Shown here: piece after piece, positions 1 to 64,000 of the stretch
Numbering within the stretch: the stretch's first letter is position 1
Layout: each line of letters opens with the position of its first letter
NCBI RefSeq assembly: GCF_000196115.1
Contig: NC_005027.1
Span: 1,488,001 to 1,552,000, forward strand
DNA length: 64,000 nucleotides
Origin: Rhodopirellula baltica SH 1
GTDB lineage: Bacteria; Planctomycetota; Planctomycetia; Pirellulales; Pirellulaceae
Reading direction: 5' to 3'
The notes under the pieces: model-generated
Database searches by the model: none
Told to the model about the DNA's origin: nothing
What the model saw: only the letters and a program-made list of their open reading frames with translations
Translations under genes and position numbers: made by a program

Positions 1-1
1 G

Positions 2-1987
2 GATCAGTTGATGCAGCGGAACGACGCGATTCGCGATCGCGTTTGCATCAGCGTTCCCGGTCAAAGTGGTTTGGCAAAGTTCTTCAAGCCACCACCGGTG
101 GAACTGAAGAAAATCCACGACATCGTCAAGTACGAAGCCAAGACTCAAATTCCGTTTGAATTGTCCGACGTGGTTTGGGATTACCAAACGATGCCGGGTG
201 CCACCATCCAGGAAGGCTACGCACTTGAAAGCGAAGTCGGATTGTTCGCGATGAAACGCGAGCAAGCTTACCGGCAACTCGCACCGTTCAAAGATGCCGA
301 CATCGAAGTCGACATGGTGCAGCTGACTCCGATCGCGCTCTACAACATGGTCGCCTACGACCGGTTCCACGAGCGGATCGAGAATGAAGCGTTCGACCCT
401 GATGAGCCTCCGACGTCCAGCGTCCTTTTGTCGATCGGTACCGACAGCAGTGATTTGATCGTCACGAACGGTTTCCGGATTTGGCAACGCAGCATGCCAA
501 TTGGTGGTAATCACTTCACTCGCCAATTGACCAAGGACTTGAAGCTAACGTTCGCGAAAGCGGAGCACCTCAAACGCAACGCTCGCGAAGCGGTCGACCC
601 AAAACTCGTCTTCCAAACCATGCGACCGGTCTTCAACGATTTGGTCACGGAAGTTCAACGTTCAATTGGGTTCTTCCGCAGCATCGACAAAAAGGCCGAG
701 ATCACCGAACTGTTGGTGACTGGTAACACGGTCAAGATGCCAGGTCTGGCCGCTTACCTCGGTAAGAACCTTGGCTACGAAGTTCACACGCTCGACCGAT
801 TCAATCGCTTGTCTGGCGATGACGTTCTCAGCATCCCAACTTTCCGTGACAACGCGCCGACGTTTGCGGTTTGCTACGGTTTGTGTTTGCAGGGCTTGGG
901 TCTGAGCCAGATCCACACGTCGCTGATTCCAGCTGAGATCAAGACGGAACGCATGATCCGCGCGAAGAAGCCCTGGGCTTTGGCGGGGATGGCGGCGCTG
1001 CTGCTGGGGACGACGACCCAGTACGCACTCACTCAGCGATCTTGGCAAACGACTCACGAAAAACTGTGGTCCGGTGCCGCTCAGGCCGTTTCGAGCATGT
1101 CGTCGCACAGTTCGGATCAAAAGTCAGAGGATTCGTTGTTGGTCAGTCGCTTGACGTTTTTGAATCGTCTGGGCGAAGAAATTTCCGGCAACGCGGAACG
1201 TCGACTGGTTTGGTTGGAAGTCATCAACGCGGTCAACGCTGCGATTCCTCGAGCCGAATACCCCGATGACAAAATTCCGAGCATCAAAGAACTGCCACTG
1301 GAAGATCGCATCGACTTCCACATCTCCGAAATCGACACCAAATACTACGAAGACCTCGCGGAAGATTGGTACTCGGAGCGTTTGGATGCTCGGTACAAAG
1401 AAGAAATGAAGAACTGGTACGACCTGATGCGAGATTCCGCGCCGCCGGAAGAACTCGCCGAGGACACCGGTCCCGAAGAAGACGGTTGGGTGATCCAATT
1501 GAAGGGATACCACTATTACAACAGCCCCAAACACAAGGGCGAAGAAGGTAGCCAACACGTTCGGAAGTATTTGACGACTGCCTTCCGCGAAAAACCGATC
1601 ACCTTGATCGACCCACAGGGCAACCCAATCACCTTCACACCAGAGGAGTTTGGTTTCAGCTACCCAATCCTGCTGAACGACAACCAACCTCAATTGGTCC
1701 AGGTGCCAAACCCGGACTACGATCCCGTCGCTGCGATGACTGCGATGCAGTTGCGAGCTGATGGCGACGAAGACGTCGAAGTTGAAACGCAATTTCTGGA
1801 AGTGTTGCGACTGGATTTTGTTTTCCAGGTCGTTTGGAAAGAAAGCGTTTTGAGCGAACGAATCAAAGCAAAACGATTGGCAGAGGAAGAAGCTGCCGCC
1901 CAAGCGGAATTGGAAGGTACCGGCGACGGATCAGGACCAGACGACGATGTTGATGCCGATCCGGATTCAGTCGCGATGGCCAACTAG
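2..1987 (+). CDS. PilM-like protein with C-terminal membrane/periplasmic part (5' partial)
   Basis: The reading frame is open to the window edge, so the true start lies upstream. Counting from the TTG at position 8, residues 1 to about 310 resemble the actin/FtsA-fold PilM ATPase of type IV pilus and type II secretion inner-membrane platforms: a phosphate-type loop SIGTDSSDLI near 142-151 and an adenosine-type loop LVTGNTVKMPG near 236-246. A hydrophobic segment at about 322-340 follows, then an acidic domain of about 310 residues that should lie outside the membrane. This looks like PilM joined to a PilN-like part; classical PilM has no membrane segment. The C-terminal domain was not recognised. 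The gene heads, or sits inside, an operon with the next three genes (70 bp to the next start). Confidence 0.75.
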   Translation, partial: DQLMQRNDAIRDRVCISVPGQSGLAKFFKPPPVELKKIHDIVKYEAKTQIPFELSDVVWDYQTMPGATIQEGYALESEVGLFAMKREQAYRQLAPFKDADIEVDMVQLTPIALYNMVAYDRFHERIENEAFDPDEPPTSSVLLSIGTDSSDLIVTNGFRIWQRSMPIGGNHFTRQLTKDLKLTFAKAEHLKRNAREAVDPKLVFQTMRPVFNDLVTEVQRSIGFFRSIDKKAEITELLVTGNTVKMPGLAAYLGKNLGYEVHTLDRFNRLSGDDVLSIPTFRDNAPTFAVCYGLCLQGLGLSQIHTSLIPAEIKTERMIRAKKPWALAGMAALLLGTTTQYALTQRSWQTTHEKLWSGAAQAVSSMSSHSSDQKSEDSLLVSRLTFLNRLGEEISGNAERRLVWLEVINAVNAAIPRAEYPDDKIPSIKELPLEDRIDFHISEIDTKYYEDLAEDWYSERLDARYKEEMKNWYDLMRDSAPPEELAEDTGPEEDGWVIQLKGYHYYNSPKHKGEEGSQHVRKYLTTAFREKPITLIDPQGNPITFTPEEFGFSYPILLNDNQPQLVQVPNPDYDPVAAMTAMQLRADGDEDVEVETQFLEVLRLDFVFQVVWKESVLSERIKAKRLAEEEAAAQAELEGTGDGSGPDDDVDADPDSVAMAN

Positions 1988-2056
1988 TTCAATACAACGG
2001 CGATTCACGTCGCCATCAACCACACACCACTTTTCACTCTCGACTCGGTCTGATCG

Positions 2057-3847
2057 ATGGATCAACTCAAGCAATCATTCGCTGCTGCAGCCAAGTATGG
2101 CTTTTGGATTGGCACCGGCACCATCACACTTGGTGCGTTGGTGATTTGGTTCATGGTCACGGGCGCTTTGGTGGAGGAAAACAACAGTCGAACGTCAAAG
2201 ATCAAAAGCGACGTCAGTGCTGTGTCGACGCTTCGTTCTGAACTGAGCGAGCATCCCAATCAGATCTCAAAGGCAGCGATGGATTTGCTGGTGGAGGGAC
2301 GCCAGGCCGAAGTTTTGCAAGTTTGGCAGGAAGTCTACGACGCCCAACGCGATATTCTGGTTTGGCCGGAAGAAGAGCTGACCACCGAATTCGTCGATGA
2401 ATTTCGCGATTTGATGCCAATTGAAACGCACATTGCGCATCCACCGGAAGACGGACAAGAGATTCCGAGTTCGTACCGGAATCTGTACGCGTACTACATT
2501 AAAGACGTGTTGCCCAGCATCGCGGAAATCGCGAAGGCTGAATGGGAAGCAGAGTTTCGGTCCGCCGGTGCTGGTGGGATGGACGCCATGATGGGTGGCA
2601 TGGATTCGATGATGGGTGGAATGGATGGAATGGGCGGGTATGGCGGTATGGGCCGCGGCCCCATCAACATTGCCGGAGTCGAAGATGTCCCGTTGGTGGA
2701 TTGGCCGGTCAGTTCTCAATCCGCCATCATCACCGAATTGTTTCCTTGGCAAGGACGCACGCCTTCAACGTTGGAGGTCTACTACAGCCAAGAGAACCTT
2801 TGGATTTTGCGTCAGTTATTGGCGATCGTTGCGGACGTCAACGGTGAGGCTCAACAACCGTTCGAAGCCAAGATTCACGTCATCAATCACCTGTCGCTTG
2901 GTAAGAAGGTCAAGTTCACCGCTGGTTCCATTCAAAAACCCGGAGTCGCCATGACGGGCGGCATGGGCATGGGCATGGATATGGGAATGGACATGGGGAT
3001 GGGTATGGGAGATGACATGTACGGCGGAATGGATTCAGGCGACTTGTACGGCGGAATGGATTCGGGCATGGGCACAATGTCCGAAGCTCCTGACCCGGTG
3101 GACAATCGTTATGTCGACACGGCGTATGAGCCCATTGACGGTGCGACTCTGCGTTCCGCACTGGAAAGCGAATCACCTGAGGATGCGCCTTTGAAAGTCG
3201 CGAAGCGAGTTCCTGTCATGATGTCGTTGCAAATCGATCAGCGTTACATCCCCGATCTGTTGGCCGCTTGCGGCAGTGCTCCACTGATGGTGGAAGTCAA
3301 GCAGGTTCGCATCCTTCCCAAGTCGGCCGGTTCTAGCGCCGTTGGCGCGATGGGCGGCGGCATGGGTGGTGGCATGGATTCCATGATGGGTGGCGGTATG
3401 GATATGGACATGGGGATGGGCATGGACGGCGGAATGGGCATGGGTGGAATGGGAATGGGGATGATGGGCGGCGGTGCCAGCCAAGGTCCCAAAGAGAAGT
3501 TCCCGCTCGACGTCACCGTGGAGGTTTACGGCCTCATTCACATCTACAACCCACCTGATGAAGACAAGCTCGGCGTTGAGCAAGTTACCGAAGACACGGT
3601 GTTGGACGGTGAAACCATGGCTCAGAGTGCCGAAGATGACCTCAAGGAAGGCAGCAATGGTGCCGGAGCTGGTGCGGGGACGCAGCCCGCTGTGGACACA
3701 CCCGATTCTGCTTTGCCACCGCCTACGGCTGACCCCGATGCGACGACACCAGCCGAGGATGCGACAACTCCGGATGCAAACGAGGCTTCGCCTCAGCCGG
3801 CTGGGGAAGCTTCCGTACCAGGTGGCTCCGCTGGAACAACCGGTTAA
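2057..3847 (+). CDS. Single-pass membrane protein with Met/Gly-rich repeats
   Basis: 596 residues. A short cytoplasmic N-terminus is followed by one membrane segment at about 15-38; the rest should be periplasmic. Three low-complexity tracts of Met, Gly and Asp (units such as GGMDSMM and GMDMGM) occur at about 172-198, 298-341 and 430-475, separating ordinary folded-looking blocks. The C-terminus is Ala/Pro/Thr/Glu-rich. Position after a PilM-like gene and the single N-terminal membrane helix suggest a PilN/PilO-type platform subunit; that is inference from context, and no family was recognised by sequence. It resembles the next gene in layout (both begin Met-Asp, then Lys-Gln-Phe or similar and one helix). 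Confidence 0.8.
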   Translation: MDQLKQSFAAAAKYGFWIGTGTITLGALVIWFMVTGALVEENNSRTSKIKSDVSAVSTLRSELSEHPNQISKAAMDLLVEGRQAEVLQVWQEVYDAQRDILVWPEEELTTEFVDEFRDLMPIETHIAHPPEDGQEIPSSYRNLYAYYIKDVLPSIAEIAKAEWEAEFRSAGAGGMDAMMGGMDSMMGGMDGMGGYGGMGRGPINIAGVEDVPLVDWPVSSQSAIITELFPWQGRTPSTLEVYYSQENLWILRQLLAIVADVNGEAQQPFEAKIHVINHLSLGKKVKFTAGSIQKPGVAMTGGMGMGMDMGMDMGMGMGDDMYGGMDSGDLYGGMDSGMGTMSEAPDPVDNRYVDTAYEPIDGATLRSALESESPEDAPLKVAKRVPVMMSLQIDQRYIPDLLAACGSAPLMVEVKQVRILPKSAGSSAVGAMGGGMGGGMDSMMGGGMDMDMGMGMDGGMGMGGMGMGMMGGGASQGPKEKFPLDVTVEVYGLIHIYNPPDEDKLGVEQVTEDTVLDGETMAQSAEDDLKEGSNGAGAGAGTQPAVDTPDSALPPPTADPDATTPAEDATTPDANEASPQPAGEASVPGGSAGTTG

Positions 3848-3962
3848 GCAGATCGCGAACGTTCAGGTTGGTCGTGGCGACCGTCCAACCAAGAACTAGT
3901 TCAGCAAAATGAGTCGTCGCCGACCTTTCCTTTTCTCTTTCGTTCGTGCGAGTCAAACCATC

Positions 3963-6002
3963 ATGGATGCCGACAAAATCAAACAGTTCTTCATCTTCCA
4001 CGGTGAAAAATTTGTCGTCGGAATTGTTGTTCTGGCGGCTGGTTGGATGGTCTACTCCGGCCTGAACATGCCCAACATGTTGGATGAAGTTCAACCGGAG
4101 CGTTTGACGACCGATGCCAACACGGTTCGCAACAGCATCGACGAAGATCACAACGAGAATATTCTGCCTGATCGAAAACCGGTTTTCGATATTCTGGCCG
4201 AAACCGCCCGTAAGCGAACGCCGGTGGACGCGACCGCCTACAAGATGCCTCACTTGCTGGAACGCAAGACGATCGACACATCGGTTCGTCGCAAGGATCC
4301 GGTTGTGCATGCACCTCTTGAACTGAGAGTCGACAGTCACATCGCATCGATTGCGATTTTGTCGCCAAGCGGTAAGTACCCTCTGAAGGACCTGGAGGGT
4401 GCGGAAGCATTGGAAGTCGTTGAGCAAGAAAAACCACGTCCCCGAAGCCGTCGTCGAGGTCGCGGTGGCATGGATGAGATGATGGGCATGGACGGGATGG
4501 GGATGGATGGAATGGGAATGGATCAGGGAATGGGAATGGATATGTACGGTGGCGACATGGGCATGGGAATGGATCCGGGGATGATGGGAGGCATGGGAAC
4601 CATGTCAGCCACCGCCGCCGGTCGCCGATTCAACCCGAAGCACAATCTCGGATTCGTTCCGACGGCGAAGGACAGCAAGCTGCCTGTTCCGCAATACGCT
4701 TGGTTCATTTCCGGGACCGCCGTGATTCCTCACAAGGCGATGGCGGAGTCGTTCCGCGAGGCACTGCAGAGCGCCGAAGGATATCTTCCTGTCCGAGATC
4801 AACCCCTGTATTTCAATTACGAAGTGCAGCGGGCAGACGTCACCAACAAGAGTGTTGATGAGTTGGCGGACGAAGATTGGATTCTTCGCTACACGCGTGA
4901 GCAGAACGTAAAGGAAGCCGCGAGAGTCTGGGCTGGCTACGCCACCGAAGTGGTGCCGGAGGACTACCGAGACTTGAACGTCACCGCTTACATCCCGCCC
5001 GTGTTGTTGGTCGATTACACCGACTTCGTGACGCACCCATTGATTCCGATGGTCTCGCGACGTGAGAAGCAGATGAAGGCTCGCGAGGAGATGATGCAGG
5101 AACAGAAGTTTGGCGTGGATGATCTCGAGCTTGCCGGTCCAGGCGCCGGTGGAATGGGCGGCATGGACATGGGCATGGATATGGGCATGGACATGGGCAT
5201 GGATATGCAGATGGACATGGGCATGGGAATGGGAGGCATGGGCTCCTACGGCGGGATGGCAATGGTGGAAGAAGATCCGGTTGATTACAAACTGATGCGT
5301 TTCTACGACTTCGCCAGCGATCAAGACCGAAATACACCTCGTCCCGGACGAAAATACGTCTACCGAATTCGCCTGGCGGTGGTGGACCCGAACTTCCCCG
5401 CCAATGCTTTGCAGCAACCAAAGATCTCATCACTCTCGGGCGAGGTCTATCAACGAGTTTCGAAGCTGATGGAAGCTGCTGAAGCGGACAAAAATCGCAA
5501 GGGCCACTTCCAACGTTGGTCGGATTGGAGTGGACCAAGTCCACAGATTTCTTTGCCCACATTCACCGACTATTACGCTGGTCCCGTCGAAGTGTCGCGG
5601 GTCAAGGAGTTGGATTACAAAGGCAAGAAAGTCGAGTACTCCGCCGATCCGCCGACGGCAAAGGCCGTCAACCTCAGCTACAACATCGCCTACAAAACGT
5701 TGATGCCAGTCTGGATGGAAAACCTGCAGCCCGGTTCGGTTCTCTCCTATGAAGGACCGGCTGAGCTGATTGATCCGATTGATCTCGTGGTCAAAAAGGT
5801 GGAAGATGCGAAGATTACTTCGCAAACCACCGTGATCGATATCAATGGCGGTCGAGTACTGCCCATGACGGGCGACTCCGAACTGGAGGAGCCCGGAATG
5901 ATGCTGCTGTTCGACGAGAACGGGTCGTTGAAGGTGACCGGCGAAGTGGAAGATCAAGAAATGTATCGGATCTACTCCTTTGCCGAAGAACGCGGTCTGT
6001 AA
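3963..6002 (+). CDS. Second single-pass membrane protein with Met/Gly-rich repeats
   Basis: 679 residues from the ATG at 3963. An in-frame ATG at 3909 would add 18 residues; 3963 is preferred because the protein then starts like its upstream neighbour, with a short Met-Asp N-terminus before the helix. One membrane segment at about 15-33, then a large extracytoplasmic part. Met/Gly/Asp tracts lie at about 168-214 and 393-436; between them are ordinary alpha/beta-looking blocks (for example LPVPQYAWFISGTAVIP). Function is unknown. Operon position suggests a partner of the PilM-like protein in a pilus-like or secretion-like envelope complex. The stop is six bases before holA. Confidence 0.8.
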   Translation: MDADKIKQFFIFHGEKFVVGIVVLAAGWMVYSGLNMPNMLDEVQPERLTTDANTVRNSIDEDHNENILPDRKPVFDILAETARKRTPVDATAYKMPHLLERKTIDTSVRRKDPVVHAPLELRVDSHIASIAILSPSGKYPLKDLEGAEALEVVEQEKPRPRSRRRGRGGMDEMMGMDGMGMDGMGMDQGMGMDMYGGDMGMGMDPGMMGGMGTMSATAAGRRFNPKHNLGFVPTAKDSKLPVPQYAWFISGTAVIPHKAMAESFREALQSAEGYLPVRDQPLYFNYEVQRADVTNKSVDELADEDWILRYTREQNVKEAARVWAGYATEVVPEDYRDLNVTAYIPPVLLVDYTDFVTHPLIPMVSRREKQMKAREEMMQEQKFGVDDLELAGPGAGGMGGMDMGMDMGMDMGMDMQMDMGMGMGGMGSYGGMAMVEEDPVDYKLMRFYDFASDQDRNTPRPGRKYVYRIRLAVVDPNFPANALQQPKISSLSGEVYQRVSKLMEAAEADKNRKGHFQRWSDWSGPSPQISLPTFTDYYAGPVEVSRVKELDYKGKKVEYSADPPTAKAVNLSYNIAYKTLMPVWMENLQPGSVLSYEGPAELIDPIDLVVKKVEDAKITSQTTVIDINGGRVLPMTGDSELEEPGMMLLFDENGSLKVTGEVEDQEMYRIYSFAEERGL

Positions 6003-6008
6003 TAGCGA

Positions 6009-7058
6009 ATGCCACGATTCAACGCCTTTGAATACCTTTCCTCGCCCGAATCCACTCAGGCGGGAAGTAGCATCGGCGTTGTCTACGGTGTCGACAGCAC
6101 GCTGAGGAAATGGGCAATCGATGCGATTGTCGGTGACAGCGAGTGGACGCAGGTCGACGGAGAAGTTTGCAAGTGGTCGGATCTGCGTGATGATCTTGCC
6201 ACGGCATCCTTGTTCGATTTCGACGGTGGTGACAAACGAACTCTTGTGGTTCGTTCGGCCGACAAATTTTTGTCCAATCATCGGCCGGAAATCGAGAAGT
6301 ACGTTTCCGCCCCTGGTGATGCCACCCGGTTCGTTCTGGAATTGGAATCGCTTGCCAGCAACACTCGCGTCTACAAGGCGGTCGATAAGTCGCATTTGCT
6401 GGTTGCGTGTACCAGTGCGACGGACGCGAAACTCGGCATCACCGCGGCGTCACGCCGGAAGTTTCTGACTTCGTTTGTTGCTGATCGCCACAAAACGCAA
6501 CTCGCTCCCGCCGCCGCGGACGCCTTGGTCGAGATGTTGGGCGAAGAGATCGGCATGCTCGACACCGAGATTGCGAAACTCGCATTGTATGTCGATGTCG
6601 GCGGGAAAATCGAGGAACCTCTCGTCCGGGATGTCGTGGCCGGTTGGCAGGGGAAAACGGTTTGGCAAATCACCGATGCGATCGCTGCTGGAGACGCAGC
6701 GGAAGCGTTGCGACAACTCGACAAGCTTTTCAGCGGTGGTCAACGTGCGATCGCACTGCTGCCTCAGATCGCATGGTCGTTACGGCGTTTGGGAATGACC
6801 ACCGCAGCCATCGAATTTCGCGAACGAAGTGGACGTCCATGGCAGTTCGAGGACGCTCTGGCAGCCGGTGGAATTCGCCGTGGATTCGAAGTGCAATCGG
6901 CAAAAAAACAGCTGCAGTCGATTGGCCGAGAACGGGCCAAACAGCTGCTGCCATGGCTCCTCGACGCTGATCTGCGTTTGAAAGGCACTCATAGCGCCGA
7001 GGGGCGCGACCGATTCTTGCTCGAGCAATTGATTCTCAAGCTTGCTCGACAAGCCTGA
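6009..7058 (+). CDS. holA: DNA polymerase III delta subunit
   Basis: 349 residues, close to the usual HolA length (about 340). The family loads the beta sliding clamp as part of the clamp-loader complex in the cytoplasm. Recognised from the N-terminal nucleotide-binding-like fold (YGVDSTLRKWAIDAI), the strand and loop around FVLELESLASNTRVYKAV, the middle helical part EEIGMLDTEIAKLALYV, and the C-terminal collar-like helices ending RDRFLLEQLILKLARQA. Like other delta subunits it has no intact Walker A motif. The start follows the previous stop by six bases, so it is probably cotranscribed with the PilM-type genes, although the functions are unrelated. It converges on the histidine kinase gene 15 bp away. 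Confidence 0.88.
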   Translation: MPRFNAFEYLSSPESTQAGSSIGVVYGVDSTLRKWAIDAIVGDSEWTQVDGEVCKWSDLRDDLATASLFDFDGGDKRTLVVRSADKFLSNHRPEIEKYVSAPGDATRFVLELESLASNTRVYKAVDKSHLLVACTSATDAKLGITAASRRKFLTSFVADRHKTQLAPAAADALVEMLGEEIGMLDTEIAKLALYVDVGGKIEEPLVRDVVAGWQGKTVWQITDAIAAGDAAEALRQLDKLFSGGQRAIALLPQIAWSLRRLGMTTAAIEFRERSGRPWQFEDALAAGGIRRGFEVQSAKKQLQSIGRERAKQLLPWLLDADLRLKGTHSAEGRDRFLLEQLILKLARQA

Positions 7059-7073
7059 CCTTCGAACGAACGC

Positions 7074-9053
7074 TCAAGACGCGTACGCTTCACACTTCTC
7101 GAACGAATGAACCGCATTTTCGCGGGGCCAAGTGAAGTGAAACGCCGCACCTTGGTGATTGTCAGACTCCACCCAAGCGTCGCAGCCCTGGACTTGGACC
7201 AACCGTTTGACCAAATGCAGGCCCATTCCCGTCCCACGTCGGTCTTTACCGCTCTCCAGGGTTTGAAACATTCCAAAGATTCGTTCTTGGGAACTCTCTG
7301 GGATTCCTGGTCCGTTGTCGCGAACCGTGAAGTGATACGAGTCACTGGTGGTTTCCGCGGTGACAATCACTTGGCTGCTGCTGGCCGCGTGCTTGATGGA
7401 GTTTCCGAAAAGGTTACGGAAGATTTGTTCCAGTGGCCCTCGAGCGGTTGAAAGGCTTGGCATCTTTGTCGGCATCACCAGCTTCATCGTGGGCGGAGGT
7501 GACATGAACGCGAACAGTTCCGGCAACGCGGTGTTCAGGTCCACCCATTCCACGGCATCGGTTTGCCGTGTCACGCGTGCGTAGGCGAGCAAGTCGTTGA
7601 GCAACATGTCCATCCGGCTGACTTGTGCCTGCAACATCTTCAAGTGTTCACGCACCTCTTGGCCAATTTGCGGAGGCATGTCCTCCTCGATCCATTCGGT
7701 CAGGTGCATGATTCCACGAAGCGGAGCCTTCAAGTCGTGCGATGCGATGTAAGCGAAGCGGTCCAGGTCTTCGTTGCTGCGTTCCAGCTCTTCTTGCTTG
7801 CGTTCCAAATCCATCGCAACTTGGTGACGTTCGGTGATGTCGGTGAACGTTGCCAGCGTCATGGACTGGTTTTCAATCTCAATCGTTGCGGTAACCAGAC
7901 TGATCCGCATCGTGGTTCCGTCGGCACGCTTGGTCTCAAATTCGAACTGAGTATTCGCGGTTTGGTTCAGTGAAAAGCGATCCTTTGGCGGTGTCAGCTT
8001 TTCATGAAATTCAGAGGGGACCAAATCGATCAATTGAGTGGGACGATCTTGGGTAGGACTCAACTGATACATCGCCTCAATTCGCGAATTGATCAATTGC
8101 AGCTGGTGGTTTGAATCGATCAACACACTGCCCAGGGGACTTCGCTCGAACAGATTTCGGAACTGAGTTTCCTGGCTGGCCAGCGCGAGCTGAGTTTGTT
8201 CGATTTCGGTGATGTCGGTTCCCACCACCAAAATGCGTTTCTCGTCGTCATGAAGCGAAGGCAGCGAGTACTTATCGATCAGCATTTTATATACGTCGCC
8301 GTTCTTGTTCTCTAACGTTTCAGGAACATGTCGAACGGGACCGTTGCCTTGCAACAGTTGCCGATCGGATGCTTGAAAGCGTTCTCCTTGTTCGGGATAC
8401 ACGTCGCTGGTGAGGCGACCTTCGATTTCATCAGGAGTCATCCCCGTGGCATTGGCGGCGGCGCGGTTCACTCGAAGAATTCGATGAGACTCGTCCTTGA
8501 TCCACACAAACGTCGGAATGGTATCGAGGATCGTTTGAATCTCCTGGTGACTCGCCTCCAGTTCTTGCTTGGCACGCAGACGCTCGTCCACATCATGCAA
8601 CACTCCCAGCCAAAACGTTTCCTGGCGGTCTCCTAGAGTGATTCGTCGCCCACCCTCTTCGGTGTATCGATAGCTGCCGTCTTGACGGCGAAGTCGATAT
8701 TGAACCGGCGTTTGATTTCCTAGCTCAGCGTTGTCGCCCCATCCAGCGAGCTGATTGAACGCGGCCCGGTCTTCCGGGTGAACGAGATCCAGCCAAACCT
8801 GGGATGTCCGTTCCGCCTCGGGGACTTCATGACCCAACGAGGAGAAACACAGTTGACTGAACAGCGGGGGTTGAGAATCGTCACCGTCCTGGGAAAGCAA
8901 CGGACGCAAATAGAAACCACAGGTGGCAAGTTCCAACACGTCGAAGAAGAGTTCCCCGTGGGACTGGAGGTAGTCGCGGAGAGCTTTCATGCTGCTAGTG
9001 ATCGGATAAGAGGAGTTGACCATTGATTGCACCGGTTCGTTTATCATCGTCAT
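7074..9053 (-). CDS. Cytoplasmic sensor histidine kinase with three PAS-type domains
   Basis: 659 residues with no membrane segment. Three PAS-like domains occupy about 30-160, 170-285 and 295-410; the first two end in the PAC-like phrases VLHDVDERL and VVGTDITEI, the third in ATFTDITER. A short coiled linker (LERKQEELERSNEDLDRF) leads into the HisKA domain with the phospho-accepting His439 (SHDLKAPLRG). The ATPase domain has Asn551, DNGPGI at 579-584 and GTGMGL at 607-612. All catalytic motifs are intact. No response regulator is adjacent, so it is an orphan kinase; the layout resembles phytochrome-like kinases of the HisKA class, but no GAF or PHY domain is visible. It probably senses a soluble signal. 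Confidence 0.93.
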   Translation of the reverse strand: MTMINEPVQSMVNSSYPITSSMKALRDYLQSHGELFFDVLELATCGFYLRPLLSQDGDDSQPPLFSQLCFSSLGHEVPEAERTSQVWLDLVHPEDRAAFNQLAGWGDNAELGNQTPVQYRLRRQDGSYRYTEEGGRRITLGDRQETFWLGVLHDVDERLRAKQELEASHQEIQTILDTIPTFVWIKDESHRILRVNRAAANATGMTPDEIEGRLTSDVYPEQGERFQASDRQLLQGNGPVRHVPETLENKNGDVYKMLIDKYSLPSLHDDEKRILVVGTDITEIEQTQLALASQETQFRNLFERSPLGSVLIDSNHQLQLINSRIEAMYQLSPTQDRPTQLIDLVPSEFHEKLTPPKDRFSLNQTANTQFEFETKRADGTTMRISLVTATIEIENQSMTLATFTDITERHQVAMDLERKQEELERSNEDLDRFAYIASHDLKAPLRGIMHLTEWIEEDMPPQIGQEVREHLKMLQAQVSRMDMLLNDLLAYARVTRQTDAVEWVDLNTALPELFAFMSPPPTMKLVMPTKMPSLSTARGPLEQIFRNLFGNSIKHAASSSQVIVTAETTSDSYHFTVRDNGPGIPESSQERIFGMFQTLESGKDRRGTGMGLHLVKRLVQVQGCDAWVESDNHQGAAFHFTWPRENAVHSFEKCEAYAS

Positions 9054-9741
9054 ATCGGCAACTCACTCGCCGCTTCATTTTGAAATCCCCTCGCGGGACT
9101 TTCGGACGCCAAGAGCCGGGGGAGATGTCTTCGACAACGTATTGGTTTCCTCGCATGAATTTTGAGCGTTTTGCGTGGCACAGCAAATGAGCGGATCCAT
9201 CCAACCGTTACGTCGTCACAGCGGTCGAACGAACTGCGGTAAGCGATGACCGGCGAAAGGATGTCAGTCACCTTTCGCTGGCACGGCCCACGGAGACTTC
9301 GCACAAAAGTACGTGACACTTATCTCCCGACCGCTCATTGACCGACCGGTTTGCGTCATCGTTTCGCTAGGCATCTCCAGCCAAGATTTCGATCCGCCCT
9401 GGCAAGTGAGTCCGCTGCATCGAGGCACCATTCATTGGTCTTCAATGGCGAACCTCGTGACTCACCCGCAATCTTTTAATTGCGGGAAGCCGATGGAGAC
9501 TTCCCAACGAGCGAAACCACATACGGTAAGTTGACGCACTGTCGTTTCGCTGTGCATTGCGATCGTGAGCGATCCGTTGTCGATGCAACCAATTCGGAGT
9601 TGGTAACTCGAATCGGCGAATGCATCATGCGTTTGAACGCAACATCGCTGGACGAGTGAGCGTCGTTGTTTGAACGACACCGTTACGGTTCGCATTTCAT
9701 TCGCAGTGAACATTGCAACACGTGTTATTGCCGAGGTCCCA
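9054..9741. other. Intergenic region, 688 bp
   Basis: Divergent spacer between the kinase and the DUF1990 gene. Only short overlapping open frames on both strands are present; none has a recognisable product or good start context. No RNA gene or strong inverted repeat was recognised. It should hold both promoters. Confidence 0.5.
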
Positions 9742-10329
9742 TTGTTCAGTTTGACCAAGCCATCCCATCAAGAGCTTCTGCAGAAAATTGCCGAGCAATC
9801 GCGGTCGCCGTTTAACTATCCCGATGTGGGGGCGAGCCTCTGTGAATTCCCCAGTGGTTATGAACACCACCACCATCGAGTTCGATTGGGACGGGGGCAG
9901 GAAGTCTTCGACAGAGCGAAGGAAGCACTCGGAAATTGGCGTCAGTTCGATGTTGGGTGGGTGGAAGCAATACCCTCGGACACGTCGATCACGGTTGGTA
10001 ACACGATCGCAATTCGAGTTCGCATTTTTGGCGTTTGGGCGGTCGCTTTTGACCGGATCGTTGATGTCTACGGCGAGCAAGACGGGGAGTGCCGCCGCTT
10101 CGGGTTCTCGGTCGGGACACTGACGGAACACCCGGAGCAGGGCGAGGAGCGGTTTTCGATCGAGATCGATCGGGAAGATCATGTGGATTACGAAGTCGCA
10201 GCATTCTTTCGACCGAACACCCTGGCCGCGAAAATTGCGTGGCCGGTTTTGCATCGACGGTTCAATCGTTTCCGAAACCAATCCGCTGAGGCTATGCAAC
10301 TGGCTTGCAAACTTGGACCGAGCTCATAA
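9742..10329 (+). CDS. DUF1990 family protein
   Basis: 195 residues if translation starts at the TTG at 9742, which gives the N-terminus FSLTKPSHQELLQK typical of DUF1990 proteins; the frame is open further upstream to 9670 without added similarity. Conserved pieces include the early FNYPDVGAS, the middle FGVWAVAFDRIVDVYGE and the C-terminal VDYEVAAFFRPNTLAAKIAWP. The family is widespread in bacteria and plants; its molecular role is not known. It is a single gene, divergent from the kinase and convergent with the ZIP transporter. Confidence 0.75.
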   Translation: MFSLTKPSHQELLQKIAEQSRSPFNYPDVGASLCEFPSGYEHHHHRVRLGRGQEVFDRAKEALGNWRQFDVGWVEAIPSDTSITVGNTIAIRVRIFGVWAVAFDRIVDVYGEQDGECRRFGFSVGTLTEHPEQGEERFSIEIDREDHVDYEVAAFFRPNTLAAKIAWPVLHRRFNRFRNQSAEAMQLACKLGPSS

Positions 10330-10331
10330 CG

Positions 10332-10383
10332 AAACGGACGGTATCTTCAATTCTGAGCAACGGCTTCGAGCCTCCGTCCGTTT
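10332..10383. terminator. Candidate bidirectional terminator
   Basis: A perfect 10-bp inverted repeat, AAACGGACGG at 10332-10341 and CCGTCCGTTT at 10374-10383, lies between two convergent genes. An inner small hairpin GGCTTCGAGCC lies at 10362-10372. The A and T ends would give a U-tract in either direction, though short. Confidence 0.5.
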
Positions 10384-10389
10384 GTTGCA

Positions 10390-11202
10390 CTATCCCAGTG
10401 ACACATCGAGAATCATCATCACGGTGAACCCCAGCGTGAGGCAGAGCGTTGCCAAATCTTCGTTGCCTTCTTGATGCGTCTCGGGAATGAGTTCTTCAAC
10501 CACGACATAAACCATCGCCCCAGCGGCAAAGCTCAAGGCAAACGGAAGCACCGGTGCTGCGTAGACAACGATTGCCGCACCAAGCACCGCGGCAATTGGT
10601 TCGACGATCGCGGAAGCTTGGGCGATCAGCCAAGATTTCATGCGACTCATTCCTTCGCCTCGTAGCGGCACCGCAACCGCGATGCCCTCGGGAAGATTCT
10701 GAAGACCAATCCCAATTGCCAACGCGGTTGCACCGCTCAGCGTGGCCGATTCAATGCCGGCGGACGCGCTGCCAAACGCGACGCCCACCGCGAGTCCTTC
10801 TGGAATGTTGTGGAGCGTGATCGCTGCGATCAACAGAACGCTTCTCTGCCAAGCTGTCTTGGGACCTTCTGCAGATTCGGTTGGCATGCCACGGTGCAGG
10901 TGAGGCAGTCCGCGGTCCAAGCCGTACAGAAACGCGCCGCCAATTAAGAAGCCGACCGCGGCAGGCAACCAACTCGGCCATCCTTGTTCTGCAGCGGCCT
11001 CGATCGACGGAGCAAGCAGACTCCAGTAGCTGGCGGCCAGCATCACGCCGCCGGCAAACCCAAGCATCGCGTCGAATAGTTTGCGAGGCACATTGGTCAA
11101 ACCGAACACCACGGCCGCGCCGAGTGCCGTGAGTACCCATGTGAAAATGCCAGCCAACAAGGCTTGTAGCACAGGTGTTTGTTGTTGCAGCCAATCAGTC
11201 AT
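10390..11202 (-). CDS. ZIP family divalent metal transporter
   Basis: 270 residues from the ATG at 11202. A longer frame upstream (to 11469) is rejected because it reads through a mobile repeat. About eight hydrophobic segments. The two ZIP signature helices are clear: [15 protein letters not shown] and [18 protein letters not shown], which carry the metal-coordinating His/Asn/Glu residues. A short variable loop between segments ([11 protein letters not shown]) has two His, as in ZupT/GufA-type proteins. The family imports Zn(II), Fe(II) or other divalent ions across the inner membrane. The metal cannot be told from sequence. The gene is alone and divergent from the epimerase operon. Confidence 0.9.
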
Positions 11203-11819
11203 GGATGTGAACTGGAAGTCGAGGAGAGTTGTTTGGCTTCGTCCCGTGACGTTTCGTTTCAAAGGCGTCGTCTGCCAAGACGCCGACGACTGATGACGAG
11301 AAATGCAGGGACGATCCGGCCAACAACACTGCACGTCCCGTGAGACGCATACGGCGTGCCACTTGCTCGTTGTGGCATCATGGCTGTATCCGCAAGCACC
11401 ACATCTTTGGTCTGTTCCGGCGGGACCAAACTTAGCAGCCTGTTGATTTAGTCGCATACCGAATGACAATCATTAGCCGTTGGGCGTTAGCCCCGGTTGG
11501 CGTCTAGTCAACCGCCGCGAACGCGGTGCGGTTCAATAAATCAACAGCCTGTTAGCCGATTTTTGCGCACATTTCGGATCGCACTGAATTGGGCAACGAA
11601 TCGGCCGGTGCGAACTTGTCGGGCGGAAGGGGGCCTGCAAATCGCCGTGTGGGCAATGATTGACATTGCCGTAATGCGAGGTCGTCCACTCACGCTCTTA
11701 TCACTCCAACTCGTCGTTGTAGATTGCCGGAGTCTTACTCATCGCGCTGAACGTTTTGGCATGTCGCTTGCGGGTCTCGCATCTGAATCGACGACATCTA
11801 CTCAGTTGGTAGGAGCATC
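11203..11819. other. Divergent intergenic region containing mobile element copy 1
   Basis: 617 bp between the ZIP gene and the epimerase gene. It holds the 116-bp repeat element described separately (11436-11551). The rest has no credible gene or RNA. Both promoters must lie here; the element is about 234 bp from the ZIP start and 268 bp from the epimerase start. Confidence 0.6.
11436..11551 (+). mobile_element. 116-bp MITE-like element, copy 1
   Basis: Ends CAGCCTGTTGATTTA and TAAATCAACAGCCTG form 15-bp terminal inverted repeats with one mismatch. A 4-bp direct repeat TTAG flanks it (11432-11435 and 11552-11555). The interior has two bulged hairpins: AACCGC/GCGGTT around CGC-GTTC-GCG and GGGC/GCCC around a TAAC loop (read on the minus strand). 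It matches copy 3 at all but about four positions. It codes for nothing evident. Confidence 0.85.
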
Positions 11820-12890
11820 ATGTCTGAACAACCAACCACAAGTCAGCGACCCGCCGTGATCGTGACTGGCAGCACGGGAATGCTGGGGTATCCGGTCTGC
11901 TTGCGGCTCGCTGAAGCTGGCTATCAAGTCTTCGGGTTTGATCGAGTCGGTCTCCCTGAACCACCGAAGCTACATGATTTCGTTCGCGACATCCAGTGCG
12001 ACATGGCTGACTCTGTGTCGGTTCGAGCTGCGATGGAAAAGGTGCACGAACTGACCGGTGGTCGGCTGGCCAGTGTCGTTCATATGGCGGCTTACTATGA
12101 CTTCTCCGGCGAAGACAGCGATTTGTACGAGAAGGTCACTGTCAACGGAACCGATCGGCTTCTCAATCAACTCGAGGACTTCGAGTACGAGCAGTTCGTT
12201 TTCACCAGCACCATGCTCATCCACAAGCCATGTGAAATAGGCGAACGAATTCGCGAAGACGATCCGCTTCAGGCCAAGTGGCCGTATCCTCAAAGCAAAC
12301 TGGAAACCGAACGACTGATTCGGGAGGGGCACCCGAACGTCCGCTCCGTTTTCCTGCGAATTGGTGGCGTTTACACGGATTATGGGCGGCAACCGACTCT
12401 CGTACAACAAATCAAACGCATCTACGAAAAGGACTTCCAAGGTCACTTCTTCCCGGGTGACACAGATGCCGGCCAATCAGCGGTGCATTTGGACGACACG
12501 GTCGAGGCGATCGTTCGGACGGTTGAACGACGATCTGACATCGAAGCCAAAACAGCCATTTTGATTGGCGAGCGGGATCCGCTTTCGTATCAAACACTCC
12601 AAGATCGAATCGGAAGGGAACTTCACGGCAAAGAATGGTCAACGCACTATGTTCCATCCGCGCTCGCGAAAGTCGGAGCGGCGGTGACGGACGTGGTCCA
12701 ACGCGGCGACTCGTTCATCAAACCGTTCATGATCGACATGGCCGACGATCACTATGCACTGGACATCTCGCGGGCCAAAGAGTTGCTGGATTGGGAACCG
12801 CAACACAGCCTTTCGGAGACACTGTCGACGATAACCAGACAGCTGAAGTCAGACCCTGAGACTTGGTATCGAAAGAATGGGTTGAAGTGA
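11820..12890 (+). CDS. NAD-dependent epimerase/dehydratase (extended SDR)
   Basis: 356 residues. The Rossmann motif TGSTGMLG is at 16-23; the catalytic Tyr156 and Lys160 are in YPQSK; Ser/Thr residues FTST lie at 128-131. This is the extended short-chain dehydrogenase fold that acts on nucleotide sugars or related substrates; the substrate is not deducible. The start ATG at 11820 has an upstream GGTAGGAG-type ribosome site. Its stop overlaps the next start by one base (TGATG), so it is translated with the VKOR-like gene. The C-terminal part (residues about 200-350) keeps the usual substrate-binding layout, LDDTVEAIVRTVE. Confidence 0.88.
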   Translation: MSEQPTTSQRPAVIVTGSTGMLGYPVCLRLAEAGYQVFGFDRVGLPEPPKLHDFVRDIQCDMADSVSVRAAMEKVHELTGGRLASVVHMAAYYDFSGEDSDLYEKVTVNGTDRLLNQLEDFEYEQFVFTSTMLIHKPCEIGERIREDDPLQAKWPYPQSKLETERLIREGHPNVRSVFLRIGGVYTDYGRQPTLVQQIKRIYEKDFQGHFFPGDTDAGQSAVHLDDTVEAIVRTVERRSDIEAKTAILIGERDPLSYQTLQDRIGRELHGKEWSTHYVPSALAKVGAAVTDVVQRGDSFIKPFMIDMADDHYALDISRAKELLDWEPQHSLSETLSTITRQLKSDPETWYRKNGLK

Positions 12891-13522
12891 TGTCGAAAGT
12901 GACCATTCCGGTAGACGATCTGAACCGAAACGTTCCGCCTTACAAGCACAATCCGTCGGCCTGGAGTCAGCGGATTCCGATTTGTTTGTTGGCATTCGTC
13001 GCCGCAGCGATCTCAGCCCATCTTTCGTTGTATCAGTGGGGATTGATCGAGAGTTCTTACGACCCGGTGTTCGGCAACAGCAGCAACGATGTGCTCACGT
13101 CGGACACCGCCAAAACGATGTACGGCATCCTTGGCATCCATGATGCTTCCCTGGGTGTGTTGGCCTATCTCGGTGACGCGATTCTGGGATTCGCTGGATC
13201 AACCAGACGATGGCAGTATCGTCCTTGGTTGGTGATTTTGTTCGGCATCGATGTGATTCCGCTTGGTATCGTGAGTGTGATTTTGGTGATTTGCCAAGCA
13301 TTCATTGTCGGGGAATGGTGCTTTCTGTGTTTGGTGACCGCGGCGATCTCGTTGGTGCTCGTTTACTGGGCGTGGGATGAAGTCCGTGTGTCGTTGGCTT
13401 ACTTGCGTATTGTTTGGGCAGAGCATCACGATAAGCGTTTGCTTTGGGATGCAGTGTGGGGCGTTCGCTCAGAAAAACTGGATGCGGCCGGTGAACAACT
13501 ACTTTCGCGTGAGGTGCGCTGA
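12890..13522 (+). CDS. Vitamin K epoxide reductase (VKOR)-like membrane protein
   Basis: 210 residues with about four to five hydrophobic segments. The VKOR active-site pair Cys144-x-x-Cys147 is in EWCFLCLVT at the start of the last helices, as expected. The second Cys pair that normally relays electrons in the first periplasmic loop is missing: the loop reads ESSYDPVFGNSSNDVL. VKOR enzymes make disulfides by reducing quinones; without the loop cysteines this one needs a partner or does another quinone reaction. Start overlaps the epimerase stop (TGATG), stop overlaps the SPW-gene start (TGATG), so the genes are translationally coupled. Confidence 0.82.
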   Translation: MSKVTIPVDDLNRNVPPYKHNPSAWSQRIPICLLAFVAAAISAHLSLYQWGLIESSYDPVFGNSSNDVLTSDTAKTMYGILGIHDASLGVLAYLGDAILGFAGSTRRWQYRPWLVILFGIDVIPLGIVSVILVICQAFIVGEWCFLCLVTAAISLVLVYWAWDEVRVSLAYLRIVWAEHHDKRLLWDAVWGVRSEKLDAAGEQLLSREVR

Positions 13523-13878
13523 TGTGGGGACGAGTGATCGAAATCATGACGGCGGTTTGGTTAGCAGTCAGCCCGTTCGTGTTTAGCGTGCAATCTGATC
13601 CGAATTTGCTATGGGGCGATCTCGGAGTCGCTCTGTTGATCTGTGTGCTGTCCGGTTTGTCTTACTGGCATCCAACGCGTCATGCTCATTTGTTGATTCT
13701 TTTGGTTTCGATTGGATTGATTGTTTGGGGACGCTTCGCGGTCCTGCCACCGACTCCTGCTCACCAAAATCACATCGTCGTTGGCATTTTTCTCTTGATG
13801 ATTGCACTCATTCCAAACGAAGCCTCGCTGCCACCGAGGGCGTGGCGAAAGCTTCCAACCGGAGACGAATGTCCGTGA
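13522..13878 (+). CDS. SPW repeat family membrane protein
   Basis: 118 residues with four hydrophobic segments. The first half has the SPW-type signature (ISPFVF-like: AVSPFVFSVQ) typical of this family of small membrane proteins; function is unknown. It is coupled by a one-base overlap to the VKOR-like gene and by a 10-base overlap to the next gene. Epimerase, VKOR-like and SPW genes are often neighbours in bacteria (recalled, not checked), so a shared envelope role is likely. Confidence 0.72.
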   Translation: MWGRVIEIMTAVWLAVSPFVFSVQSDPNLLWGDLGVALLICVLSGLSYWHPTRHAHLLILLVSIGLIVWGRFAVLPPTPAHQNHIVVGIFLLMIALIPNEASLPPRAWRKLPTGDECP

Positions 13879-15068
13879 GCGATCGACTCGTCGAAATTGG
13901 CGTGATCGTCACGGGAACACTCGACGCGGTGGACGAAGCCGCGGTGCGTCGCGGACTCGATCAGTTTCGCGAATTTTTGAGAGTTCGTTTTCCGGACTTC
14001 CGATGGGAAGTCAAAACGACGCGGCGTCCGGAATCGGTCGCGTCAAAGCGAACCGCGCCGAGTGCGTTGTTGCAACAAGCGTTGAACGAACGAGACGAAC
14101 AGCACTGGGATTTCGCGTTCGCGATCACCGCCGCAGAACTCGAGAGTCACTACTCGCACCATTGCTTCGCGGCGCTCAGTCGGCCATGGGATTCTGCCGT
14201 TTTCTCGCTGTCGCTGATCGACCCGCGTGCGATCGGACGAGATGCGGAATCGGAACTGCGAATCGCAACCATTGCCAATCGATTGAGTCGATTGATGTTG
14301 CATGCACTCTCGCATTTGCTCGGTCTTGTTCGCGATTCCAACCCGACGAACCTTCTGTTTCATCCTTCGTCAGCAGAGCAACTCGATGAGATGGAAGAAC
14401 TCACTGATTCCCAAGTGGAACAACAAATCTCGGCACTTGTCGAAATTGCCGATCAACGTTTAGAGGAACGTTCAGGCAGCTCAACGACGTGGATCAATTT
14501 CATGTTGCGATCGGCGGTCATCAATGCTCGGGAAATATGGCAAGCGATCTTCGCGGCGCGACCCTGGCAATTCCCGCGGCGGCTGAGCGGGCTGACCTTG
14601 GCGGCCGTGTCCACCTTGGTCGTGTTGCTGCTGACCGCGGAATCGTGGGACTTGGCATTGTCGCAAAGTTTTGCCAGCACCACTGGCTTGGTTGTCGTGT
14701 CCTGGATTGGCACCACCACTTACGTCGTGTTTCGTCAGCAATTGATCGTTCCAAATCGCACACGACAAAGCGAACAAATGGTTGTCACGAACCTGTCCGC
14801 GATTGGAATTGTCTTCGCCGGAATGTTGGTGACTTGGTTGACACTCACGGTCGCTGCCTTGGCGATCGCTGGACTTTTGTTTGGGCCCAATCTCATCGCC
14901 GAGTGGGCTGCATCTTTGTCGCAACCAGCGTCGCAGATTGGATGGGCGGAACGTTTCTCGATGTCGACGTTCAGTGCATCGCTGGGGCTGATGATCGGTG
15001 CACTGGGAACCAGCTTCGAATCGCAACACTACTTTCGCCACATCATCTTTGTAGACGAAGAAATCTGA
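13869..15068 (+). CDS. Unknown protein: soluble N-domain plus four membrane helices
   Basis: 399 residues from the ATG at 13869, chosen because the longer frame reads through the SPW gene. Residues 1-205 look soluble and contain LHALSHLLGLVRD at 144-156, an H-x-x-x-H-x-x-G pattern like the zinc site of matrixin/archaemetzincin proteases but without the catalytic Glu. About four membrane segments fill 230-399. No family is recognised. Four-gene coupling with epimerase, VKOR-like and SPW genes implies a shared envelope or redox role. It converges on the next gene. Confidence 0.75.
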   Translation: MSVSDRLVEIGVIVTGTLDAVDEAAVRRGLDQFREFLRVRFPDFRWEVKTTRRPESVASKRTAPSALLQQALNERDEQHWDFAFAITAAELESHYSHHCFAALSRPWDSAVFSLSLIDPRAIGRDAESELRIATIANRLSRLMLHALSHLLGLVRDSNPTNLLFHPSSAEQLDEMEELTDSQVEQQISALVEIADQRLEERSGSSTTWINFMLRSAVINAREIWQAIFAARPWQFPRRLSGLTLAAVSTLVVLLLTAESWDLALSQSFASTTGLVVVSWIGTTTYVVFRQQLIVPNRTRQSEQMVVTNLSAIGIVFAGMLVTWLTLTVAALAIAGLLFGPNLIAEWAASLSQPASQIGWAERFSMSTFSASLGLMIGALGTSFESQHYFRHIIFVDEEI

Positions 15069-15129
15069 TTGCGTCGCTTGGAATGAATGATCTCTCGGAT
15101 TCGGTGCCGTGCGTTGTACCCAGATGAAA

Positions 15130-17238
15130 TCACTGCTGCGAAAGGCGTTCGTATGCGTCCCGGGTCATTCGGTCAGTTGGTGGGATCGTCAGCAACACCA
15201 TTTTTGCGGATGCCCTCGCCTTGTCTGGATCACCGGACGCGGCAACGGCTTGAATCCAACCAATCATCGCTGAATGCCAACTTGGGTCACCTTGAGGGAG
15301 TCCGTCCGCCAGTCGCTTCCACCATCGCGCAGCGTGCTTCTGATCCGATTTGGACTGGGAGACTGCGTACGACGTCGCGGCTCTCCGGCACCATTCATCC
15401 GCGCCGGATGGTGATTGTTGCAATTCGGTCGCGATCAACGTTTCCGCCGCATCGCGTTGGCCGGCCCAAATGAGCCAACCGGCACGCTGGAGATCGGTCG
15501 GGAATTCTCTGTCTGACGGAAGCGACAGCAGGTAGCGCCCGACATCGACTCGTCGAACCGGATTCTGAACCACGTCCAATTCCAGACGCATCGCCAAAGC
15601 GTCATTCACATCAGCAGGCGGCGACGCCTCGATCAGATCCGTTTGGTTTTGACGGAAAGACGCGAGTTGCTGAAAGAACCCATCGCTCGTTTCTTTTTGC
15701 AGTTCGCTCCACAGGGCATCGGACTTTTCCGCGAGCAAGACGGTCAGGTCCGCGTGAGTATGCCGAGCCGTCTTTGTCGCGTTGTGTCCCTGAAACGCTT
15801 GGTGCATTGCCGCGATAATATTGGGACTTGGTTGGTGAATCCAAGCATTTGCCCAAGATCGAATCGCCTGGGTTCGCACCGAATCACCCGATGATTCATC
15901 TGCCCAGTGAACATCGACAAACTGAACGGAGATCTTCGCTGCCTCAAGCCATTCCGATTGCCGTTCCGCCCAAGCCATTCGCCAACGCGTCGCGGCGAAA
16001 GCGGATTGGGACTCCGGCCATTGTTGTGTGATCTGGATCAGCATTGCTTCGACATCGGCATCGGTGGCAACCGTCGTTCCCGCGGCTTGACCGATGGTGG
16101 CCGCCTGCAGCAACGCATCCGCGGAGCTTGTCGAGTTGGGGTGTCGTTGGCTGATCCGATGAAGCAACTCGATCGCCGCTTTCGCGTTGGAATGCCGCGA
16201 TAGGATCGCCGCCGCTTTCATCGCTGAGTCAACACTTCGGGTGGCGACCTCATCAGAGACGGCGGCTTTTGCAAAGTGCAACGCTGCTTGCATGGATTGG
16301 CCGCGCCGAAGGTAGTACATCGCATCAGCGATCCACAGCCGCGGATCGGATCCGTCGCCCGGCGGATTGGCGGAATCCATTCCTGATTGCAGACGAGTTT
16401 GAGCGACGATGGTGTCCGCCCGATCTTTCGCGTTGACTCCATGCCGTTTGCGAATGATTTCCAACCAATCGGCGATTGCTTGTTCGTCTTTTTGTAACAA
16501 CAGATAGCGCAGCCGAACCAGATCCATTGCGACGCCAACGTTGGCCGCCGTTGGATCGCTTCCGTAGACGGCATCAAGCATGTTATTCGCCGTTTCCATG
16601 TCACCGGCCGACAGTGCGACTCGGATGCGCAAAGCCCGGACGGATTCGGATGACGAACTTGATTCTGAGGTTGTTACGACCGCGCCCGCAGATTCACGAA
16701 GGACAGCGGCCGCCGATCTCGCGTCACCTTGTCGAAGATGAGCCTCGGCGAGCAATCGCAAGACTTCCGCGCGAGCGATTCCCCCTGAGGGCAAAGCCGA
16801 CAATGCCGCTTCCGCGATCTTGACCGCCTCGGCGGCTGATGCGACCCCGTCGCCGCTTCCTTCGGCGAACAGTTCGGATTTGAGCACCGCCAGTTCGACC
16901 CGGGAAAGCCATAGCAAACTCACTTCACGAGGCGACTCGGATGATTGCAGCTCATTCAGCTGAGCCTCGAGCCTCCCATCGGCTTCGCCAACGTTGGTCA
17001 GCAGAAGCGAGAGTTTGTCATCGGGGATCGGTCTCGCGATGACTTCGATTAAATCGTTTCGAGTGGACTGCACATGGCTGTCACCGGAACTCGTATCGAC
17101 CAATCGCGATGTGCGATTTGCCGAGTTCGTGTTTGTTGCATCGGATGTCGTTTGAGCCAAGCCCACCGTGGCCAACAGCATCGCTGGTAGGCAGGTAGCA
17201 ACCACGACGAAGTTCAGTTGTTTTAGCCGGAAACTCAT
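15130..17238 (-). CDS. Exported helical-repeat protein (TPR-like)
   Basis: 702 residues. An N-terminal signal peptide (hydrophobic VVVATCLPAMLLATVGLA, cleavage after AQ) indicates export. The rest is rich in Ala and Leu and made of repeated amphipathic helix pairs such as LRLLAEAHLRQGDARSAAAVL, as in tetratricopeptide proteins. No enzyme motif was seen. Its start overlaps the stop of the upstream ExbD gene by four bases (ATGA), so it is coupled to the two ExbD genes. In planctomycetes such proteins are found with Tol/Exb-type energisers (recalled). A periplasmic scaffold or lipoprotein-like partner is plausible. Confidence 0.75.
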   Translation of the reverse strand: MSFRLKQLNFVVVATCLPAMLLATVGLAQTTSDATNTNSANRTSRLVDTSSGDSHVQSTRNDLIEVIARPIPDDKLSLLLTNVGEADGRLEAQLNELQSSESPREVSLLWLSRVELAVLKSELFAEGSGDGVASAAEAVKIAEAALSALPSGGIARAEVLRLLAEAHLRQGDARSAAAVLRESAGAVVTTSESSSSSESVRALRIRVALSAGDMETANNMLDAVYGSDPTAANVGVAMDLVRLRYLLLQKDEQAIADWLEIIRKRHGVNAKDRADTIVAQTRLQSGMDSANPPGDGSDPRLWIADAMYYLRRGQSMQAALHFAKAAVSDEVATRSVDSAMKAAAILSRHSNAKAAIELLHRISQRHPNSTSSADALLQAATIGQAAGTTVATDADVEAMLIQITQQWPESQSAFAATRWRMAWAERQSEWLEAAKISVQFVDVHWADESSGDSVRTQAIRSWANAWIHQPSPNIIAAMHQAFQGHNATKTARHTHADLTVLLAEKSDALWSELQKETSDGFFQQLASFRQNQTDLIEASPPADVNDALAMRLELDVVQNPVRRVDVGRYLLSLPSDREFPTDLQRAGWLIWAGQRDAAETLIATELQQSPSGADEWCRRAATSYAVSQSKSDQKHAARWWKRLADGLPQGDPSWHSAMIGWIQAVAASGDPDKARASAKMVLLTIPPTDRMTRDAYERLSQQ

Positions 17239-17741
17239 GGCGCGGTGGGCTCCGCCGTCGAGTTGTTCACCAGACTGGATGAACGGTCAGCTGAAACGGC
17301 CAAGTGAACTCGGTCGAGTCCAGCCAATCGAACCAAGTCGACGGTCGCAACAGTGATCGCCATCGAGACGTCGCCGTCCGGATCAACAATCACTGGCGGT
17401 GAGATTCCTAGTTCCGCGATCGCATCCAACCGTTCCCGCAATGAAATCACGGAATTGAACTGCGTCGTCCCCAGGACATAACGCACCGACTTGGAACCGG
17501 TGCTTTCGATCTTCAGGATCAACTCCTCCATCGGAATATCATTCGTCTGTTCGGGAGGCAGTTTCTGCGACGAAACAGACGACGACTCCGCGGCAACTGC
17601 CAACCCGCCCGGCATGTCTTGCTCGGGTGCATCGAAACTACTGGTCCAGACAAAGAATACCAGCAGCAGAAAAACGACATCGATCATCGACGTCATGCCG
17701 ACGCTCTGTTGCGAATTGCTTTGGATGGCGGGACGCTTCAT
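17235..17741 (-). CDS. ExbD/TolR-type biopolymer transport protein (second)
   Basis: 168 residues with one membrane segment at about 16-35, TSMIDVVFLLLVFFVW, that carries the conserved membrane Asp of ExbD/TolR. The C-terminal periplasmic domain is about 130 residues. ExbD works with ExbB as a proton-driven motor that energises outer-membrane or envelope processes. It overlaps the first ExbD gene (17738) by four bases. No ExbB or TolQ gene is adjacent. Confidence 0.85.
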   Translation of the reverse strand: MKRPAIQSNSQQSVGMTSMIDVVFLLLVFFVWTSSFDAPEQDMPGGLAVAAESSSVSSQKLPPEQTNDIPMEELILKIESTGSKSVRYVLGTTQFNSVISLRERLDAIAELGISPPVIVDPDGDVSMAITVATVDLVRLAGLDRVHLAVSADRSSSLVNNSTAEPTAP

Positions 17742-18178
17742 CGAGACGCTCCCGACCGGTTCGATGATGGCAGTGTCGCGATCGATAAATCTCGGATGCC
17801 GATTCGGTTGATACGATGCAGCACCGGTTCAACAAACCGATACGCCACGCTTTGGTCGACCCGCAATCGAACGGGCGTCTCAACGATCGATTTGGTTTGG
17901 CTGAGCCGAGTGATCATCTCATCCAGGTCGACTTGGGTCGCCCCCAACCACAACTGATGTGACGAATCCATTGTCAGATTGATTGGAGCCGCGTTCGGAT
18001 CACTTTCGATCGACGACTGGGCGGATGGCAGATCGACCGCGTGCCGGTTTTCTTGGCGAGCCAAGTGACTTGATACCAGGAAGAAAATGATCAACAGAAA
18101 CACGACATCGATCATCGGTGTCATGTTGATCTCGTCCACCCGACGACCGTCTTGAATGGATTGGCTGGGTGAACGCAT
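17738..18178 (-). CDS. ExbD/TolR-type biopolymer transport protein (first)
   Basis: 146 residues. The classic ExbD start, INMTPMIDVVFLLIIFFLVSS, has the membrane Asp and single helix; a periplasmic domain follows. It is the first gene of the minus-strand operon (ExbD, ExbD, exported helical protein). The gene upstream is on the other strand, so the operon contains no ExbB/TolQ; the motor subunit must come from elsewhere. Confidence 0.88.
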   Translation of the reverse strand: MRSPSQSIQDGRRVDEINMTPMIDVVFLLIIFFLVSSHLARQENRHAVDLPSAQSSIESDPNAAPINLTMDSSHQLWLGATQVDLDEMITRLSQTKSIVETPVRLRVDQSVAYRFVEPVLHRINRIGIRDLSIATLPSSNRSGASR

Positions 18179-18267
18179 GGGAGAATGAGATGAGCGAGAT
18201 AGTCACGGCGGTTCCAGACCACTATCGTAGTGCAAATTCTACATTTGTTTTTCACGCGAAAAATTGC

Positions 18268-18909
18268 ATGACTTCGGAATCTTCCTCGTCGCTTTCACAA
18301 GACACGCCAGATTGTCCCGAAGTTCCGCGCGGTGGTGCATGGACGTTCGTCAAAAATTTCGCTCGAAACCCGAACCAGGTGGGGGCGGTCTGGCCCAGTA
18401 GCCCAGGTTTGGTGAAGCGAATGGTCGAGTGGTTTGACTGGGAAACCGCTCGTGGAGTCGTTGAGTTTGGGCCCGGGACCGGCGTCTTCACCGAGGCCAT
18501 TCAGAACCAATTGCACGAAGACGCGAAATTCTTTGCGATCGAGCGGTCGCCTGAGTTGGCCGCGATCACCCGCGCTCGTTGCCCGCAAGTCAATGTGGTG
18601 GAGGATTCGGCAGAATCAGTCGCGAATCTTTGCCGAGACAATCAGATTGACCAGGTTCACGCGATCATTTGCGGTTTGCCTTGGGCATCGTTTCCCGACA
18701 GTTTGCAAACCAGCATTCTGGAAGCCACCCTGGACGTGCTGGCTCCCGGTGGTCAGTTCGCGACCTTTGCGTACTGGCAAGGCGTCGTGTTGCCCGCGGG
18801 CCAGCGTTTTTCGAAGAAGCTTCGAGGGGCTTTCACCGAGGTGCACCGAAGTCCCACGGTTTGGCGAAACATGCCGCCGGCGTTTGTTTATCGCTGCGTC
18901 AAACGCTGA
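18268..18909 (+). CDS. Phospholipid N-methyltransferase-like protein
   Basis: 213 residues from the ATG at 18268; the longer frame from 18169 overlaps the divergent ExbD start and adds no similarity. The N-terminus FVKNFARNPNQVGAVWPSS matches the start of rhizobial-type PmtA and related rRNA-dimethylase-like methyltransferases. SAM motif I is VVEFGPGTGVFTEAI; the later ICGLPWASFP resembles the NxPY-like catalytic motif. The family methylates phosphatidylethanolamine toward phosphatidylcholine. The substrate here is an inference. The gene is alone, divergent from the ExbD operon. Confidence 0.78.
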   Translation: MTSESSSSLSQDTPDCPEVPRGGAWTFVKNFARNPNQVGAVWPSSPGLVKRMVEWFDWETARGVVEFGPGTGVFTEAIQNQLHEDAKFFAIERSPELAAITRARCPQVNVVEDSAESVANLCRDNQIDQVHAIICGLPWASFPDSLQTSILEATLDVLAPGGQFATFAYWQGVVLPAGQRFSKKLRGAFTEVHRSPTVWRNMPPAFVYRCVKR

Positions 18910-19209
18910 AGCCTTTTCTCGTCTGCTTGGGCATGACCGTTGCACTGGTGACGACCGCGGTCGCCATTGGGCCGGATCAATGTCTCGTACTGTCGATGAC
19001 TCAGGAAAATCACCCACGCGGTGAAGAAACCGCCAAGGGTGACGCTATTTCCATCCATCGGTTGGAAGGGAATACGATTGATCGAACAACGGCGACCAGC
19101 GACAATAGGTTGTTCGGCCAGTTCATATGGGCCGCGTTCAACAGACTATGTCGCGACCGCATTCGCGTTCAAAAAATCTCAATAGACAAACCTTCGTAGG
19201 AAACCCAAC
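18910..19209. other. Intergenic region, 300 bp
   Basis: No credible gene, RNA or strong palindrome seen. An AGGAAA ribosome-site-like stretch at its end precedes the 19210 start. Confidence 0.4.
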
Positions 19210-20388
19210 ATGCAATTGGATTGGATCTTTCAAATGTCCACTCGCACCTTCGTTTCGACCGCTTTGGGGTTGTTGGTCGCATCCGCGGTTTGCGTATCGG
19301 GCTTGGCAACGTCGCCATTGATGGCGCAAGAAGCCGCAACCAAGGACACGCGGACGGCTGATCAACGGATCGATCAAATGGTCGATCGGGGAATCGAATT
19401 CTTGCGCACTCGCGGTCAGAGTGACGAAGGTGCGTTCAGTGGTGAAACCGGAGCCGCCGTCACGGGGTTGTGTGTGCGAGCGATCTTAGAACATCGGCCC
19501 GAAGCCGTTTCTGCTGACCCGGTGATTGCGAAAGCGATCAAGTACTTGGAATCAAAAGTCCAACCGGACGGTGGCATATACGCGACCGGATCGAAGCATC
19601 GGAATTACGAAACCACCACCGCCGCGATGGCTTTGAACAAAGCCAACAAAGATGGCCGGTTCGACAGCCAACTTGAACGGGCAAAGAACTTTTTGAAAGA
19701 CATCCAGTGGGATGAAGAGGAAGGTGCCGAACCAGGCGACACCGCGTATGGCGGAGCCGGTTATGGAAGCCATTCGCGTCCCGATTTGTCGAACACCGCG
19801 TTCCTGATCGAAGCACTTCATGATCTGGGAACCGATCCTCAAGACGAATCGATTCAGAAGGCTCTCATGTTTGTCAGCCGCACTCAGAATCTGACTCAGC
19901 ACGGCAACGATACCGAACATGCCGACAAAATTGGTGACGGTGGTTTCTACTACACACCCGCCGCTGGTGGTCAAAGCAAAGCTGGTGAGTCGGCAGACGG
20001 CGGTTTGCGAAGTTATGGCTCGATGACCTACGCCGGCTTGAAAAGCATGATCTATGCGGGATTGACTCCCGAAGACCCGCGAGTCAACGCCGCATTGGAT
20101 TTCATCCGCAATCACTACACGTTGGACAACAACCCCGGCATGGGTGCTCAGGGTCAATACTACTACTACCACACGTTTGCCAAAGCGTTGGATGTGGCTG
20201 GACTGGAAGTCGTTGAGTCAACCGACGCTGGGCCGCGAGATTGGCGAATGGACCTCATCAACAAACTCGAAGCCGAGCAACAAGAAGATGGATCTTGGGT
20301 GAACCGTGAAGCCGAGCGTTGGATGGAAGGCGATCGCCAACTCGTCACCGCTTATTGCTTGCTGGCACTCAAGCACGCTCGCAAGTAG
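19210..20388 (+). CDS. Secreted squalene-cyclase-fold protein
   Basis: 392 residues. A signal peptide is followed by cleavage near AMAQ-like sequence (SPLMAQEA), so it is exported. The body is an alpha/alpha-barrel of prenyltransferase/squalene-oxidase repeats: VQPDGGIYATGSKHRNYETTTAAMAL and EQQEDGSWVNREAERW are typical QW-like repeat signs. The DXDD motif of true squalene-hopene cyclases was not seen, so it is probably not a cyclase; planctomycetes have many such exported proteins of unknown role. ATG at 19210 is used because of the upstream AGGAAA; 19234 is an alternative. It stands alone. Confidence 0.82.
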   Translation: MQLDWIFQMSTRTFVSTALGLLVASAVCVSGLATSPLMAQEAATKDTRTADQRIDQMVDRGIEFLRTRGQSDEGAFSGETGAAVTGLCVRAILEHRPEAVSADPVIAKAIKYLESKVQPDGGIYATGSKHRNYETTTAAMALNKANKDGRFDSQLERAKNFLKDIQWDEEEGAEPGDTAYGGAGYGSHSRPDLSNTAFLIEALHDLGTDPQDESIQKALMFVSRTQNLTQHGNDTEHADKIGDGGFYYTPAAGGQSKAGESADGGLRSYGSMTYAGLKSMIYAGLTPEDPRVNAALDFIRNHYTLDNNPGMGAQGQYYYYHTFAKALDVAGLEVVESTDAGPRDWRMDLINKLEAEQQEDGSWVNREAERWMEGDRQLVTAYCLLALKHARK

Positions 20389-20538
20389 CCGAGCGTTTGC
20401 GATTGCTCGTCCGCGTTCGAAATGTTCTCGGATGAGCAAACTGGCTGACGGCGGCATTCCTTTGATCGAATACCTCTCTGCGTATCGGTTTGCCGCCTAT
20501 TCGCCAAGTTCGATCCGGGGCGTTGGGCTTTCACGCGA

Positions 20539-21531
20539 TTGCCGAACTCCAAATCTAGGCGAGCCCGTCTGATCGCGTACAATTGGGACATCCCATTTGC
20601 ATCACCACCGACGGACCGACTCATTAACTCCTCGACCTCCCCAACGAATGATGCCGATACGAATCGGCCGACCGTGCCCCGCGACGGGTACGTGTGCCGA
20701 TATGGCTCGATGAGGTTGATGGGAGTGATGACCGCGACCGAGTGTTTTCGGTATGGCGATGAGGTCGTGATCCGCAGCGATCGCGGCACCGAGATCGCCA
20801 CCGTGTTGTGCGAGGCAACCAACGAAGCGGTCGAGCTGGTTCCTTCGAAAGGCAACTCGGAGCCGGTTCAAGGGAAAATCATTCGCCGACTCGATGCGAC
20901 GGATCGAGGTGATTGGTCGCAAATGTCAGAGATGACTCGCAAAGATCTGCTGGCGGCCAAGAAATGCGTCAACCAGCTGAAACTGCCGATGCAGGTGATC
21001 GACGTCGAACGAATGCTCGGCGGCGAACGCGTGATCGTTTACTTCGTTGCTGATGGCCGAGTCGATTTTCGCGAACTGGTTAAATTGGTCGGACGCGAAT
21101 TCCAAACACGCATCGAAATGCGTCAAATCGGTATCCGGGACGAGGCGAAGTTGCTGGCAGACTACGGCGATTGTGGGCAAAAAGTTTGCTGCAGCCGTTT
21201 TCTCAGCAAGATGCCGCCGGTTTCGATGAAAATGGCAAAACTGCAGCGAGCCTCTTTGGACCCGGCAAAAATCTCAGGGCGATGCGGGCGATTAAAATGT
21301 TGCCTGCGTTACGAATTCGAAACCTACGAGGAAATGGCAGAGGAGCTCCCCCCAATCGGCAGCGAAATTCTGACCCGTGATGGATCCGCCAAGGTTCTCG
21401 CCCAAGACATCTTGGCTGGGCAATTGGTGGTCAAGACCGATGACCATCGACGCGTTATGATTCCTGCGGGTGACGTTGTCAGCGTGACGAAGCGGGGTTC
21501 CGGGGAACCCACTAAACAACGTAAACGCTGA
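20539..21531 (+). CDS. PSP1-domain protein, RicT (YaaT)-like
   Basis: About 285 to 330 residues; the start is uncertain, with TTG at 20539 or GTG at 20674 just before the conserved DGYVCRYGSMRLMG. The conserved core includes VDFRELVKLVGREFQTRIEMRQIGIRDEAK and the Cys-rich stretch GDCGQKVCCSRF and GRCGRLKCCLRYE. In Bacillus the RicT homologue acts with RicA and RicF in a Fe-S complex that modulates RNase Y. This suggests a cytoplasmic role in RNA processing, unproven for planctomycetes. The Minf_1886 gene follows after 43 bp. Confidence 0.85.
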   Translation: MPNSKSRRARLIAYNWDIPFASPPTDRLINSSTSPTNDADTNRPTVPRDGYVCRYGSMRLMGVMTATECFRYGDEVVIRSDRGTEIATVLCEATNEAVELVPSKGNSEPVQGKIIRRLDATDRGDWSQMSEMTRKDLLAAKKCVNQLKLPMQVIDVERMLGGERVIVYFVADGRVDFRELVKLVGREFQTRIEMRQIGIRDEAKLLADYGDCGQKVCCSRFLSKMPPVSMKMAKLQRASLDPAKISGRCGRLKCCLRYEFETYEEMAEELPPIGSEILTRDGSAKVLAQDILAGQLVVKTDDHRRVMIPAGDVVSVTKRGSGEPTKQRKR

Positions 21532-21574
21532 ACCCACTCGAATCACTTCCTTTTCTTTTCCTCGATCCTTCGCC

Positions 21575-22000
21575 ATGCCATCTCCTGTCAAAGCGATGCA
21601 GGACCTCCTGCGAGACGACACTCGATACAAACTCGAGGCGTATCAATTCATTCGCGAAGCGTTGCAGTACGCTCACGAGAATCTGGATGCCATTGGGCCA
21701 CTCGGGTTCGGTCCTTCCGATGACCCCAACAGCGATGCGCCTCGTCACTTGACCGGGCAACAGCTTTGCGAAGCGTGCCGTTTGTACGCCATCGACCAGT
21801 TCGGTTACTTGGCCCAAATGGTGCTCGAAAATTGGGGCCTGCGGCGAACCGGCGACTTCGGCGAATTGGTTTACAACTTGATCCGTATCGAACAGATGCG
21901 GAAAAGCGAATCGGATCGCCGAGAAGACTTTGACGACGTCTATGATTTCGAGAACGCGTTCCAACCCAAGTTCGAATTGGCTCTCAGCGACGAGGACTGA
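21575..22000 (+). CDS. Minf_1886 family protein
   Basis: 141 residues, the usual length. The sequence matches this family well: an N-terminal helical segment DTRYKLEAYQFIREALQYA, then HLTGQQLCEACRLYAIDQFG and WGLRRTGDFGELVYNLI. The family occurs in Verrucomicrobia and Planctomycetes; function is unknown. It lies between the RicT-like gene and the exported methyltransferase; the stop is followed directly by an in-frame TTG of the next frame, so the three genes may be cotranscribed. Confidence 0.88.
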   Translation: MPSPVKAMQDLLRDDTRYKLEAYQFIREALQYAHENLDAIGPLGFGPSDDPNSDAPRHLTGQQLCEACRLYAIDQFGYLAQMVLENWGLRRTGDFGELVYNLIRIEQMRKSESDRREDFDDVYDFENAFQPKFELALSDED

Positions 22001-22048
22001 TTGAAATCGAACGCGAAGCTCCTTCCTATCACTCTGCGAAAAAGCACC

Positions 22049-22930
22049 ATGCGTTTCTCCACTTGGCTCGCACTTTGGATGTTGATCGGTTCGGCAACCA
22101 TCCACACCGGAAACGCGTTTGCGACTGACGCGGTGGCGACCGAGGCGAAAACCGATGTCGCTCGCCAAAACGAAAAGTCGCGTCCCAAGGAAGAAGCTCG
22201 CCGAACTTACATGGGCCGGATCGTCGCACAGCCGATGTCGCACCGCGGTGCCGCATGGTTGGTTCGCCCGGAACGAGACGACGAGGAGAAGGCCGGCGAA
22301 TCCTTTGACCGCTTGGGATTGAAACCCGGGATGACGGTCGTCGATCTCGGGTGCGGCAACGGCTACTGGACGATCCCGATGGCTCGTGCCGTGGCGATCA
22401 AGGCACCGTCAGATCCATCCGGCGCTGATGCTTCGGAGGCAGATTCCGACGATGCAAAGGTTGCGGACGACGAATCTAAATCGCTCGACGGCCAAGTGTT
22501 GGCTGTCGACATCCAACGTGAGATGTTGCAGATGCTTCAGCGGAACGCCGCTCGCGCTAAGCTGGACAACATCCAGCCGATCCTCGGTGCAATTGACGAT
22601 CCGAAATTGCCCGCCGGAAAAGTCGACTTGGTTCTTTTGGTTGACGTTTACCACGAGTTTTCGCATCCGGAATCCATGTTGTGGGCGATCCGCCAATCGC
22701 TCAAATCCGATGGCGTGATTGCTTTGCTGGAATACCGAGCGGAAGATCCGGCCGTTCCAATCAAACCGCTGCACAAGATGTCGAAGTCGCAGATCATGCA
22801 GGAATACAAAGCCTCCGATTTGAAGCTTGTCCGCGAATACAACGGTTTGCCTTGGCAACACCTGATGTTCTTCGCCCGCGATGACAGTCCTCTGCCCGAA
22901 ATCGAACCGGAACCGTTCACTCAAGAGTGA
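22049..22930 (+). CDS. Class I SAM methyltransferase with an N-terminal signal peptide
   Basis: 293 residues from the ATG at 22049, chosen because it begins a clean signal peptide (LALWMLIGSATIHTGNAFA). SAM motif I, VVDLGCGNGYWTIPMA, and the later VDLVLLVDVYHEFSHPE are intact. An acidic insertion of about 30 residues (PSGADASEADSDDAKVADDE) interrupts the fold between strands 1 and 2. Export of a SAM enzyme is odd because SAM is cytoplasmic; the hydrophobic N-terminus might instead anchor it. The substrate is unknown. Confidence 0.82.
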   Translation: MRFSTWLALWMLIGSATIHTGNAFATDAVATEAKTDVARQNEKSRPKEEARRTYMGRIVAQPMSHRGAAWLVRPERDDEEKAGESFDRLGLKPGMTVVDLGCGNGYWTIPMARAVAIKAPSDPSGADASEADSDDAKVADDESKSLDGQVLAVDIQREMLQMLQRNAARAKLDNIQPILGAIDDPKLPAGKVDLVLLVDVYHEFSHPESMLWAIRQSLKSDGVIALLEYRAEDPAVPIKPLHKMSKSQIMQEYKASDLKLVREYNGLPWQHLMFFARDDSPLPEIEPEPFTQE

Positions 22931-23296
22931 ACGGCGGGTAGATGTCAGAGCTGTGATTCGATCTTCACACGACGAGAGCGGCAATCATTGACGTCGCCCC
23001 GGATGGGGCTGCCGTGGGGATGGGACTGCGTTTACGCGTGGGTTTCGTTGGCGAGTTCGACGGACTTGGAAGTCCATCGTACGGAGATGTTGTCACGTCA
23101 AACTTGCCCCGGATGGGGCCATCGTCAGTAGCTCGGGGCGGGAGCCCCGAAACCGGTGGCGAAAAGCAAAAGGTCGCCCCGGATGGGGCCTTCCTGAGGA
23201 TAGGACTGGTCTTTGCTTTCGCTTACGCCGTAGGTTCCGTTGGTGTATTCGACGGACTTGGAAGTCCATCGTACGGTCGGAGGATTGGTTCTTGGA
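22931..23296. other. Intergenic region made of palindromic repeats
   Basis: 366 bp holding the repeat module listed next. No gene seen; the end of the convergent propeller gene lies at 23297. Confidence 0.6.
22994..23276. repeat. REP-like palindromic repeat module, two units plus an extra hairpin
   Basis: The 14-bp palindrome GCCCCGGATGGGGC occurs at 22996-23009, 23106-23119 and 23176-23189. The 29-bp stretch ending ACTTGGAAGTCCATCGTACGG occurs at 23056-23084 and 23248-23276, each with the hairpin GACTT-GGA-AGTC. The unit is palindrome, about 50 bp spacer, then hairpin: 22994-23084 and 23174-23276. A separate hairpin TCGGGGCGGGAGCCCCGA is at 23133-23150. Confidence 0.8.
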
Positions 23297-24352
23297 TCAC
23301 TCTGCGAGCAGCTTGGTGACTTCTTTCGATTCGCGATCGATTCGGTATACCTGCTTGGCTTTGGGATCGGAAACGATGACCGCGTCGGCTGTCGCACTCA
23401 ACCCAACTGGGCCGAGCAACAGTTCTTCGTCGAACCATTTTTCGGTTTTGCCATCGGCCGAGAATTGCCAAATGCATTTGCCGTAAACATCGGAGACAAA
23501 ACCCGTGCCGTCGTGCCAAGCGATCCCGCCGGGGAAACCGTAAGGGCGATCCGTGACAACCGGTTCGCTGGTTTTCTCTGTGACGTTGATCTTCACGACC
23601 GCATCGGCGTCAGGCGTGACGGCGTACAGGGCACCTTCTTCGTCGAAGACCAATCCGCGAGCGTTCACGCGTACGATCAGTTCGGGCTCACCACCTTCGA
23701 TGGGCAATGCGAATGTCGCGCGACGTTCGGCATCACCCACATAAATCGTTTTGCCGTCCGGTGAAACCACCAAGGCCATTGGGATCCCCAGGAATCCACC
23801 ATTGAGCGGTTTGGCATCTTGACCTCCGGGAGCATCGGAATTGGGCGTCACATGGTAAATCTCACGTGTTGCCGAATCACCAACCAAAACGCCACCACCG
23901 GGGTGAGGCGTGGCGCTGTAGGGGCGATTCATCGTTTTGCGAAGGTAGCGCGAACCGGTCACGAAACGCTCGGGTTTGGCCGCCTGGGTTGCCGGCCATG
24001 GCACCGTCCAAACGCCGGGAGCATCTGAATCAAGCACAAACAGCTTGTCCTCCGACATCACCGCGCCGCGCGGGTAGACGGGGCTTTCGGCTTCTGTCCA
24101 AAAGTCGTCCGGGTAGGTCTCGGGTTTGGCTTCGGTCGCTGTGGTATCCGCGGCAGCGGCTTCGGTCTCCGTCGCATCCTGAGATGTCGCTGTATGAGCC
24201 TGCAGGATGGTTCCCGAAACGATCGCAGCGATCAACAAATTTCGCACGCTCCCAAAGCGATCTTTACCCAGGATCGTGAAACACGTTCGCGAGCCGTAGT
24301 GGTTGTTTGGGAAGATGGAATCGAAAATTCGGGTTGGGCAAGATTTATTCAT
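23297..24352 (-). CDS. Exported SMP-30/NHL-type beta-propeller
   Basis: 351 residues from the ATG at 24352. A GTG at 24247 would give a shorter, more typical signal peptide (RNLLIAAIVSGTILQAHTATSQ) and may be the true start. The body has six repeated blade-like blocks: AVVSPDGKTIYVGDAERRATFALP, GLVFDEEGALYAVTPDADAVVKIN, GIAWHDGTGFVSDVYGKCIW. Such proteins bind calcium or act as lactonases or scaffolds; no catalytic site is assigned. It is divergent from the Cys-rich gene and converges on the palindromic module. Confidence 0.78.
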   Translation of the reverse strand: MNKSCPTRIFDSIFPNNHYGSRTCFTILGKDRFGSVRNLLIAAIVSGTILQAHTATSQDATETEAAAADTTATEAKPETYPDDFWTEAESPVYPRGAVMSEDKLFVLDSDAPGVWTVPWPATQAAKPERFVTGSRYLRKTMNRPYSATPHPGGGVLVGDSATREIYHVTPNSDAPGGQDAKPLNGGFLGIPMALVVSPDGKTIYVGDAERRATFALPIEGGEPELIVRVNARGLVFDEEGALYAVTPDADAVVKINVTEKTSEPVVTDRPYGFPGGIAWHDGTGFVSDVYGKCIWQFSADGKTEKWFDEELLLGPVGLSATADAVIVSDPKAKQVYRIDRESKEVTKLLAE

Positions 24353-24415
24353 GAGGAGGGTTATGACGTCCGATAAGTAAGAAGTTCCATGTCCCAATTC
24401 CGGCAATGACGTCTC

Positions 24416-25744
24416 ATGATAACCATTCCCCGTCGATTGTTGTGCCTGTTCGCCTGTTTCGTTGGTGCGACTGCGTCGTTGACGTTGGCTCAAGCCGATG
24501 CAGCGGACCAATTGATTCGCAGCCGGCCCGTTTCACAGGGAAACACGGGCGTGAAGCGATCTTCGACGACCCACTCCGGATGGTCGCCTCAAGGTAACAC
24601 CCAGTCGGTTCAGCGCAACCAAGTGGCTTCAAATCGCAAGCCCACATTGGTTTCGCGACCAGCAAACGGATCGGTCAAGCAAGTCGGCTACTTGGACGGC
24701 GGTTGCGATTGCGCCGAATGCTCCGCGGCAGGTGTGCTGGGCGGGCCCGGGTGCGGGATGGAAGCCAGCTGCGGACTCGAAGTCGGGTGTGGGCTGGAGG
24801 AATACGGCGTCTGCAGTTGCGATGCGTGCAGCGGCGATCTGATGTCGGGCTGCGACAGTGGCTTTTGCGATGGCGGATGCGATGGAATGTGTGGCGGAGC
24901 CGAAATCGATTGCTTCCCATTGTTCCTGCCAATCTTGCGAGTCGACTGGAGCCGCTTTTCGTTCTTCGCCGGATCGCAGGCGTTCAAGTCGCCGTTGAAC
25001 TACCCCGCATTGGACGCGACCGGCCAACCTCGCGGTGGCAGCGGCAGCTTTGGTTACTACCAAGGTTTCAACGAAGGTCGCGATCTCCGCAATTGGTTGG
25101 GTTTGGATCTTTCCGCCCAACTTGGTGTGCGTGCGACTCAAACCAATCTAGACGGCGAAGAGTTCACCAGCGGACGGATGCACCAAGTCTTTGTGACCGG
25201 CGGCTTCTTTCGTCGAGTCGACTACGGCCTGCAATACGGGTTGGTCGTCGACTACTTGAACCAAGATTGGTACTACCAAAGTGACTTGCTGCAATTGCGC
25301 GGCGAGTTGAGCTGGAAGGTCTCCGCATGTCACGAGTTCGGGTTCCAGTTCATGGCCGGAGTCACCGATCAAGTCGTGACGACGAATGCGGGGGGCTTCA
25401 CCAGTTCAGAGACCATCGAACCGGTTGACCAGTACCGGGCGTTCTATCGCCGAGCGATGGGAACGACGGGACACATGACTGCGTTCCTTGGCGGCACCAG
25501 CGAAGAACACTTTATCTGGGGCAGCGAGATGGAGATTCCTTTGCAAACCAATTGGTCGCTGCTGGTTGGCTCAGCTTACTTTAGCCCCGGCGACGATACC
25601 GCATTGGATGCAAACGAAGCCGAAGGTTGGAACTTGTCAATCGGCTTCGCATTCCGTCCAGGCGTCACCGGACCAAAGCAACGCTACCGGAACCCTCTCT
25701 TCAACGTTGCTGACAACGGATCCTTCTTCGTCTTCCGCCGCTAA
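24416..25744 (+). CDS. Exported Cys/Gly-rich protein with barrel-like C-terminal domain (DUF6666-like)
   Basis: 442 residues. Signal peptide (LLCLFACFVGATASLTLAQA) then a low-complexity linker, then at about 95-165 a segment with many Cys and Gly (GGCDCAECS, GCGMEASCGLEVGCG, CDGMCGGAE). The rest has alternating polar/aromatic strands, ending in Phe-rich FFVFRR, as in outer-membrane barrels. It resembles planctomycete proteins I would put in DUF6666 (memory, not checked). Likely in the cell envelope, with disulfides or a metal bound by the Cys block. Single gene. Confidence 0.72.
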   Translation: MITIPRRLLCLFACFVGATASLTLAQADAADQLIRSRPVSQGNTGVKRSSTTHSGWSPQGNTQSVQRNQVASNRKPTLVSRPANGSVKQVGYLDGGCDCAECSAAGVLGGPGCGMEASCGLEVGCGLEEYGVCSCDACSGDLMSGCDSGFCDGGCDGMCGGAEIDCFPLFLPILRVDWSRFSFFAGSQAFKSPLNYPALDATGQPRGGSGSFGYYQGFNEGRDLRNWLGLDLSAQLGVRATQTNLDGEEFTSGRMHQVFVTGGFFRRVDYGLQYGLVVDYLNQDWYYQSDLLQLRGELSWKVSACHEFGFQFMAGVTDQVVTTNAGGFTSSETIEPVDQYRAFYRRAMGTTGHMTAFLGGTSEEHFIWGSEMEIPLQTNWSLLVGSAYFSPGDDTALDANEAEGWNLSIGFAFRPGVTGPKQRYRNPLFNVADNGSFFVFRR

Positions 25745-25942
25745 GCCAACTCGCAACGTCGAGTTTGCCAACGCGTACGATGGAGTTCCAAGTCGGTCGA
25801 TCAAAAACGTCGCCGCTGAAACAGTTGATTTTCGCCCGTGCAACAGCGTCGAATCAAACCGAATCCTTCGCCGTATCGTGCGTCTTCGTCAAAGTCGCAC
25901 CAACACGGCAACACCTGCTCGCGCCTCGTCCTGAAAGCAGAG

Positions 25943-26692
25943 TTACGCGAGTAGTCTGATCGCGATCCCGATGCACCAAACCGATGCAACCGGAATCGCG
26001 GTCAACACCGTCCACCAATCCATCGGTCTGCGACGAGCGAACGAATCAGCGACGGCTAGCATCAGCAAGCAGATTGGAATTCCGATCGCGATTTCGAAGT
26101 ACCAAGGCCGTAGCGTCAATCCAACTTGGTTGCGAAAACCGAAATGCAGGTCACCGATGATCAGCAACGCGAAGATTAGAAAACCTATCCACGCAATTCG
26201 CCAGGCAACGGGTTGAGTTCTGGTCTTAAGAACAACCCACAGCAAGACTGGTAGGCAAGCGACGTATCCAACGCTGGCGGCAAAATCACGGTACCAAATA
26301 CCAATAACAAATCCCCGGTGGTCGTTGGTGCCGAAGGCGAGATCGTTCTGCATGCGAACATGCGTGACGGTTGCTGCGATGATTTCCAAGCTCCAGTTGA
26401 GAACGCACATCGTTGCGAAAAGCAAGGCGAGCGTCTTGCCCGGGCTGGACCAAAAGTCTCGATCTCGAATTGCAATCACAAACATCGTGACGCAAAGACC
26501 GTAGATCGACGCGATGAACATCCCCAACGCATCGACATTCGAAGGCGATGCAAGGTTGTAGTAGTGCGCGTCGGCAGGGAACCGAAGATGCTCAATGCCT
26601 CGCGACACAAAAAAGGCAATTCCGATGCCGGTGGTCAGCATCATCAAATGCGAAATACCCAATCGGTTCGGCGTCGAACAATCTGTCGTCAT
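25943..26692 (-). CDS. Hypothetical multipass membrane protein
   Basis: 249 residues with about seven hydrophobic segments. No family recognised. Start ATG at 26692. Lone gene at the left edge of the accessory region, converging on the Cys-rich gene after about 200 bp of featureless sequence. Confidence 0.65.
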   Translation of the reverse strand: MTTDCSTPNRLGISHLMMLTTGIGIAFFVSRGIEHLRFPADAHYYNLASPSNVDALGMFIASIYGLCVTMFVIAIRDRDFWSSPGKTLALLFATMCVLNWSLEIIAATVTHVRMQNDLAFGTNDHRGFVIGIWYRDFAASVGYVACLPVLLWVVLKTRTQPVAWRIAWIGFLIFALLIIGDLHFGFRNQVGLTLRPWYFEIAIGIPICLLMLAVADSFARRRPMDWWTVLTAIPVASVWCIGIAIRLLA

Positions 26693-27024
26693 TCAGTTCC
26701 CGATGCATGTTGAAGGACCAGATAAATCACCGAGCGTCACCGCATCGTTTCATCTGCGGCTCACCGGTACACAAGGCTCATGAGATTAACAAAGTCGCGC
26801 TGCCGATACTTCGGCAACGGTGTGTGGATTGATCGATCGCTAAAGTTGTTTGGCAGGAATGATCAGGCACGACTATCGGGCTGTTGATTTATTGAGCTGG
26901 ACCGCGTTAGCGCCAGCTGATTAGACGCCAACCGTGGCTAACGCCAAACGGCTAATGATTGTCATTCGGTATGCGACTAAATCAACAGCCTGCTATGTGA
27001 GCCGATCGGGAATTTGTTCCTGTT
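26693..27024. other. Intergenic region with mobile element copy 2
   Basis: 332 bp. Holds the 116-bp element at 26877-26992; no gene or RNA seen in the rest. Confidence 0.5.
26877..26992 (-). mobile_element. 116-bp MITE-like element, copy 2
   Basis: Inverse orientation to copy 1. Ends CGGGCTGTTGATTTA and TAAATCAACAGCCTG; 4-bp flanking duplication CTAT at 26873-26876 and 26993-26996. Hairpin 1: AGCTGG at 26895-26900, AC bulge, CGC-GTTA-GCG, CCAGCT at 26913-26918. Hairpin 2: CCG, TGGC at 26935-26938, TAAC loop, GCCA at 26943-26946, AA bulge, CGG. These differ from copy 1 and 3 by paired changes. Confidence 0.85.
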
Positions 27025-27456
27025 CTACGTGAAGTAATGACGCTGACTGGAACGGTTTGATGGCCGAAAGACTTCTGCGGACCTGCCCAGTACGATCAAT
27101 CGGTATTGGAACTTTGGTCCTGCAATTCGGTCAAACGCGCGTTCACTACCGTCCGCAGTGCTTTCAACTTCTCGATCGACCTTACCAAGAATGGTCGGGA
27201 CCGGGTGGGGCGAGTCTTCTCTGGTAAACAACTCAGTTCGACGAATTCGCTGATCGAGAGCGACCACCTTCGGATGTCGATCTCCGTGAATGCTCTCCAA
27301 CATCGATCGATCCCAGCCAAGCCCGGTGAGATTGCGAACCTCTATCAGTTCAGGATGAATGGTCGTCTTCGGGTTCGTTGCGTCATCTGCTACACCGTCG
27401 TGACTCGACGCTGCGAGCAGAAGTACCATACTGCACATCACGAATTTTGCATTCAT
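27025..27456 (-). CDS. Small exported hypothetical protein
   Basis: 143 residues from the ATG at 27456, preceded by a longer open frame to 27537 without signal. Residues 1-24 look like a signal peptide (FVMCSMVLLLAASSHDGVA). The rest has no recognised domain; a few Arg/Asp-rich stretches. Start choice is inferred. Confidence 0.5.
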   Translation of the reverse strand: MNAKFVMCSMVLLLAASSHDGVADDATNPKTTIHPELIEVRNLTGLGWDRSMLESIHGDRHPKVVALDQRIRRTELFTREDSPHPVPTILGKVDREVESTADGSERAFDRIAGPKFQYRLIVLGRSAEVFRPSNRSSQRHYFT

Positions 27457-27562
27457 CGTCGGACTTCTTGCCTTGAGTAGAGGGGCGACTGAACGAAGCT
27501 CTACGTCGATCTTGGAGAGAACATGTGACACATACATCGTAGAGCCATTTTGTCATGAGAGT

Positions 27563-27973
27563 TTAAAACGCTTTGTCACGCCATATCTCCCATTCTTCGA
27601 GCACCTCTTGCGGGGATGAAACCCATTTCTTTGCCGGCAGCAAGTAGAACCGATTCTTGTCTGACGATATTGTTCCCGCGTCATGCACAAGCTTGGTGGG
27701 CAGATGGACTGTAACGGCGTTGGAGACGACGAAAGTCTGTTTGCCTCGAATCTGTGAAACCGACTCTGGTGCAACGTCGCGATTGAGGTGCAAATAGGAG
27801 TGGATCTTCCCTTCACCTAGTTCCGTGTTTTTCGTCCAATCGACAAACGAACTTCGGATCACTTCCAGTCGCCGTTGATCGCGATTGTTCCTGGAAATCA
27901 AATACGAGAAAAACGTTGCGGCAACCAATGTCGCGACAAACAGAGTCCTCAGTCGATAGCGGAACCATTTCAT
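27563..27973 (-). CDS. Small membrane-anchored hypothetical protein
   Basis: 136 residues. An N-terminal FRYRLRTLFVATLVAATFFSYL is the positive-start-then-helix pattern common in planctomycete 'RxSLRTLF' proteins, which have one helix and a short extracytoplasmic domain of unknown function. Not otherwise recognised. Neighbours on the same strand are other small orphan genes. Confidence 0.6.
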   Translation of the reverse strand: MKWFRYRLRTLFVATLVAATFFSYLISRNNRDQRRLEVIRSSFVDWTKNTELGEGKIHSYLHLNRDVAPESVSQIRGKQTFVVSNAVTVHLPTKLVHDAGTISSDKNRFYLLPAKKWVSSPQEVLEEWEIWRDKAF

Positions 27974-28228
27974 GAGACGTTAGTCAATTGATCGAGAAAC
28001 AGGTCCCAGCTCCTCAAATGCAAAGGGACCCAACAAACATTTCGTGACCGAAGCTTTAAGAGGATTTTCGTCGCAGGCGAGGAGTAGTTGTCATGTCATA
28101 GACACTGCTTGGACAATTCGCCGCCTCATCTTCGGTTCCTTGAGTGAAAGCAGCGAACAGTCGGAACTGTCAATCCTACCACGCGATGATGGCGTTTTCA
28201 GAATGTAGCACTTTTTCGATCGCCTACA

Positions 28229-28720
28229 TCAAACGAGTTGTTTGTACATGATGTGTGCATCGACGAATCCCGACTGCGGATGATCAAACGCGTTTGGAAG
28301 CGTTCCGGCTATATCGAACCCAAGTTTCTGCCACAGTCGAATCGCACCGGTATTTGTCGCGACAACCAAATTGTATTGCATCGCCCGAAATCCCTCCGCA
28401 ATCGCTTCCCGCTGCGAGTGCTGGCACATCGCCGATGCAATGCCGAGTCCGCGTGCTTCGGGAGAGACGATGTACCCGCAGTTGCACACATGCGATCCTT
28501 GGCCAGGCTGATTGGGTTTCAGGTAGTAGGTTCCGACAATCGAACCCGCACCATCCACCGCGAGAAACGTCTTTGACGGGACCGATACCCAAATGTCATA
28601 CGCATCATCCATCGTGATGTCACGCGGATAAGGGTAAGTCTCCCCGTCGCGAAACACGGGCTCGATTACTTCCCAGGTTTTCGGCCAGTCAGCATCGAAT
28701 AGTTGACGAATTTGCGGCAT
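28229..28720 (-). CDS. GNAT family N-acetyltransferase
   Basis: 163 residues, normal length. The acetyl-CoA-binding motif A is IVSPEARGLGIASAMCQHS (R-G-x-G-x-A). N- and C-terminal parts also fit the GNAT fold (TYLAVDGAGSIVGTYYLKPN; YNLVVATNTGAIRLWQKLGF, the latter the usual C-terminal signature). Transfers acetyl to an amine; substrate unknown. It lies alone in the accessory region. Confidence 0.88.
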   Translation of the reverse strand: MPQIRQLFDADWPKTWEVIEPVFRDGETYPYPRDITMDDAYDIWVSVPSKTFLAVDGAGSIVGTYYLKPNQPGQGSHVCNCGYIVSPEARGLGIASAMCQHSQREAIAEGFRAMQYNLVVATNTGAIRLWQKLGFDIAGTLPNAFDHPQSGFVDAHIMYKQLV

Positions 28721-28814
28721 TGGTAAGTAGAGTTTTCAATCAGAAAAGGAGATGAAGCGTCAGTAACGGTCAGGGTCGCTCGGAGGAAGAAACGTTCGCC
28801 AACTGTTCGATATT

Positions 28815-29303
28815 CTAACCTGCTGTTTCAACGTCCTGTCTCAGCAAAGATCGTGCTGAATGCCTTTTCCAAACGTGGTCGATCACGGCAGCCAAAGTTA
28901 ACAAAACAAAAACGCCAATGAGTTGATAAATAGGTCCAAAGACGAGATTGAGCCCTCCTTGGGCATCATCATCCACCGTGCTAAACGCATAGATGCCCAG
29001 CAAGCAGCAGCCGACAAGAGCGACCACGATCACGAGACGCGCAGCCCAAAACCGGAGGCTTCGGCAGGCAAGCCAAATCAACAAGTACGGCGCAGCGACC
29101 AGTCCACCAATCACCAAGGCAAAGATTGAAACGCCGCTTGTTAACGTGAACATCCAGCACACGAAAGTGATGGCGACCAGCAGCGATCCAATTCCTAGGA
29201 GACCGCCCAAACGTCCCGGATGTCGGTCTCTTTCAGTCGGCCCGGGAAAGGTGCTCGGCGGGGGCATTTCATCAGGTGAATCGTGGGGATTTGGGCAGGG
29301 CAA
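28815..29303 (-). CDS. Hypothetical four-helix membrane protein
   Basis: 162 residues with about four hydrophobic segments (for example IGSLLVAITFVCWMFTLTSG). Start either ATG at 29303 or at 29267. No family recognised. Small orphan in the accessory region. Confidence 0.6.
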   Translation of the reverse strand: MPCPNPHDSPDEMPPPSTFPGPTERDRHPGRLGGLLGIGSLLVAITFVCWMFTLTSGVSIFALVIGGLVAAPYLLIWLACRSLRFWAARLVIVVALVGCCLLGIYAFSTVDDDAQGGLNLVFGPIYQLIGVFVLLTLAAVIDHVWKRHSARSLLRQDVETAG

Positions 29304-29534
29304 AGTTCAAACATTTCTTGCAGGGTTCAGGTCACACAACTGTTCAGTTCGAATCGCAGTCTAGCAAAGCCAACAGCGACTGCCCACGGAAGCTTGGCGA
29401 CACACCAAGATCACTCTTGTGAAGGCTCGCAACACAATTGCGACACCGACAATTCGCGAAGTCGATGAAGATGATTGGTTGGTGAGCGATGAAGATGACA
29501 TGGTCGAGGCGAGCGGTTGATCCTTTCAAAAGCC

Positions 29535-30089
29535 CTATTTCGGTCGCTCAGGTGCACCCGCTGGTTCGCGGATTCGCGGTGCGGGTTTGACGAACCGAAA
29601 CGCCAGCAATCCATCGTACATTATCTCGCCATCCGACCGCATTCCGACCTTTTCGAGCACGCGAATGGATGCAACGTTCTCCGGAAGCACAAAAGCGAAT
29701 ATCTCTGGAAGACAAAGCGTTTCGAAACCGAAATCCAGACACGCTGCGCATGCTTCCGTCGCGAAGCCGTGCCCCCAGTATTGTGGACGGAATCGATATC
29801 CAATGTCCACCAAGTCCATTTCGGGTAGGTACTTCAGCCCACAGAATCCAATGATCACTCTTGTTTGTTTGAGAATGCACGCCCAGCGGCCATAACCTAC
29901 TTCGCGAAAATCGGGGTATTTCGCGATCGCTTCTCTTGCTGCGTCAAGTGATGTGAGGAGCGGCTCGCCAGTCAAACGCATCACATCCGGGTTGCTGTTG
30001 AGGGCAAAGAACTCCGCGGCGTCGTCTACGGTAAACGCGCGATGCTCCAGACGTGCTGTTTCGGGACCGGTCGTGTAGGACCTTCTCAT
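29535..30089 (-). CDS. GNAT family N-acetyltransferase (RimJ/RimL-like)
   Basis: 184 residues from the ATG at 30089; an upstream start at 30137 adds no similarity. The motif QYWGHGFATEACAACLDFGF is typical of the RimJ/RimL branch, as are TARLEHRAFTVDDAAEFFALNSN and the late LPENVASIRVLEKVGM. Likely acetylates a protein N-terminus or a small amine. Single gene. Confidence 0.85.
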   Translation of the reverse strand: MRRSYTTGPETARLEHRAFTVDDAAEFFALNSNPDVMRLTGEPLLTSLDAAREAIAKYPDFREVGYGRWACILKQTRVIIGFCGLKYLPEMDLVDIGYRFRPQYWGHGFATEACAACLDFGFETLCLPEIFAFVLPENVASIRVLEKVGMRSDGEIMYDGLLAFRFVKPAPRIREPAGAPERPK

Positions 30090-30338
30090 CGTTCTGGTTT
30101 CCCTCGATCGCGAACCGGTGCAATCTTTAGCTGCCAATATTGAAGTTCACCAGTTCGTTCGTAGTAGTTTAGACGACACAGTTGTTCTGTTGCGTATTGC
30201 TGCGGAATGCGTTCTTCGAAATCGACCGAACGATGCTTAACCTCTACCGAGAGTGCTTCAAAGGGCCGTCTGAGTAAACAACAATCGAAGAATAAGTTCC
30301 GGATAGAAAGTGTGGCATAGGCTTCTAGTCTTTTTATA

Positions 30339-30514
30339 CCCCACATCTCGAAACACCAAAGATTAGTGTTCGATCAGAGCGGATTAGTGTTCCGCCAGAA
30401 AGGACAAGGGAACACTAATCTCCGCTAATCGAACACTAATGGTTCTTGGACAAGGGATGTTTGGCTTCAAAACGACTGTATTCCCAACGCAAGCGGCTCG
30501 CAAAAGATGTGGGG
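30339..30514. repeat. Nested inverted-repeat cluster (outer arms)
   Basis: CCCCACATCT at 30339-30348 and AGATGTGGGG at 30505-30514 are perfect complements. They enclose a long palindrome at 30362-30440 and are followed by a third hairpin at 30522-30564. Confidence 0.65.
30362..30440. repeat. Long inverted repeat, ATTAGTGTTCGAT type
   Basis: Left arm 30362-30393 (starts ATTAGTGTTCGAT) and right arm 30409-30440 (ends ATCGAACACTAAT) pair over about 30 bp with a few mismatches around a 15-bp loop. Each arm is itself a double ATTAGTGTTC word. Such words are frequent in Rhodopirellula-type genomes (recalled). Confidence 0.75.
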
Positions 30515-30521
30515 TACAGAA

Positions 30522-30564
30522 AGGCTTCTAGCCTGTGTTCTGCGCAATCACAGGCTGGAAGCCT
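30522..30564. repeat. Hairpin AGGCTTCTAGCCTGTG family
   Basis: AGGCTTCTAGCCTGTG at 30522-30537 and CACAGGCTGGAAGCCT at 30549-30564, one mismatch. A related half-copy GGCATAGGCTTCTAGTC lies at 30314-30330. Confidence 0.7.
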
Positions 30565-30861
30565 ATGCCACTTGTTTCCCCTCGGGCCGCGTTTTAAATC
30601 ACACTTGAAGATTATTGACTACCGATCGGACATTTTGATTGATTGTGTGGTCGTCAGACGCATTCTTCTAAATGCATCAGAGAGCAATCGAAGCAACCGA
30701 AAATGGGATCGACATCGCATATTGAACTGTCGTTCGTGGGGGCGTTGCAAACATTGGATAACAGATGCAATGGCGGGGGCAAATCGCATGGGGATCACGC
30801 GAAATCGCAGCTCCGCCTGTCCGTCGTGGTCAATGGCTATGAGGCACTTGATGTGCAGACT

Positions 30862-31551
30862 TCACCCCATTCCGAGGTCTTCGATGAATCTCGTGGTTCT
30901 GGTGATTTTGGAGCCGTCTGTGCCCAGGGTAGCCGCCACGATCGGTCGGAGTTCGTGGAGTATCTCTTCGTCCGTGCGTAGATGCAATTGTTTTGTGGCG
31001 ACGGAAATGCCTGCCATGCGTCGTGCAATCGCACCAAAGGTGGCTGCTGCGTCAGGTGGGATGCTCCGAAACGGGATGGTGATGATGTGGAGTGCGAGTG
31101 TCGCACAAGCCGCGAGTGCGAGAGTCAGAGGGAGGATCGCGACATCAATCGTGACGGAACCGAGAAACGCGATGACGAAGGTCGTCGTAGCTAAAAAGGC
31201 TAGCAGTTTGCGCAGGATTGCTGGTCGGCGAAGACCTGGCGCCGCCGTACCAAGAATGTCGTCTAGTTGAGCCCACAGTTGTCGGCGTTGCGTTCGGTTC
31301 ATCATGTCGACAACACGAGTTCCGATTCGTATCCGCAGCGTTTGATCATTCGTCAGTTCGCGGACGCTGGAACGCAAACGCAGGAACGATGTTAGCGTGG
31401 GGCATGTTGCAATATGGGCGGCGCCAATTCGCGATTGAATCAACGCGACGAGATCACCGACGGTGAGTACACGTTCCGTTTCGTCGTTCCGGATTGAGAT
31501 GCCGAAGTGATCTTCGACAATCATTACGATTTCAACAGCGTCGAGTCCCAT
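30862..31551 (-). CDS. Membrane protein with acyl-carrier-like halves at both ends, permuted order
   Basis: 229 residues. The N-terminus, MGLDAVEIVMIVEDHFGISI to about residue 40, matches the part of acyl carrier proteins that follows the phosphopantetheine serine (helix II onward). The C-terminus, ILHELRPIVAATLGTDGSKI to the last residues FIEDLGMG, matches the part before that serine (helix I). The halves are thus in reversed order, and the DSL serine itself is absent. Between them lie a charged region and two membrane segments at about 115-160. Similar ACP-like membrane proteins beginning MGLD are known to me from other bacteria, without function. It may fold as a circularly permuted ACP-like domain. 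Start ATG 31551. Confidence 0.72.
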   Translation of the reverse strand: MGLDAVEIVMIVEDHFGISIRNDETERVLTVGDLVALIQSRIGAAHIATCPTLTSFLRLRSSVRELTNDQTLRIRIGTRVVDMMNRTQRRQLWAQLDDILGTAAPGLRRPAILRKLLAFLATTTFVIAFLGSVTIDVAILPLTLALAACATLALHIITIPFRSIPPDAAATFGAIARRMAGISVATKQLHLRTDEEILHELRPIVAATLGTDGSKITRTTRFIEDLGMG

Positions 31552-31683
31552 GATTCAGCCAGGTGACAGGAAGAGGTTGTGGCGTGATCGGTTGTTAGCT
31601 GTATCTCGCCTAAGTTCGTCGCTACGACCCAACTCTGTGTCAGGACACCGAGCTGCTCCTTTAAGTAGTTTGATGACGGCGTG

Positions 31684-31908
31684 TTAGTTGTGGGACGCCG
31701 CCGATTCAGCCGGAGTCTGCGCATTGGCATCGAGAGCATATTTGTCGGCGCCGTATTCTAGCAAGGCACGAACCGTTCGAGTGTCTCCTTGCGTGCAAGC
31801 CTCGTGAAGCGGTGTGCGATGACGGATGTGGTCCATCAGCTGAGTCAGCATGTTGGCAGACGGCGAAACTCCGAACGTTCGGCGTGGATGGAGCCCTGCT
31901 GCCTGCAA
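31684..31908 (-). CDS. Ankyrin-repeat fragment or small ankyrin protein
   Basis: 74 residues with one ankyrin-like repeat, HRTPLHEACTQGDTRTVRAL then LEYGADKYALDANAQTPAE. Ankyrin proteins have several repeats, so this is either a remnant or a very small protein. Neighbouring frames show no continuation. Confidence 0.4.
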   Translation of the reverse strand: MQAAGLHPRRTFGVSPSANMLTQLMDHIRHRTPLHEACTQGDTRTVRALLEYGADKYALDANAQTPAESAASHN

Positions 31909-31915
31909 TCGGCCG

Positions 31916-32407
31916 CTAGATTCTCAGCAAGAGTACATGGAGCGACAACGCGATCGTGATGGAAACAACCGTTCTGAAAACGTTCCATCGATTCCATTGA
32001 GCCTCGAAGACAGACCGCGCGGCCAGCAGTTCTTGATCGTCTTTCTGTTCAACGTCAATCGCCTGGATCTTGTTGTTTAGCGGGATGTTGATTCGAACAG
32101 TCGGGAGCTGAACTCCCAACAGGTAAACAACCGCAGCGACAATTAATAACGTTCGATCCACTCCATCAATCTGTGAGAAGCCGATGACCGCCGCAACAAC
32201 GATCGCTATGGCGGACCCAATCCAAACAAACATGAAGAAAGGCTGGTTGTCTTGTATGACGCCATCGATCACTTGAAATGCACGAATAAATGACCTGTCG
32301 TTGAGTCGACCGATGCCAGGCATCGCTACAACATCAAACGCAAAAAGAAAGCCGGCAACGAGTGAGCACAAAAGGGTCGCGGATACCAAAACAGTGTGGA
32401 AAAACAT
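31916..32407 (-). CDS. DUF1772-like (anthrone oxygenase family) membrane protein
   Basis: 163 residues with four hydrophobic segments in the family arrangement: an N-terminal helix followed by LFAFDVVAMPGIGRLNDRSFIRAFQVID, then FMFVWIGSAIAIVVAAVIG, a third helix and the C-terminal FRTVVSITIALSLHVLLL. The conserved RxNIPLN motif is seen as TVRINIPLNNKI. Function is not known for bacterial members. Start ATG 32407. Single gene. Confidence 0.8.
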   Translation of the reverse strand: MFFHTVLVSATLLCSLVAGFLFAFDVVAMPGIGRLNDRSFIRAFQVIDGVIQDNQPFFMFVWIGSAIAIVVAAVIGFSQIDGVDRTLLIVAAVVYLLGVQLPTVRINIPLNNKIQAIDVEQKDDQELLAARSVFEAQWNRWNVFRTVVSITIALSLHVLLLRI

Positions 32408-32820
32408 TGACTACAGTTCGGGTTGATGCATGACAGCGATAGCGAGTGTTCGACGTCTCATTCTACATTCAACCACCGGCAATGGTTGCTTGGGCGCAGT
32501 TCGTGCGTGTGGTCATCGTGATGTAGTTGCAGAAGTCTTGATCGGATATCGGGGCGAATCGGAAGGTGATTGTGAGAAAATTGACCCGCACGAAGACGGG
32601 CATTCCAAACGTTTGGTTGCAGCCGTCGGTTCGCTGGTTCAGCACTACGGGAAGACGTCGTATTGGGAACTCATTTGTGAAACCGAGCCAAAGGGCTTCC
32701 ACGTGGACGCGTATTTTTGCGTAAGCATCTTGGTCCCGCTCTCGCACGCTTGGGTACGACGGGGAGACGGACGGAGTACTTCATGCAATGTGACGTCGCC
32801 ACTCTGTGTACGTCGCATTG
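32408..32820. other. Intergenic region, 413 bp
   Basis: Two overlapping opposite frames exist (146 residues plus, 92 residues minus). Neither has recognisable homology. The minus one (32469-32747, starting MRERDQDAYAK) looks more protein-like in composition and could be a small orphan. Confidence 0.35.
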
Positions 32821-33297
32821 CTACCCGCCGTTTGCTGAGTCACGAATTTCTCCGTCGTCCTCATCAATGATTCCATCGCCGTTAACGTCCTCGTCGGCGA
32901 ATCGATAGCCGCAGCGGAACGAACGCCGCTGTTTGAGATTGCCATCATCAAGACGGATATCGTACAGCAACCATGCCCCCGTCGGTACGTTTGATTCAAT
33001 CAGTTCGTGTTCCGCTTCTGTGACGGGACGTTTGCATCGCACTTGGATGAGATGAGGGAACCGTCTCAATAGGCGAAGATGGGCGTCGTTAAAACCGCGT
33101 GGCGGTAGCGATACGTAGTAAACGTCACTCGGCACCCGCACTGGCAGCGATGCACCGCACAACCCAGTGCCGGCAAACGGGTCGCGTCCTTGGGTTTGTA
33201 TTCCGGCGTCCTCGAATCTCTCAAGAACGTTTCGGGTATCTGAGAGCTGAGGCGGCGCGCCGATCGAGATCGCGATGACTAGTGAAACAATTGACAT
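32821..33297 (-). CDS. Exported hypothetical protein with a C-terminal calcium-loop-like motif
   Basis: 158 residues. A short hydrophobic N-terminus (VSLVIAISIGA) may be a signal peptide. The C-terminal DVNGDGIIDEDDGE resembles a single EF-hand or dockerin calcium loop. No other domain recognised. Start ATG at 33297. Confidence 0.55.
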   Translation of the reverse strand: MSIVSLVIAISIGAPPQLSDTRNVLERFEDAGIQTQGRDPFAGTGLCGASLPVRVPSDVYYVSLPPRGFNDAHLRLLRRFPHLIQVRCKRPVTEAEHELIESNVPTGAWLLYDIRLDDGNLKQRRSFRCGYRFADEDVNGDGIIDEDDGEIRDSANGG

Positions 33298-33830
33298 TCA
33301 GCAATCCTTTGCAGTGATTCATTCGGGCAACATTTTTGATCGGGGCCCAGGGGAAGTTGAATTTTTTCAACCTCACGGAAAGCCCTGCGAATTGGGAAGC
33401 GATGGTTGTCCGCCGCCTCTTTGTTACCAGATTGGATCAAAGAAGAAAACATTGAGCACAGCCAGAACGCAATTCGCTTTCTCTGGGCAGAGAAGCCAGT
33501 CGGTTCACTATCTTCTTCGAGCGTTTCGCAATTGAGTTCTTTTGGCGAGCCAAACTGTCACAGGCGAGCAGGGCGTTCTACGAACAAGTTGCGGCGAAAC
33601 TGGCAAATCCTGTAGAAGACGGTTGCTCGCCGAGGGAGGTAACGCCAAGATCCTGTCGATCAAACGCCAAGTCGGCAGTTAGGTGGTGTGAGAGGTTTTG
33701 CGGCCAACCGGGCCGCTGCTTCGATCGCAGTTTCTATTCAACAGTCACGACGTCCAAATTATGCATTGCGCTCCCGAGAGTGTCTGTTGGGCAGAGCAGA
33801 GCAGCAACGCTTGAGCAGTAAGTGCGCCCC
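33298..33830. other. Intergenic region, 533 bp
   Basis: No credible gene or RNA. Mobile element copy 3 begins just after it. Confidence 0.4.
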
Positions 33831-33834
33831 ATAG

Positions 33835-33950
33835 CAGACTGTTGATTTAGTCGCATACCGAATGACAATCATTAGCCGTTGGGCGTTAGCCCCGGTTGGC
33901 GTCTAATCAACCGCCGCTAACGCGGTGCGGCTCAATAAATCAACAGCCTG
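33835..33950 (+). mobile_element. 116-bp MITE-like element, copy 3
   Basis: Ends CAGACTGTTGATTTA and TAAATCAACAGCCTG; flanking duplication ATAG at 33831-33834 and 33951-33954. Interior hairpins are AGCCGC/GCGGTT and GGGC/GCCC (minus strand). It differs from copy 1 at about four positions and overlaps the end of the next gene. Confidence 0.85.
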
Positions 33951-34349
33951 ATAGGTGATGGCTGCGGAAAGCAGGAATGCAAGCATCGCTGAAAGCCAAG
34001 CTACTGGTATGTTCCGCGGGATATCAGCAAACGGATTGATCAAGAATAGCGGGCGACATGAAGTAACGGATATCTGCCCCGCGAAAAAGCCGAGGCCGAG
34101 AAGGATCTTTGAACGCAACAAAACAGGATTCAAGTAGCAAAGCACCGCAGTGAAGCCGAGCAATGCACCGCCCGCAGGTGGCATCTCGGTCGACAGCGTG
34201 TCGGTCCACAGCAGCACCCAATGCGTGGAAACACCGATCAAAGTGCCAACGAAAAGTCTAAGGAATACCGTACGTTTCGATCGACGTTCTTCATCAACAC
34301 GGCATGACTGTGGTGTCTGAGACGGGTTCACGCCACAGTGCTCAAACAT
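33903..34349 (-). CDS. Hypothetical membrane protein whose C-terminus is encoded by the mobile element
   Basis: 148 residues with about four hydrophobic segments. No family recognised. The last residues, AVDLLSRTALAAVD, and the TAG stop are encoded by element copy 3, so the original C-terminus was replaced or extended by the insertion. The gene may be a truncated relic. Confidence 0.55.
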   Translation of the reverse strand: MFEHCGVNPSQTPQSCRVDEERRSKRTVFLRLFVGTLIGVSTHWVLLWTDTLSTEMPPAGGALLGFTAVLCYLNPVLLRSKILLGLGFFAGQISVTSCRPLFLINPFADIPRNIPVAWLSAMLAFLLSAAITYQAVDLLSRTALAAVD

Positions 34350-34459
34350 GGCGTTTCATCGACTTTCATTAAATCACAGTCAGCGTCGCTCGCGGATAGC
34401 GGCCGGTGTGATTGGAAAGCGAAACTGGTTTCCACCACCGCTGTGGGTGCACGCATTTG

Positions 34460-34972
34460 TTATTCGTCTTGTATTGGAGGTGAAAATGACTGGGCAGACT
34501 CTTTTTTCAAAAACCGAAGGTAATCACAGGCATCGTAGTAGTCACCGGGCACATAACGACCGAGGTCAACCGAATGGAGATACGAGTCGAGTGATCGAAA
34601 AGTGGCTTGGTAATGGCATCGAGCGTCATTGCCACCGCCGTACTTTTCGTGGTTGATGAATCCGATATTGCAGTCAGTGGTTGTAGGATCGCACGCGAAC
34701 CAGTCACCGCTTGGACCAAAACCAACGGGCAGCAGGTCGCATTCGAGGATTTCGTCGATCCACGGGAATTTCGTTATTTCGGAAACTGGACCAAACGTGA
34801 TGGGACCGATCTGACAAGATTTCAACGGCCAATACCACTGAAGCAATCGCTTGAGGTCGACGGTGATTGGCAGATTTTCAACCCAAGCAATATCACGTTT
34901 GGCTGCATGTCCGATTTCGCATCCATCTTCAGCGAGGTGATAGATCAGGTTTCGAGCGATCGAGAGTGACAC
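34460..34972 (-). CDS. SMI1/KNR4 (SUKH)-like protein
   Basis: 170 residues. The phrases LLPVGFGPSGDWFACDPT and the following IGFINHEKYGGG fit the SUKH fold (Gly and Trp/Asp spaced as in SMI1/KNR4 proteins). SUKH proteins often act as immunity proteins against toxins. No toxin gene is adjacent. Assignment is moderate; start ATG 34972. Confidence 0.6.
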   Translation of the reverse strand: MSLSIARNLIYHLAEDGCEIGHAAKRDIAWVENLPITVDLKRLLQWYWPLKSCQIGPITFGPVSEITKFPWIDEILECDLLPVGFGPSGDWFACDPTTTDCNIGFINHEKYGGGNDARCHYQATFRSLDSYLHSVDLGRYVPGDYYDACDYLRFLKKESAQSFSPPIQDE

Positions 34973-35091
34973 GACTTATTGCTTGTATTGGTAACGGTTG
35001 TGATACACGGGCGGCAAACAATTTTAACACTTCCAAGACGGCGACAACCACCGCCGCAAGCCTATCCGCCGTATGAGGCAAGGCTGTGCTG

Positions 35092-35616
35092 TCACGTTCG
35101 GTAGTGCCACGTAGGAAAATTTGGCAGTCGAGACAGTAAGAAAAGTCCCAGGATACCCAACGTCACAAAGACGACAATCACCGTGATATTTTTGGGCGGA
35201 TGAGTGACGAACATGGGACATCTGCACAACTGGACGTAAAGGCACGATATCAGCAATGCAATGGGAAGTTCTATCCAACGATCAAGGTGTCCAGAGGCGA
35301 TTTCACTGTGGAAGCATGAAATTGGCAACGTTAGGAGCAACGACAAGCCGGCGATACGAGCGAAACGCTTGAATGGAAGGAGACAGCATGCGAGCAAGCA
35401 TGCAATTGCGTAGTCGATCGGCCGCCCAGATACATCGAGCAACCGTTCATAGAGCCAACGCGGGAGTTTGCGGTGCAAGTCCCAGTCATCGATGCCAAAC
35501 CATGTCACACATTCGTATCGGATATCAATCGTCAGGTAGTTGATGTAACCGTTGATGCCGACAGCGAGTATTGCAAAGCAAGGAAATACTAGCAGTTCAG
35601 CGATTGAATATCGCAT
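35092..35616 (-). CDS. Hypothetical membrane protein
   Basis: 174 residues with about four to five hydrophobic segments (for example ELLVFPCFAILAVGINGYI and VVFVTLGILGLFLLSRL). No family recognised. Lone orphan in the accessory region. Confidence 0.55.
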   Translation of the reverse strand: MRYSIAELLVFPCFAILAVGINGYINYLTIDIRYECVTWFGIDDWDLHRKLPRWLYERLLDVSGRPIDYAIACLLACCLLPFKRFARIAGLSLLLTLPISCFHSEIASGHLDRWIELPIALLISCLYVQLCRCPMFVTHPPKNITVIVVFVTLGILGLFLLSRLPNFPTWHYRT

Positions 35617-35811
35617 TGGCGGAGTGGGCTCTTTCAGTTGGATAACATTTAGGTTTTGCGAGCTGGGAGAGTTGGTTTGTTAATTCGCAGGGCCTGCACG
35701 CCCTGTTCTGCGATGAGCCATCGTTATTGCCCTGTCTTACACCCAGCACGTTTGAACGAGCGAAGACAGTCGAAGGCGAACCGTGTTTCGTTCCGATTCA
35801 ATTTAGCTACG

Positions 35812-36120
35812 TTAACTATTTGTCGTGATTGAACGACCAAGTAACGCACCACCGACGGCGCCCAGAGCAGCGCCGACGGAGACGCCGATCAGGATACATG
35901 GTGCAACGAACATCATTGTGAAGTCGCCCGCATCGCCAAACACGGCAAATCCACCGTAGAATCCCGCGACCAGCCCAAGGACACTTCCAAGTAGAGAGAA
36001 GAATGTTACTGCGGCCGCTCGAGCAACTTTTGCCGCAATACGGGTTTTGTTTGGAGTGTCGAGTTCAGAGAGGACATGAATGTCCGTACCCGGCGGCTCG
36101 TAGGGACTTACGTCTTGCAT
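35812..36120 (-). CDS. Small Gly/Ala-rich two-helix membrane protein
   Basis: 102 residues. Start DVSPYEPPGT is common in small planctomycete membrane proteins. Two Gly/Ala-rich helices (VTFFSLLGSVLGLVAGFYGG and VSVGAALGAVGGALLG). No function known. Confidence 0.6.
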   Translation of the reverse strand: MQDVSPYEPPGTDIHVLSELDTPNKTRIAAKVARAAAVTFFSLLGSVLGLVAGFYGGFAVFGDAGDFTMMFVAPCILIGVSVGAALGAVGGALLGRSITTNS

Positions 36121-36594
36121 GGCATTGCTTGCTTTTCACCTGATGGTCAGGTGCGAATAAGAGATAAGACGGTTGTCTGCAATTTACCGATGGGGATACG
36201 TCGCTGTCTTGGAACTTGGTCTTGTCAGACGGCGCGGACTTCGTCTGTATGGGTGACCTTTCCTCGCCGTGGTGAGCCGCGGTCATTCTGCCGCGTCGTC
36301 ATTTGCAGCAAGAAGAGTTTTGACAAGTTCTGCGAGGCAAAGGATCACTTCTTTCGTTTCTTAGAAAGTGTCGAATTAGATTGCGAATGCATTCTTGGGT
36401 TTCAGCGAACCGGTTGCAAGTATTTTTGCACCAAATAGGGTTGGGTAAGAAGTTTTCGGTCAGCCTGTTGCTCCGCATGGAACCGGGGTGGCGCTCAAAC
36501 GGTTGAGGTGTTGTTGTCCGAACGTTTCTTCTAATGTGGTTGGGTTGCTCGTGTGGAAGACGCATGTTTGGTCGTTCTGGACAACCGGGGCTAA
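36121..36594. other. Intergenic region, 474 bp
   Basis: Only short overlapping frames; one reads into the mobile element and is not a gene. Nothing recognised. Confidence 0.4.
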
Positions 36595-36710
36595 CGGGCT
36601 GTTGATTTGTTGAGCCGCACCGCGTTAGCGACGGTTGATTAGACGCCAACCGGGGCCAACGCCCAACGGCGAATGGTTGTCATTCGGTATGCGACTAAAT
36701 CCATAGCCTG
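36595..36710 (-). mobile_element. 116-bp MITE-like element, copy 4 (degenerate)
   Basis: Ends CGGGCTGTTGATTTG and TAAATCCATAGCCTG, more mismatched than other copies. Flanks CTAA (36591-36594) and CACG (36711-36714) do not match, so no duplication is seen. Hairpin 2 keeps GGGC/GCCC; hairpin 1 has one mismatch. Probably an older copy. Confidence 0.75.
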
Positions 36711-37057
36711 CACGTACCTGGTTTGAGACCGCGGCGTGCGTCAAACATCGAGCGGGGGCTCGGCGAAGCATCCAGTCAGCGAAGCATCCAGTCAGCGGAG
36801 CAGCGGTTAAGGGCACATGATTTTTTCGATCTGTGCCCGGGAGTCAGTCTGCAGCCGACCGCCGGTGTTCCGTTTGTGTCCTCGAAATCCGTTTGTGTCG
36901 TCGGGACCCGTGCGAGCGGACTTCGGCGAATAACCCGACGCCCTGAAAACGATTTGCTTTGAACAGCGGGCTTGCGTGGTTTCATTTGAACGCGGGGTGC
37001 TTCACAATGACGTTTCCCGCCCCGCCCCTTCCGTCTATTTTTTGTGGAGACCGTTTG
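36711..37057. other. Intergenic region before the PQQ-like gene
   Basis: 347 bp. Holds a 16-bp tandem duplication (36763-36794). Otherwise no gene seen; a longer TTG frame from 36959 continues into the PQQ-like gene and is not preferred. Confidence 0.4.
36763..36794. repeat. 16-bp tandem duplication
   Basis: Two perfect copies of GCGAAGCATCCAGTCA at 36763-36778 and 36779-36794. Confidence 0.8.
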
Positions 37058-38428
37058 ATGTCCCTGCCCCATTTTCTGGCATCGCTTTCGTCGGCACGCT
37101 TGAGCGCCGTGGTTGTTTGTTTGGGAGTCTCGGTTGTTTCAACCGCGATGGTTGGGGCCGCGGAATCGGTATCCGCTGATTCAAAGAACTCTGATGTGAT
37201 TTGGCCACAGTGGCGTGGCGGATCGCAGCAGGGCGTCGCACCGGAAGGCGACTATCCGGTCGAATGGTCGGAAGAAAAAGCGACTCGGTGCAAGATTCCA
37301 GGCAGTGGTGCGAGTACGCCCGTGATCGTCGGCAACCGCGCGTTTCTGACCAGCGGGATCGATGGCCAAAATCATTTGTTGGGCGTCGACATCGATTCGC
37401 TGAAGATTGCTTTCCAAACCCCACTCGGCGACGACCGCGGCAACAAACACCGCAAAGGCAGCGGAAGTAACCCGTCCGCTGTGACCGATGGCAAGAACGT
37501 CGTGGCGTACTTTCGTAGTGGTGATTTGGCTTGTTGTGATCTGGACGGAAAACCGATCTGGCACACCAATTTGCAAGAACAGTTTGGTGAGGACACGCTT
37601 TGGTGGGATCTGGGATCCTCACCGATGATCGTTGACAATTTGGTGGTTGTCGCGGTAATGCAAACCGGTCCTAGCTACATCGTCGCCATCGATATTGAAT
37701 CGGGCGAAGTGGTTTGGAAAGACGACCGGATGGTGCCCGCACCGGAAGAAGCGGCGCAAAGTTACTCGACGCCGCTCGCGACAGAAATCGATGGCAAAAA
37801 AATCGTCGCCGTGCTGGGAGCTGATCACCTGACTTTGACCGATGCAAAGACAGGAGAGCGATTGGGAACGCTCGGCGGGTTCAACCCGGGGCAAGAGAAG
37901 TTCTTTCGTTCGATTGCGTCGCCGGTGATCACCGGCAATGTCATTGTTTGCCCGTATTCCCGGGGCGCGACATTGACCGGGGTGGACATGGCAAAGTTGA
38001 TTGAAGCGGGAGATGACAAGAACGCAGCCGATGATGCCATCTTGTGGATGCGGGATGACGTTGGGTCGGATGTGCCGACTCCCGCGGCTCGCGATGGCAT
38101 TGTGTATTTGGTCTCAGATGGCAAGCCGTCCAAAGGGAAGTTGTCGGCTCTAGCAGCCGAAACGGGCGAAACACTTTGGGAGACCTCTTTGGAACGGATC
38201 CGATCGAGTTACAGCAGTTCGCCGCTGCTCATCGGGGACCGTCTGTATGTCACCGATGAAACGGGGATGACTTCGGTTGTCGAGAACATCGGCGGCGATG
38301 CGGAGCCGAAATTGATTCATGCCAACGAAGTCGATGACGACGAGCAGTTCACCGTTGCCAGCCCAGTACCGTTTGCCGGTGGGTTGTTGTTGCGGACAAA
38401 AGGTCATCTCTACAAGTTGACTCGTTAA
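37058..38428 (+). CDS. Exported PQQ-like beta-propeller protein
   Basis: 456 residues from the ATG at 37058, which begins a clear signal peptide (SAVVVCLGVSVVSTAMVGAA). The body is a beta-propeller with repeated blocks ending in W, starting WPQWRGG, and including NLVVVAVMQTGPSYIVAIDIESGEVVWKD and LSALAAETGETLWETSLERI. Planctomycetes have many such exported proteins; PQQ-binding residues cannot be confirmed, so it may bind other ligands or act as scaffold. Single gene. Confidence 0.85.
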   Translation: MSLPHFLASLSSARLSAVVVCLGVSVVSTAMVGAAESVSADSKNSDVIWPQWRGGSQQGVAPEGDYPVEWSEEKATRCKIPGSGASTPVIVGNRAFLTSGIDGQNHLLGVDIDSLKIAFQTPLGDDRGNKHRKGSGSNPSAVTDGKNVVAYFRSGDLACCDLDGKPIWHTNLQEQFGEDTLWWDLGSSPMIVDNLVVVAVMQTGPSYIVAIDIESGEVVWKDDRMVPAPEEAAQSYSTPLATEIDGKKIVAVLGADHLTLTDAKTGERLGTLGGFNPGQEKFFRSIASPVITGNVIVCPYSRGATLTGVDMAKLIEAGDDKNAADDAILWMRDDVGSDVPTPAARDGIVYLVSDGKPSKGKLSALAAETGETLWETSLERIRSSYSSSPLLIGDRLYVTDETGMTSVVENIGGDAEPKLIHANEVDDDEQFTVASPVPFAGGLLLRTKGHLYKLTR

Positions 38429-38487
38429 ATCGATTCACAATCAGTTTGGCGAGCGGCGTCGTTGATGAGTCCTCGGTTCTGTGTCAC

Positions 38488-38530
38488 TGGCCCACCTAGG
38501 CTCTGGGCCACTGGGTGCCTGTGGGGCACC
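38488..38530. terminator. Two tandem hairpins downstream of the PQQ-like gene
   Basis: TGGCCCA at 38488-38494 pairs with TGGGCCA at 38504-38510; GGTGCC at 38514-38519 pairs with GGCACC at 38525-38530. No T-run follows, so they are either a weak terminator or palindromic repeats. Confidence 0.35.
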
Positions 38531-38997
38531 GGGGCGCTGTGGAGCACTGGTTCTTGAGGGAGCGGAGCGTCGAACGAAGTGAATTGAGTGGGCGTAGTGA
38601 TCGGACGTTGATCGAACTTCAACGATGACGATCAGAGTGCCCGAAAGAAGGTCGAGTTTCAGGACGTTCCGCTTGCACCGTTTGGGGTGGTTGACCATCG
38701 GCGAATGTGGCATGGCGGCCGTTGAGGACTGCCAATGTGGCTCGGCATCCCAATGCCGGTTCAACGGCGACTTTTGGAATAACTGTCGCAGGCTGTCGAA
38801 ATCGACCGGCGAAAATCGGTTGGTTGGGCGAACCGGGCGGTTTGAGGGCTAGACTTCAGTTTCGCGAATTGGTTTGGAACAGCGGCAATCGCTGGTTTTT
38901 GCGGGAATTGGCTGGTGTCGGATGGACCATGACAGGCAGAGAGGCCGACTCGAGTCATCCGGTTAGGCAACGATCCGCCATCGCGGTACACTCCTTG

Positions 38998-39029
38998 CAC
39001 TGGCGAGATGCAACTCGCCATCGCCAGTG
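38998..39029 (+). promoter_or_regulatory. Hairpin in the ftsH leader
   Basis: CACTGGCGA (38998-39006) and TCGCCAGTG (39021-39029) pair over 9 bp, 34 bp before the ftsH start. An alternative inner pairing GGCGAG/CTCGCC also exists. A GAGG ribosome site at 39049-39052 follows, so the hairpin could influence translation or transcript stability. Confidence 0.35.
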
Positions 39030-39062
39030 CCAACGAACAGTGACTTTTGAGGATAAAACGGT

Positions 39063-41081
39063 ATGAAAAAGGATTCCGAATCGAACTCTTCGGACAAATC
39101 CAACAAGGAAGAGCTCTCGACGGGACGCCGTGGTGGCAATCCGATGATCATCGCTTTGGTGATCACGGTGCTAGCCGCGATGCTGTTTTTCAATCAACCC
39201 GAGCCATCCTCTTTGATTTCGGCGAGCTTTTTCCGAAGTCAGCTTGAAAAAAACAACATCGAGTCGGTCGAGATCGGCGACATCGAAGTTTCGGGAACGT
39301 TCAAGACTCGTCCACAAATGCCGGCCAGCGAGTCTGCAGATGGTGATGCGAAGCCGAAGGAGTTGCTGAAGCGTTTTCGATTCACGCGTCCCGCGGGAGC
39401 GGATTATGCCGTGCAGCTATCCGAAGACCTTGAGAAGCGGAACATCAAGGATTGGAAATTCTCGCCGCCGGACAACACCGCCGCGATCTTGAATTTGTTG
39501 ATCCTGGTTGGATTGCCGCTGGCGATCTTCTTCTTCATCTTCATGATGATCCGTCGCACCCGAAACGACATGATGGGCGGCGGGTTTCTGTCCGGGTTCA
39601 GCAAGAGTCCGGCGAAACGATTCGAAGCTACTGACAAAGTCATCACGTTCAACGATGTTGCTGGTTTGGAAGGCGTTAAGGCTGACCTTCAAGAGATCGT
39701 TGATTTCCTGAAGACTCCAGAGAAGTTTCAAAAGCTCGGTGGCCAAGTTCCCAAGGGCGTTTTGCTGAATGGACCTCCGGGTACAGGCAAAACGTTGTTG
39801 GCTCGTGCCGTGGCGGGTGAGGCGGACGTGCCGTTCTTCAGCGTTAACGGTAGTGAATTCATTCAGATGTTCGTTGGCGTTGGTGCCAGCCGCGTGCGTG
39901 ATTTGTTCAAGACGGCAAAAGAACAGTCTCCGTCGATCATCTTCATTGACGAGATTGACGCAGTCGGTCGTCAACGTGGTGCTGGTTTGGGTGGCGGACA
40001 CGATGAACGCGAACAGACGTTGAATCAGATTCTCGGAGAGATGGACGGTTTCGGTGGTGCTCAAGCGGTCATCGTGATTGCGGCAACCAACCGGCCCGAC
40101 GTGCTGGATCCGGCGTTGCTTCGACCAGGACGTTTTGACCGTCACGTGACCGTGGGTCGTCCGACGATGAAGGGCCGCGAAGAGATTTTCAAGGTTCACG
40201 TTCGAGACGTGCCACTGGGCGACGATGTTGATTTGCATCGTTTGGCGGCGGGAACGGTTGGCCTGACCGGTGCCGACATTCGCAACATGGTCAACGAGGC
40301 TGCTCTTTGGGCGGCACGTGGCGACAAGAAAATCGTCGAGATGAGCGACTTCGACTACGCTCGCGACAAGATTTTGATGGGTGCGAAGCGTGAAGAGGTC
40401 TTGCTGGAAAGCGAGAAAGAAAAAACCGCTTATCACGAAGCCGGCCACACGTTGACGGCTTGGCACTTGGAAGGTTCGCACATTGTTCACAAGGTGACGA
40501 TCATCCCTCGAGGTCGCGCGTTGGGGGTGACTCAGTATGTGCCGAATGAGGACCGATTGAGCATGAGCAAGCGAGAGCTTGAGCATCAATTGATCGTGTT
40601 GCTCGGGGGCCGCGCGGCAGAGAAGATCATCTACACGGAGACTTGTGTGGGTGCGGAGAACGATTTGGAACGAGCGACCAGTATCGCGCGGCGAATGGTC
40701 ACGCATTGGGGCATGAGTCCGAAGATTGGTCCGGTCAGTTACAAGACGAGCGACGAAGATCCGTTTTTGGGTCGCGAGATTCATCAGCAACGTCAATTCA
40801 GCGAACACACGCAGGAATTGATCGATGAAGAGGTCGCGAGAATTCTGATGGAAGCGGATCAGAAGGCAGAGCAACTGTTGCGAGAACATCGCGGTCAGTT
40901 GGAGACGATCACGCGTGAGTTGCTGGATCGTGAGGAGCTGAACGAGGCTGAATTGACGGAACTGATTGGTCCTTCGATTCACAAACGTTTGGGTGACGAA
41001 GAGGGCAAGGTCGAGCAGATCATGGCCCCCGAAGGAGCCGCCGAGCGGACTTCGAACGCTTCCGCACGACGCGAAGACTGA
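39063..41081 (+). CDS. ftsH: ATP-dependent zinc metalloprotease FtsH
   Basis: 672 residues. Two membrane helices flank a periplasmic loop: about 28-43 and 142-162. The AAA module has Walker A GPPGTGKT near 237-244, Walker B FIDEID near 293, and the second region of homology [16 protein letters not shown]. The protease motif HEAGH has zinc-binding His458 and His462 and Glu459. FtsH is a membrane-bound hexamer that degrades unneeded or misfolded membrane and soluble proteins. Start ATG follows a GAGG site by ten bases. RsgA follows three bases after its stop. Confidence 0.97.
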
Positions 41082-41084
41082 CCC

Positions 41085-42245
41085 TTGGCGAAGAAGCGAA
41101 GCGGAAACCTCCGAGCAAATTTTCGTAAGAAGCACCAAGGCCGAGTGCGGCGTGGTGATTTGACTCGTGATTTTCGCGAAGGTGATTCTCAAGACGACGC
41201 CGTTCAATCGGAACGGCTGAGCGGCAAAGGCGAGCTGACGCGAAAACGCACCATTCAGGGTGCGGATTCGACGCCGGAGTCAGCCGCCGGAATGCACGTG
41301 CAATTGTCGGTCGACGAGGACAACTTGCTGCAAGGTCGTGTGCTGAGTGTGCACGGGTTGCAGAGCAAGGTGTTGGGTGACAACGGCGTTTTGTATGCGT
41401 GTGCGGTTCGTCAGGTTCTGAAATCGCTGAGCACCAGCCAACGCAATGTCATCGTTGCGGGGGATCGGGTTTGGTTTCGGTCGGAGTCCCGGGATGGAGT
41501 GTCGCTGAAGTCGGAAGCGGATGGGATGATCGAGCGGGTTGAGCCGCGGACAGGAATGATCAGCCGAACGAGCCGTGGACGGCAGCACGTGTTGGTTTCG
41601 AACATTGACGCGATGTTGATCATCGCCAGCGCGGAGCAACCGGGGATCAAGCCTGCATTGATCGATCGGATGATTCTGACGGCTCATCAATGCCAGATTG
41701 AACCGATCGTGATTATCAACAAAGTTGACTTGATCGATTTGGTTGATCTGCAGCCTTTGATTGGTGTTTATTCCTCGCTCGGGTATCGCGTTTTGCCGAC
41801 GTCCGCGGAAACGGGCCAAAATGTCGCTTACCTGCGGGCTTTGTTGAAAGATCGCCAGACCGCTCTGGCCGGTCAAAGTGGGGTGGGCAAGAGCAGTCTA
41901 CTGAACGCTGTGCAGCCCGGACTGGGATTGGCAATTGGGGCGGTCAGCAGCGACAACGACAAGGGAAAACACACCACCACGGCGTCCCAGTTGATACCGC
42001 TGGCCGATGGTGGGGCGGTTTTTGACACACCGGGAATCCGGCAATTTCAATTGTGGGACATCAGTGCGGGCGAGGTGGCCGGTTTGATGCCCGATCTGAG
42101 GCCCTACGTGAGCGGCTGCCGCTATCCGGACTGCTTGCACCTCGCCGAAGACGATTGTGCGGTGAAGACCGCAGTCGCCGACGCACGAATCGACGCGCGG
42201 CGTTACGACGCGTACTGTCATTTGCTAGAAGAAGAACTCATGTAA
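41085..42245 (+). CDS. rsgA: Ribosome biogenesis GTPase RsgA
   Basis: 386 residues, a TTG start at 41085 gives a basic N-terminus like that of RsgA. The GTPase is circularly permuted: NKVDL (G4) near 212 precedes GQSGVGKSS (G1) near 263, then DTPG (G3). A zinc-binding C-terminal site includes [16 protein letters not shown]. RsgA helps mature the 30S subunit. The gene is nearly contiguous with ftsH, so probably cotranscribed. Confidence 0.93.
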
Positions 42246-42414
42246 TTGCGGCGCAAAATTCGTCAGGTTTTGGGCTCCATGAGAAGGTTCGGGCATGACA
42301 GCGGTTTGAAATCTGCGAAACTGCTGTGGTGATTCAAGTTCATTTTCGATTGCAACTCGTGATTTCAGCAGGAAGTCTGAGGATCGCGGTCGATTCGCTG
42401 AGGACGAGGTTGAA

Positions 42415-43200
42415 ATGTTAGAGTTGGATTCCGAGTCACATTCGAATCAAGCGTCGGAGACGGGTGCCCAGGCGGGTACGGCAGCGGTGCAGAACGACAA
42501 CGAACCGGCTTCATCTCGTGAGGGTGTTCGCGATCGAAATGGAAAGATGAGCGGCGGAACGGCCAAAAAATCGCGTGGGGCCAAACCCAAGCCGCACGAG
42601 AGCAAACTGTACGACAACTTGGTTCCGGCCTATCAGGCTTTGTGGCCGGCGGTGGCTCGTCGCCGAATTCAGCACAACCTGAATTCGCTCAACATTGCGG
42701 CTGGCACGAAAGTCTTGGAAGTCGGCGTCGGCACCGGATTGTCATTGGACGCTTACCCGGAGCACGCGAATGTCACGGGCGTGGATCTGTCTGAATCCAT
42801 GTTGGCGGAAGCGGAAGAGTTGATCGAGCAGCGGGGATGGAAGCATGTCTCCGTTCAGCCGATGAACGCGGAGGAATTGACGTTCGAGGACGCGAGCTTT
42901 GATCTGGTGACCTCGTTTCACACGATCAGCGTCGTTTCGCATCCCGATCGAATGATGCGTGAACTCGTGCGTGTGTGTCGCCCGGGTGGTAAAATCTTGG
43001 TCATCAATCATTTCCGGAGCCCGAACCCACTGATCGCTCGCGTTGTTGATTCGGCGGGCAGTTTGACCCGTCACTTGGGATGGCGGACGGATTTGAATGT
43101 CGATGAATTGCTCAACGAATTGCCAATCCAGGTCATCCGATGCCAAAAGTCCAACCCGCTGTCTCTGTTCCGAGTCTTGATCGCCGAACGCAAAGCTTAG
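42415..43200 (+). CDS. SAM methyltransferase of the PmtA/UbiE type
   Basis: 261 residues. Low-complexity N-terminus (about 60 residues) then a class I fold: motif I VLEVGVGTGLSLDAYP, acidic strand-2 end GVDLSESMLAEAEE, later FDLVTSFHTISVVSHPDRMM and RVCRPGGKILVINHF. The Lys-Leu-Tyr-Asp start (SKLYDNLVPAYQALW) and the HF after the GG are typical of Rhodobacter-type phosphatidylethanolamine N-methyltransferase. The substrate is inferred. It overlaps the next gene by 61 bases. Confidence 0.78.
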   Translation: MLELDSESHSNQASETGAQAGTAAVQNDNEPASSREGVRDRNGKMSGGTAKKSRGAKPKPHESKLYDNLVPAYQALWPAVARRRIQHNLNSLNIAAGTKVLEVGVGTGLSLDAYPEHANVTGVDLSESMLAEAEELIEQRGWKHVSVQPMNAEELTFEDASFDLVTSFHTISVVSHPDRMMRELVRVCRPGGKILVINHFRSPNPLIARVVDSAGSLTRHLGWRTDLNVDELLNELPIQVIRCQKSNPLSLFRVLIAERKA

Positions 43201-44180
43201 GTTTTGCTGCTCAGCGACGTGCGTTTTTGAAAACCACCGCCGCAGCGACGCTGGCGACCTTCGCGGGAAGTGCCACGTCGTCGGTCGTTCAGGCTCGCGG
43301 GCCGATTGAGCGTTCCGGTCCACCGCGATTTCGAATCGGTATCGCTGGTTATTCGCTCCGCCCTTACTTCCGCTACATGAAGGGCAAGGAACAAACGTTT
43401 CGGCCCGTTCCGGATGGCATTTCGTTTACCGACCGAGATGTGGCGGGCGGTTTGACTCAAACCGATTTTCTGGATTACTGCGTTTCGATGGGCGTCGAAG
43501 CGGCCGAGTTGACCGGTTACTTCATGACGCCCGGGCCGGATGGATTTCCAACCGAAGCGTCGTTGCTGGAACTTCGTCGGCAGGCGTTCACTCGTGGCGT
43601 TGTCATCAGCGGAACCGCGATCGGAAACAACTTCACGGTCGGATTGGGCGAACGTTATGAGCAAGAGGTTCGCGATGCAATCCGTTGGATCGATTTGGCG
43701 TCTGTGCTGGGGGCACCGCACATTCGATTCTTCGCGGGCACGGCGGCTCAGCTTGCTAAGTCACCCACGCGAATGGATGAAGCCGTAGCGGCGGTCAATC
43801 GATGCGCGGAACACGCGGCGAAGAAAGGTGTCTTTCTAGGGGTTGAGAACCACGGTCGTCTGACGGCGAAGCAGATGTTGGAAATCATGGATCGAGTCGA
43901 TTCGCCTTGGGTGGGCATCAATCTCGATACCGGTAACTTCGAGTCGGACGATCCCTATGGCGACCTAGAAGCGTGTGCTCCTTACGCGGTCAATGTGCAA
44001 GTCAAACCGGTGACGAAGTCGCCTTCGGGCGAGAAGACTCCGGCGGATTACGGTCGCATCGCAAAGATTCTTCGCGACTCGGGTTACCAGGGTTACGTCG
44101 TCTTGGAATACGAAGACGCGGATGTTTTGGAGGCTCTTCCGAAGCACTTGGATGAGCTGCGCGGGGCGCTCGGGGTTTAG
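43140..44180 (+). CDS. Tat-exported sugar phosphate isomerase/epimerase-type TIM barrel
   Basis: 346 residues; the only in-frame ATG is at 43140, inside the previous gene. A twin-arginine signal, RRAFLKTTAAATLATFAG, indicates folded export. The barrel includes VEAAELTGYFM, GAPHIRFFAGTAAQ, FLGVENHGRLTAKQMLEIMDRV and the C-terminal GYVVLEYED. Metal ligands Glu, Asp, His and Glu of xylose-isomerase-like enzymes are plausible in those strands. Substrate unknown; many planctomycete relatives exist. A palindrome follows at 44260. Confidence 0.87.
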   Translation: MPKVQPAVSVPSLDRRTQSLGFAAQRRAFLKTTAAATLATFAGSATSSVVQARGPIERSGPPRFRIGIAGYSLRPYFRYMKGKEQTFRPVPDGISFTDRDVAGGLTQTDFLDYCVSMGVEAAELTGYFMTPGPDGFPTEASLLELRRQAFTRGVVISGTAIGNNFTVGLGERYEQEVRDAIRWIDLASVLGAPHIRFFAGTAAQLAKSPTRMDEAVAAVNRCAEHAAKKGVFLGVENHGRLTAKQMLEIMDRVDSPWVGINLDTGNFESDDPYGDLEACAPYAVNVQVKPVTKSPSGEKTPADYGRIAKILRDSGYQGYVVLEYEDADVLEALPKHLDELRGALGV

Positions 44181-44259
44181 GAGAGGTTGGTTGGTTCTCG
44201 GTGGGCGATCACCGAGCTACAGGTTAGATCGCTCCAAGCTACGCGAGGAGAAAACTGTA

Positions 44260-44283
44260 GCTTGCTGGGGCCCCCCAGCAAGC
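44260..44283. terminator. Strong palindrome between convergent genes
   Basis: GCTTGCTGGGG at 44260-44270 and CCCCAGCAAGC at 44273-44283 pair almost without loop. It lies between the convergent TIM-barrel gene and glnD and could end both transcripts or act as a cruciform. Confidence 0.5.
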
Positions 44284-44321
44284 CGAGCGCAAACTCACGA
44301 GGGGTACCACCGTGATACGGT

Positions 44322-46973
44322 CTACGGGAGTGGTTTTCGGACGGCGTCGACCAGGGCGTTTCGGATGGTTTCTTGTCGGTCCGAATCAGTGATGGGACTG
44401 CCGTCCGGGTTAGTGACGTAGAACACGTCGGCGATCTGATCCAGGTGCGTGTCGATCTTTGCGAATTGAATCACGACATCGAGTTGAGACAACGTCCCGG
44501 AGATGTCTGATAAAAGGCTGGGGCGGTCGTAGGTGAACATCGACAAAATGGTCTGATGGTCGAAGGTGTCGTTGTCAAAGAGCACCTTGGTGGGCAGCAG
44601 CAACACACTGGAGGGTTCCTTCGCACCCTGCGTTTGCCAGACTCGTCGTGGAGTCGGCATGACTGAATCGGGATCATCGAGGGCCTTGGTGACAACGCGA
44701 CAAACCTCTTCAATTCGTGATTCGGGTTGGCGTTGCTTGAGTTCCGGATCGTTGACCCAGAATTGATCCCAAAGCAAATCTTCGCCGACTGTTTCGACGT
44801 TGGCTCGCATGATCGAAAGGCCGCATGCACTGAACGCCGCGGTGATTCGGGCGAACACACCGACCCGGCGTTCGCCTTGGCGAAGCACGATCGTGTATCG
44901 CACGGCGGATGCGGCGGGGTCGACCGCGCCGGCGCAATAGCACCCGGGATTGTGGGTCAGCCATTCGCCGACTTGATGCATCTCGTGGATCAGGTCGTCG
45001 GTTGAATGTTGCCGCAGCAGCGACAAAGGCATGTCTTTGGCGAATTCGATCAACGACGGATCGAGTTTCTTCTCGGCGAGAGATTCCTTCACCTGTTCAA
45101 TTTTGGAATCCAAGTCAGCTTCGTTTTCGCCCGGGAGGTTTCCGGTTTCGAAGTAGCGACGAGCGCGAAGGTACAAATCTTCGATCAAGCCCATCTTCCA
45201 ATCGTTGAGCACATCGGGGCCGACGGCCTGCAGGTCAGCGACGGTGTGGATGAGCAGCAGTTCCAGTCGCGAGATCGAGCCGACTTCGGCCGCGAATTTA
45301 TGGACGACCTCGGGGTCGTTCAAGTCGTGACGAAACGCGACTTCGTTGACGAGCAGGTGTTTGTGAATCAGCCACTGCAGCGTGTCTTTGTCGTCCGCAC
45401 TGAGGTGGAACAGGTCAGCGACGTCGCCCGCGATTCGGCGGCCCACTTCGCTGTGGTCTTCCTCGTAACCTTTGCCCAAATCATGGATCAGCAACGCGAG
45501 GTGCAGCAATCCTTTGTCTTTGAGTCGCCGGTAGCGACGGCCCATGGCGTTTTCGGCATCGATGAAATCGGTCGCTGCTTCCACCGCTCGGATACAGTGC
45601 GCATCGACGGTGTATTTGTGATACGCATTGAATTGCAGCAAGCCTCGACAACGCCCCATCGCGGGGATCAATTGGTCGAGAATTCGGAGTTCGTGCAAAC
45701 GTCGAAGTAGCGATGCGAGTCGACCGGGATCTTTTAACAATTCTAAGAACGCATCCACGGCGGGTTGATCCGGCGGAGTCGCCTCGCGGTCTTGCATTGA
45801 TTTGCGGATCGCTTGCCAAGTCGGGTGAGCGATCCGGCGCGAATGATGATTCGCCAATTGGATCAAACGCAAAACGTCCGGCAGGCTTTGTGCGAACTGT
45901 TCGAGCGTGTTTGATTTGACCCAAATATGGGTCGGCCCCATGCGGATGTTTTCGTCGATCCGTCGCGACATGACGGATTCCACCGCGCCGGCGGCACGCG
46001 AACGGATGCGTGTGTCGTCATGGAAGTAAGCGGCAACGTAACGAACACCGCGAGTGTGTTCGAAATAATCCTGCATGAAGTCTTCGACCGGCAGCACACC
46101 CGACCGGCCCTGGTATCCCCAATCTTCGGCGATGTCCAACTGAGTTGGCCGATCCAAAACGTCTTGGGCTCGTTTGGTGCGAAAGTGCAATTCATGGCGA
46201 AGCCGAAGCATGAACGCGTGGGCTCGTCGCAGCGTGCCGTAGTCTTCGTCCGATAACGCGTTGAGTTTGTTGAGTTGTTCCAAACTGGTGGCGCCGTGGG
46301 TTGCGAACCCGAGCCAGCGAACCAATTGGATGTCTCGCAGGCCACCGCGTGAACGTTTGACGTTGGGACGCAACAAGTAGTTGGTTTCGCCCCATTTGTG
46401 TCGCTCTTCTCGGCGAGCCATCAGCGATTGATGATTCAGATAGTTTCGGCGGCGGCGAGCACCGGCGCGAAAACGATCGAAGTAACGGTCAAAGGTTTGT
46501 TCGTTACCAAAGCACAATCGCGATTCCGTCAGCGAAGTGTAAATTTTGGCATCAGCCCAAGCCAACGTGCAGCATTCGCGGGGCGTGCGAACGGAGAAGC
46601 CGCAGTCGATCCCGGCATCGGTGATGTCGCGGACGAATGTGCTGGCGACTTGAGCCGCAGCGGCTGCGCTTCGCCGAGTGGTCAGCAACATCAAATCGGC
46701 GTCGCTGTATGGCGAAAGATCGCGACGACCGTAGCCGCCGTGGGCAACCAAACTCAATTGAGAGAGTTGCGAGGCTTTGACACTCGAGGAGGCACGCTCG
46801 AGCGAATCCTGCCAAATTTTCTCGATGACATCGTCATAGAGATCCGTCAGCGCGGTTGCCGTCTGAACACTGGGCAAACCGGCTCGAAATCGAGACTCGA
46901 TACGACCGCGTCCATCATTCAGTCGGTCACGGCATTGCCGTGCCAACGAAGGAAGTGAACCAGAGGACGCCAT
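44322..46973 (-). CDS. glnD: Protein-PII uridylyltransferase/uridylyl-removing enzyme
   Basis: 883 residues, normal length. The nucleotidyltransferase motif is GGYGRRDLSPYSDADLM (about 79-95, Asp91 and Asp93). The HD hydrolase domain has His459 and the HDLGKG at 497-502. Two C-terminal ACT domains (about 690-770 and 815-883) should bind glutamine. GlnD adds or removes UMP on PII according to glutamine. The gene starts nine bases after glnB. Confidence 0.95.
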   Translation of the reverse strand: MASSGSLPSLARQCRDRLNDGRGRIESRFRAGLPSVQTATALTDLYDDVIEKIWQDSLERASSSVKASQLSQLSLVAHGGYGRRDLSPYSDADLMLLTTRRSAAAAAQVASTFVRDITDAGIDCGFSVRTPRECCTLAWADAKIYTSLTESRLCFGNEQTFDRYFDRFRAGARRRRNYLNHQSLMARREERHKWGETNYLLRPNVKRSRGGLRDIQLVRWLGFATHGATSLEQLNKLNALSDEDYGTLRRAHAFMLRLRHELHFRTKRAQDVLDRPTQLDIAEDWGYQGRSGVLPVEDFMQDYFEHTRGVRYVAAYFHDDTRIRSRAAGAVESVMSRRIDENIRMGPTHIWVKSNTLEQFAQSLPDVLRLIQLANHHSRRIAHPTWQAIRKSMQDREATPPDQPAVDAFLELLKDPGRLASLLRRLHELRILDQLIPAMGRCRGLLQFNAYHKYTVDAHCIRAVEAATDFIDAENAMGRRYRRLKDKGLLHLALLIHDLGKGYEEDHSEVGRRIAGDVADLFHLSADDKDTLQWLIHKHLLVNEVAFRHDLNDPEVVHKFAAEVGSISRLELLLIHTVADLQAVGPDVLNDWKMGLIEDLYLRARRYFETGNLPGENEADLDSKIEQVKESLAEKKLDPSLIEFAKDMPLSLLRQHSTDDLIHEMHQVGEWLTHNPGCYCAGAVDPAASAVRYTIVLRQGERRVGVFARITAAFSACGLSIMRANVETVGEDLLWDQFWVNDPELKQRQPESRIEEVCRVVTKALDDPDSVMPTPRRVWQTQGAKEPSSVLLLPTKVLFDNDTFDHQTILSMFTYDRPSLLSDISGTLSQLDVVIQFAKIDTHLDQIADVFYVTNPDGSPITDSDRQETIRNALVDAVRKPLP

Positions 46974-46982
46974 CAGGGAAGC

Positions 46983-47417
<435 letters not shown>

Positions 47418-48008
47418 TCAGGGTTTTTCCCAGATTTGATCCGGAACATTCAGAATTTGGTTCACCAATCGGGACACAACAAACAACCAGTCGCTCAATC
47501 GGTTCAGGTAAATAATCACGGTGTCGCTGATGGGGGTTTCGGTTTGGACGGCGTCAGCCAGCGAAATGACCCGTCGTTCCGCACGTCGGCAAACCGCTCG
47601 CGAAAGGTGCACATGGGACGCCAAAATCGAGCCTCCCGGAAGAATGAATTGCTTTAGCGGCGGCAGTTGCTGCTCGGCATCGTCGATCCAATCTTCGATC
47701 CGTTGAATGTGAACAGGGCCGATCACGCGTAGGTCGAATTGGTCCGGGTGTGGCGAAGCGAGTTCGGCACCGATCGAAAAAAGTTCGTGTTGTACCTGAG
47801 CGATTCGAGCATCCAATTCGCTCAATCCGTCATTTGCGGCCGTCGCTTCGCCAGCGGATTCTTTTAATGCCGAACGAACTTGGCCAAGCGTCGCATTCAG
47901 TTCATCCACGGTTCCGTACGCTTCGATGCGAGTGTCGTCTTTCGCCACCCTTGGTCCACCAAACAAACCTGTGGTCCCGGAGTCGCCCGTGCGAGTGTAA
48001 ATTTTCAT
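47418..48008 (-). CDS. pduO: Cob(I)alamin adenosyltransferase, PduO type
   Basis: 196 residues. Family signatures are the N-terminal YTRTGDSGTTGLFGGPRV, then IEAYGTVDELNATLG, and the helix SRAVCRRAERRVISL. The enzyme attaches the adenosyl group to cobalamin. A C-terminal helix ends NQILNVPDQIWEKP. It starts the minus-strand group with glnB and glnD (96 bp spacer); no cobalamin-using gene is adjacent. Confidence 0.92.
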   Translation of the reverse strand: MKIYTRTGDSGTTGLFGGPRVAKDDTRIEAYGTVDELNATLGQVRSALKESAGEATAANDGLSELDARIAQVQHELFSIGAELASPHPDQFDLRVIGPVHIQRIEDWIDDAEQQLPPLKQFILPGGSILASHVHLSRAVCRRAERRVISLADAVQTETPISDTVIIYLNRLSDWLFVVSRLVNQILNVPDQIWEKP

Positions 48009-48094
48009 GATTCGTTGCGTATGGTTTCGTGGCAGTGAATTGGTAGCGGTCAGGATCTTCGTGGGTCGTTGATCGGACTGGTTTTGGCGGTTGG

Positions 48095-48619
48095 ATGAGT
48101 CAAGGTTTGGATGCCGTGGGGTTCAGTCCACGACCCGAACCGGTTTTGCATTGGAGCAAGATGGCAAGTGGGAAGAAAGAACCGGCACCGCCGACGGTGT
48201 GTGCCGCGGGTGTGTTGTTGTTGACTCGAGAATCGTCGCCACGATTCTTATTGATGCGGCATCCCGACCGGTGGGACTTGCCGAAGGGGCATTGCGATGA
48301 GGGCGAGGATTTTCTGACGGCGGCCAAACGCGAATTGGTTGAGGAGACCGGAATCGATGCCAAGGTGTGCGAATTTGATCCGGATTTTCAGTTTGATCTG
48401 CACTACCCGGTCACCTATCGCAAGCAACCGGACAAAACGTTCCAAAAGCACGTCCGGTATTTTTTGGCGTTCTTACCGCAAGTCGTTAAAATTGAACTGA
48501 CCGAGCACGAGATGTCGCGATGGTGGCCTTGGTCGCCTCCGCATCAGATTCAGTCGCAAACGATCGATCCGTTGCTTGCCGCGGTTGCTGATCACTTGTC
48601 CGCGAAACAGTCCGGCTGA
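48095..48619 (+). CDS. NUDIX hydrolase
   Basis: 174 residues, or 152 from the ATG at 48161. The NUDIX box is complete: GHCDEGEDFLTAAKRE followed by LVEETGID. Upstream WDLPKGH is the usual strand before it. The family hydrolyses nucleoside diphosphate-linked compounds; the relatives with WDLPKGH are diadenosine-polyphosphate-like. Single gene divergent from pduO. Confidence 0.9.
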   Translation: MSQGLDAVGFSPRPEPVLHWSKMASGKKEPAPPTVCAAGVLLLTRESSPRFLLMRHPDRWDLPKGHCDEGEDFLTAAKRELVEETGIDAKVCEFDPDFQFDLHYPVTYRKQPDKTFQKHVRYFLAFLPQVVKIELTEHEMSRWWPWSPPHQIQSQTIDPLLAAVADHLSAKQSG

Positions 48620-48670
48620 AACCGGCGATAAAGATTTCCTTCATCGAAGTTCTCTTTTCATTGAGACCCC

Positions 48671-49645
48671 ATGCAATCGCGCTGCTTTCCTTGTTTACCA
48701 GCCACCTCGGTTGCAATTGCGTTTTTGGTTGCGTTTGGATTTTTGGCTGAAGTGGGATCCACGGCAATCGCACAGGAACAGCGGGCTCGTCCGCCGAAGT
48801 TTGACGCCGATGAAGTTTCGCGAGTCTTCTTTGCTGACCCGTCGACCGCGTTTCGTGGTGAACGTCCGTCGCTGGCGAATCTCCGAGACGCGGGGGCTGA
48901 GAAAGTGATGGCACAAGCGGAAGCAGCCGCGGAAGAGAGTTCGGGTGGCGGGTCGAAGTGGGGCAAAATCGTTTCGCCGCTTTCGTTGGAAGACGAGATC
49001 AAGCGAATCAAGCTTCGATACGATTCGGTCATCACCACTCCGGGGGCGTTCAATGGCGGTGGCTATCAAGACGCTCGTTTGAATTTGACTGTTTTGGCGA
49101 CGCTGTTTGCTGTTGTTTCGGATCACAAAGAGGATGTTCGTTGGAAGTCGGATGCGCACACAGCACGCGACGTGATGGCCCGAACCGCTCGCAATAGCGC
49201 GGCCGGATCGACTCAGGTCTACAACGAAGCGAAACTTCGCAAAGCCGATTTGCAAGATTTGGTCAGTGGAGCCGGTATCACGGCGACGCAGAAATCAGAG
49301 AAGGTTAACGAGTGGCACATGATCGCGGACCGTTCACCGTTGATGGAATATGCGGAGCAGTTGCTTGATACTTTGGGCGATCACACACGGGACGCCGCCG
49401 CGACGCAAGAAAACCTGGACGCGGTCAAACGCGAAGCGGAGTTGCTTGCGATGTTGGGCGAGGTGTTGGTGCAAGAAGGAATGGATGACTACGACGACCC
49501 GGACTACGCCGAGCTGAGCCGTGCGATGACGACGAGTAGCAGTGGCGTGGTCAGTGCAATCGAACGGCAAGATTGGGATGGAGTGCGATCGGCGGTCGGT
49601 GATGTGACCCAAAGCTGTGCGGCTTGCCACGAGCAGTATCGATAG
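48671..49645 (+). CDS. Exported cytochrome c-like protein with terminal heme site
   Basis: 324 residues. Signal peptide (SVAIAFLVAFGFLAEVGSTAIAQ), then an Arg/Ala-rich helical body of about 290 residues, with a CxxCH heme motif, SCAACHEQYR, in the last ten residues. A heme site at the end resembles cytochrome c-prime and related. Partner or substrate unknown. Confidence 0.8.
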   Translation: MQSRCFPCLPATSVAIAFLVAFGFLAEVGSTAIAQEQRARPPKFDADEVSRVFFADPSTAFRGERPSLANLRDAGAEKVMAQAEAAAEESSGGGSKWGKIVSPLSLEDEIKRIKLRYDSVITTPGAFNGGGYQDARLNLTVLATLFAVVSDHKEDVRWKSDAHTARDVMARTARNSAAGSTQVYNEAKLRKADLQDLVSGAGITATQKSEKVNEWHMIADRSPLMEYAEQLLDTLGDHTRDAAATQENLDAVKREAELLAMLGEVLVQEGMDDYDDPDYAELSRAMTTSSSGVVSAIERQDWDGVRSAVGDVTQSCAACHEQYR

Positions 49646-49944
49646 TCGGCAGGTGACGGGCATCGTCGGATATCGGGTGGGCTGGATTTCAGGCGGGCTT
49701 AGATATTGAGTTGCGGGTTGGATATCTGGCGTTGGTGAGCTTGGTCGCTACGACGGACATTGCATGACGATTGCGAGCGATGTTGATTCATTTCAATAGT
49801 TTCCCAGAGCGTCACTGGAAAATTTTGGCTTGGGGCCGTTTAATGAACGCCGCTTGGGGTGAGCCTTGATTTGTCTTGGATGGGAACGCACCAAGCCCGC
49901 ACTTTGTGTCCTTTCCCCCGTGAGACAAACACCCCGACCGCCTT

Positions 49945-51789
49945 GTGAACAAGATCCGTGAGTTTCTAGAAGTCTTCGGGCAATCGTCTGGAAAGTGGAT
50001 CGTGCTGGCGTCCATGGTGGGTGTGTTGGTTGGGATTGGAGCGATCGTTTTTGATCGTTTGGGCCGTGTCGTCGTGCGTTTTGCCATGGCTCAGTTCACC
50101 GGTTACGCACCGATGGAAGCCGCTGGCGAAGAAGCCGTGATGATGCCGGCCGACGCGGTGTTCTCGCCGTGGATGCTGGTGCTGGTGATGACCCTGGGGG
50201 GACTCGTTTCCGGAACAATCGTGTACTGGTTCGCTCCGGAAGCGGAAGGATCCGGTGCGGATGCGGTCATCGATGCATTCCACAATCGTCGCGGAAAAAT
50301 GCGGGCGCGGATTCCGCTGGTCAAAACCATCGCGTCAGCGATCACGCTGGGGACCGGAGGTTCGGGCGGTCGTGAAGGACCGATTTCACAAATCGGTGCT
50401 GGCTTGGGATCAGTGTTGGCCGACCGGCTGAAGTTGTCACCGCGTGACCGCCGGATTCTGATGGCCGCGGGTATGGGCGCGGGCGTCGGTGCGATCTTTC
50501 GCGCGCCATTGGCCGGTGCTGTTTTTGCAGCGGAGATTCTGTACAGCGATTCGGACATGGAAGCCGATGTGATCGTGCCTTCGGCGACCGCTTCGATTGT
50601 TGCCTACAGCTTGTTCACTCAAGCGTTGCCAATTGAGTTTCGCTACATGCCACTGTTTGGTGATGATTTGCATCACACGCTAACCTCGCCGTTGGAGTTG
50701 TTGCCTTACGCGTTTTTGGCGATTGCGGTCACGATTGTTGGGGTGGTCTACGTCAAATTGTTTTCGGGAACGCGACGACGATTTTTGGAGTTGCCACTGT
50801 GGCCGCATATCAAACCAGCCATTGGTGCAATTATGGCCGGTTTGGTTGGGATCGGATTGTTTCGCATGGTCGGCAACAACATGCACGCGTTGGGAGTCTT
50901 GGGAACCGGATACGGAACGCTGCAGTTGGCGCTGACGAATGCGGCGGAGCTCGGAATTCCGATGTTGTTGATCATCGTGTTCGCAAAGATCGTGACCACC
51001 GCATTGACGATTGGTTCGGGTGGGTCCGGCGGTGTGTTCGGTCCGTCGATGGTGATCGGAGGTTGCTTGGGAGCCGCGATTGGCCTTGGTTTCCAAGCGA
51101 TGTTCCCGAGCGTGGTGACTCAGCCAGAAGCGTATGCGGTGGTTGGAACGGCGGGTTTTTTTGCGGGCGTTGCGAGAGCACCGATTTCAACGATCATCAT
51201 GGTCCGTGCTTTGACGGGTGATTTCGGGTTGCTGGTGCCAACGATGTTGGTGACGACGCTCAGTTTTGTGATGTGCAGTCGCTGGCGTTTGTATCATTGG
51301 CAAGTTCCCACGAGGATGGATTCGAAGGCTCATCGTGGCGATTTCATCGTCGACGTTCTCGAAGGGCTGAAGGTGGGAGATGTGTTTGACCCGAATCGAA
51401 AGGTGTTGCTGATCCCGGAAGCGACGACCCTGGACGAGATCGTTCACTGTTTGGCAGACAACCAGCAGCACTATTTTCCCGTGGTGGACAAGCAAAAACG
51501 GATTGTCGGTATCTTCAGTGATGATGACGTTCGGACTTACCTGTACAACGATTCGATTTGGCGGCTGGCAGTTGCGAACGACGTCATGACCACCGATTTG
51601 GTCAGCGTCACCCCAGAAGACGATTTGAATACGGCGCTGAAGCGTTTCACGTCGTTGAACTTGGAAGAATTGCCGGTGATTGATATCGATGAGCCAGGCA
51701 AGTTGCTTGGGATGCTGCGTCGCAAGGAAACGATCGCGGCCTACAACCGCCGTTTGGTCGAGCACAAACAAACCGCTGAAGACGCATAG
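49945..51789 (+). CDS. ClC chloride channel/antiporter with CBS pair
   Basis: 614 residues. About ten hydrophobic segments and the ClC motifs: GSGADAVI (102-109), GREGP with the gating Glu144 (142-146), and GSGGSGGVFGPSMVIGG. Two CBS domains fill the last 140 residues (VGDVFDP..., DVMTTDLVSVTPEDD). ClC proteins move chloride, some by proton exchange. The proton-glutamate was not assigned. TTG/GTG alternatives near the start, GTG at 49945, are used. Confidence 0.92.
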   Translation: MNKIREFLEVFGQSSGKWIVLASMVGVLVGIGAIVFDRLGRVVVRFAMAQFTGYAPMEAAGEEAVMMPADAVFSPWMLVLVMTLGGLVSGTIVYWFAPEAEGSGADAVIDAFHNRRGKMRARIPLVKTIASAITLGTGGSGGREGPISQIGAGLGSVLADRLKLSPRDRRILMAAGMGAGVGAIFRAPLAGAVFAAEILYSDSDMEADVIVPSATASIVAYSLFTQALPIEFRYMPLFGDDLHHTLTSPLELLPYAFLAIAVTIVGVVYVKLFSGTRRRFLELPLWPHIKPAIGAIMAGLVGIGLFRMVGNNMHALGVLGTGYGTLQLALTNAAELGIPMLLIIVFAKIVTTALTIGSGGSGGVFGPSMVIGGCLGAAIGLGFQAMFPSVVTQPEAYAVVGTAGFFAGVARAPISTIIMVRALTGDFGLLVPTMLVTTLSFVMCSRWRLYHWQVPTRMDSKAHRGDFIVDVLEGLKVGDVFDPNRKVLLIPEATTLDEIVHCLADNQQHYFPVVDKQKRIVGIFSDDDVRTYLYNDSIWRLAVANDVMTTDLVSVTPEDDLNTALKRFTSLNLEELPVIDIDEPGKLLGMLRRKETIAAYNRRLVEHKQTAEDA

Positions 51790-51798
51790 CCATTCACG

Positions 51799-52680
51799 TC
51801 AGAAGTTCTTTGAGTACTCGCAAAGTCGATCGCGAAATTCTGCGAACAGGCGGCTTTGAAATCGATATGGGTTGGTCACGCATACGATCCGTCGCGTTGG
51901 TCGTGGACTGACGAACGACTTGTAAACTCGCCGTTTGCTGCGATCCAAGCGTCGGGCCATCTCGGGGATCATCGAGATTCCGTGTGACAGAGAGACCAAT
52001 TCCTGGACGGTTGCCAATTGGTTGGCTCGTTCAACCGCAACGGGCAAAAACGAACGTTGCCGGCAAAACGAATGAATGTTCTCGGACAAGCAGTGGGCTT
52101 CGTCCAGCATCACGAACGGTTCTTCTTCCACATCCTTCATGCTGATGCGGTCTTTGTCGCAAAGCGGATGATCGGGAGGAAGGAGCAAGCACAGTTCTTC
52201 CTCCATCAACGGTTTGACCTCGACGTATTTTTCCGAGATCGGTTCGGCAAGGATCGCCAGATCGATTTCGCCCTGCTTGATCCGCTTCAGAAGTTCGTCG
52301 GTCGTGTTCTCGTGGACGATCAGTTGCGATCGGGGAAACGCGTTGGAGAATTGCTTCAGTAGGTTCGGCAAAAAGTACGGCGCGATCGTGGGAATTGCCC
52401 CGATTCGGATCTTGCCGGTTTCTCCATCGTCCGTGATTTCCGCACGCGTGTCTTCCAGGATTCGAAGGATCTGCGTGGCACTGCGTTGAAACAACAATCC
52501 CGCGTCAGTCAGTTCCACCGAGCGAGGTTTTCGTTCAAAAAAAGGTTGCCCAAATTCTTCTTCGAGTCGCTGGATCGATCGACTCAGCGCCGGTTGTGAC
52601 AGGTTCATTCGCGTGGCTGACTCGGTGAAGCTTTTCGTTTCCGCAACGCTTTGGAAGTACTTCAGTTGGTCAATGTCCAT
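51799..52680 (-). CDS. LysR-type transcriptional regulator
   Basis: 293 residues from the ATG at 52680; the longer frame reads upstream without similarity. The helix-turn-helix is [20 protein letters not shown] followed by [22 protein letters not shown]. The effector-binding domain follows from about 90. It converges on the ClC gene nine bases away, and it lies downstream of the carbohydrate operon (262 bp), transcribed the same way. A role in controlling it is possible but unproven. Confidence 0.93.
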
Positions 52681-52942
52681 CGAATCATCACAAGCAGAAA
52701 ACGGATCAAGCAGCGGCGAGGTCGGCATCCAGTCTAGATCGAAGCGACGCCGGGCGGCTACCTTAGGCTCCGACCGCTCGTGGCGGCACCAACTGTTCGA
52801 TGAACTCATTGCGGGAGCGATCTGCCAGAGTTGCCAGTCGACGCGTGTCGAAGACCAACTGAACTGAGATTGAGGCTGAAGTTTATATTCTCGATCGGTT
52901 CGCAACCAACGGTGTGCTGGGCGGTATTGCGTACCGGCGACA
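52681..52942. other. Spacer between the operon end and the LysR gene
   Basis: 262 bp with short frames only. It should hold the LysR promoter and the end of the carbohydrate operon. No clear terminator seen. Confidence 0.35.
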
Positions 52943-53959
52943 TCAGGGGCTTGTGCCTAAGATGCGTTGATAAATGGCAACGTAGCTGTCGGCCATTCGG
53001 TCGATTGAGAAACGATCGACGACGGATTGGCGAACGGCGACACGGTCGAGTTCGTCGATTCGCTCGATCGCCTGCACCGCTTCTTGCAAGTTGTTGACCA
53101 ATAAGCCGGTCACGCCGTGTTCGATCAGTTCGGGCATCGATCCACGATTGTTGGCGATAACGGGCGTGCCGCACGCCATGGCTTCGATGACAGAAAGCCC
53201 GAATGGTTCGTCGAAGTTGATCAGGTGCAACAAGGCACGAGCATTGCCCAACGCATGGAGTCGTTCCGGACCGCCGATGACACCGTGATAGGTCATGCTG
53301 ACGCCATCGTCCGTGGGTGCGACGTGCATGTCGTGGTAGTGTTCGTCTTGCACGATGCCGTACATGTGCAGTGGAAGCTTGCTGAGACGGGCGGCTTCAA
53401 TTGCCTCTGCCGCTCCCTTGTCAGGATGAATTCGTCCGAAGAACAATAGGTCTTCGCCGCGTTCGGGTTGAAATGGGAAGTCATCGATGGGGATTCCGTG
53501 GTGAATCGTAGCTGCGTATCGCAGACTGGGATGTCGGTCCGCGTCGCTGATCGCGATGTAGTGAACCAGGTCTTGGTACTCCTGGTACATCGGCAAAATT
53601 CGGTCGGACGAGAATCCATGAATGGTGGTGACGATCGGAGTGTCGATCAGTCGGGCAAAAGCGTGGGCGGGAAAGTCTGCCTGATTGTGGATCAAGTCAA
53701 ACTGGTCGGCTTGTTCGAACAGGTGGGCAAGATGTCGAAACTCCCACACCTTGGCATCGATCGATGCGTCTTCGCTGTACGGAGCCGGAACCACACCAGC
53801 AAGCTTTCCCGATGTTTTGCTGTCGAGGGTGGCGAAGAGGGTCACGTCGACGCCGCGTTTGACGAGAGCCTCGGTCAGCATGCTGGTGACCAATTCCCAC
53901 GGACCGTAGGCACGCGGTGGTGTTCTCCAAGCGATCGGGGCCAGCATGGCTATTCGCAT
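52943..53959 (-). CDS. Glycosyltransferase family 4
   Basis: 338 residues from the ATG at 53959, the typical start [15 protein letters not shown]. Two Rossmann domains; the second has [19 protein letters not shown] and the donor-binding [18 protein letters not shown]. Retaining GT-B enzymes of this family use nucleotide sugars. It ends the carbohydrate operon. Substrate is unknown. Confidence 0.9.
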
Positions 53960-54062
53960 CAAAGGTTCGCTTTCTGATTCGTGGCGAAGAAGTTGGTTGA
54001 GATGCAAGATGCCGGAGATGGATTGATCGGCGGTTTGCACTTGGAGTGGACCTGCGATGCGG

Positions 54063-55823
54063 TCATGAAACTTGCCCGGATTGATCTTCGTTGTCTACCA
54101 ATTGCAGAAGCAGCCCTTCGTTTGGTACGAGAGTTCCATCGATTGCTCGAGGAGACACGGTGGAACAGAGCACCGTGACGAGGGCAGCTTTCGACGGCAC
54201 CGGCAACGATCGGGTTTGCTCACTGAGGTTCAGCGCGATCAACAGGTGTTCGTCGCCGTGTCTTCTTTCGAAAGCGAGCACATCATCGTCGGAATCGAGA
54301 AGTGTGAAGTCGCCGTTCGATAACGCAGCGTGGCTTCGCCGAAGCGAGAGCAGTGTTCTGTACAAATTCAAAATTGACTGTGGATCAGCCTCCTGCGTCG
54401 CAACGTTTCTTTGACGCCAATCAGGATTGAGCGGGAGCCACGTGTCGTTGACGCTGAAACCGGCGAAGGCGGAATCGTCCCAAGGCATCGGCGTGCGAGA
54501 TCGATCTCGTCCGATATTCAGTTCAGGTTGCCGTAAATCCTGAGGGTCGCGAATTTGATCGCGAGGAATGGGGACCTCACCAATCCCAATTTCGTCGCCT
54601 TGATAGAGCGTGGGCGTGCCACGCAGGGTTAGCAGCAGCATGGCGGCGACTCGGGATTGAGCGTCACCAAGTCGGGCGGCAATGCGAGGAGCATCGTGAC
54701 TGCCCAAAACCCAGTTCGGCCATCCAAAGTTTGGAAGGGACGCTTCGTAGTTAGCGATCACACGTCGGAGGGTTGGAGCGTTCCACTCGCATTCGATGAG
54801 ATGAAAGTTGGTCGGCAGATGTACCTCCGGTCGTTCTTCCGTCCCAAACCATCGCGCGAGTCGATCATTGGGCAGGCTGATCTCACCAATCAAAACGCGA
54901 TCACCGTAGTTGTCCGCCAAAGTGCGAAACTCAGCCGCGATTGAATGGGCTTCTGGTTGGTCGGTGGAGTGCAGCTGAATCAGCTGGTCACGCTGTGTAC
55001 GGTCAGACGTCCAGTCCGGATTGATCGGATTGTCTCGAAGAGCGGCGTCTTTGACGATGTGCCAAAGCACGTCCATGCGAAATCCATCGACACCGCGATC
55101 CAACCAGAACCGCAGGACATTCATCATCGCCTCACGCAGTTCGGGATGACGCCAGTTGAGATCGGGTTGCTGCGGAAGAAAGGCGTGCAAATAGTATTGC
55201 CGGGTCGTTGCGTCCCATTGCCAAGACGAGCCACCGAAATCGCTGATCCAATTGTTAGGTGGACCGCCGTCAGCTGATGCATCTCGCCAGATGTACCAAT
55301 CCCGCTTGGGATTGTCGCGAGATGAACGGCTCTGGACAAACCATGGATGTTGATCTGATGAGTGGTTCGGAACAAAGTCCATCAGAAGCTTGAGACCACG
55401 CGAATGCATGGCGGTGAGCAACCGATCGAAGGCTGTCAGATCACCGAACAACGGATCAATGCCGCAGTAGTCCGAGACGTCGTAACCGAAATCGAACATC
55501 GGCGAAGGATAAATCGGTGAAAGCCATACCGCGTCAACTCCGAGGCGAACCAGATAGTCCAGCCGTTGCTTGATACCTGCCAGATCGCCCACACCGTCGG
55601 CATTGCTGTCTTGGAAAGACCGCGGATAGATTTGATAGATCACACCGGTTTCCCACCAGCGACGTTCGGCTGGTTTCGACGGAGCAGATTTTTGTGAATG
55701 CGTTTTGATAGTGAAGGGATGCCTTGGTCGGTTGTGAGGCGTAAAATTCGAATTGGCAAAACGCGGGGCGATTGCCTGTTGCTGCATTTCGTACTCGACA
55801 GTCGCCATGTTCCGCCCATGCAA
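54063..55823 (-). CDS. GH13 alpha-glucosidase-like enzyme
   Basis: 586 residues. The (beta/alpha)8 barrel motifs are present: DFVPNHSSD (region I), GVDGFRMDVLWH with nucleophile Asp251, LIGEISLP with acid/base Glu314, and GSHDAPRIA with Asp377 (His in place of usual NHD first residue). The N-terminus WWETGVIYQIYPRSFQDSN is that of oligo-1,6-glucosidase/alpha-glucosidase or related subfamilies. No signal peptide, so cytoplasmic. It follows the GH130 gene by 27 bp. Confidence 0.9.
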   Translation of the reverse strand: MHGRNMATVEYEMQQQAIAPRFANSNFTPHNRPRHPFTIKTHSQKSAPSKPAERRWWETGVIYQIYPRSFQDSNADGVGDLAGIKQRLDYLVRLGVDAVWLSPIYPSPMFDFGYDVSDYCGIDPLFGDLTAFDRLLTAMHSRGLKLLMDFVPNHSSDQHPWFVQSRSSRDNPKRDWYIWRDASADGGPPNNWISDFGGSSWQWDATTRQYYLHAFLPQQPDLNWRHPELREAMMNVLRFWLDRGVDGFRMDVLWHIVKDAALRDNPINPDWTSDRTQRDQLIQLHSTDQPEAHSIAAEFRTLADNYGDRVLIGEISLPNDRLARWFGTEERPEVHLPTNFHLIECEWNAPTLRRVIANYEASLPNFGWPNWVLGSHDAPRIAARLGDAQSRVAAMLLLTLRGTPTLYQGDEIGIGEVPIPRDQIRDPQDLRQPELNIGRDRSRTPMPWDDSAFAGFSVNDTWLPLNPDWRQRNVATQEADPQSILNLYRTLLSLRRSHAALSNGDFTLLDSDDDVLAFERRHGDEHLLIALNLSEQTRSLPVPSKAALVTVLCSTVSPRAIDGTLVPNEGLLLQLVDNEDQSGQVS

Positions 55824-55850
55824 ACGCTTGGCAGCCAGCGAATAGCAATG

Positions 55851-57296
55851 TCAGATCATCATCGCGAGAAGCTCTTTGAGCTCGATGGTGGCGAAGGTTG
55901 TTGCGTAATCCGACATCGCATAAGGAATCACCAAGTGGTTTTGATGGATGATTGCGCCGCAGGTGTAGACCACATTCGGAACGTATCCTTCTCGCTCGAT
56001 TTCGTTGGGGGTGACCAAGGGCTCACGCAATCGTGCAATGACTTTGGATGGATCGTTCAGGTCCAGCAGCATCGCTCCGATGCAATACTTGCGCATCGGT
56101 CCGACACCGTGCGTCAGGACCAACCAACCGGCGTCGGTCTCGATTGGCGATCCGCAGTTGCCCATTTGGACGTATTCCCATGGCTCCGCAGGCTTGATGA
56201 TCAGTTCGCTGGTGTGCCAGAAGTACAGCATGTCGGAGTACATCAAAAACAAATGCTCCCCGTCTTGCCGGCCTAACATCGCATAGTGACCATTGATTTT
56301 CCGCGGGAACAGTGCCATGCCTTTGTTGGCGACGGCAGGTCCGTTGAGCGTATGCATTTTGAAACGCAGGAAGTCCTTCGTTTCTAGTAGCTGAGGCAGT
56401 ACCAATTGCCCGTCGTAAGCACTGTAGGTTGCGTAGTACCGACTGCTGCCATCGTCTTCCGTGAAGTGCACGAACCGTGCGTCTTCGATTCCATTGCTTT
56501 CCGTCGGACTGAATGGAAAAACAACCCGCTCGGAAAGTTCGTGGTCGGGGGTGTATTGAATTTCGTAATTCGATTTCGCAAGCATCACAACGCGGTCCAC
56601 CAGCGGCGCCAATTCGTTGTGAATCGAACGGTGTTCACGCAGCGATGCTTGCAATCGCGTTTCCAATTCTTCGAGAGTGAATTCGGTCGGCAAGGCCGCC
56701 AGCACTTCATAGGTGAACGTGTTTCCCAGCCCAAGTTCAATCAACTTGCGTCGAAACAGATCGTTTTCATAACAAGAGTCGGGAACGTATCGGGGCGTTG
56801 TGACAAATCGCACCGGCTCATCAATCTCAATGCCAAGATCGCAATTGATCGTGCCGCTTCGAAAAACGATGGACGAGATATGGCCCTCGCCGACTGCTCG
56901 CAGACTCATGGCAAAACGTCGCGAACCCGATGGCAGATCGGATTGGTCGGGATGCCAAACGAGTGAGGGGTTGAATAATGCTGCCGATTCCAACGCGTAC
57001 TCCTGAGTGAAGTACGCCCCCAACAGCAAACGCCGGTTCTCGCTCAGTGGCGTGTCAGTGAGCAAATGATGTTTGAGGTCTCGGAATCTTCGTTCGAAGT
57101 AGGCTTTGGGTTTTTGATGTCGACCGTGAAATTCCTCGAGGACATGAGAGATGAGTTGGCTGACCTCCACTTCGGACAACGTGCAGACACGTCCGATAAT
57201 ACGCAGCACGCGGTCGTCGCCGGGCGGCTGGAACGGTCGCAGGACGACACGTTGGCTGTTGGGCGATAGAACGATTCCGGTTCGTTTGATTGGCAA
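55851..57296 (-). CDS. GH130 glycoside phosphorylase-like protein (large)
   Basis: 481 residues. The C-terminal two thirds match GH130 five-blade propellers: GIEDARFVHF has the general-acid Asp in the usual place (GIEDPR in others), and VANKGMALFPRKINGHYAMLGRQDG and GNCGSPIETDAGWLVLTHG are typical. It has an N-terminal extension of about 200 residues. GH130 enzymes phosphorolyse or hydrolyse beta-mannosides. Cytoplasmic, no signal. Confidence 0.87.
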   Translation of the reverse strand: MPIKRTGIVLSPNSQRVVLRPFQPPGDDRVLRIIGRVCTLSEVEVSQLISHVLEEFHGRHQKPKAYFERRFRDLKHHLLTDTPLSENRRLLLGAYFTQEYALESAALFNPSLVWHPDQSDLPSGSRRFAMSLRAVGEGHISSIVFRSGTINCDLGIEIDEPVRFVTTPRYVPDSCYENDLFRRKLIELGLGNTFTYEVLAALPTEFTLEELETRLQASLREHRSIHNELAPLVDRVVMLAKSNYEIQYTPDHELSERVVFPFSPTESNGIEDARFVHFTEDDGSSRYYATYSAYDGQLVLPQLLETKDFLRFKMHTLNGPAVANKGMALFPRKINGHYAMLGRQDGEHLFLMYSDMLYFWHTSELIIKPAEPWEYVQMGNCGSPIETDAGWLVLTHGVGPMRKYCIGAMLLDLNDPSKVIARLREPLVTPNEIEREGYVPNVVYTCGAIIHQNHLVIPYAMSDYATTFATIELKELLAMMI

Positions 57297-57302
57297 GATA
57301 GT

Positions 57303-59579
57303 TCAGTGAGTTGGATTGGCGACGACACGCAACGTGGTATGAAGGCCTCGCATCTCGGCGAGTGAAAGTAGGAATGCGAGTGTCGACTCAGCACCCTGAT
57401 TCGCATTGACTTGGTTTTCCATCAAACCGTCGAAGCAACCGCCCGTCGATGGGTCGTAGATTGGTTGCCCAAGATCGTTGCGGCCCAAGAACCAGTCGAA
57501 TGCCAAGTGCGCTTGTTCGGACCAGAATTTGTCCTTGGTAGCAGCAAACGCTTCGATGGAGGCTGAAACCATGGCGTGAGCTTCGATTGCTTGCTGGTCG
57601 AAGACTGCCGCGACTCCGCCCTCAGGACTGAATCCGTTGGAACCGATCGGACGGAAACGTCCTTGTGGAGAAAGTTGAACTTCGCAGAGCCAACGCAGGG
57701 ACTTCATTCCAATGTCGGCGACGCGTTGATTGTCGAACCAGCGACCATGAGTGATCATGGACTGGGACAGCTTGGCGTTGTTGTATGTTGCGATCTTTTC
57801 AAACCAAGGCCAAGCGTCCGTGGCGGTGGCGTCGTACATGTCGGCCAATCGTTCGGCGAGCTGATGACTCATCGCCGCAGCAACACGATCGCCACTGTAG
57901 CGGCGGAGGTATTCGTGGATTCCGATGATCGCGAGGGCCCATGTTCTCGGTGAGGAGGTCTTTTCACACGCCGGAAGTGCTTGGTGAAACACTTCGCGTG
58001 CCCAGGCAACCAAATTCGCGTTGCTCGATCGGCCAATGCAAGTTCCCAACGCCCACAAAGCGCGGCCTTGCGAGTCGTCCGAGCCGTCGGTTTCGAGCCA
58101 TTGCCGATCAAAGCTGAGGAAATTGCGAAAACGTCCGGTTTCTCGATTGAAGGCGTTGTTAAGGAACGCCGCGTAACGCGACGCCAACGAACGCACTTCG
58201 GTCGAATCTTTGCCTTGCTCCTCCAGCAGCACCGTCAGGATCAAGGCTCGGGCGTTGTCGTCGGTGCAATACCCGTGGGCATGATCAGGAATGGAATAGA
58301 TCGCGTGTTGGACGACACCGGTTGAATCGCTGAGATGTTGCAAGTGATCCAGCTGCATTTGTGGCAGTGCCAATGGTTGCTCGTCCAACGTGCGGACGGC
58401 CAGTGGCTTCAAGGACGATGTTCGTTGGTCACGAGCCCGATTGAACGAATCAATGTACAACTGAGAAACGTGTTCCCACGTCATGTCCCGGCCAAGGTCA
58501 TATGCTTTGTCACGCATCGCCAAGCGTCGGTCGTCGTCGCTCAACAGTCCGATCACTTCGCGAGCGATCGCGGATGGATCCGCGAAGGGAACCAGGACTC
58601 CGCGTCCGTCGGCGAGTAATTCTTCGGCGTGCCAGTAGGGAGTCGAGATGACCGCCTGGCCACACCCGAATGCGTAAGCGAGTGTTCCCGAGACGGCTTG
58701 TTCGACGTTCAGGTAAGGCGTGATGTACAGGTCGGCCGCACCAATGAATTCAGTCAGTTCTTCCAGTTCGACGAAACGGTTGTAGAAGCTGACATGCTTG
58801 GAAACCCCCAGTTCCTTCGCCATCCGTTCCAAGCTGATTCGATAGCGTTCGCCTTGTTCGCGAAGCAGACTGGGGTGAGTGGCACCCAGAATGATGTAGA
58901 TGAAGTCTGGGAATTTCGCGACGATTTCAGGGATCGCTTTCAGTACGTGCTCGATTCCCTTTCCCGGTGAGAGCAGTCCAAAAGTCAGAGCGACGGGTTT
59001 ATCCTCCACACCGAATTGTTCTTTGAGAACGCTTTGGTCGGTTTCAGGAGCCTCCGGAATGCCGTGAGCAATCACGTCGATCTGGTCGCTGTCGACCGAG
59101 TAGGTGTCCAGCAACGTTTGCCGACTGCGTTCGGTCATCACGACCAACCGAGTGGAAAGGCGAATGAGCTGCATCATCACGGCACGTTGGGCTTCGTTTG
59201 GTTCCGATAGAACCGTGTGAAGTGTCGTGACAACCGGCATCCGCACGTCTTGGAGAAGTGCCAAAATGTGGCTGCCGCAGGGGCCACCAAAGATGCCAAA
59301 TTCATGTTGCAACGAGATGACATCCACGTTGCTGAAGTTCAAAAAGTCAGCGGCCGATTGGTATTCATCCAGTTCCTGATCGGCAACTTGGAATTGGACT
59401 TCGTTGTCATAGGCGTAACCGCCTTCGATGTCGTCGAGCGTGACAACGATGCATTCGGCGCAAGTCTCTCGGGCGACACCGATTCGCAAATCATGCGTGA
59501 AAGTTGCGATACCACATTTTCGTGGCAGGTAGTCACCGACGAAGGCTATCTTCAGAAGGTCATTTGATATCATTGACAT
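57303..59579 (-). CDS. GT4 glycosyltransferase fused to a C-terminal helical (six-hairpin-like) domain
   Basis: 758 residues. Residues about 9-385 are a GT-B glycosyltransferase: HEFGIFGGPCGSHILALLQD, FGLLSPGKGIEHVLKA, and the later VSGTLAYAFGCGQAVISTPYW. Residues about 400-758 are an alpha/alpha-toroid-like domain: IPDHAHGYCTDDNARALIL, SDDSQGRALWALG, EGGVAAVFDQQAIEAHAM, NQGAESTLAFLLSLAEM. The second part may be a glycosidase-like or binding domain. It lies three bases from the neighbouring GH130 gene. Confidence 0.87.
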   Translation of the reverse strand: MSMISNDLLKIAFVGDYLPRKCGIATFTHDLRIGVARETCAECIVVTLDDIEGGYAYDNEVQFQVADQELDEYQSAADFLNFSNVDVISLQHEFGIFGGPCGSHILALLQDVRMPVVTTLHTVLSEPNEAQRAVMMQLIRLSTRLVVMTERSRQTLLDTYSVDSDQIDVIAHGIPEAPETDQSVLKEQFGVEDKPVALTFGLLSPGKGIEHVLKAIPEIVAKFPDFIYIILGATHPSLLREQGERYRISLERMAKELGVSKHVSFYNRFVELEELTEFIGAADLYITPYLNVEQAVSGTLAYAFGCGQAVISTPYWHAEELLADGRGVLVPFADPSAIAREVIGLLSDDDRRLAMRDKAYDLGRDMTWEHVSQLYIDSFNRARDQRTSSLKPLAVRTLDEQPLALPQMQLDHLQHLSDSTGVVQHAIYSIPDHAHGYCTDDNARALILTVLLEEQGKDSTEVRSLASRYAAFLNNAFNRETGRFRNFLSFDRQWLETDGSDDSQGRALWALGTCIGRSSNANLVAWAREVFHQALPACEKTSSPRTWALAIIGIHEYLRRYSGDRVAAAMSHQLAERLADMYDATATDAWPWFEKIATYNNAKLSQSMITHGRWFDNQRVADIGMKSLRWLCEVQLSPQGRFRPIGSNGFSPEGGVAAVFDQQAIEAHAMVSASIEAFAATKDKFWSEQAHLAFDWFLGRNDLGQPIYDPSTGGCFDGLMENQVNANQGAESTLAFLLSLAEMRGLHTTLRVVANPTH

Positions 59580-59582
59580 GGT

Positions 59583-60653
59583 TTACTTGTGGGGAATGCG
59601 TTCGAGCGAATCCAGAACGGATTGCTTTGAAAGCTGAACCGATGCCACGCAGGCGTCGGCCGCTCCATAAAAAATTTGCAGGGCGTCGCCACGGTCCAGC
59701 ATTGCGGTGGGAAAGACGACGTTGGGAACAAACCCGACGCGTTCGTGCTCCCTGATGGGTTGCAGCACCGGTTGTGGGGATCTGCCCAGCACTCGATTCG
59801 GGTGTTCGCGGTCCAGCAACAGGGCTCCCGTGGAATAGCTGCCAACCGTTCCGCTGGTGATCGGACGAGTGCAACCGTGATAGAGCATCAACCAGCCCTG
59901 GTCGCATTCGATTGGCGGCGTTCCGCTTCCGACGCGGTCGCCTTCCCAATCATGCACGCCATCCAGTACGAGTTCGTGGCGGCCCCAGTGAATCATGTCC
60001 GGCGATCGAGCCAACCAAATTTGAGGTGGGCGAAAGTGAGAGCGTGGATTCGGTCGGTGCAATGCAACAAAGTCGTCCTGGATCATTTCGGGAAACAGGA
60101 CCACGTCCTTGTTCTCGCTGGGGAAGATGATCCCGTGTCGTTGAAAGTTCACCAGATCGTTCGAGGACATCAGTGCGGTCGCGGCACCCGATCGAGAAAC
60201 CGCGACATAAGTGATCCAAAAAGTGTTTTCAATCTTGGTCACCCGCGGGTCTTCGATGCCGTATTCTTCCCAAGGTCCTTCCGGGAGGATCGTCGTGACA
60301 GACTGCCAACTTACTCCTTCGCGGTTTGTCGATCGAAAGAGTTGGAAATGGGAGGTGGACGTCAAACGCAAGTCACCGTTGCTTTTCATCGCAACCACTC
60401 GCGCGTCGACGATGTCCAAATCGGCGTTGTTGACCCAATCGATCTGCGTGGTACCGGATGAGGCCCACCGAGGGAGCGGCGTCCAACCTTTTCGCTGTTC
60501 CGTCGGAGCTTCCGCGACTCGGGCCATCATTACAAGATAATCGTCGACCGATGCCACCGCCGGATTGAAAACTCCAACGACTCGAAGGTCGGTTTGCGAT
60601 GGTTGAATGTCGCACGGTTGCAAGATCACGGATTCGGATTGACGATCGATCAT
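59583..60653 (-). CDS. GH130 glycoside phosphorylase-like protein (small)
   Basis: 356 residues from the ATG at 60653, which overlaps the ptsI stop (ATGA); 60659 is an alternative. GH130 signs: the start VVGVFNPAVASVDDYLVMMARVAE, YGIEDPRVTKIENTFWITYVAV with the general-acid Asp, and LMLYHGCTRPITSGTVGSYSTGALLLD near the end. A typical compact GH130. Catalysis should convert a beta-mannoside and phosphate to mannose-1-phosphate, as inferred from family. Confidence 0.9.
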   Translation of the reverse strand: MIDRQSESVILQPCDIQPSQTDLRVVGVFNPAVASVDDYLVMMARVAEAPTEQRKGWTPLPRWASSGTTQIDWVNNADLDIVDARVVAMKSNGDLRLTSTSHFQLFRSTNREGVSWQSVTTILPEGPWEEYGIEDPRVTKIENTFWITYVAVSRSGAATALMSSNDLVNFQRHGIIFPSENKDVVLFPEMIQDDFVALHRPNPRSHFRPPQIWLARSPDMIHWGRHELVLDGVHDWEGDRVGSGTPPIECDQGWLMLYHGCTRPITSGTVGSYSTGALLLDREHPNRVLGRSPQPVLQPIREHERVGFVPNVVFPTAMLDRGDALQIFYGAADACVASVQLSKQSVLDSLERIPHK

Positions 60654-62446
60654 GAGCATGACTCGATCGCATCGATGGACCTTCCGGGGGCATTGCTGAT
60701 CATCTGGTTCTTTGTTGCCAACCGCAGCAACTGTCGCACCTCTTGTGGACAACGACAATCTTGGGCCTTCAGTGCCAACGCACTCGCATGGGTTGAATCC
60801 ATTTTCGCGATGGCCGTTCGAAGTTTTTCGGACCGCGAGGAAGTGACACTGAGTTCTCGAATTCCAAGACCGATCAGCAATTCCGCGAATTCAGGGTCGC
60901 CGGCTTCTTCGCCGCAAACGCAAACTGGGCAGTCCCACCGTTTCGCGGCAGAGGCGATTTGGTGAATGGCTCGCAAGACCGCCGGGTGCATTGCGGTCAC
61001 CTGATCGTTTTCGGCCGACAGTTCACGGTCGGCCGCCAACAGGTACTGGGTGAGGTCGTTGGTTCCGATCGCGATGAAGTCGGCCAGTTCAAGGATCTCG
61101 TCCAGACAAAACAACGCCGCGGGCGTTTCGATCATTGCACCAATCTGAGGCCGCTTGAATGCGTTGCACTCTTCGACGACTTCGTCGACCATCGCGATGG
61201 CTTGTGAAAAATCATGGCCTCCGATCACCATCGGGAACAATATTTTCACGTCGGCGTCTTGTGCCACGCGGACGATCGCCGTCAGTTGAGAACGCAGTAA
61301 ATCTTTTTCGGCGAGCGAAAAGCGAAGACCCCGCAAGCTCAAACTGGATGCATCGACATTTTCGTCTTGTGACAAAAACGGAGGCAGTTTGTCTCCTCCG
61401 AGATCAAATGTGCGGATGACCAATGGAAGGTCGCCCAAACGAGCGGCCATCTGTTCATAGAGCAGACGTTGGGATTCTGTGTCCGGTCGTCGTTCGGATT
61501 GAAGGTAAAGAAATTCCGTGCGGAACAAGCCGACTCCTGCCAGCCCATGATGCAGAACTTGGTCAAGATCGGCAGCCAGTCCGACGTTGCCGTACAGCAT
61601 GATGTCGGTACCGTCGAGCGTTTGACATTTCGTGGCGGTCGCGGGATCGGAGTGGTTGGCTTGAAGGGAATTGGATTCGCGATTCGCAACTGCCATTCGC
61701 GAATCAAATTCAGACAGTTCCTGCTCGCTCGGTTCGGCGGTGACGAAACCAGCATCGCCATCGATCAAAAGCGTCATTCCGCTCGTGATTCGCTGAGTTG
61801 CATTTGCGATGCCGGAAACGGCGGGGATGCCCATCGATCGAGCGATGATCGCGGTGTGGCCCAGATTGCCGCCGACTTGGGTGACAATGCCGATGATGCC
61901 GGAGTTTGCCAACGCAATTGCATCAGATGGGGCGAGTTCTCGTGCGACGATGATTGCATTTTCGGGAAGTTCATCCAGACGGGTTGCTGTCATTCCCAGG
62001 AGATGCCGCTTCATCCGCTGACCGATGTCTCGAACATCCGTCTCGCGTTCGCGAAGGTAATCGTTGTCGATTTTGGTCAGTCGGCCGACGGTTTGGCAGA
62101 TCACTGACTCCAGCGCATCCTCGACCCCAACGAGATCGTGAGAGATTCGATCTTTCACCAGCGAAGCGATTTCGCCCGCCATGGATGCATGAGCGGAAAC
62201 CAAATCAATTGCCGAGGCGATGGATGTATTGCCCGTGGCGATGGACTTGAGGTCCTGAAGGTCTTGTTTGGACTTTTCAAGAGCGACGTCCATTCGGTCG
62301 CATTCGCCGGAAACGTTCGACCGTGAAATAGGATCTGAAACGTCGTCACTTGGCAGAGTGATCGTGCGTTGCAATTCATAGCCCAACACGACAGCGACTC
62401 CTTTGGCGAGTCCGATCGATAGTGAATTCCCTTCCATGCGTTTCAT
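60650..62446 (-). CDS. ptsI: Phosphoenolpyruvate-protein phosphotransferase (enzyme I)
   Basis: 598 residues from the ATG at 62446, which has an AGGAAAA site upstream. Phospho-His at 197 in GGNLGHTAIIARS; PEP-binding RTFDLGGDK, GLFRTEFLY and IGTNDLTQY; Cys511 in CVCGEEAGD. The catalytic residues of PTS enzyme I are all there. It phosphorylates HPr in sugar or nitrogen PTS. No HPr or EII gene is near, so its partner must be elsewhere or the enzyme serves regulation. Confidence 0.93.
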   Translation of the reverse strand: MKRMEGNSLSIGLAKGVAVVLGYELQRTITLPSDDVSDPISRSNVSGECDRMDVALEKSKQDLQDLKSIATGNTSIASAIDLVSAHASMAGEIASLVKDRISHDLVGVEDALESVICQTVGRLTKIDNDYLRERETDVRDIGQRMKRHLLGMTATRLDELPENAIIVARELAPSDAIALANSGIIGIVTQVGGNLGHTAIIARSMGIPAVSGIANATQRITSGMTLLIDGDAGFVTAEPSEQELSEFDSRMAVANRESNSLQANHSDPATATKCQTLDGTDIMLYGNVGLAADLDQVLHHGLAGVGLFRTEFLYLQSERRPDTESQRLLYEQMAARLGDLPLVIRTFDLGGDKLPPFLSQDENVDASSLSLRGLRFSLAEKDLLRSQLTAIVRVAQDADVKILFPMVIGGHDFSQAIAMVDEVVEECNAFKRPQIGAMIETPAALFCLDEILELADFIAIGTNDLTQYLLAADRELSAENDQVTAMHPAVLRAIHQIASAAKRWDCPVCVCGEEAGDPEFAELLIGLGIRELSVTSSRSEKLRTAIAKMDSTHASALALKAQDCRCPQEVRQLLRLATKNQMISNAPGRSIDAIESCS

Positions 62447-62490
62447 TCCATTTTCCTGTGAAAATCCCGTCTCGCGTAACCCTGCATGGA

Positions 62491-62784
62491 TCAACTCATT
62501 CCGGCGATCACTTCACCGAAAGATTGTCCACCGATGGACCCCGCGTGCCGATAAGTTGGCGGATCGGAGACCGCATCGAGTTCGTACAGAGCGACGCTTG
62601 TCAGAGCCCCGCCGTTTGGCGATTTGCAATCTTCAATTCGATTGAGTTGCCGAAATGTGTCCCGGGTGATGAAGCACAGAATCTCAGCCGCAAATGAACC
62701 CTTCGTTGACAGTTGGTGGTGGCCGTCAAACGGTCCCCCTCGAAATTCAATCCAAGGTCCCGCGTTATCGCTGACGCGCAACAT
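62491..62784 (-). CDS. Small unknown protein
   Basis: 97 residues, start ATG at 62784. Contains IEFRGGPFDGHHQL and LCFITRDTFRQLNRIE; no family recognised. Its stop is 44 bp before the ptsI start and its start overlaps the end of the next upstream frame by 20 bp; operon membership supports it. Confidence 0.55.
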   Translation of the reverse strand: MLRVSDNAGPWIEFRGGPFDGHHQLSTKGSFAAEILCFITRDTFRQLNRIEDCKSPNGGALTSVALYELDAVSDPPTYRHAGSIGGQSFGEVIAGMS

Positions 62785-63052
62785 GGTGATGACCCCAGTG
62801 TTTTTGCAGTTGCCGAGAAAAGTTCAGTGAACTCAAACTGCCGTTGTGTTCGATTCGAAGTTGGGGGGCAAAATCGTTTTGGTCAAAAACGGAATTTGTA
62901 TTTGATAGACCAAATCGGTGTGCATCAATCTGATGGAACGACTCATACTCACCATGACACAACAACCAACCCGAGCGGATCGTTTCGTCCCACTGGCTCG
63001 GGACGTCATCTGAGAGCGTTTGCCATTGTTGCATGGCACGATTGCCATTCAT
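62765..63052 (-). CDS. Small unknown protein
   Basis: 95 residues. The start ATG overlaps the stop of the upstream gene (ATGA at 63049-63052), the usual sign of coupling in this operon. No domain recognised; rich in Trp, Gln, His and Asn. Confidence 0.45.
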   Translation of the reverse strand: MNGNRAMQQWQTLSDDVPSQWDETIRSGWLLCHGEYESFHQIDAHRFGLSNTNSVFDQNDFAPQLRIEHNGSLSSLNFSRQLQKHWGHHHVARQR

Positions 63053-63603
63053 GCCGATGGCTCAGCCGAAGCGGAGAACGAAATCGCCTCCGCTTGATAC
63101 TTTGATGTTGTTGAATCAAAGATGAACTTGTGAGAAAGGTTGACGGTCTTTGAGCCGAGCCGCATTGCTTCGAGAACATTTTGAAATGTCGCGCCATTGG
63201 CGGTCGTCTGTGTCGGCGATTCTGGATCGATCACCACCAGGTGCACATCGTCCGCGTTCTGATCAACATGCTTTTCTAGAAAGCGTTTGACCAACGGATA
63301 CGGCGTCAATGCCAGCGAACTCGCCTTCAGGAACATGTCATATCGGGCTTTGTCGGAGAACCCGTAGATGACGACGGAATGGGCTTGCAGTGAAGTTTCC
63401 GTCATCGAAGGACAGGTTGGATACGCCGCGTCGTTCAAGACATAGCGTGGTGTGTTGGAAGTACCGTCCACGGAGATCGCCTCCTCAGGCCATCGATAGG
63501 CCTGCTGCGGTTTGTCTGCCGTAGAGAATCCACGACGAGAGCGAACTGCGGATCGCGAAAAGGGAGGTTTCAGTCGCGGATGCGAGGAAACAGCTGGCGG
63601 CAC
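63049..63603 (-). CDS. Unknown protein at the head of the carbohydrate operon
   Basis: Up to 184 residues; start uncertain, GTG at 63603 or ATG at 63405. Conserved-looking core VVIYGFSDKARYDMFLKASSLALTPYPLVKRFLEKH followed by DVHLVVIDPESPTQTTANG. No family recognised. Two small genes and ptsI follow with overlaps or short gaps. Confidence 0.5.
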   Translation of the reverse strand: MPPAVSSHPRLKPPFSRSAVRSRRGFSTADKPQQAYRWPEEAISVDGTSNTPRYVLNDAAYPTCPSMTETSLQAHSVVIYGFSDKARYDMFLKASSLALTPYPLVKRFLEKHVDQNADDVHLVVIDPESPTQTTANGATFQNVLEAMRLGSKTVNLSHKFIFDSTTSKYQAEAISFSASAEPSA

Positions 63604-63731
63604 CTAAGTGCACGCTTCGCGCAGGCCAACGTTGCAAGCTACCACGATTCCTAAACAAGACAATCGCAAATTCAACGATGGGGGCTGAAAGCGGCCTTCG
63701 ACAGAGAATCACCAATTCGTGCGATTCTCGT

Positions 63732-64000
63732 TCAGTCTGTTAACGGGGCCGACGTTGTTGACGGGGCCGACGTTTCGGTATCAAACGGCCAACCGGGAAG
63801 CTCACCGCAGCTTTGCAACGCGAGGATGGCGTAGGCCGTCCCTGTGTTCGAAATCAAGTTGCCAGCATCATTGACCGGCGAGCGTGTGAACCACTTGCCG
63901 CTTTCTCGCTGGTTTTCGAGCAACCACTGAATTCCTCTTCGCATTCGCGGATCGCTTGCGGGAATACCGAGTTCTCTGCTGATCACGATGACCGACCCAG
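63732..64000 (-). CDS. Squalene-cyclase-fold protein (C-terminal part, gene extends beyond the window)
   Basis: The frame is open to the window edge; 89 residues visible. RMRRGIQWLLENQRESGKWFTR and NTGTAYAILALQSC are typical repeat phrases of prenyltransferase/squalene oxidase-like proteins. The end (about 20 residues, rich in Thr, Ser, Pro) is not conserved. A spacer of 128 bp separates it from the operon. Confidence 0.75.
   Translation of the reverse strand, partial: GSVIVISRELGIPASDPRMRRGIQWLLENQRESGKWFTRSPVNDAGNLISNTGTAYAILALQSCGELPGWPFDTETSAPSTTSAPLTD

Follow-up and report, generated by a model that had tools for sequence, protein, structure and literature searches.

A 116-bp MITE family of Rhodopirellula baltica with a REP-like core and a probable IS1182/IS5-like driver in sister species

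A 64,000-nucleotide stretch of the Rhodopirellula baltica SH 1 genome (the window; NC_005027.1, positions 1,488,001 to 1,552,000) carries four short repeats with inverted ends, raising the question of what these elements are and which enzyme moved them. The initial annotation had described four units of identical length, and all four were located, each exactly 116 bp long (Table 1). The flanking 4-bp duplications that it gave for copies 1–3 were confirmed, as were the unequal flanks of copy 4, whose left side adjoins half of a REP-like unit. With up to three mismatches allowed, CAGGCTGTTGATTTA has nine matches in the window, eight of which are the eight element ends; 1.09 are expected, and the largest number in 100 shuffles was five. 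A scan of the window against Rfam returned no family at the gathering threshold. Copies 1 and 3 differ by four positions, as first reported, but copy 4, singled out as degenerate, is no more divergent than copy 2 (9–13 differences each).

Table 1 Positions of the four elements, their flanks and their REP-like units in the window
Feature	Position	Strand	Remarks
Copy 1	11436..11551	+	116 bp, subfamily A, 112/116 to consensus
TTAG target duplication of copy 1	left 11432..11435, right 11552-11555		
REP-like unit 1, copy 1	11475..11498	+	AGCCG-N5-CGTTAGC-N3-GGTT
REP-like unit 2, copy 1	11510..11533	-	inverted, 2 mismatches
Copy 2	26877..26992	-	116 bp, subfamily A, 108/116 to consensus
CTAT target duplication of copy 2	left 26873..26876, right 26993-26996		
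REP-like unit, copy 2	26895..26918	+	3 mismatches to motif
REP-like unit, copy 2	26930..26953	-	inverted
Copy 3	33835..33950	+	116 bp, subfamily A, 115/116 to consensus
ATAG target duplication of copy 3	left 33831..33834, right 33951-33954		
REP-like unit 1, copy 3	33874..33897	+	
REP-like unit 2, copy 3	33909..33932	-	inverted
Copy 4	36595..36710	-	116 bp, subfamily A, 108/116 to consensus
Copy 4 flanks	CTAA 36591-36594, CACG 36711-36714		without duplication
REP-like unit, copy 4	36613..36636	+	
REP-like unit, copy 4	36648..36671	-	inverted, 2 mismatches

Across the R. baltica genome we counted at least 61 full-length 116-bp copies (63 records extracted, two of them left out as not full elements), a floor obtained with 40 of 129 candidates scored and 100 of 174 end matches listed. 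Perfect 4-bp duplications flank 40 of the 61 copies, and a further 13 match at three of four positions; when the right flanks were shuffled among the 63 records, perfect duplications averaged 7.7 and reached at most 20. The target had been proposed to hold a central TA, and within the 40 perfect duplications position 2 is T in 39 and position 3 is A in all 40. Duplications are thus present at most copies, and the family is not confined to larger repeats, 11 and 4 of the 61 copies lying inside the two repeats tested as hosts. The copies fall into two subfamilies: A with 36 members, eight of which match the consensus exactly, and B with 25, of which two do. The suggestion of more than one burst is borne out by these subfamilies; the four window copies alone do not show it, because all four belong to subfamily A.

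An empty site, which the initial annotation had proposed to look for, was found at the orthologous position in the sister species G194, where 28 bp stand in place of 148 bp, a difference of exactly 120 bp. Homologues of exactly 116 bp occur in G193, G194 and G200, with perfect 4-bp repeats in 12 of 13; two of the 13 (L244 and L250) look like a single common insertion. The short non-coding unit with 15-bp inverted ends, the 4-bp duplications and the exact empty orthologous site identify the dispersed 116-bp elements as a non-autonomous MITE family with a YTAR-like 4-bp target duplication, in agreement with the first reading. In a literature search that mostly covered papers outside subscription, we found no description of this family.

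The interior of the MITE carries two inverted REP-like hairpin units, the arrangement of a REP doublet. The REP-like motif has ten matches in the window against 0.33 expected, and eight of them lie inside the four elements.

The initial annotation saw no transposase in the window and placed the source of movement elsewhere; the transposase check of the window covered PF01609, PF13546 and the candidate driver only. A 1476-bp insertion sequence (IS) in the same genus has ends CAGCCTGTTGATTTA/T, YTAR flanks and an IS1182/IS5-like transposase. Same-genus ISs of 1472–1476 bp in G199, G192, G045 and G194 (L277–L280) have ends with GTTGATTT; the left end of the G199 IS is identical to the subfamily B end over all 15 bases, and the MITE end shares 14–15 bases with that of L229, the IS1182/IS5-like partner. 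The likeness is confined to the ends, with none further inward. All 16 usable IS copies of the candidate driver's family have YTAR on both sides, and their two flanks are identical in 7 of 16, no significant excess over shuffled flanks (mean 4.8, p = 0.17). The candidate transposase matches DUF772 and DDE_Tnp_1 above the Pfam cut-offs, while the curated NCBIfam IS1182 model (NF033551), the best of eight families, scores 183 bits, below its cut-off of 270. Outside the genus, ISs of the candidate driver's group mostly have GTTGAAAA at their ends rather than GTTGATTT, and several duplications in relatives are not YTAR.

A source elsewhere had been proposed, and a driver outside the R. baltica genome accords with this distribution: among 12 further genomes of the genus, at least 5 contain relatives of the candidate IS, and a search of the R. 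baltica genome for the candidate driver gene found none. G194 holds both the MITE and an IS with such ends. From these likenesses we infer that the copies would have been moved in trans by an IS1182/IS5-like DDE transposase recognizing CAGSCTGTTGATTT ends, and that the driver is probably the enzyme seen in sister species. Because the driver gene was not found in its genome, the MITE family looks stranded in R. baltica. On the sequence comparisons, we consider it likely that the elements form a non-autonomous MITE family, trans-mobilized by an IS1182/IS5-like transposase, with two inverted REP-like units as core.

An unlikely but arguable alternative leaves the MITE as described and assigns its movement to a multi-copy IS of G025 (gene start MSRRKHKVS). 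This IS has exactly CAGGCTGTTGATTTA at both ends of its contig-end copies, its left end closing three contigs and its right end three; both ends are identical to those of subfamily A over all 15 bases, and four of six flanks are YTAR. However, G025 is genus-distant from R. baltica, the middle of the IS is absent from the assembly, and a pattern scan recovered it in its own assembly only (three loci) and in no viral contig. The G025 IS may belong to the same group as the candidate driver.

Very improbable is a model in which a tyrosine (RAYT-type) transposase mobilizes the REP-like core, with the ends playing no part. REP-like doublets free of the 15-bp ends do occur in relatives, and the accessible portion of PMC3733652 reports that R. 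baltica has several families of REPs and numerous genes for tyrosine transposases, with an association of its REPs in general with RAYT genes. The 4-bp duplications, however, sit exactly at the 15-bp ends, and the same ends enclose different cores. Mobilization by a resident DDE_5 IS was rejected and has only a slight chance of being correct. This IS, which we take to be IS701-like, also inserts at YTAR (flanks CTAG, CTAA and TTAG, with CTAG common to one of its copies and a MITE copy), and the R. baltica genome holds ten PF13546 matches, but its ends, TACTACAGCGCTAA, are unrelated to CAGGCTGTTGATTTA and not common to the MITE.

The hairpin loop of the REP-like core is itself an insertion target, occupied in two MITE copies by a 1.5-kb IS4-family element. 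L061 and L062 at first resemble larger elements with MITE ends. The idea that the IS4-family element represents an autonomous version of the MITE is nevertheless refuted, with next to no probability left to it, because this element has separate ends, CCGAATGGCACTTACTTT, and makes a 6–8 bp duplication of its own inside the MITE. It lies in opposite orientations in the two copies and has two further copies in unrelated hairpins, and is a passenger. The two subfamilies, the nested insertions, the REP-like core and the half unit beside copy 4 had escaped the initial annotation. An IS630/Tc1-type driver, which it had suggested, is not supported: such elements duplicate TA only, here the match extends to the bases on either side of the central pair in 40 of 61 copies, and the transposase of the IS that shares these ends is IS1182/IS5-like.

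Set beside described systems, the R. baltica MITE is a known kind of element with an unusual cargo. As far as the available text of PMC3852290 describes it, the IS1182-derived ISMac2 MITE, which is 160 bp long and has 14 copies in Methanosarcina acetivorans, is likewise a short non-coding unit with inverted ends, 4-bp direct repeats and an IS1182-type partner; the R. baltica element differs in its length of 116 bp, its 15-bp ends, its copy number of at least 61, its REP-like doublet core and a partner not found in the host. The core resembles the REP doublets or REPINs outlined in the accessible part of PMC3733652 in that it is a pair of short hairpin units in inverted orientation, which relatives also have free of the ends, but in the R. 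baltica MITE this pair is bounded by DDE-type ends and a 4-bp duplication. According to the portion of PMC1525189 at hand, ISs inserting into REPs include the IS4-family ISRm22, which the insertion into the REP-like loop recalls, except that in R. baltica the REP is itself part of a MITE and the IS enters other GC-rich hairpins as well. The IS1182 family invites comparison for its palindrome-targeting members, among which IS1272 replaces a palindrome without duplication (PMC5678879, in the part available); unlike it, the R. baltica MITE makes a 4-bp duplication, and a test for a general preference for palindromes was negative. At the 40 perfect-duplication sites we detected no palindrome-centred targeting (2.83 complementary pairs per 10 versus 2.67 in controls, p = 0.27; longest complementary run, p = 0.21), nor with the two repeat targets left out (p = 0.57 for pairs, 0.14 for the longest run).

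Several apparently different palindromes lie between these same ends in related genomes. Same-end elements from relatives number 72, of which 50 are 116–118 bp; perfect 4-bp duplications flank 39 (shuffled mean 4.7), and the cores of the 72 form ten word-sharing clusters, resolved into eight motif groups plus eight unassigned elements. The GGCATAGGC palindrome, the core of L221 and L222, stands free in R. baltica and serves there as an insertion target. We tentatively suggest, at somewhat less than even probability, a Pirellulaceae chassis of nearly fixed size in which ends CAGSCTGTTGATTTA surround several unrelated palindromic repeats, so that DDE transposases would spread REP-like hairpins by core change.

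With the MITE family joined to a probable driver and an empty site, trans-mobilization becomes directly testable. REP-like hairpins may have a possible route of spread as cargo between DDE-type ends, and the interchangeable-core reading, if true, would bear on the way extragenic palindromes increase in number in bacteria and on why further insertions are drawn to them.

The window forms part of one 7,145,576-bp contig of R. baltica SH 1. The initial annotation had described four identical-length MITE-like elements with inverted ends, and a sequence check of each bore this out. Read in element orientation, the flanking duplications are TTAG for copy 1 and ATAG for copies 2 and 3, and copy 4 has TTAG at one flank only. 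Because the flank on that side runs on as TTAGCCCCGGTTG, half of a REP-like unit (a short hairpin repeat), copy 4 was probably inserted into such a unit, the other half of the target having presumably been lost afterwards. Copy 3 provides the final 15 codons and stop of an ORF that by its look encodes a putative membrane protein; without the element, the reading frame would continue to another end.

Features of the MITE family and neighboring elements in R. baltica SH 1 (C1, the contig holding the window)
Feature	Sequence or locus	Position
MITE copy 1, subfamily A	window	11436-11551
MITE copy 2, subfamily A	window	26877-26992
MITE copy 3, subfamily A	window	33835-33950
MITE copy 4, subfamily A	window	36595-36710
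ORF ending in copy 3 (-)	window	33903-34349
Palindrome copy split by insert	window	30311-30580
Intact palindrome	window	30557-30572
IS4-family IS	L061	1829-3312
IS4-family IS	L062	
IS4-family IS	L082	
IS4-family IS	L084	
DDE_5 IS adjoining MITE	L120/L143 and L027	C1:4478701-4480221
MITE shared with G193	L316	C1:6695000-6695700

The family extends throughout the genome. All 40 scored candidates (of 129) in a homology search matched the MITE, and a genome-wide scan for the end pattern counted 174 hits, 100 of them among the matches listed, versus 25 in the backward control. From the fetched loci we extracted 63 element records and dropped two, a half-element next to an inserted IS and one weak match, leaving 61 full elements, a lower bound for the genome. 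Perfect 4-bp duplications flank 40 of these and three-of-four matches 13 more; shuffling the right flanks among the 63 records gave a mean of 7.7 perfect duplications and a maximum of 20. The 40 perfect duplications have C or T at position 1 (33), T at position 2 (39), A at position 3 (40) and A or G at position 4 (35). Subfamily A comprises 36 copies (eight equal to the consensus; mean 3.1 differences) and subfamily B 25 (two equal to the consensus; mean 4.1). The MITE spread in at least two bursts, and subfamily A is younger than B.

The MITE ends enclose two inverted units, AGCCG-N5-CGTTAGC-N3-GGTT. This motif has 10 matches in the window, eight inside the four elements, against 0.33 expected. 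Single-stranded DNA folding of one consensus copy gave -34.7 versus -15.5 kcal/mol for shuffles (z = -8.5), a value that includes pairing of the two ends with each other. With the best seven or fewer candidates per genome scored, the unit also occurs in relatives without MITE ends, as at L097. In the alignment, several differences of copy 2 sit in both arms of one unit and appear to preserve pairing.

Under strict motifs, the REP-like loop is the site of 4/61 copies and a GGCATAGGC palindrome that of 11/61; the L006 copy has a free REP-like doublet at its target site. A general preference for palindromic targets was tested in this genome and not found. In relatives, 5/72 elements, all from loci picked by core homology, sit within rejoined sequence matching GTAGCGGAASTCGNCAASASTTTCG with up to four substitutions, three with perfect duplications; judged from its sequence rather than against published families, we take GTAGCGGAASTCGNCAASASTTTCG for a GTAG-tagged REP. 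A DDE_5 insertion sequence adjoins a MITE copy with one CTAG in common, and therefore has the same kind of target.

Comparison with relatives revealed both empty and shared sites. At the L018 copy, the orthologous region of G194 measures 28 bp versus 148 bp here, shorter by exactly 116 + 4 bp, the aligned parts being 85–91% identical. The L316 insertion is also present in another species, G193 (L246), and each element carries a different additional small insertion: here the insertion has IS4-type ends and lies in unit 1, and in G193 its ends are GGAACCRTTCGGAA-like and it lies in unit 2. Thirteen elements of exactly 116 bp occur in G193, G194 and G200, 12 with perfect 4-bp repeats; L244 and L250 have identical flanks and look like a single shared insertion.

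MITE copies are themselves targets of a 1.5-kb IS of the IS4 family (NF033592, 197 bits, cut-off 115), with four near-identical matches in this genome (40 of 50 candidates scored). Two MITE copies each hold one at the same site of the REP loop, the two ISs facing opposite ways; the other two ISs lie within loops of different GC-rich hairpins. Each of the four is bordered by 6–8 repeated bases, depending on end placement. ISRm22, also of the IS4 family, is known to occur in REPs (PMC1525189). Elsewhere in the window, a GGCATAGGCTTCC...GGAAGCCTATGCC palindrome, present intact nearby, is split by ~190 bp that start with TATACCCCACATC, finish with GATGTGGGGTACA and are flanked on either side by AGGCTTCTAG; the insert is probably a further small mobile element.

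Exact CAGSCTGTTGATTTA ends occur in 29/241 family genomes, this one counted, and in 9/12 other same-genus genomes ("family", which we take to be Pirellulaceae, and "same genus" being kinship labels of the analysis). A search for widely spaced end pairs yielded L229 in G199, 1476 bp with one long ORF, whose product contains DUF772 and DDE_Tnp_1, both above cut-off; against NCBIfam it scores 183 bits for IS1182 and 88.6 bits for IS5, short of the respective cut-offs of 270 and 140. Relatives of this transposase (E up to 1e-40) occur in at least 16/241 family and at least 5/12 other same-genus genomes, with the best six or fewer candidates scored in each. Among all 18 candidates scored in this genome this transposase was not found (best E 0.053); it is a probable driver of the MITE, residing outside the host genome. 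G194 has both an IS of this putative driver group (L280) and the MITE (L225, L248-L252, L275, L276). From 29 relative loci we excluded nine without a visible end pair, L291 (a chance-like pair), L289 and L296 (one element, degraded end) and L300 (a second view of L292), leaving 16 distinct IS copies. YTAR is found at both flanks in 16/16, but the flanks are identical in only 7/16 (shuffled mean 4.8, p = 0.17), a pattern that indicates a preferred target but does not establish a 4-bp duplication. Four same-genus copies (L277 in G199, L278 in G192, L279 in G045 and L280) have GTTGATTT ends; in copies from beyond the genus, the ends resemble GTTGAAAA where they are intact. Another IS, in G025, has exact ends on both sides, visible at contig ends only.

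The same ends enclose apparently differing cores in relatives, from whose loci we extracted 72 distinct elements of 80–260 bp, some possibly orthologous or overlapping; 59 came from loci numbered L155 or higher, mostly fetched by end pattern, and 13 by core homology. Lengths of 118 (n=20), 117 (n=17) and 116 bp (n=13) are represented. Perfect duplications flank 39 of the elements and three-of-four matches another 20 (shuffling gave a mean of 4.7 and at most 11). Shared 12-mers divide the cores into 10 clusters (26, 25, 8, 4, 2, 2, 2, 1, 1, 1), and our own coarse motif grouping into eight groups plus eight ungrouped elements. The REP and CCGTAAGGC groups have edges in common and may be a single diverged core; the GTCCGTC, GCGAGGG, GTTTAAC and GGCATAGGC groups look unrelated. 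The duplications include TCAA, TTGA, ACAA, CTTG and CTCG, and this variety is likely to reflect either a less strict target or the work of two or more transposases. That one set of transposon ends carries interchangeable cores across the family is a tentative reading, to which we give slightly less than an even chance.

No description of the 116-bp family was among the publications listed in a literature search. Excerpts of published work report an IS1182 MITE with 4-bp repeats (PMC3852290), palindrome targeting by some IS1182 members (PMC5678879, citing a review), several families of REPs and many genes for tyrosine transposases in R. baltica (PMC3733652) and class 3 tyrosine transposases in Planctomycetes (PMC6006769). 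As an element type the MITE family is ordinary, and the evidence gathered here documents it well; its REP-like cargo is unusual.
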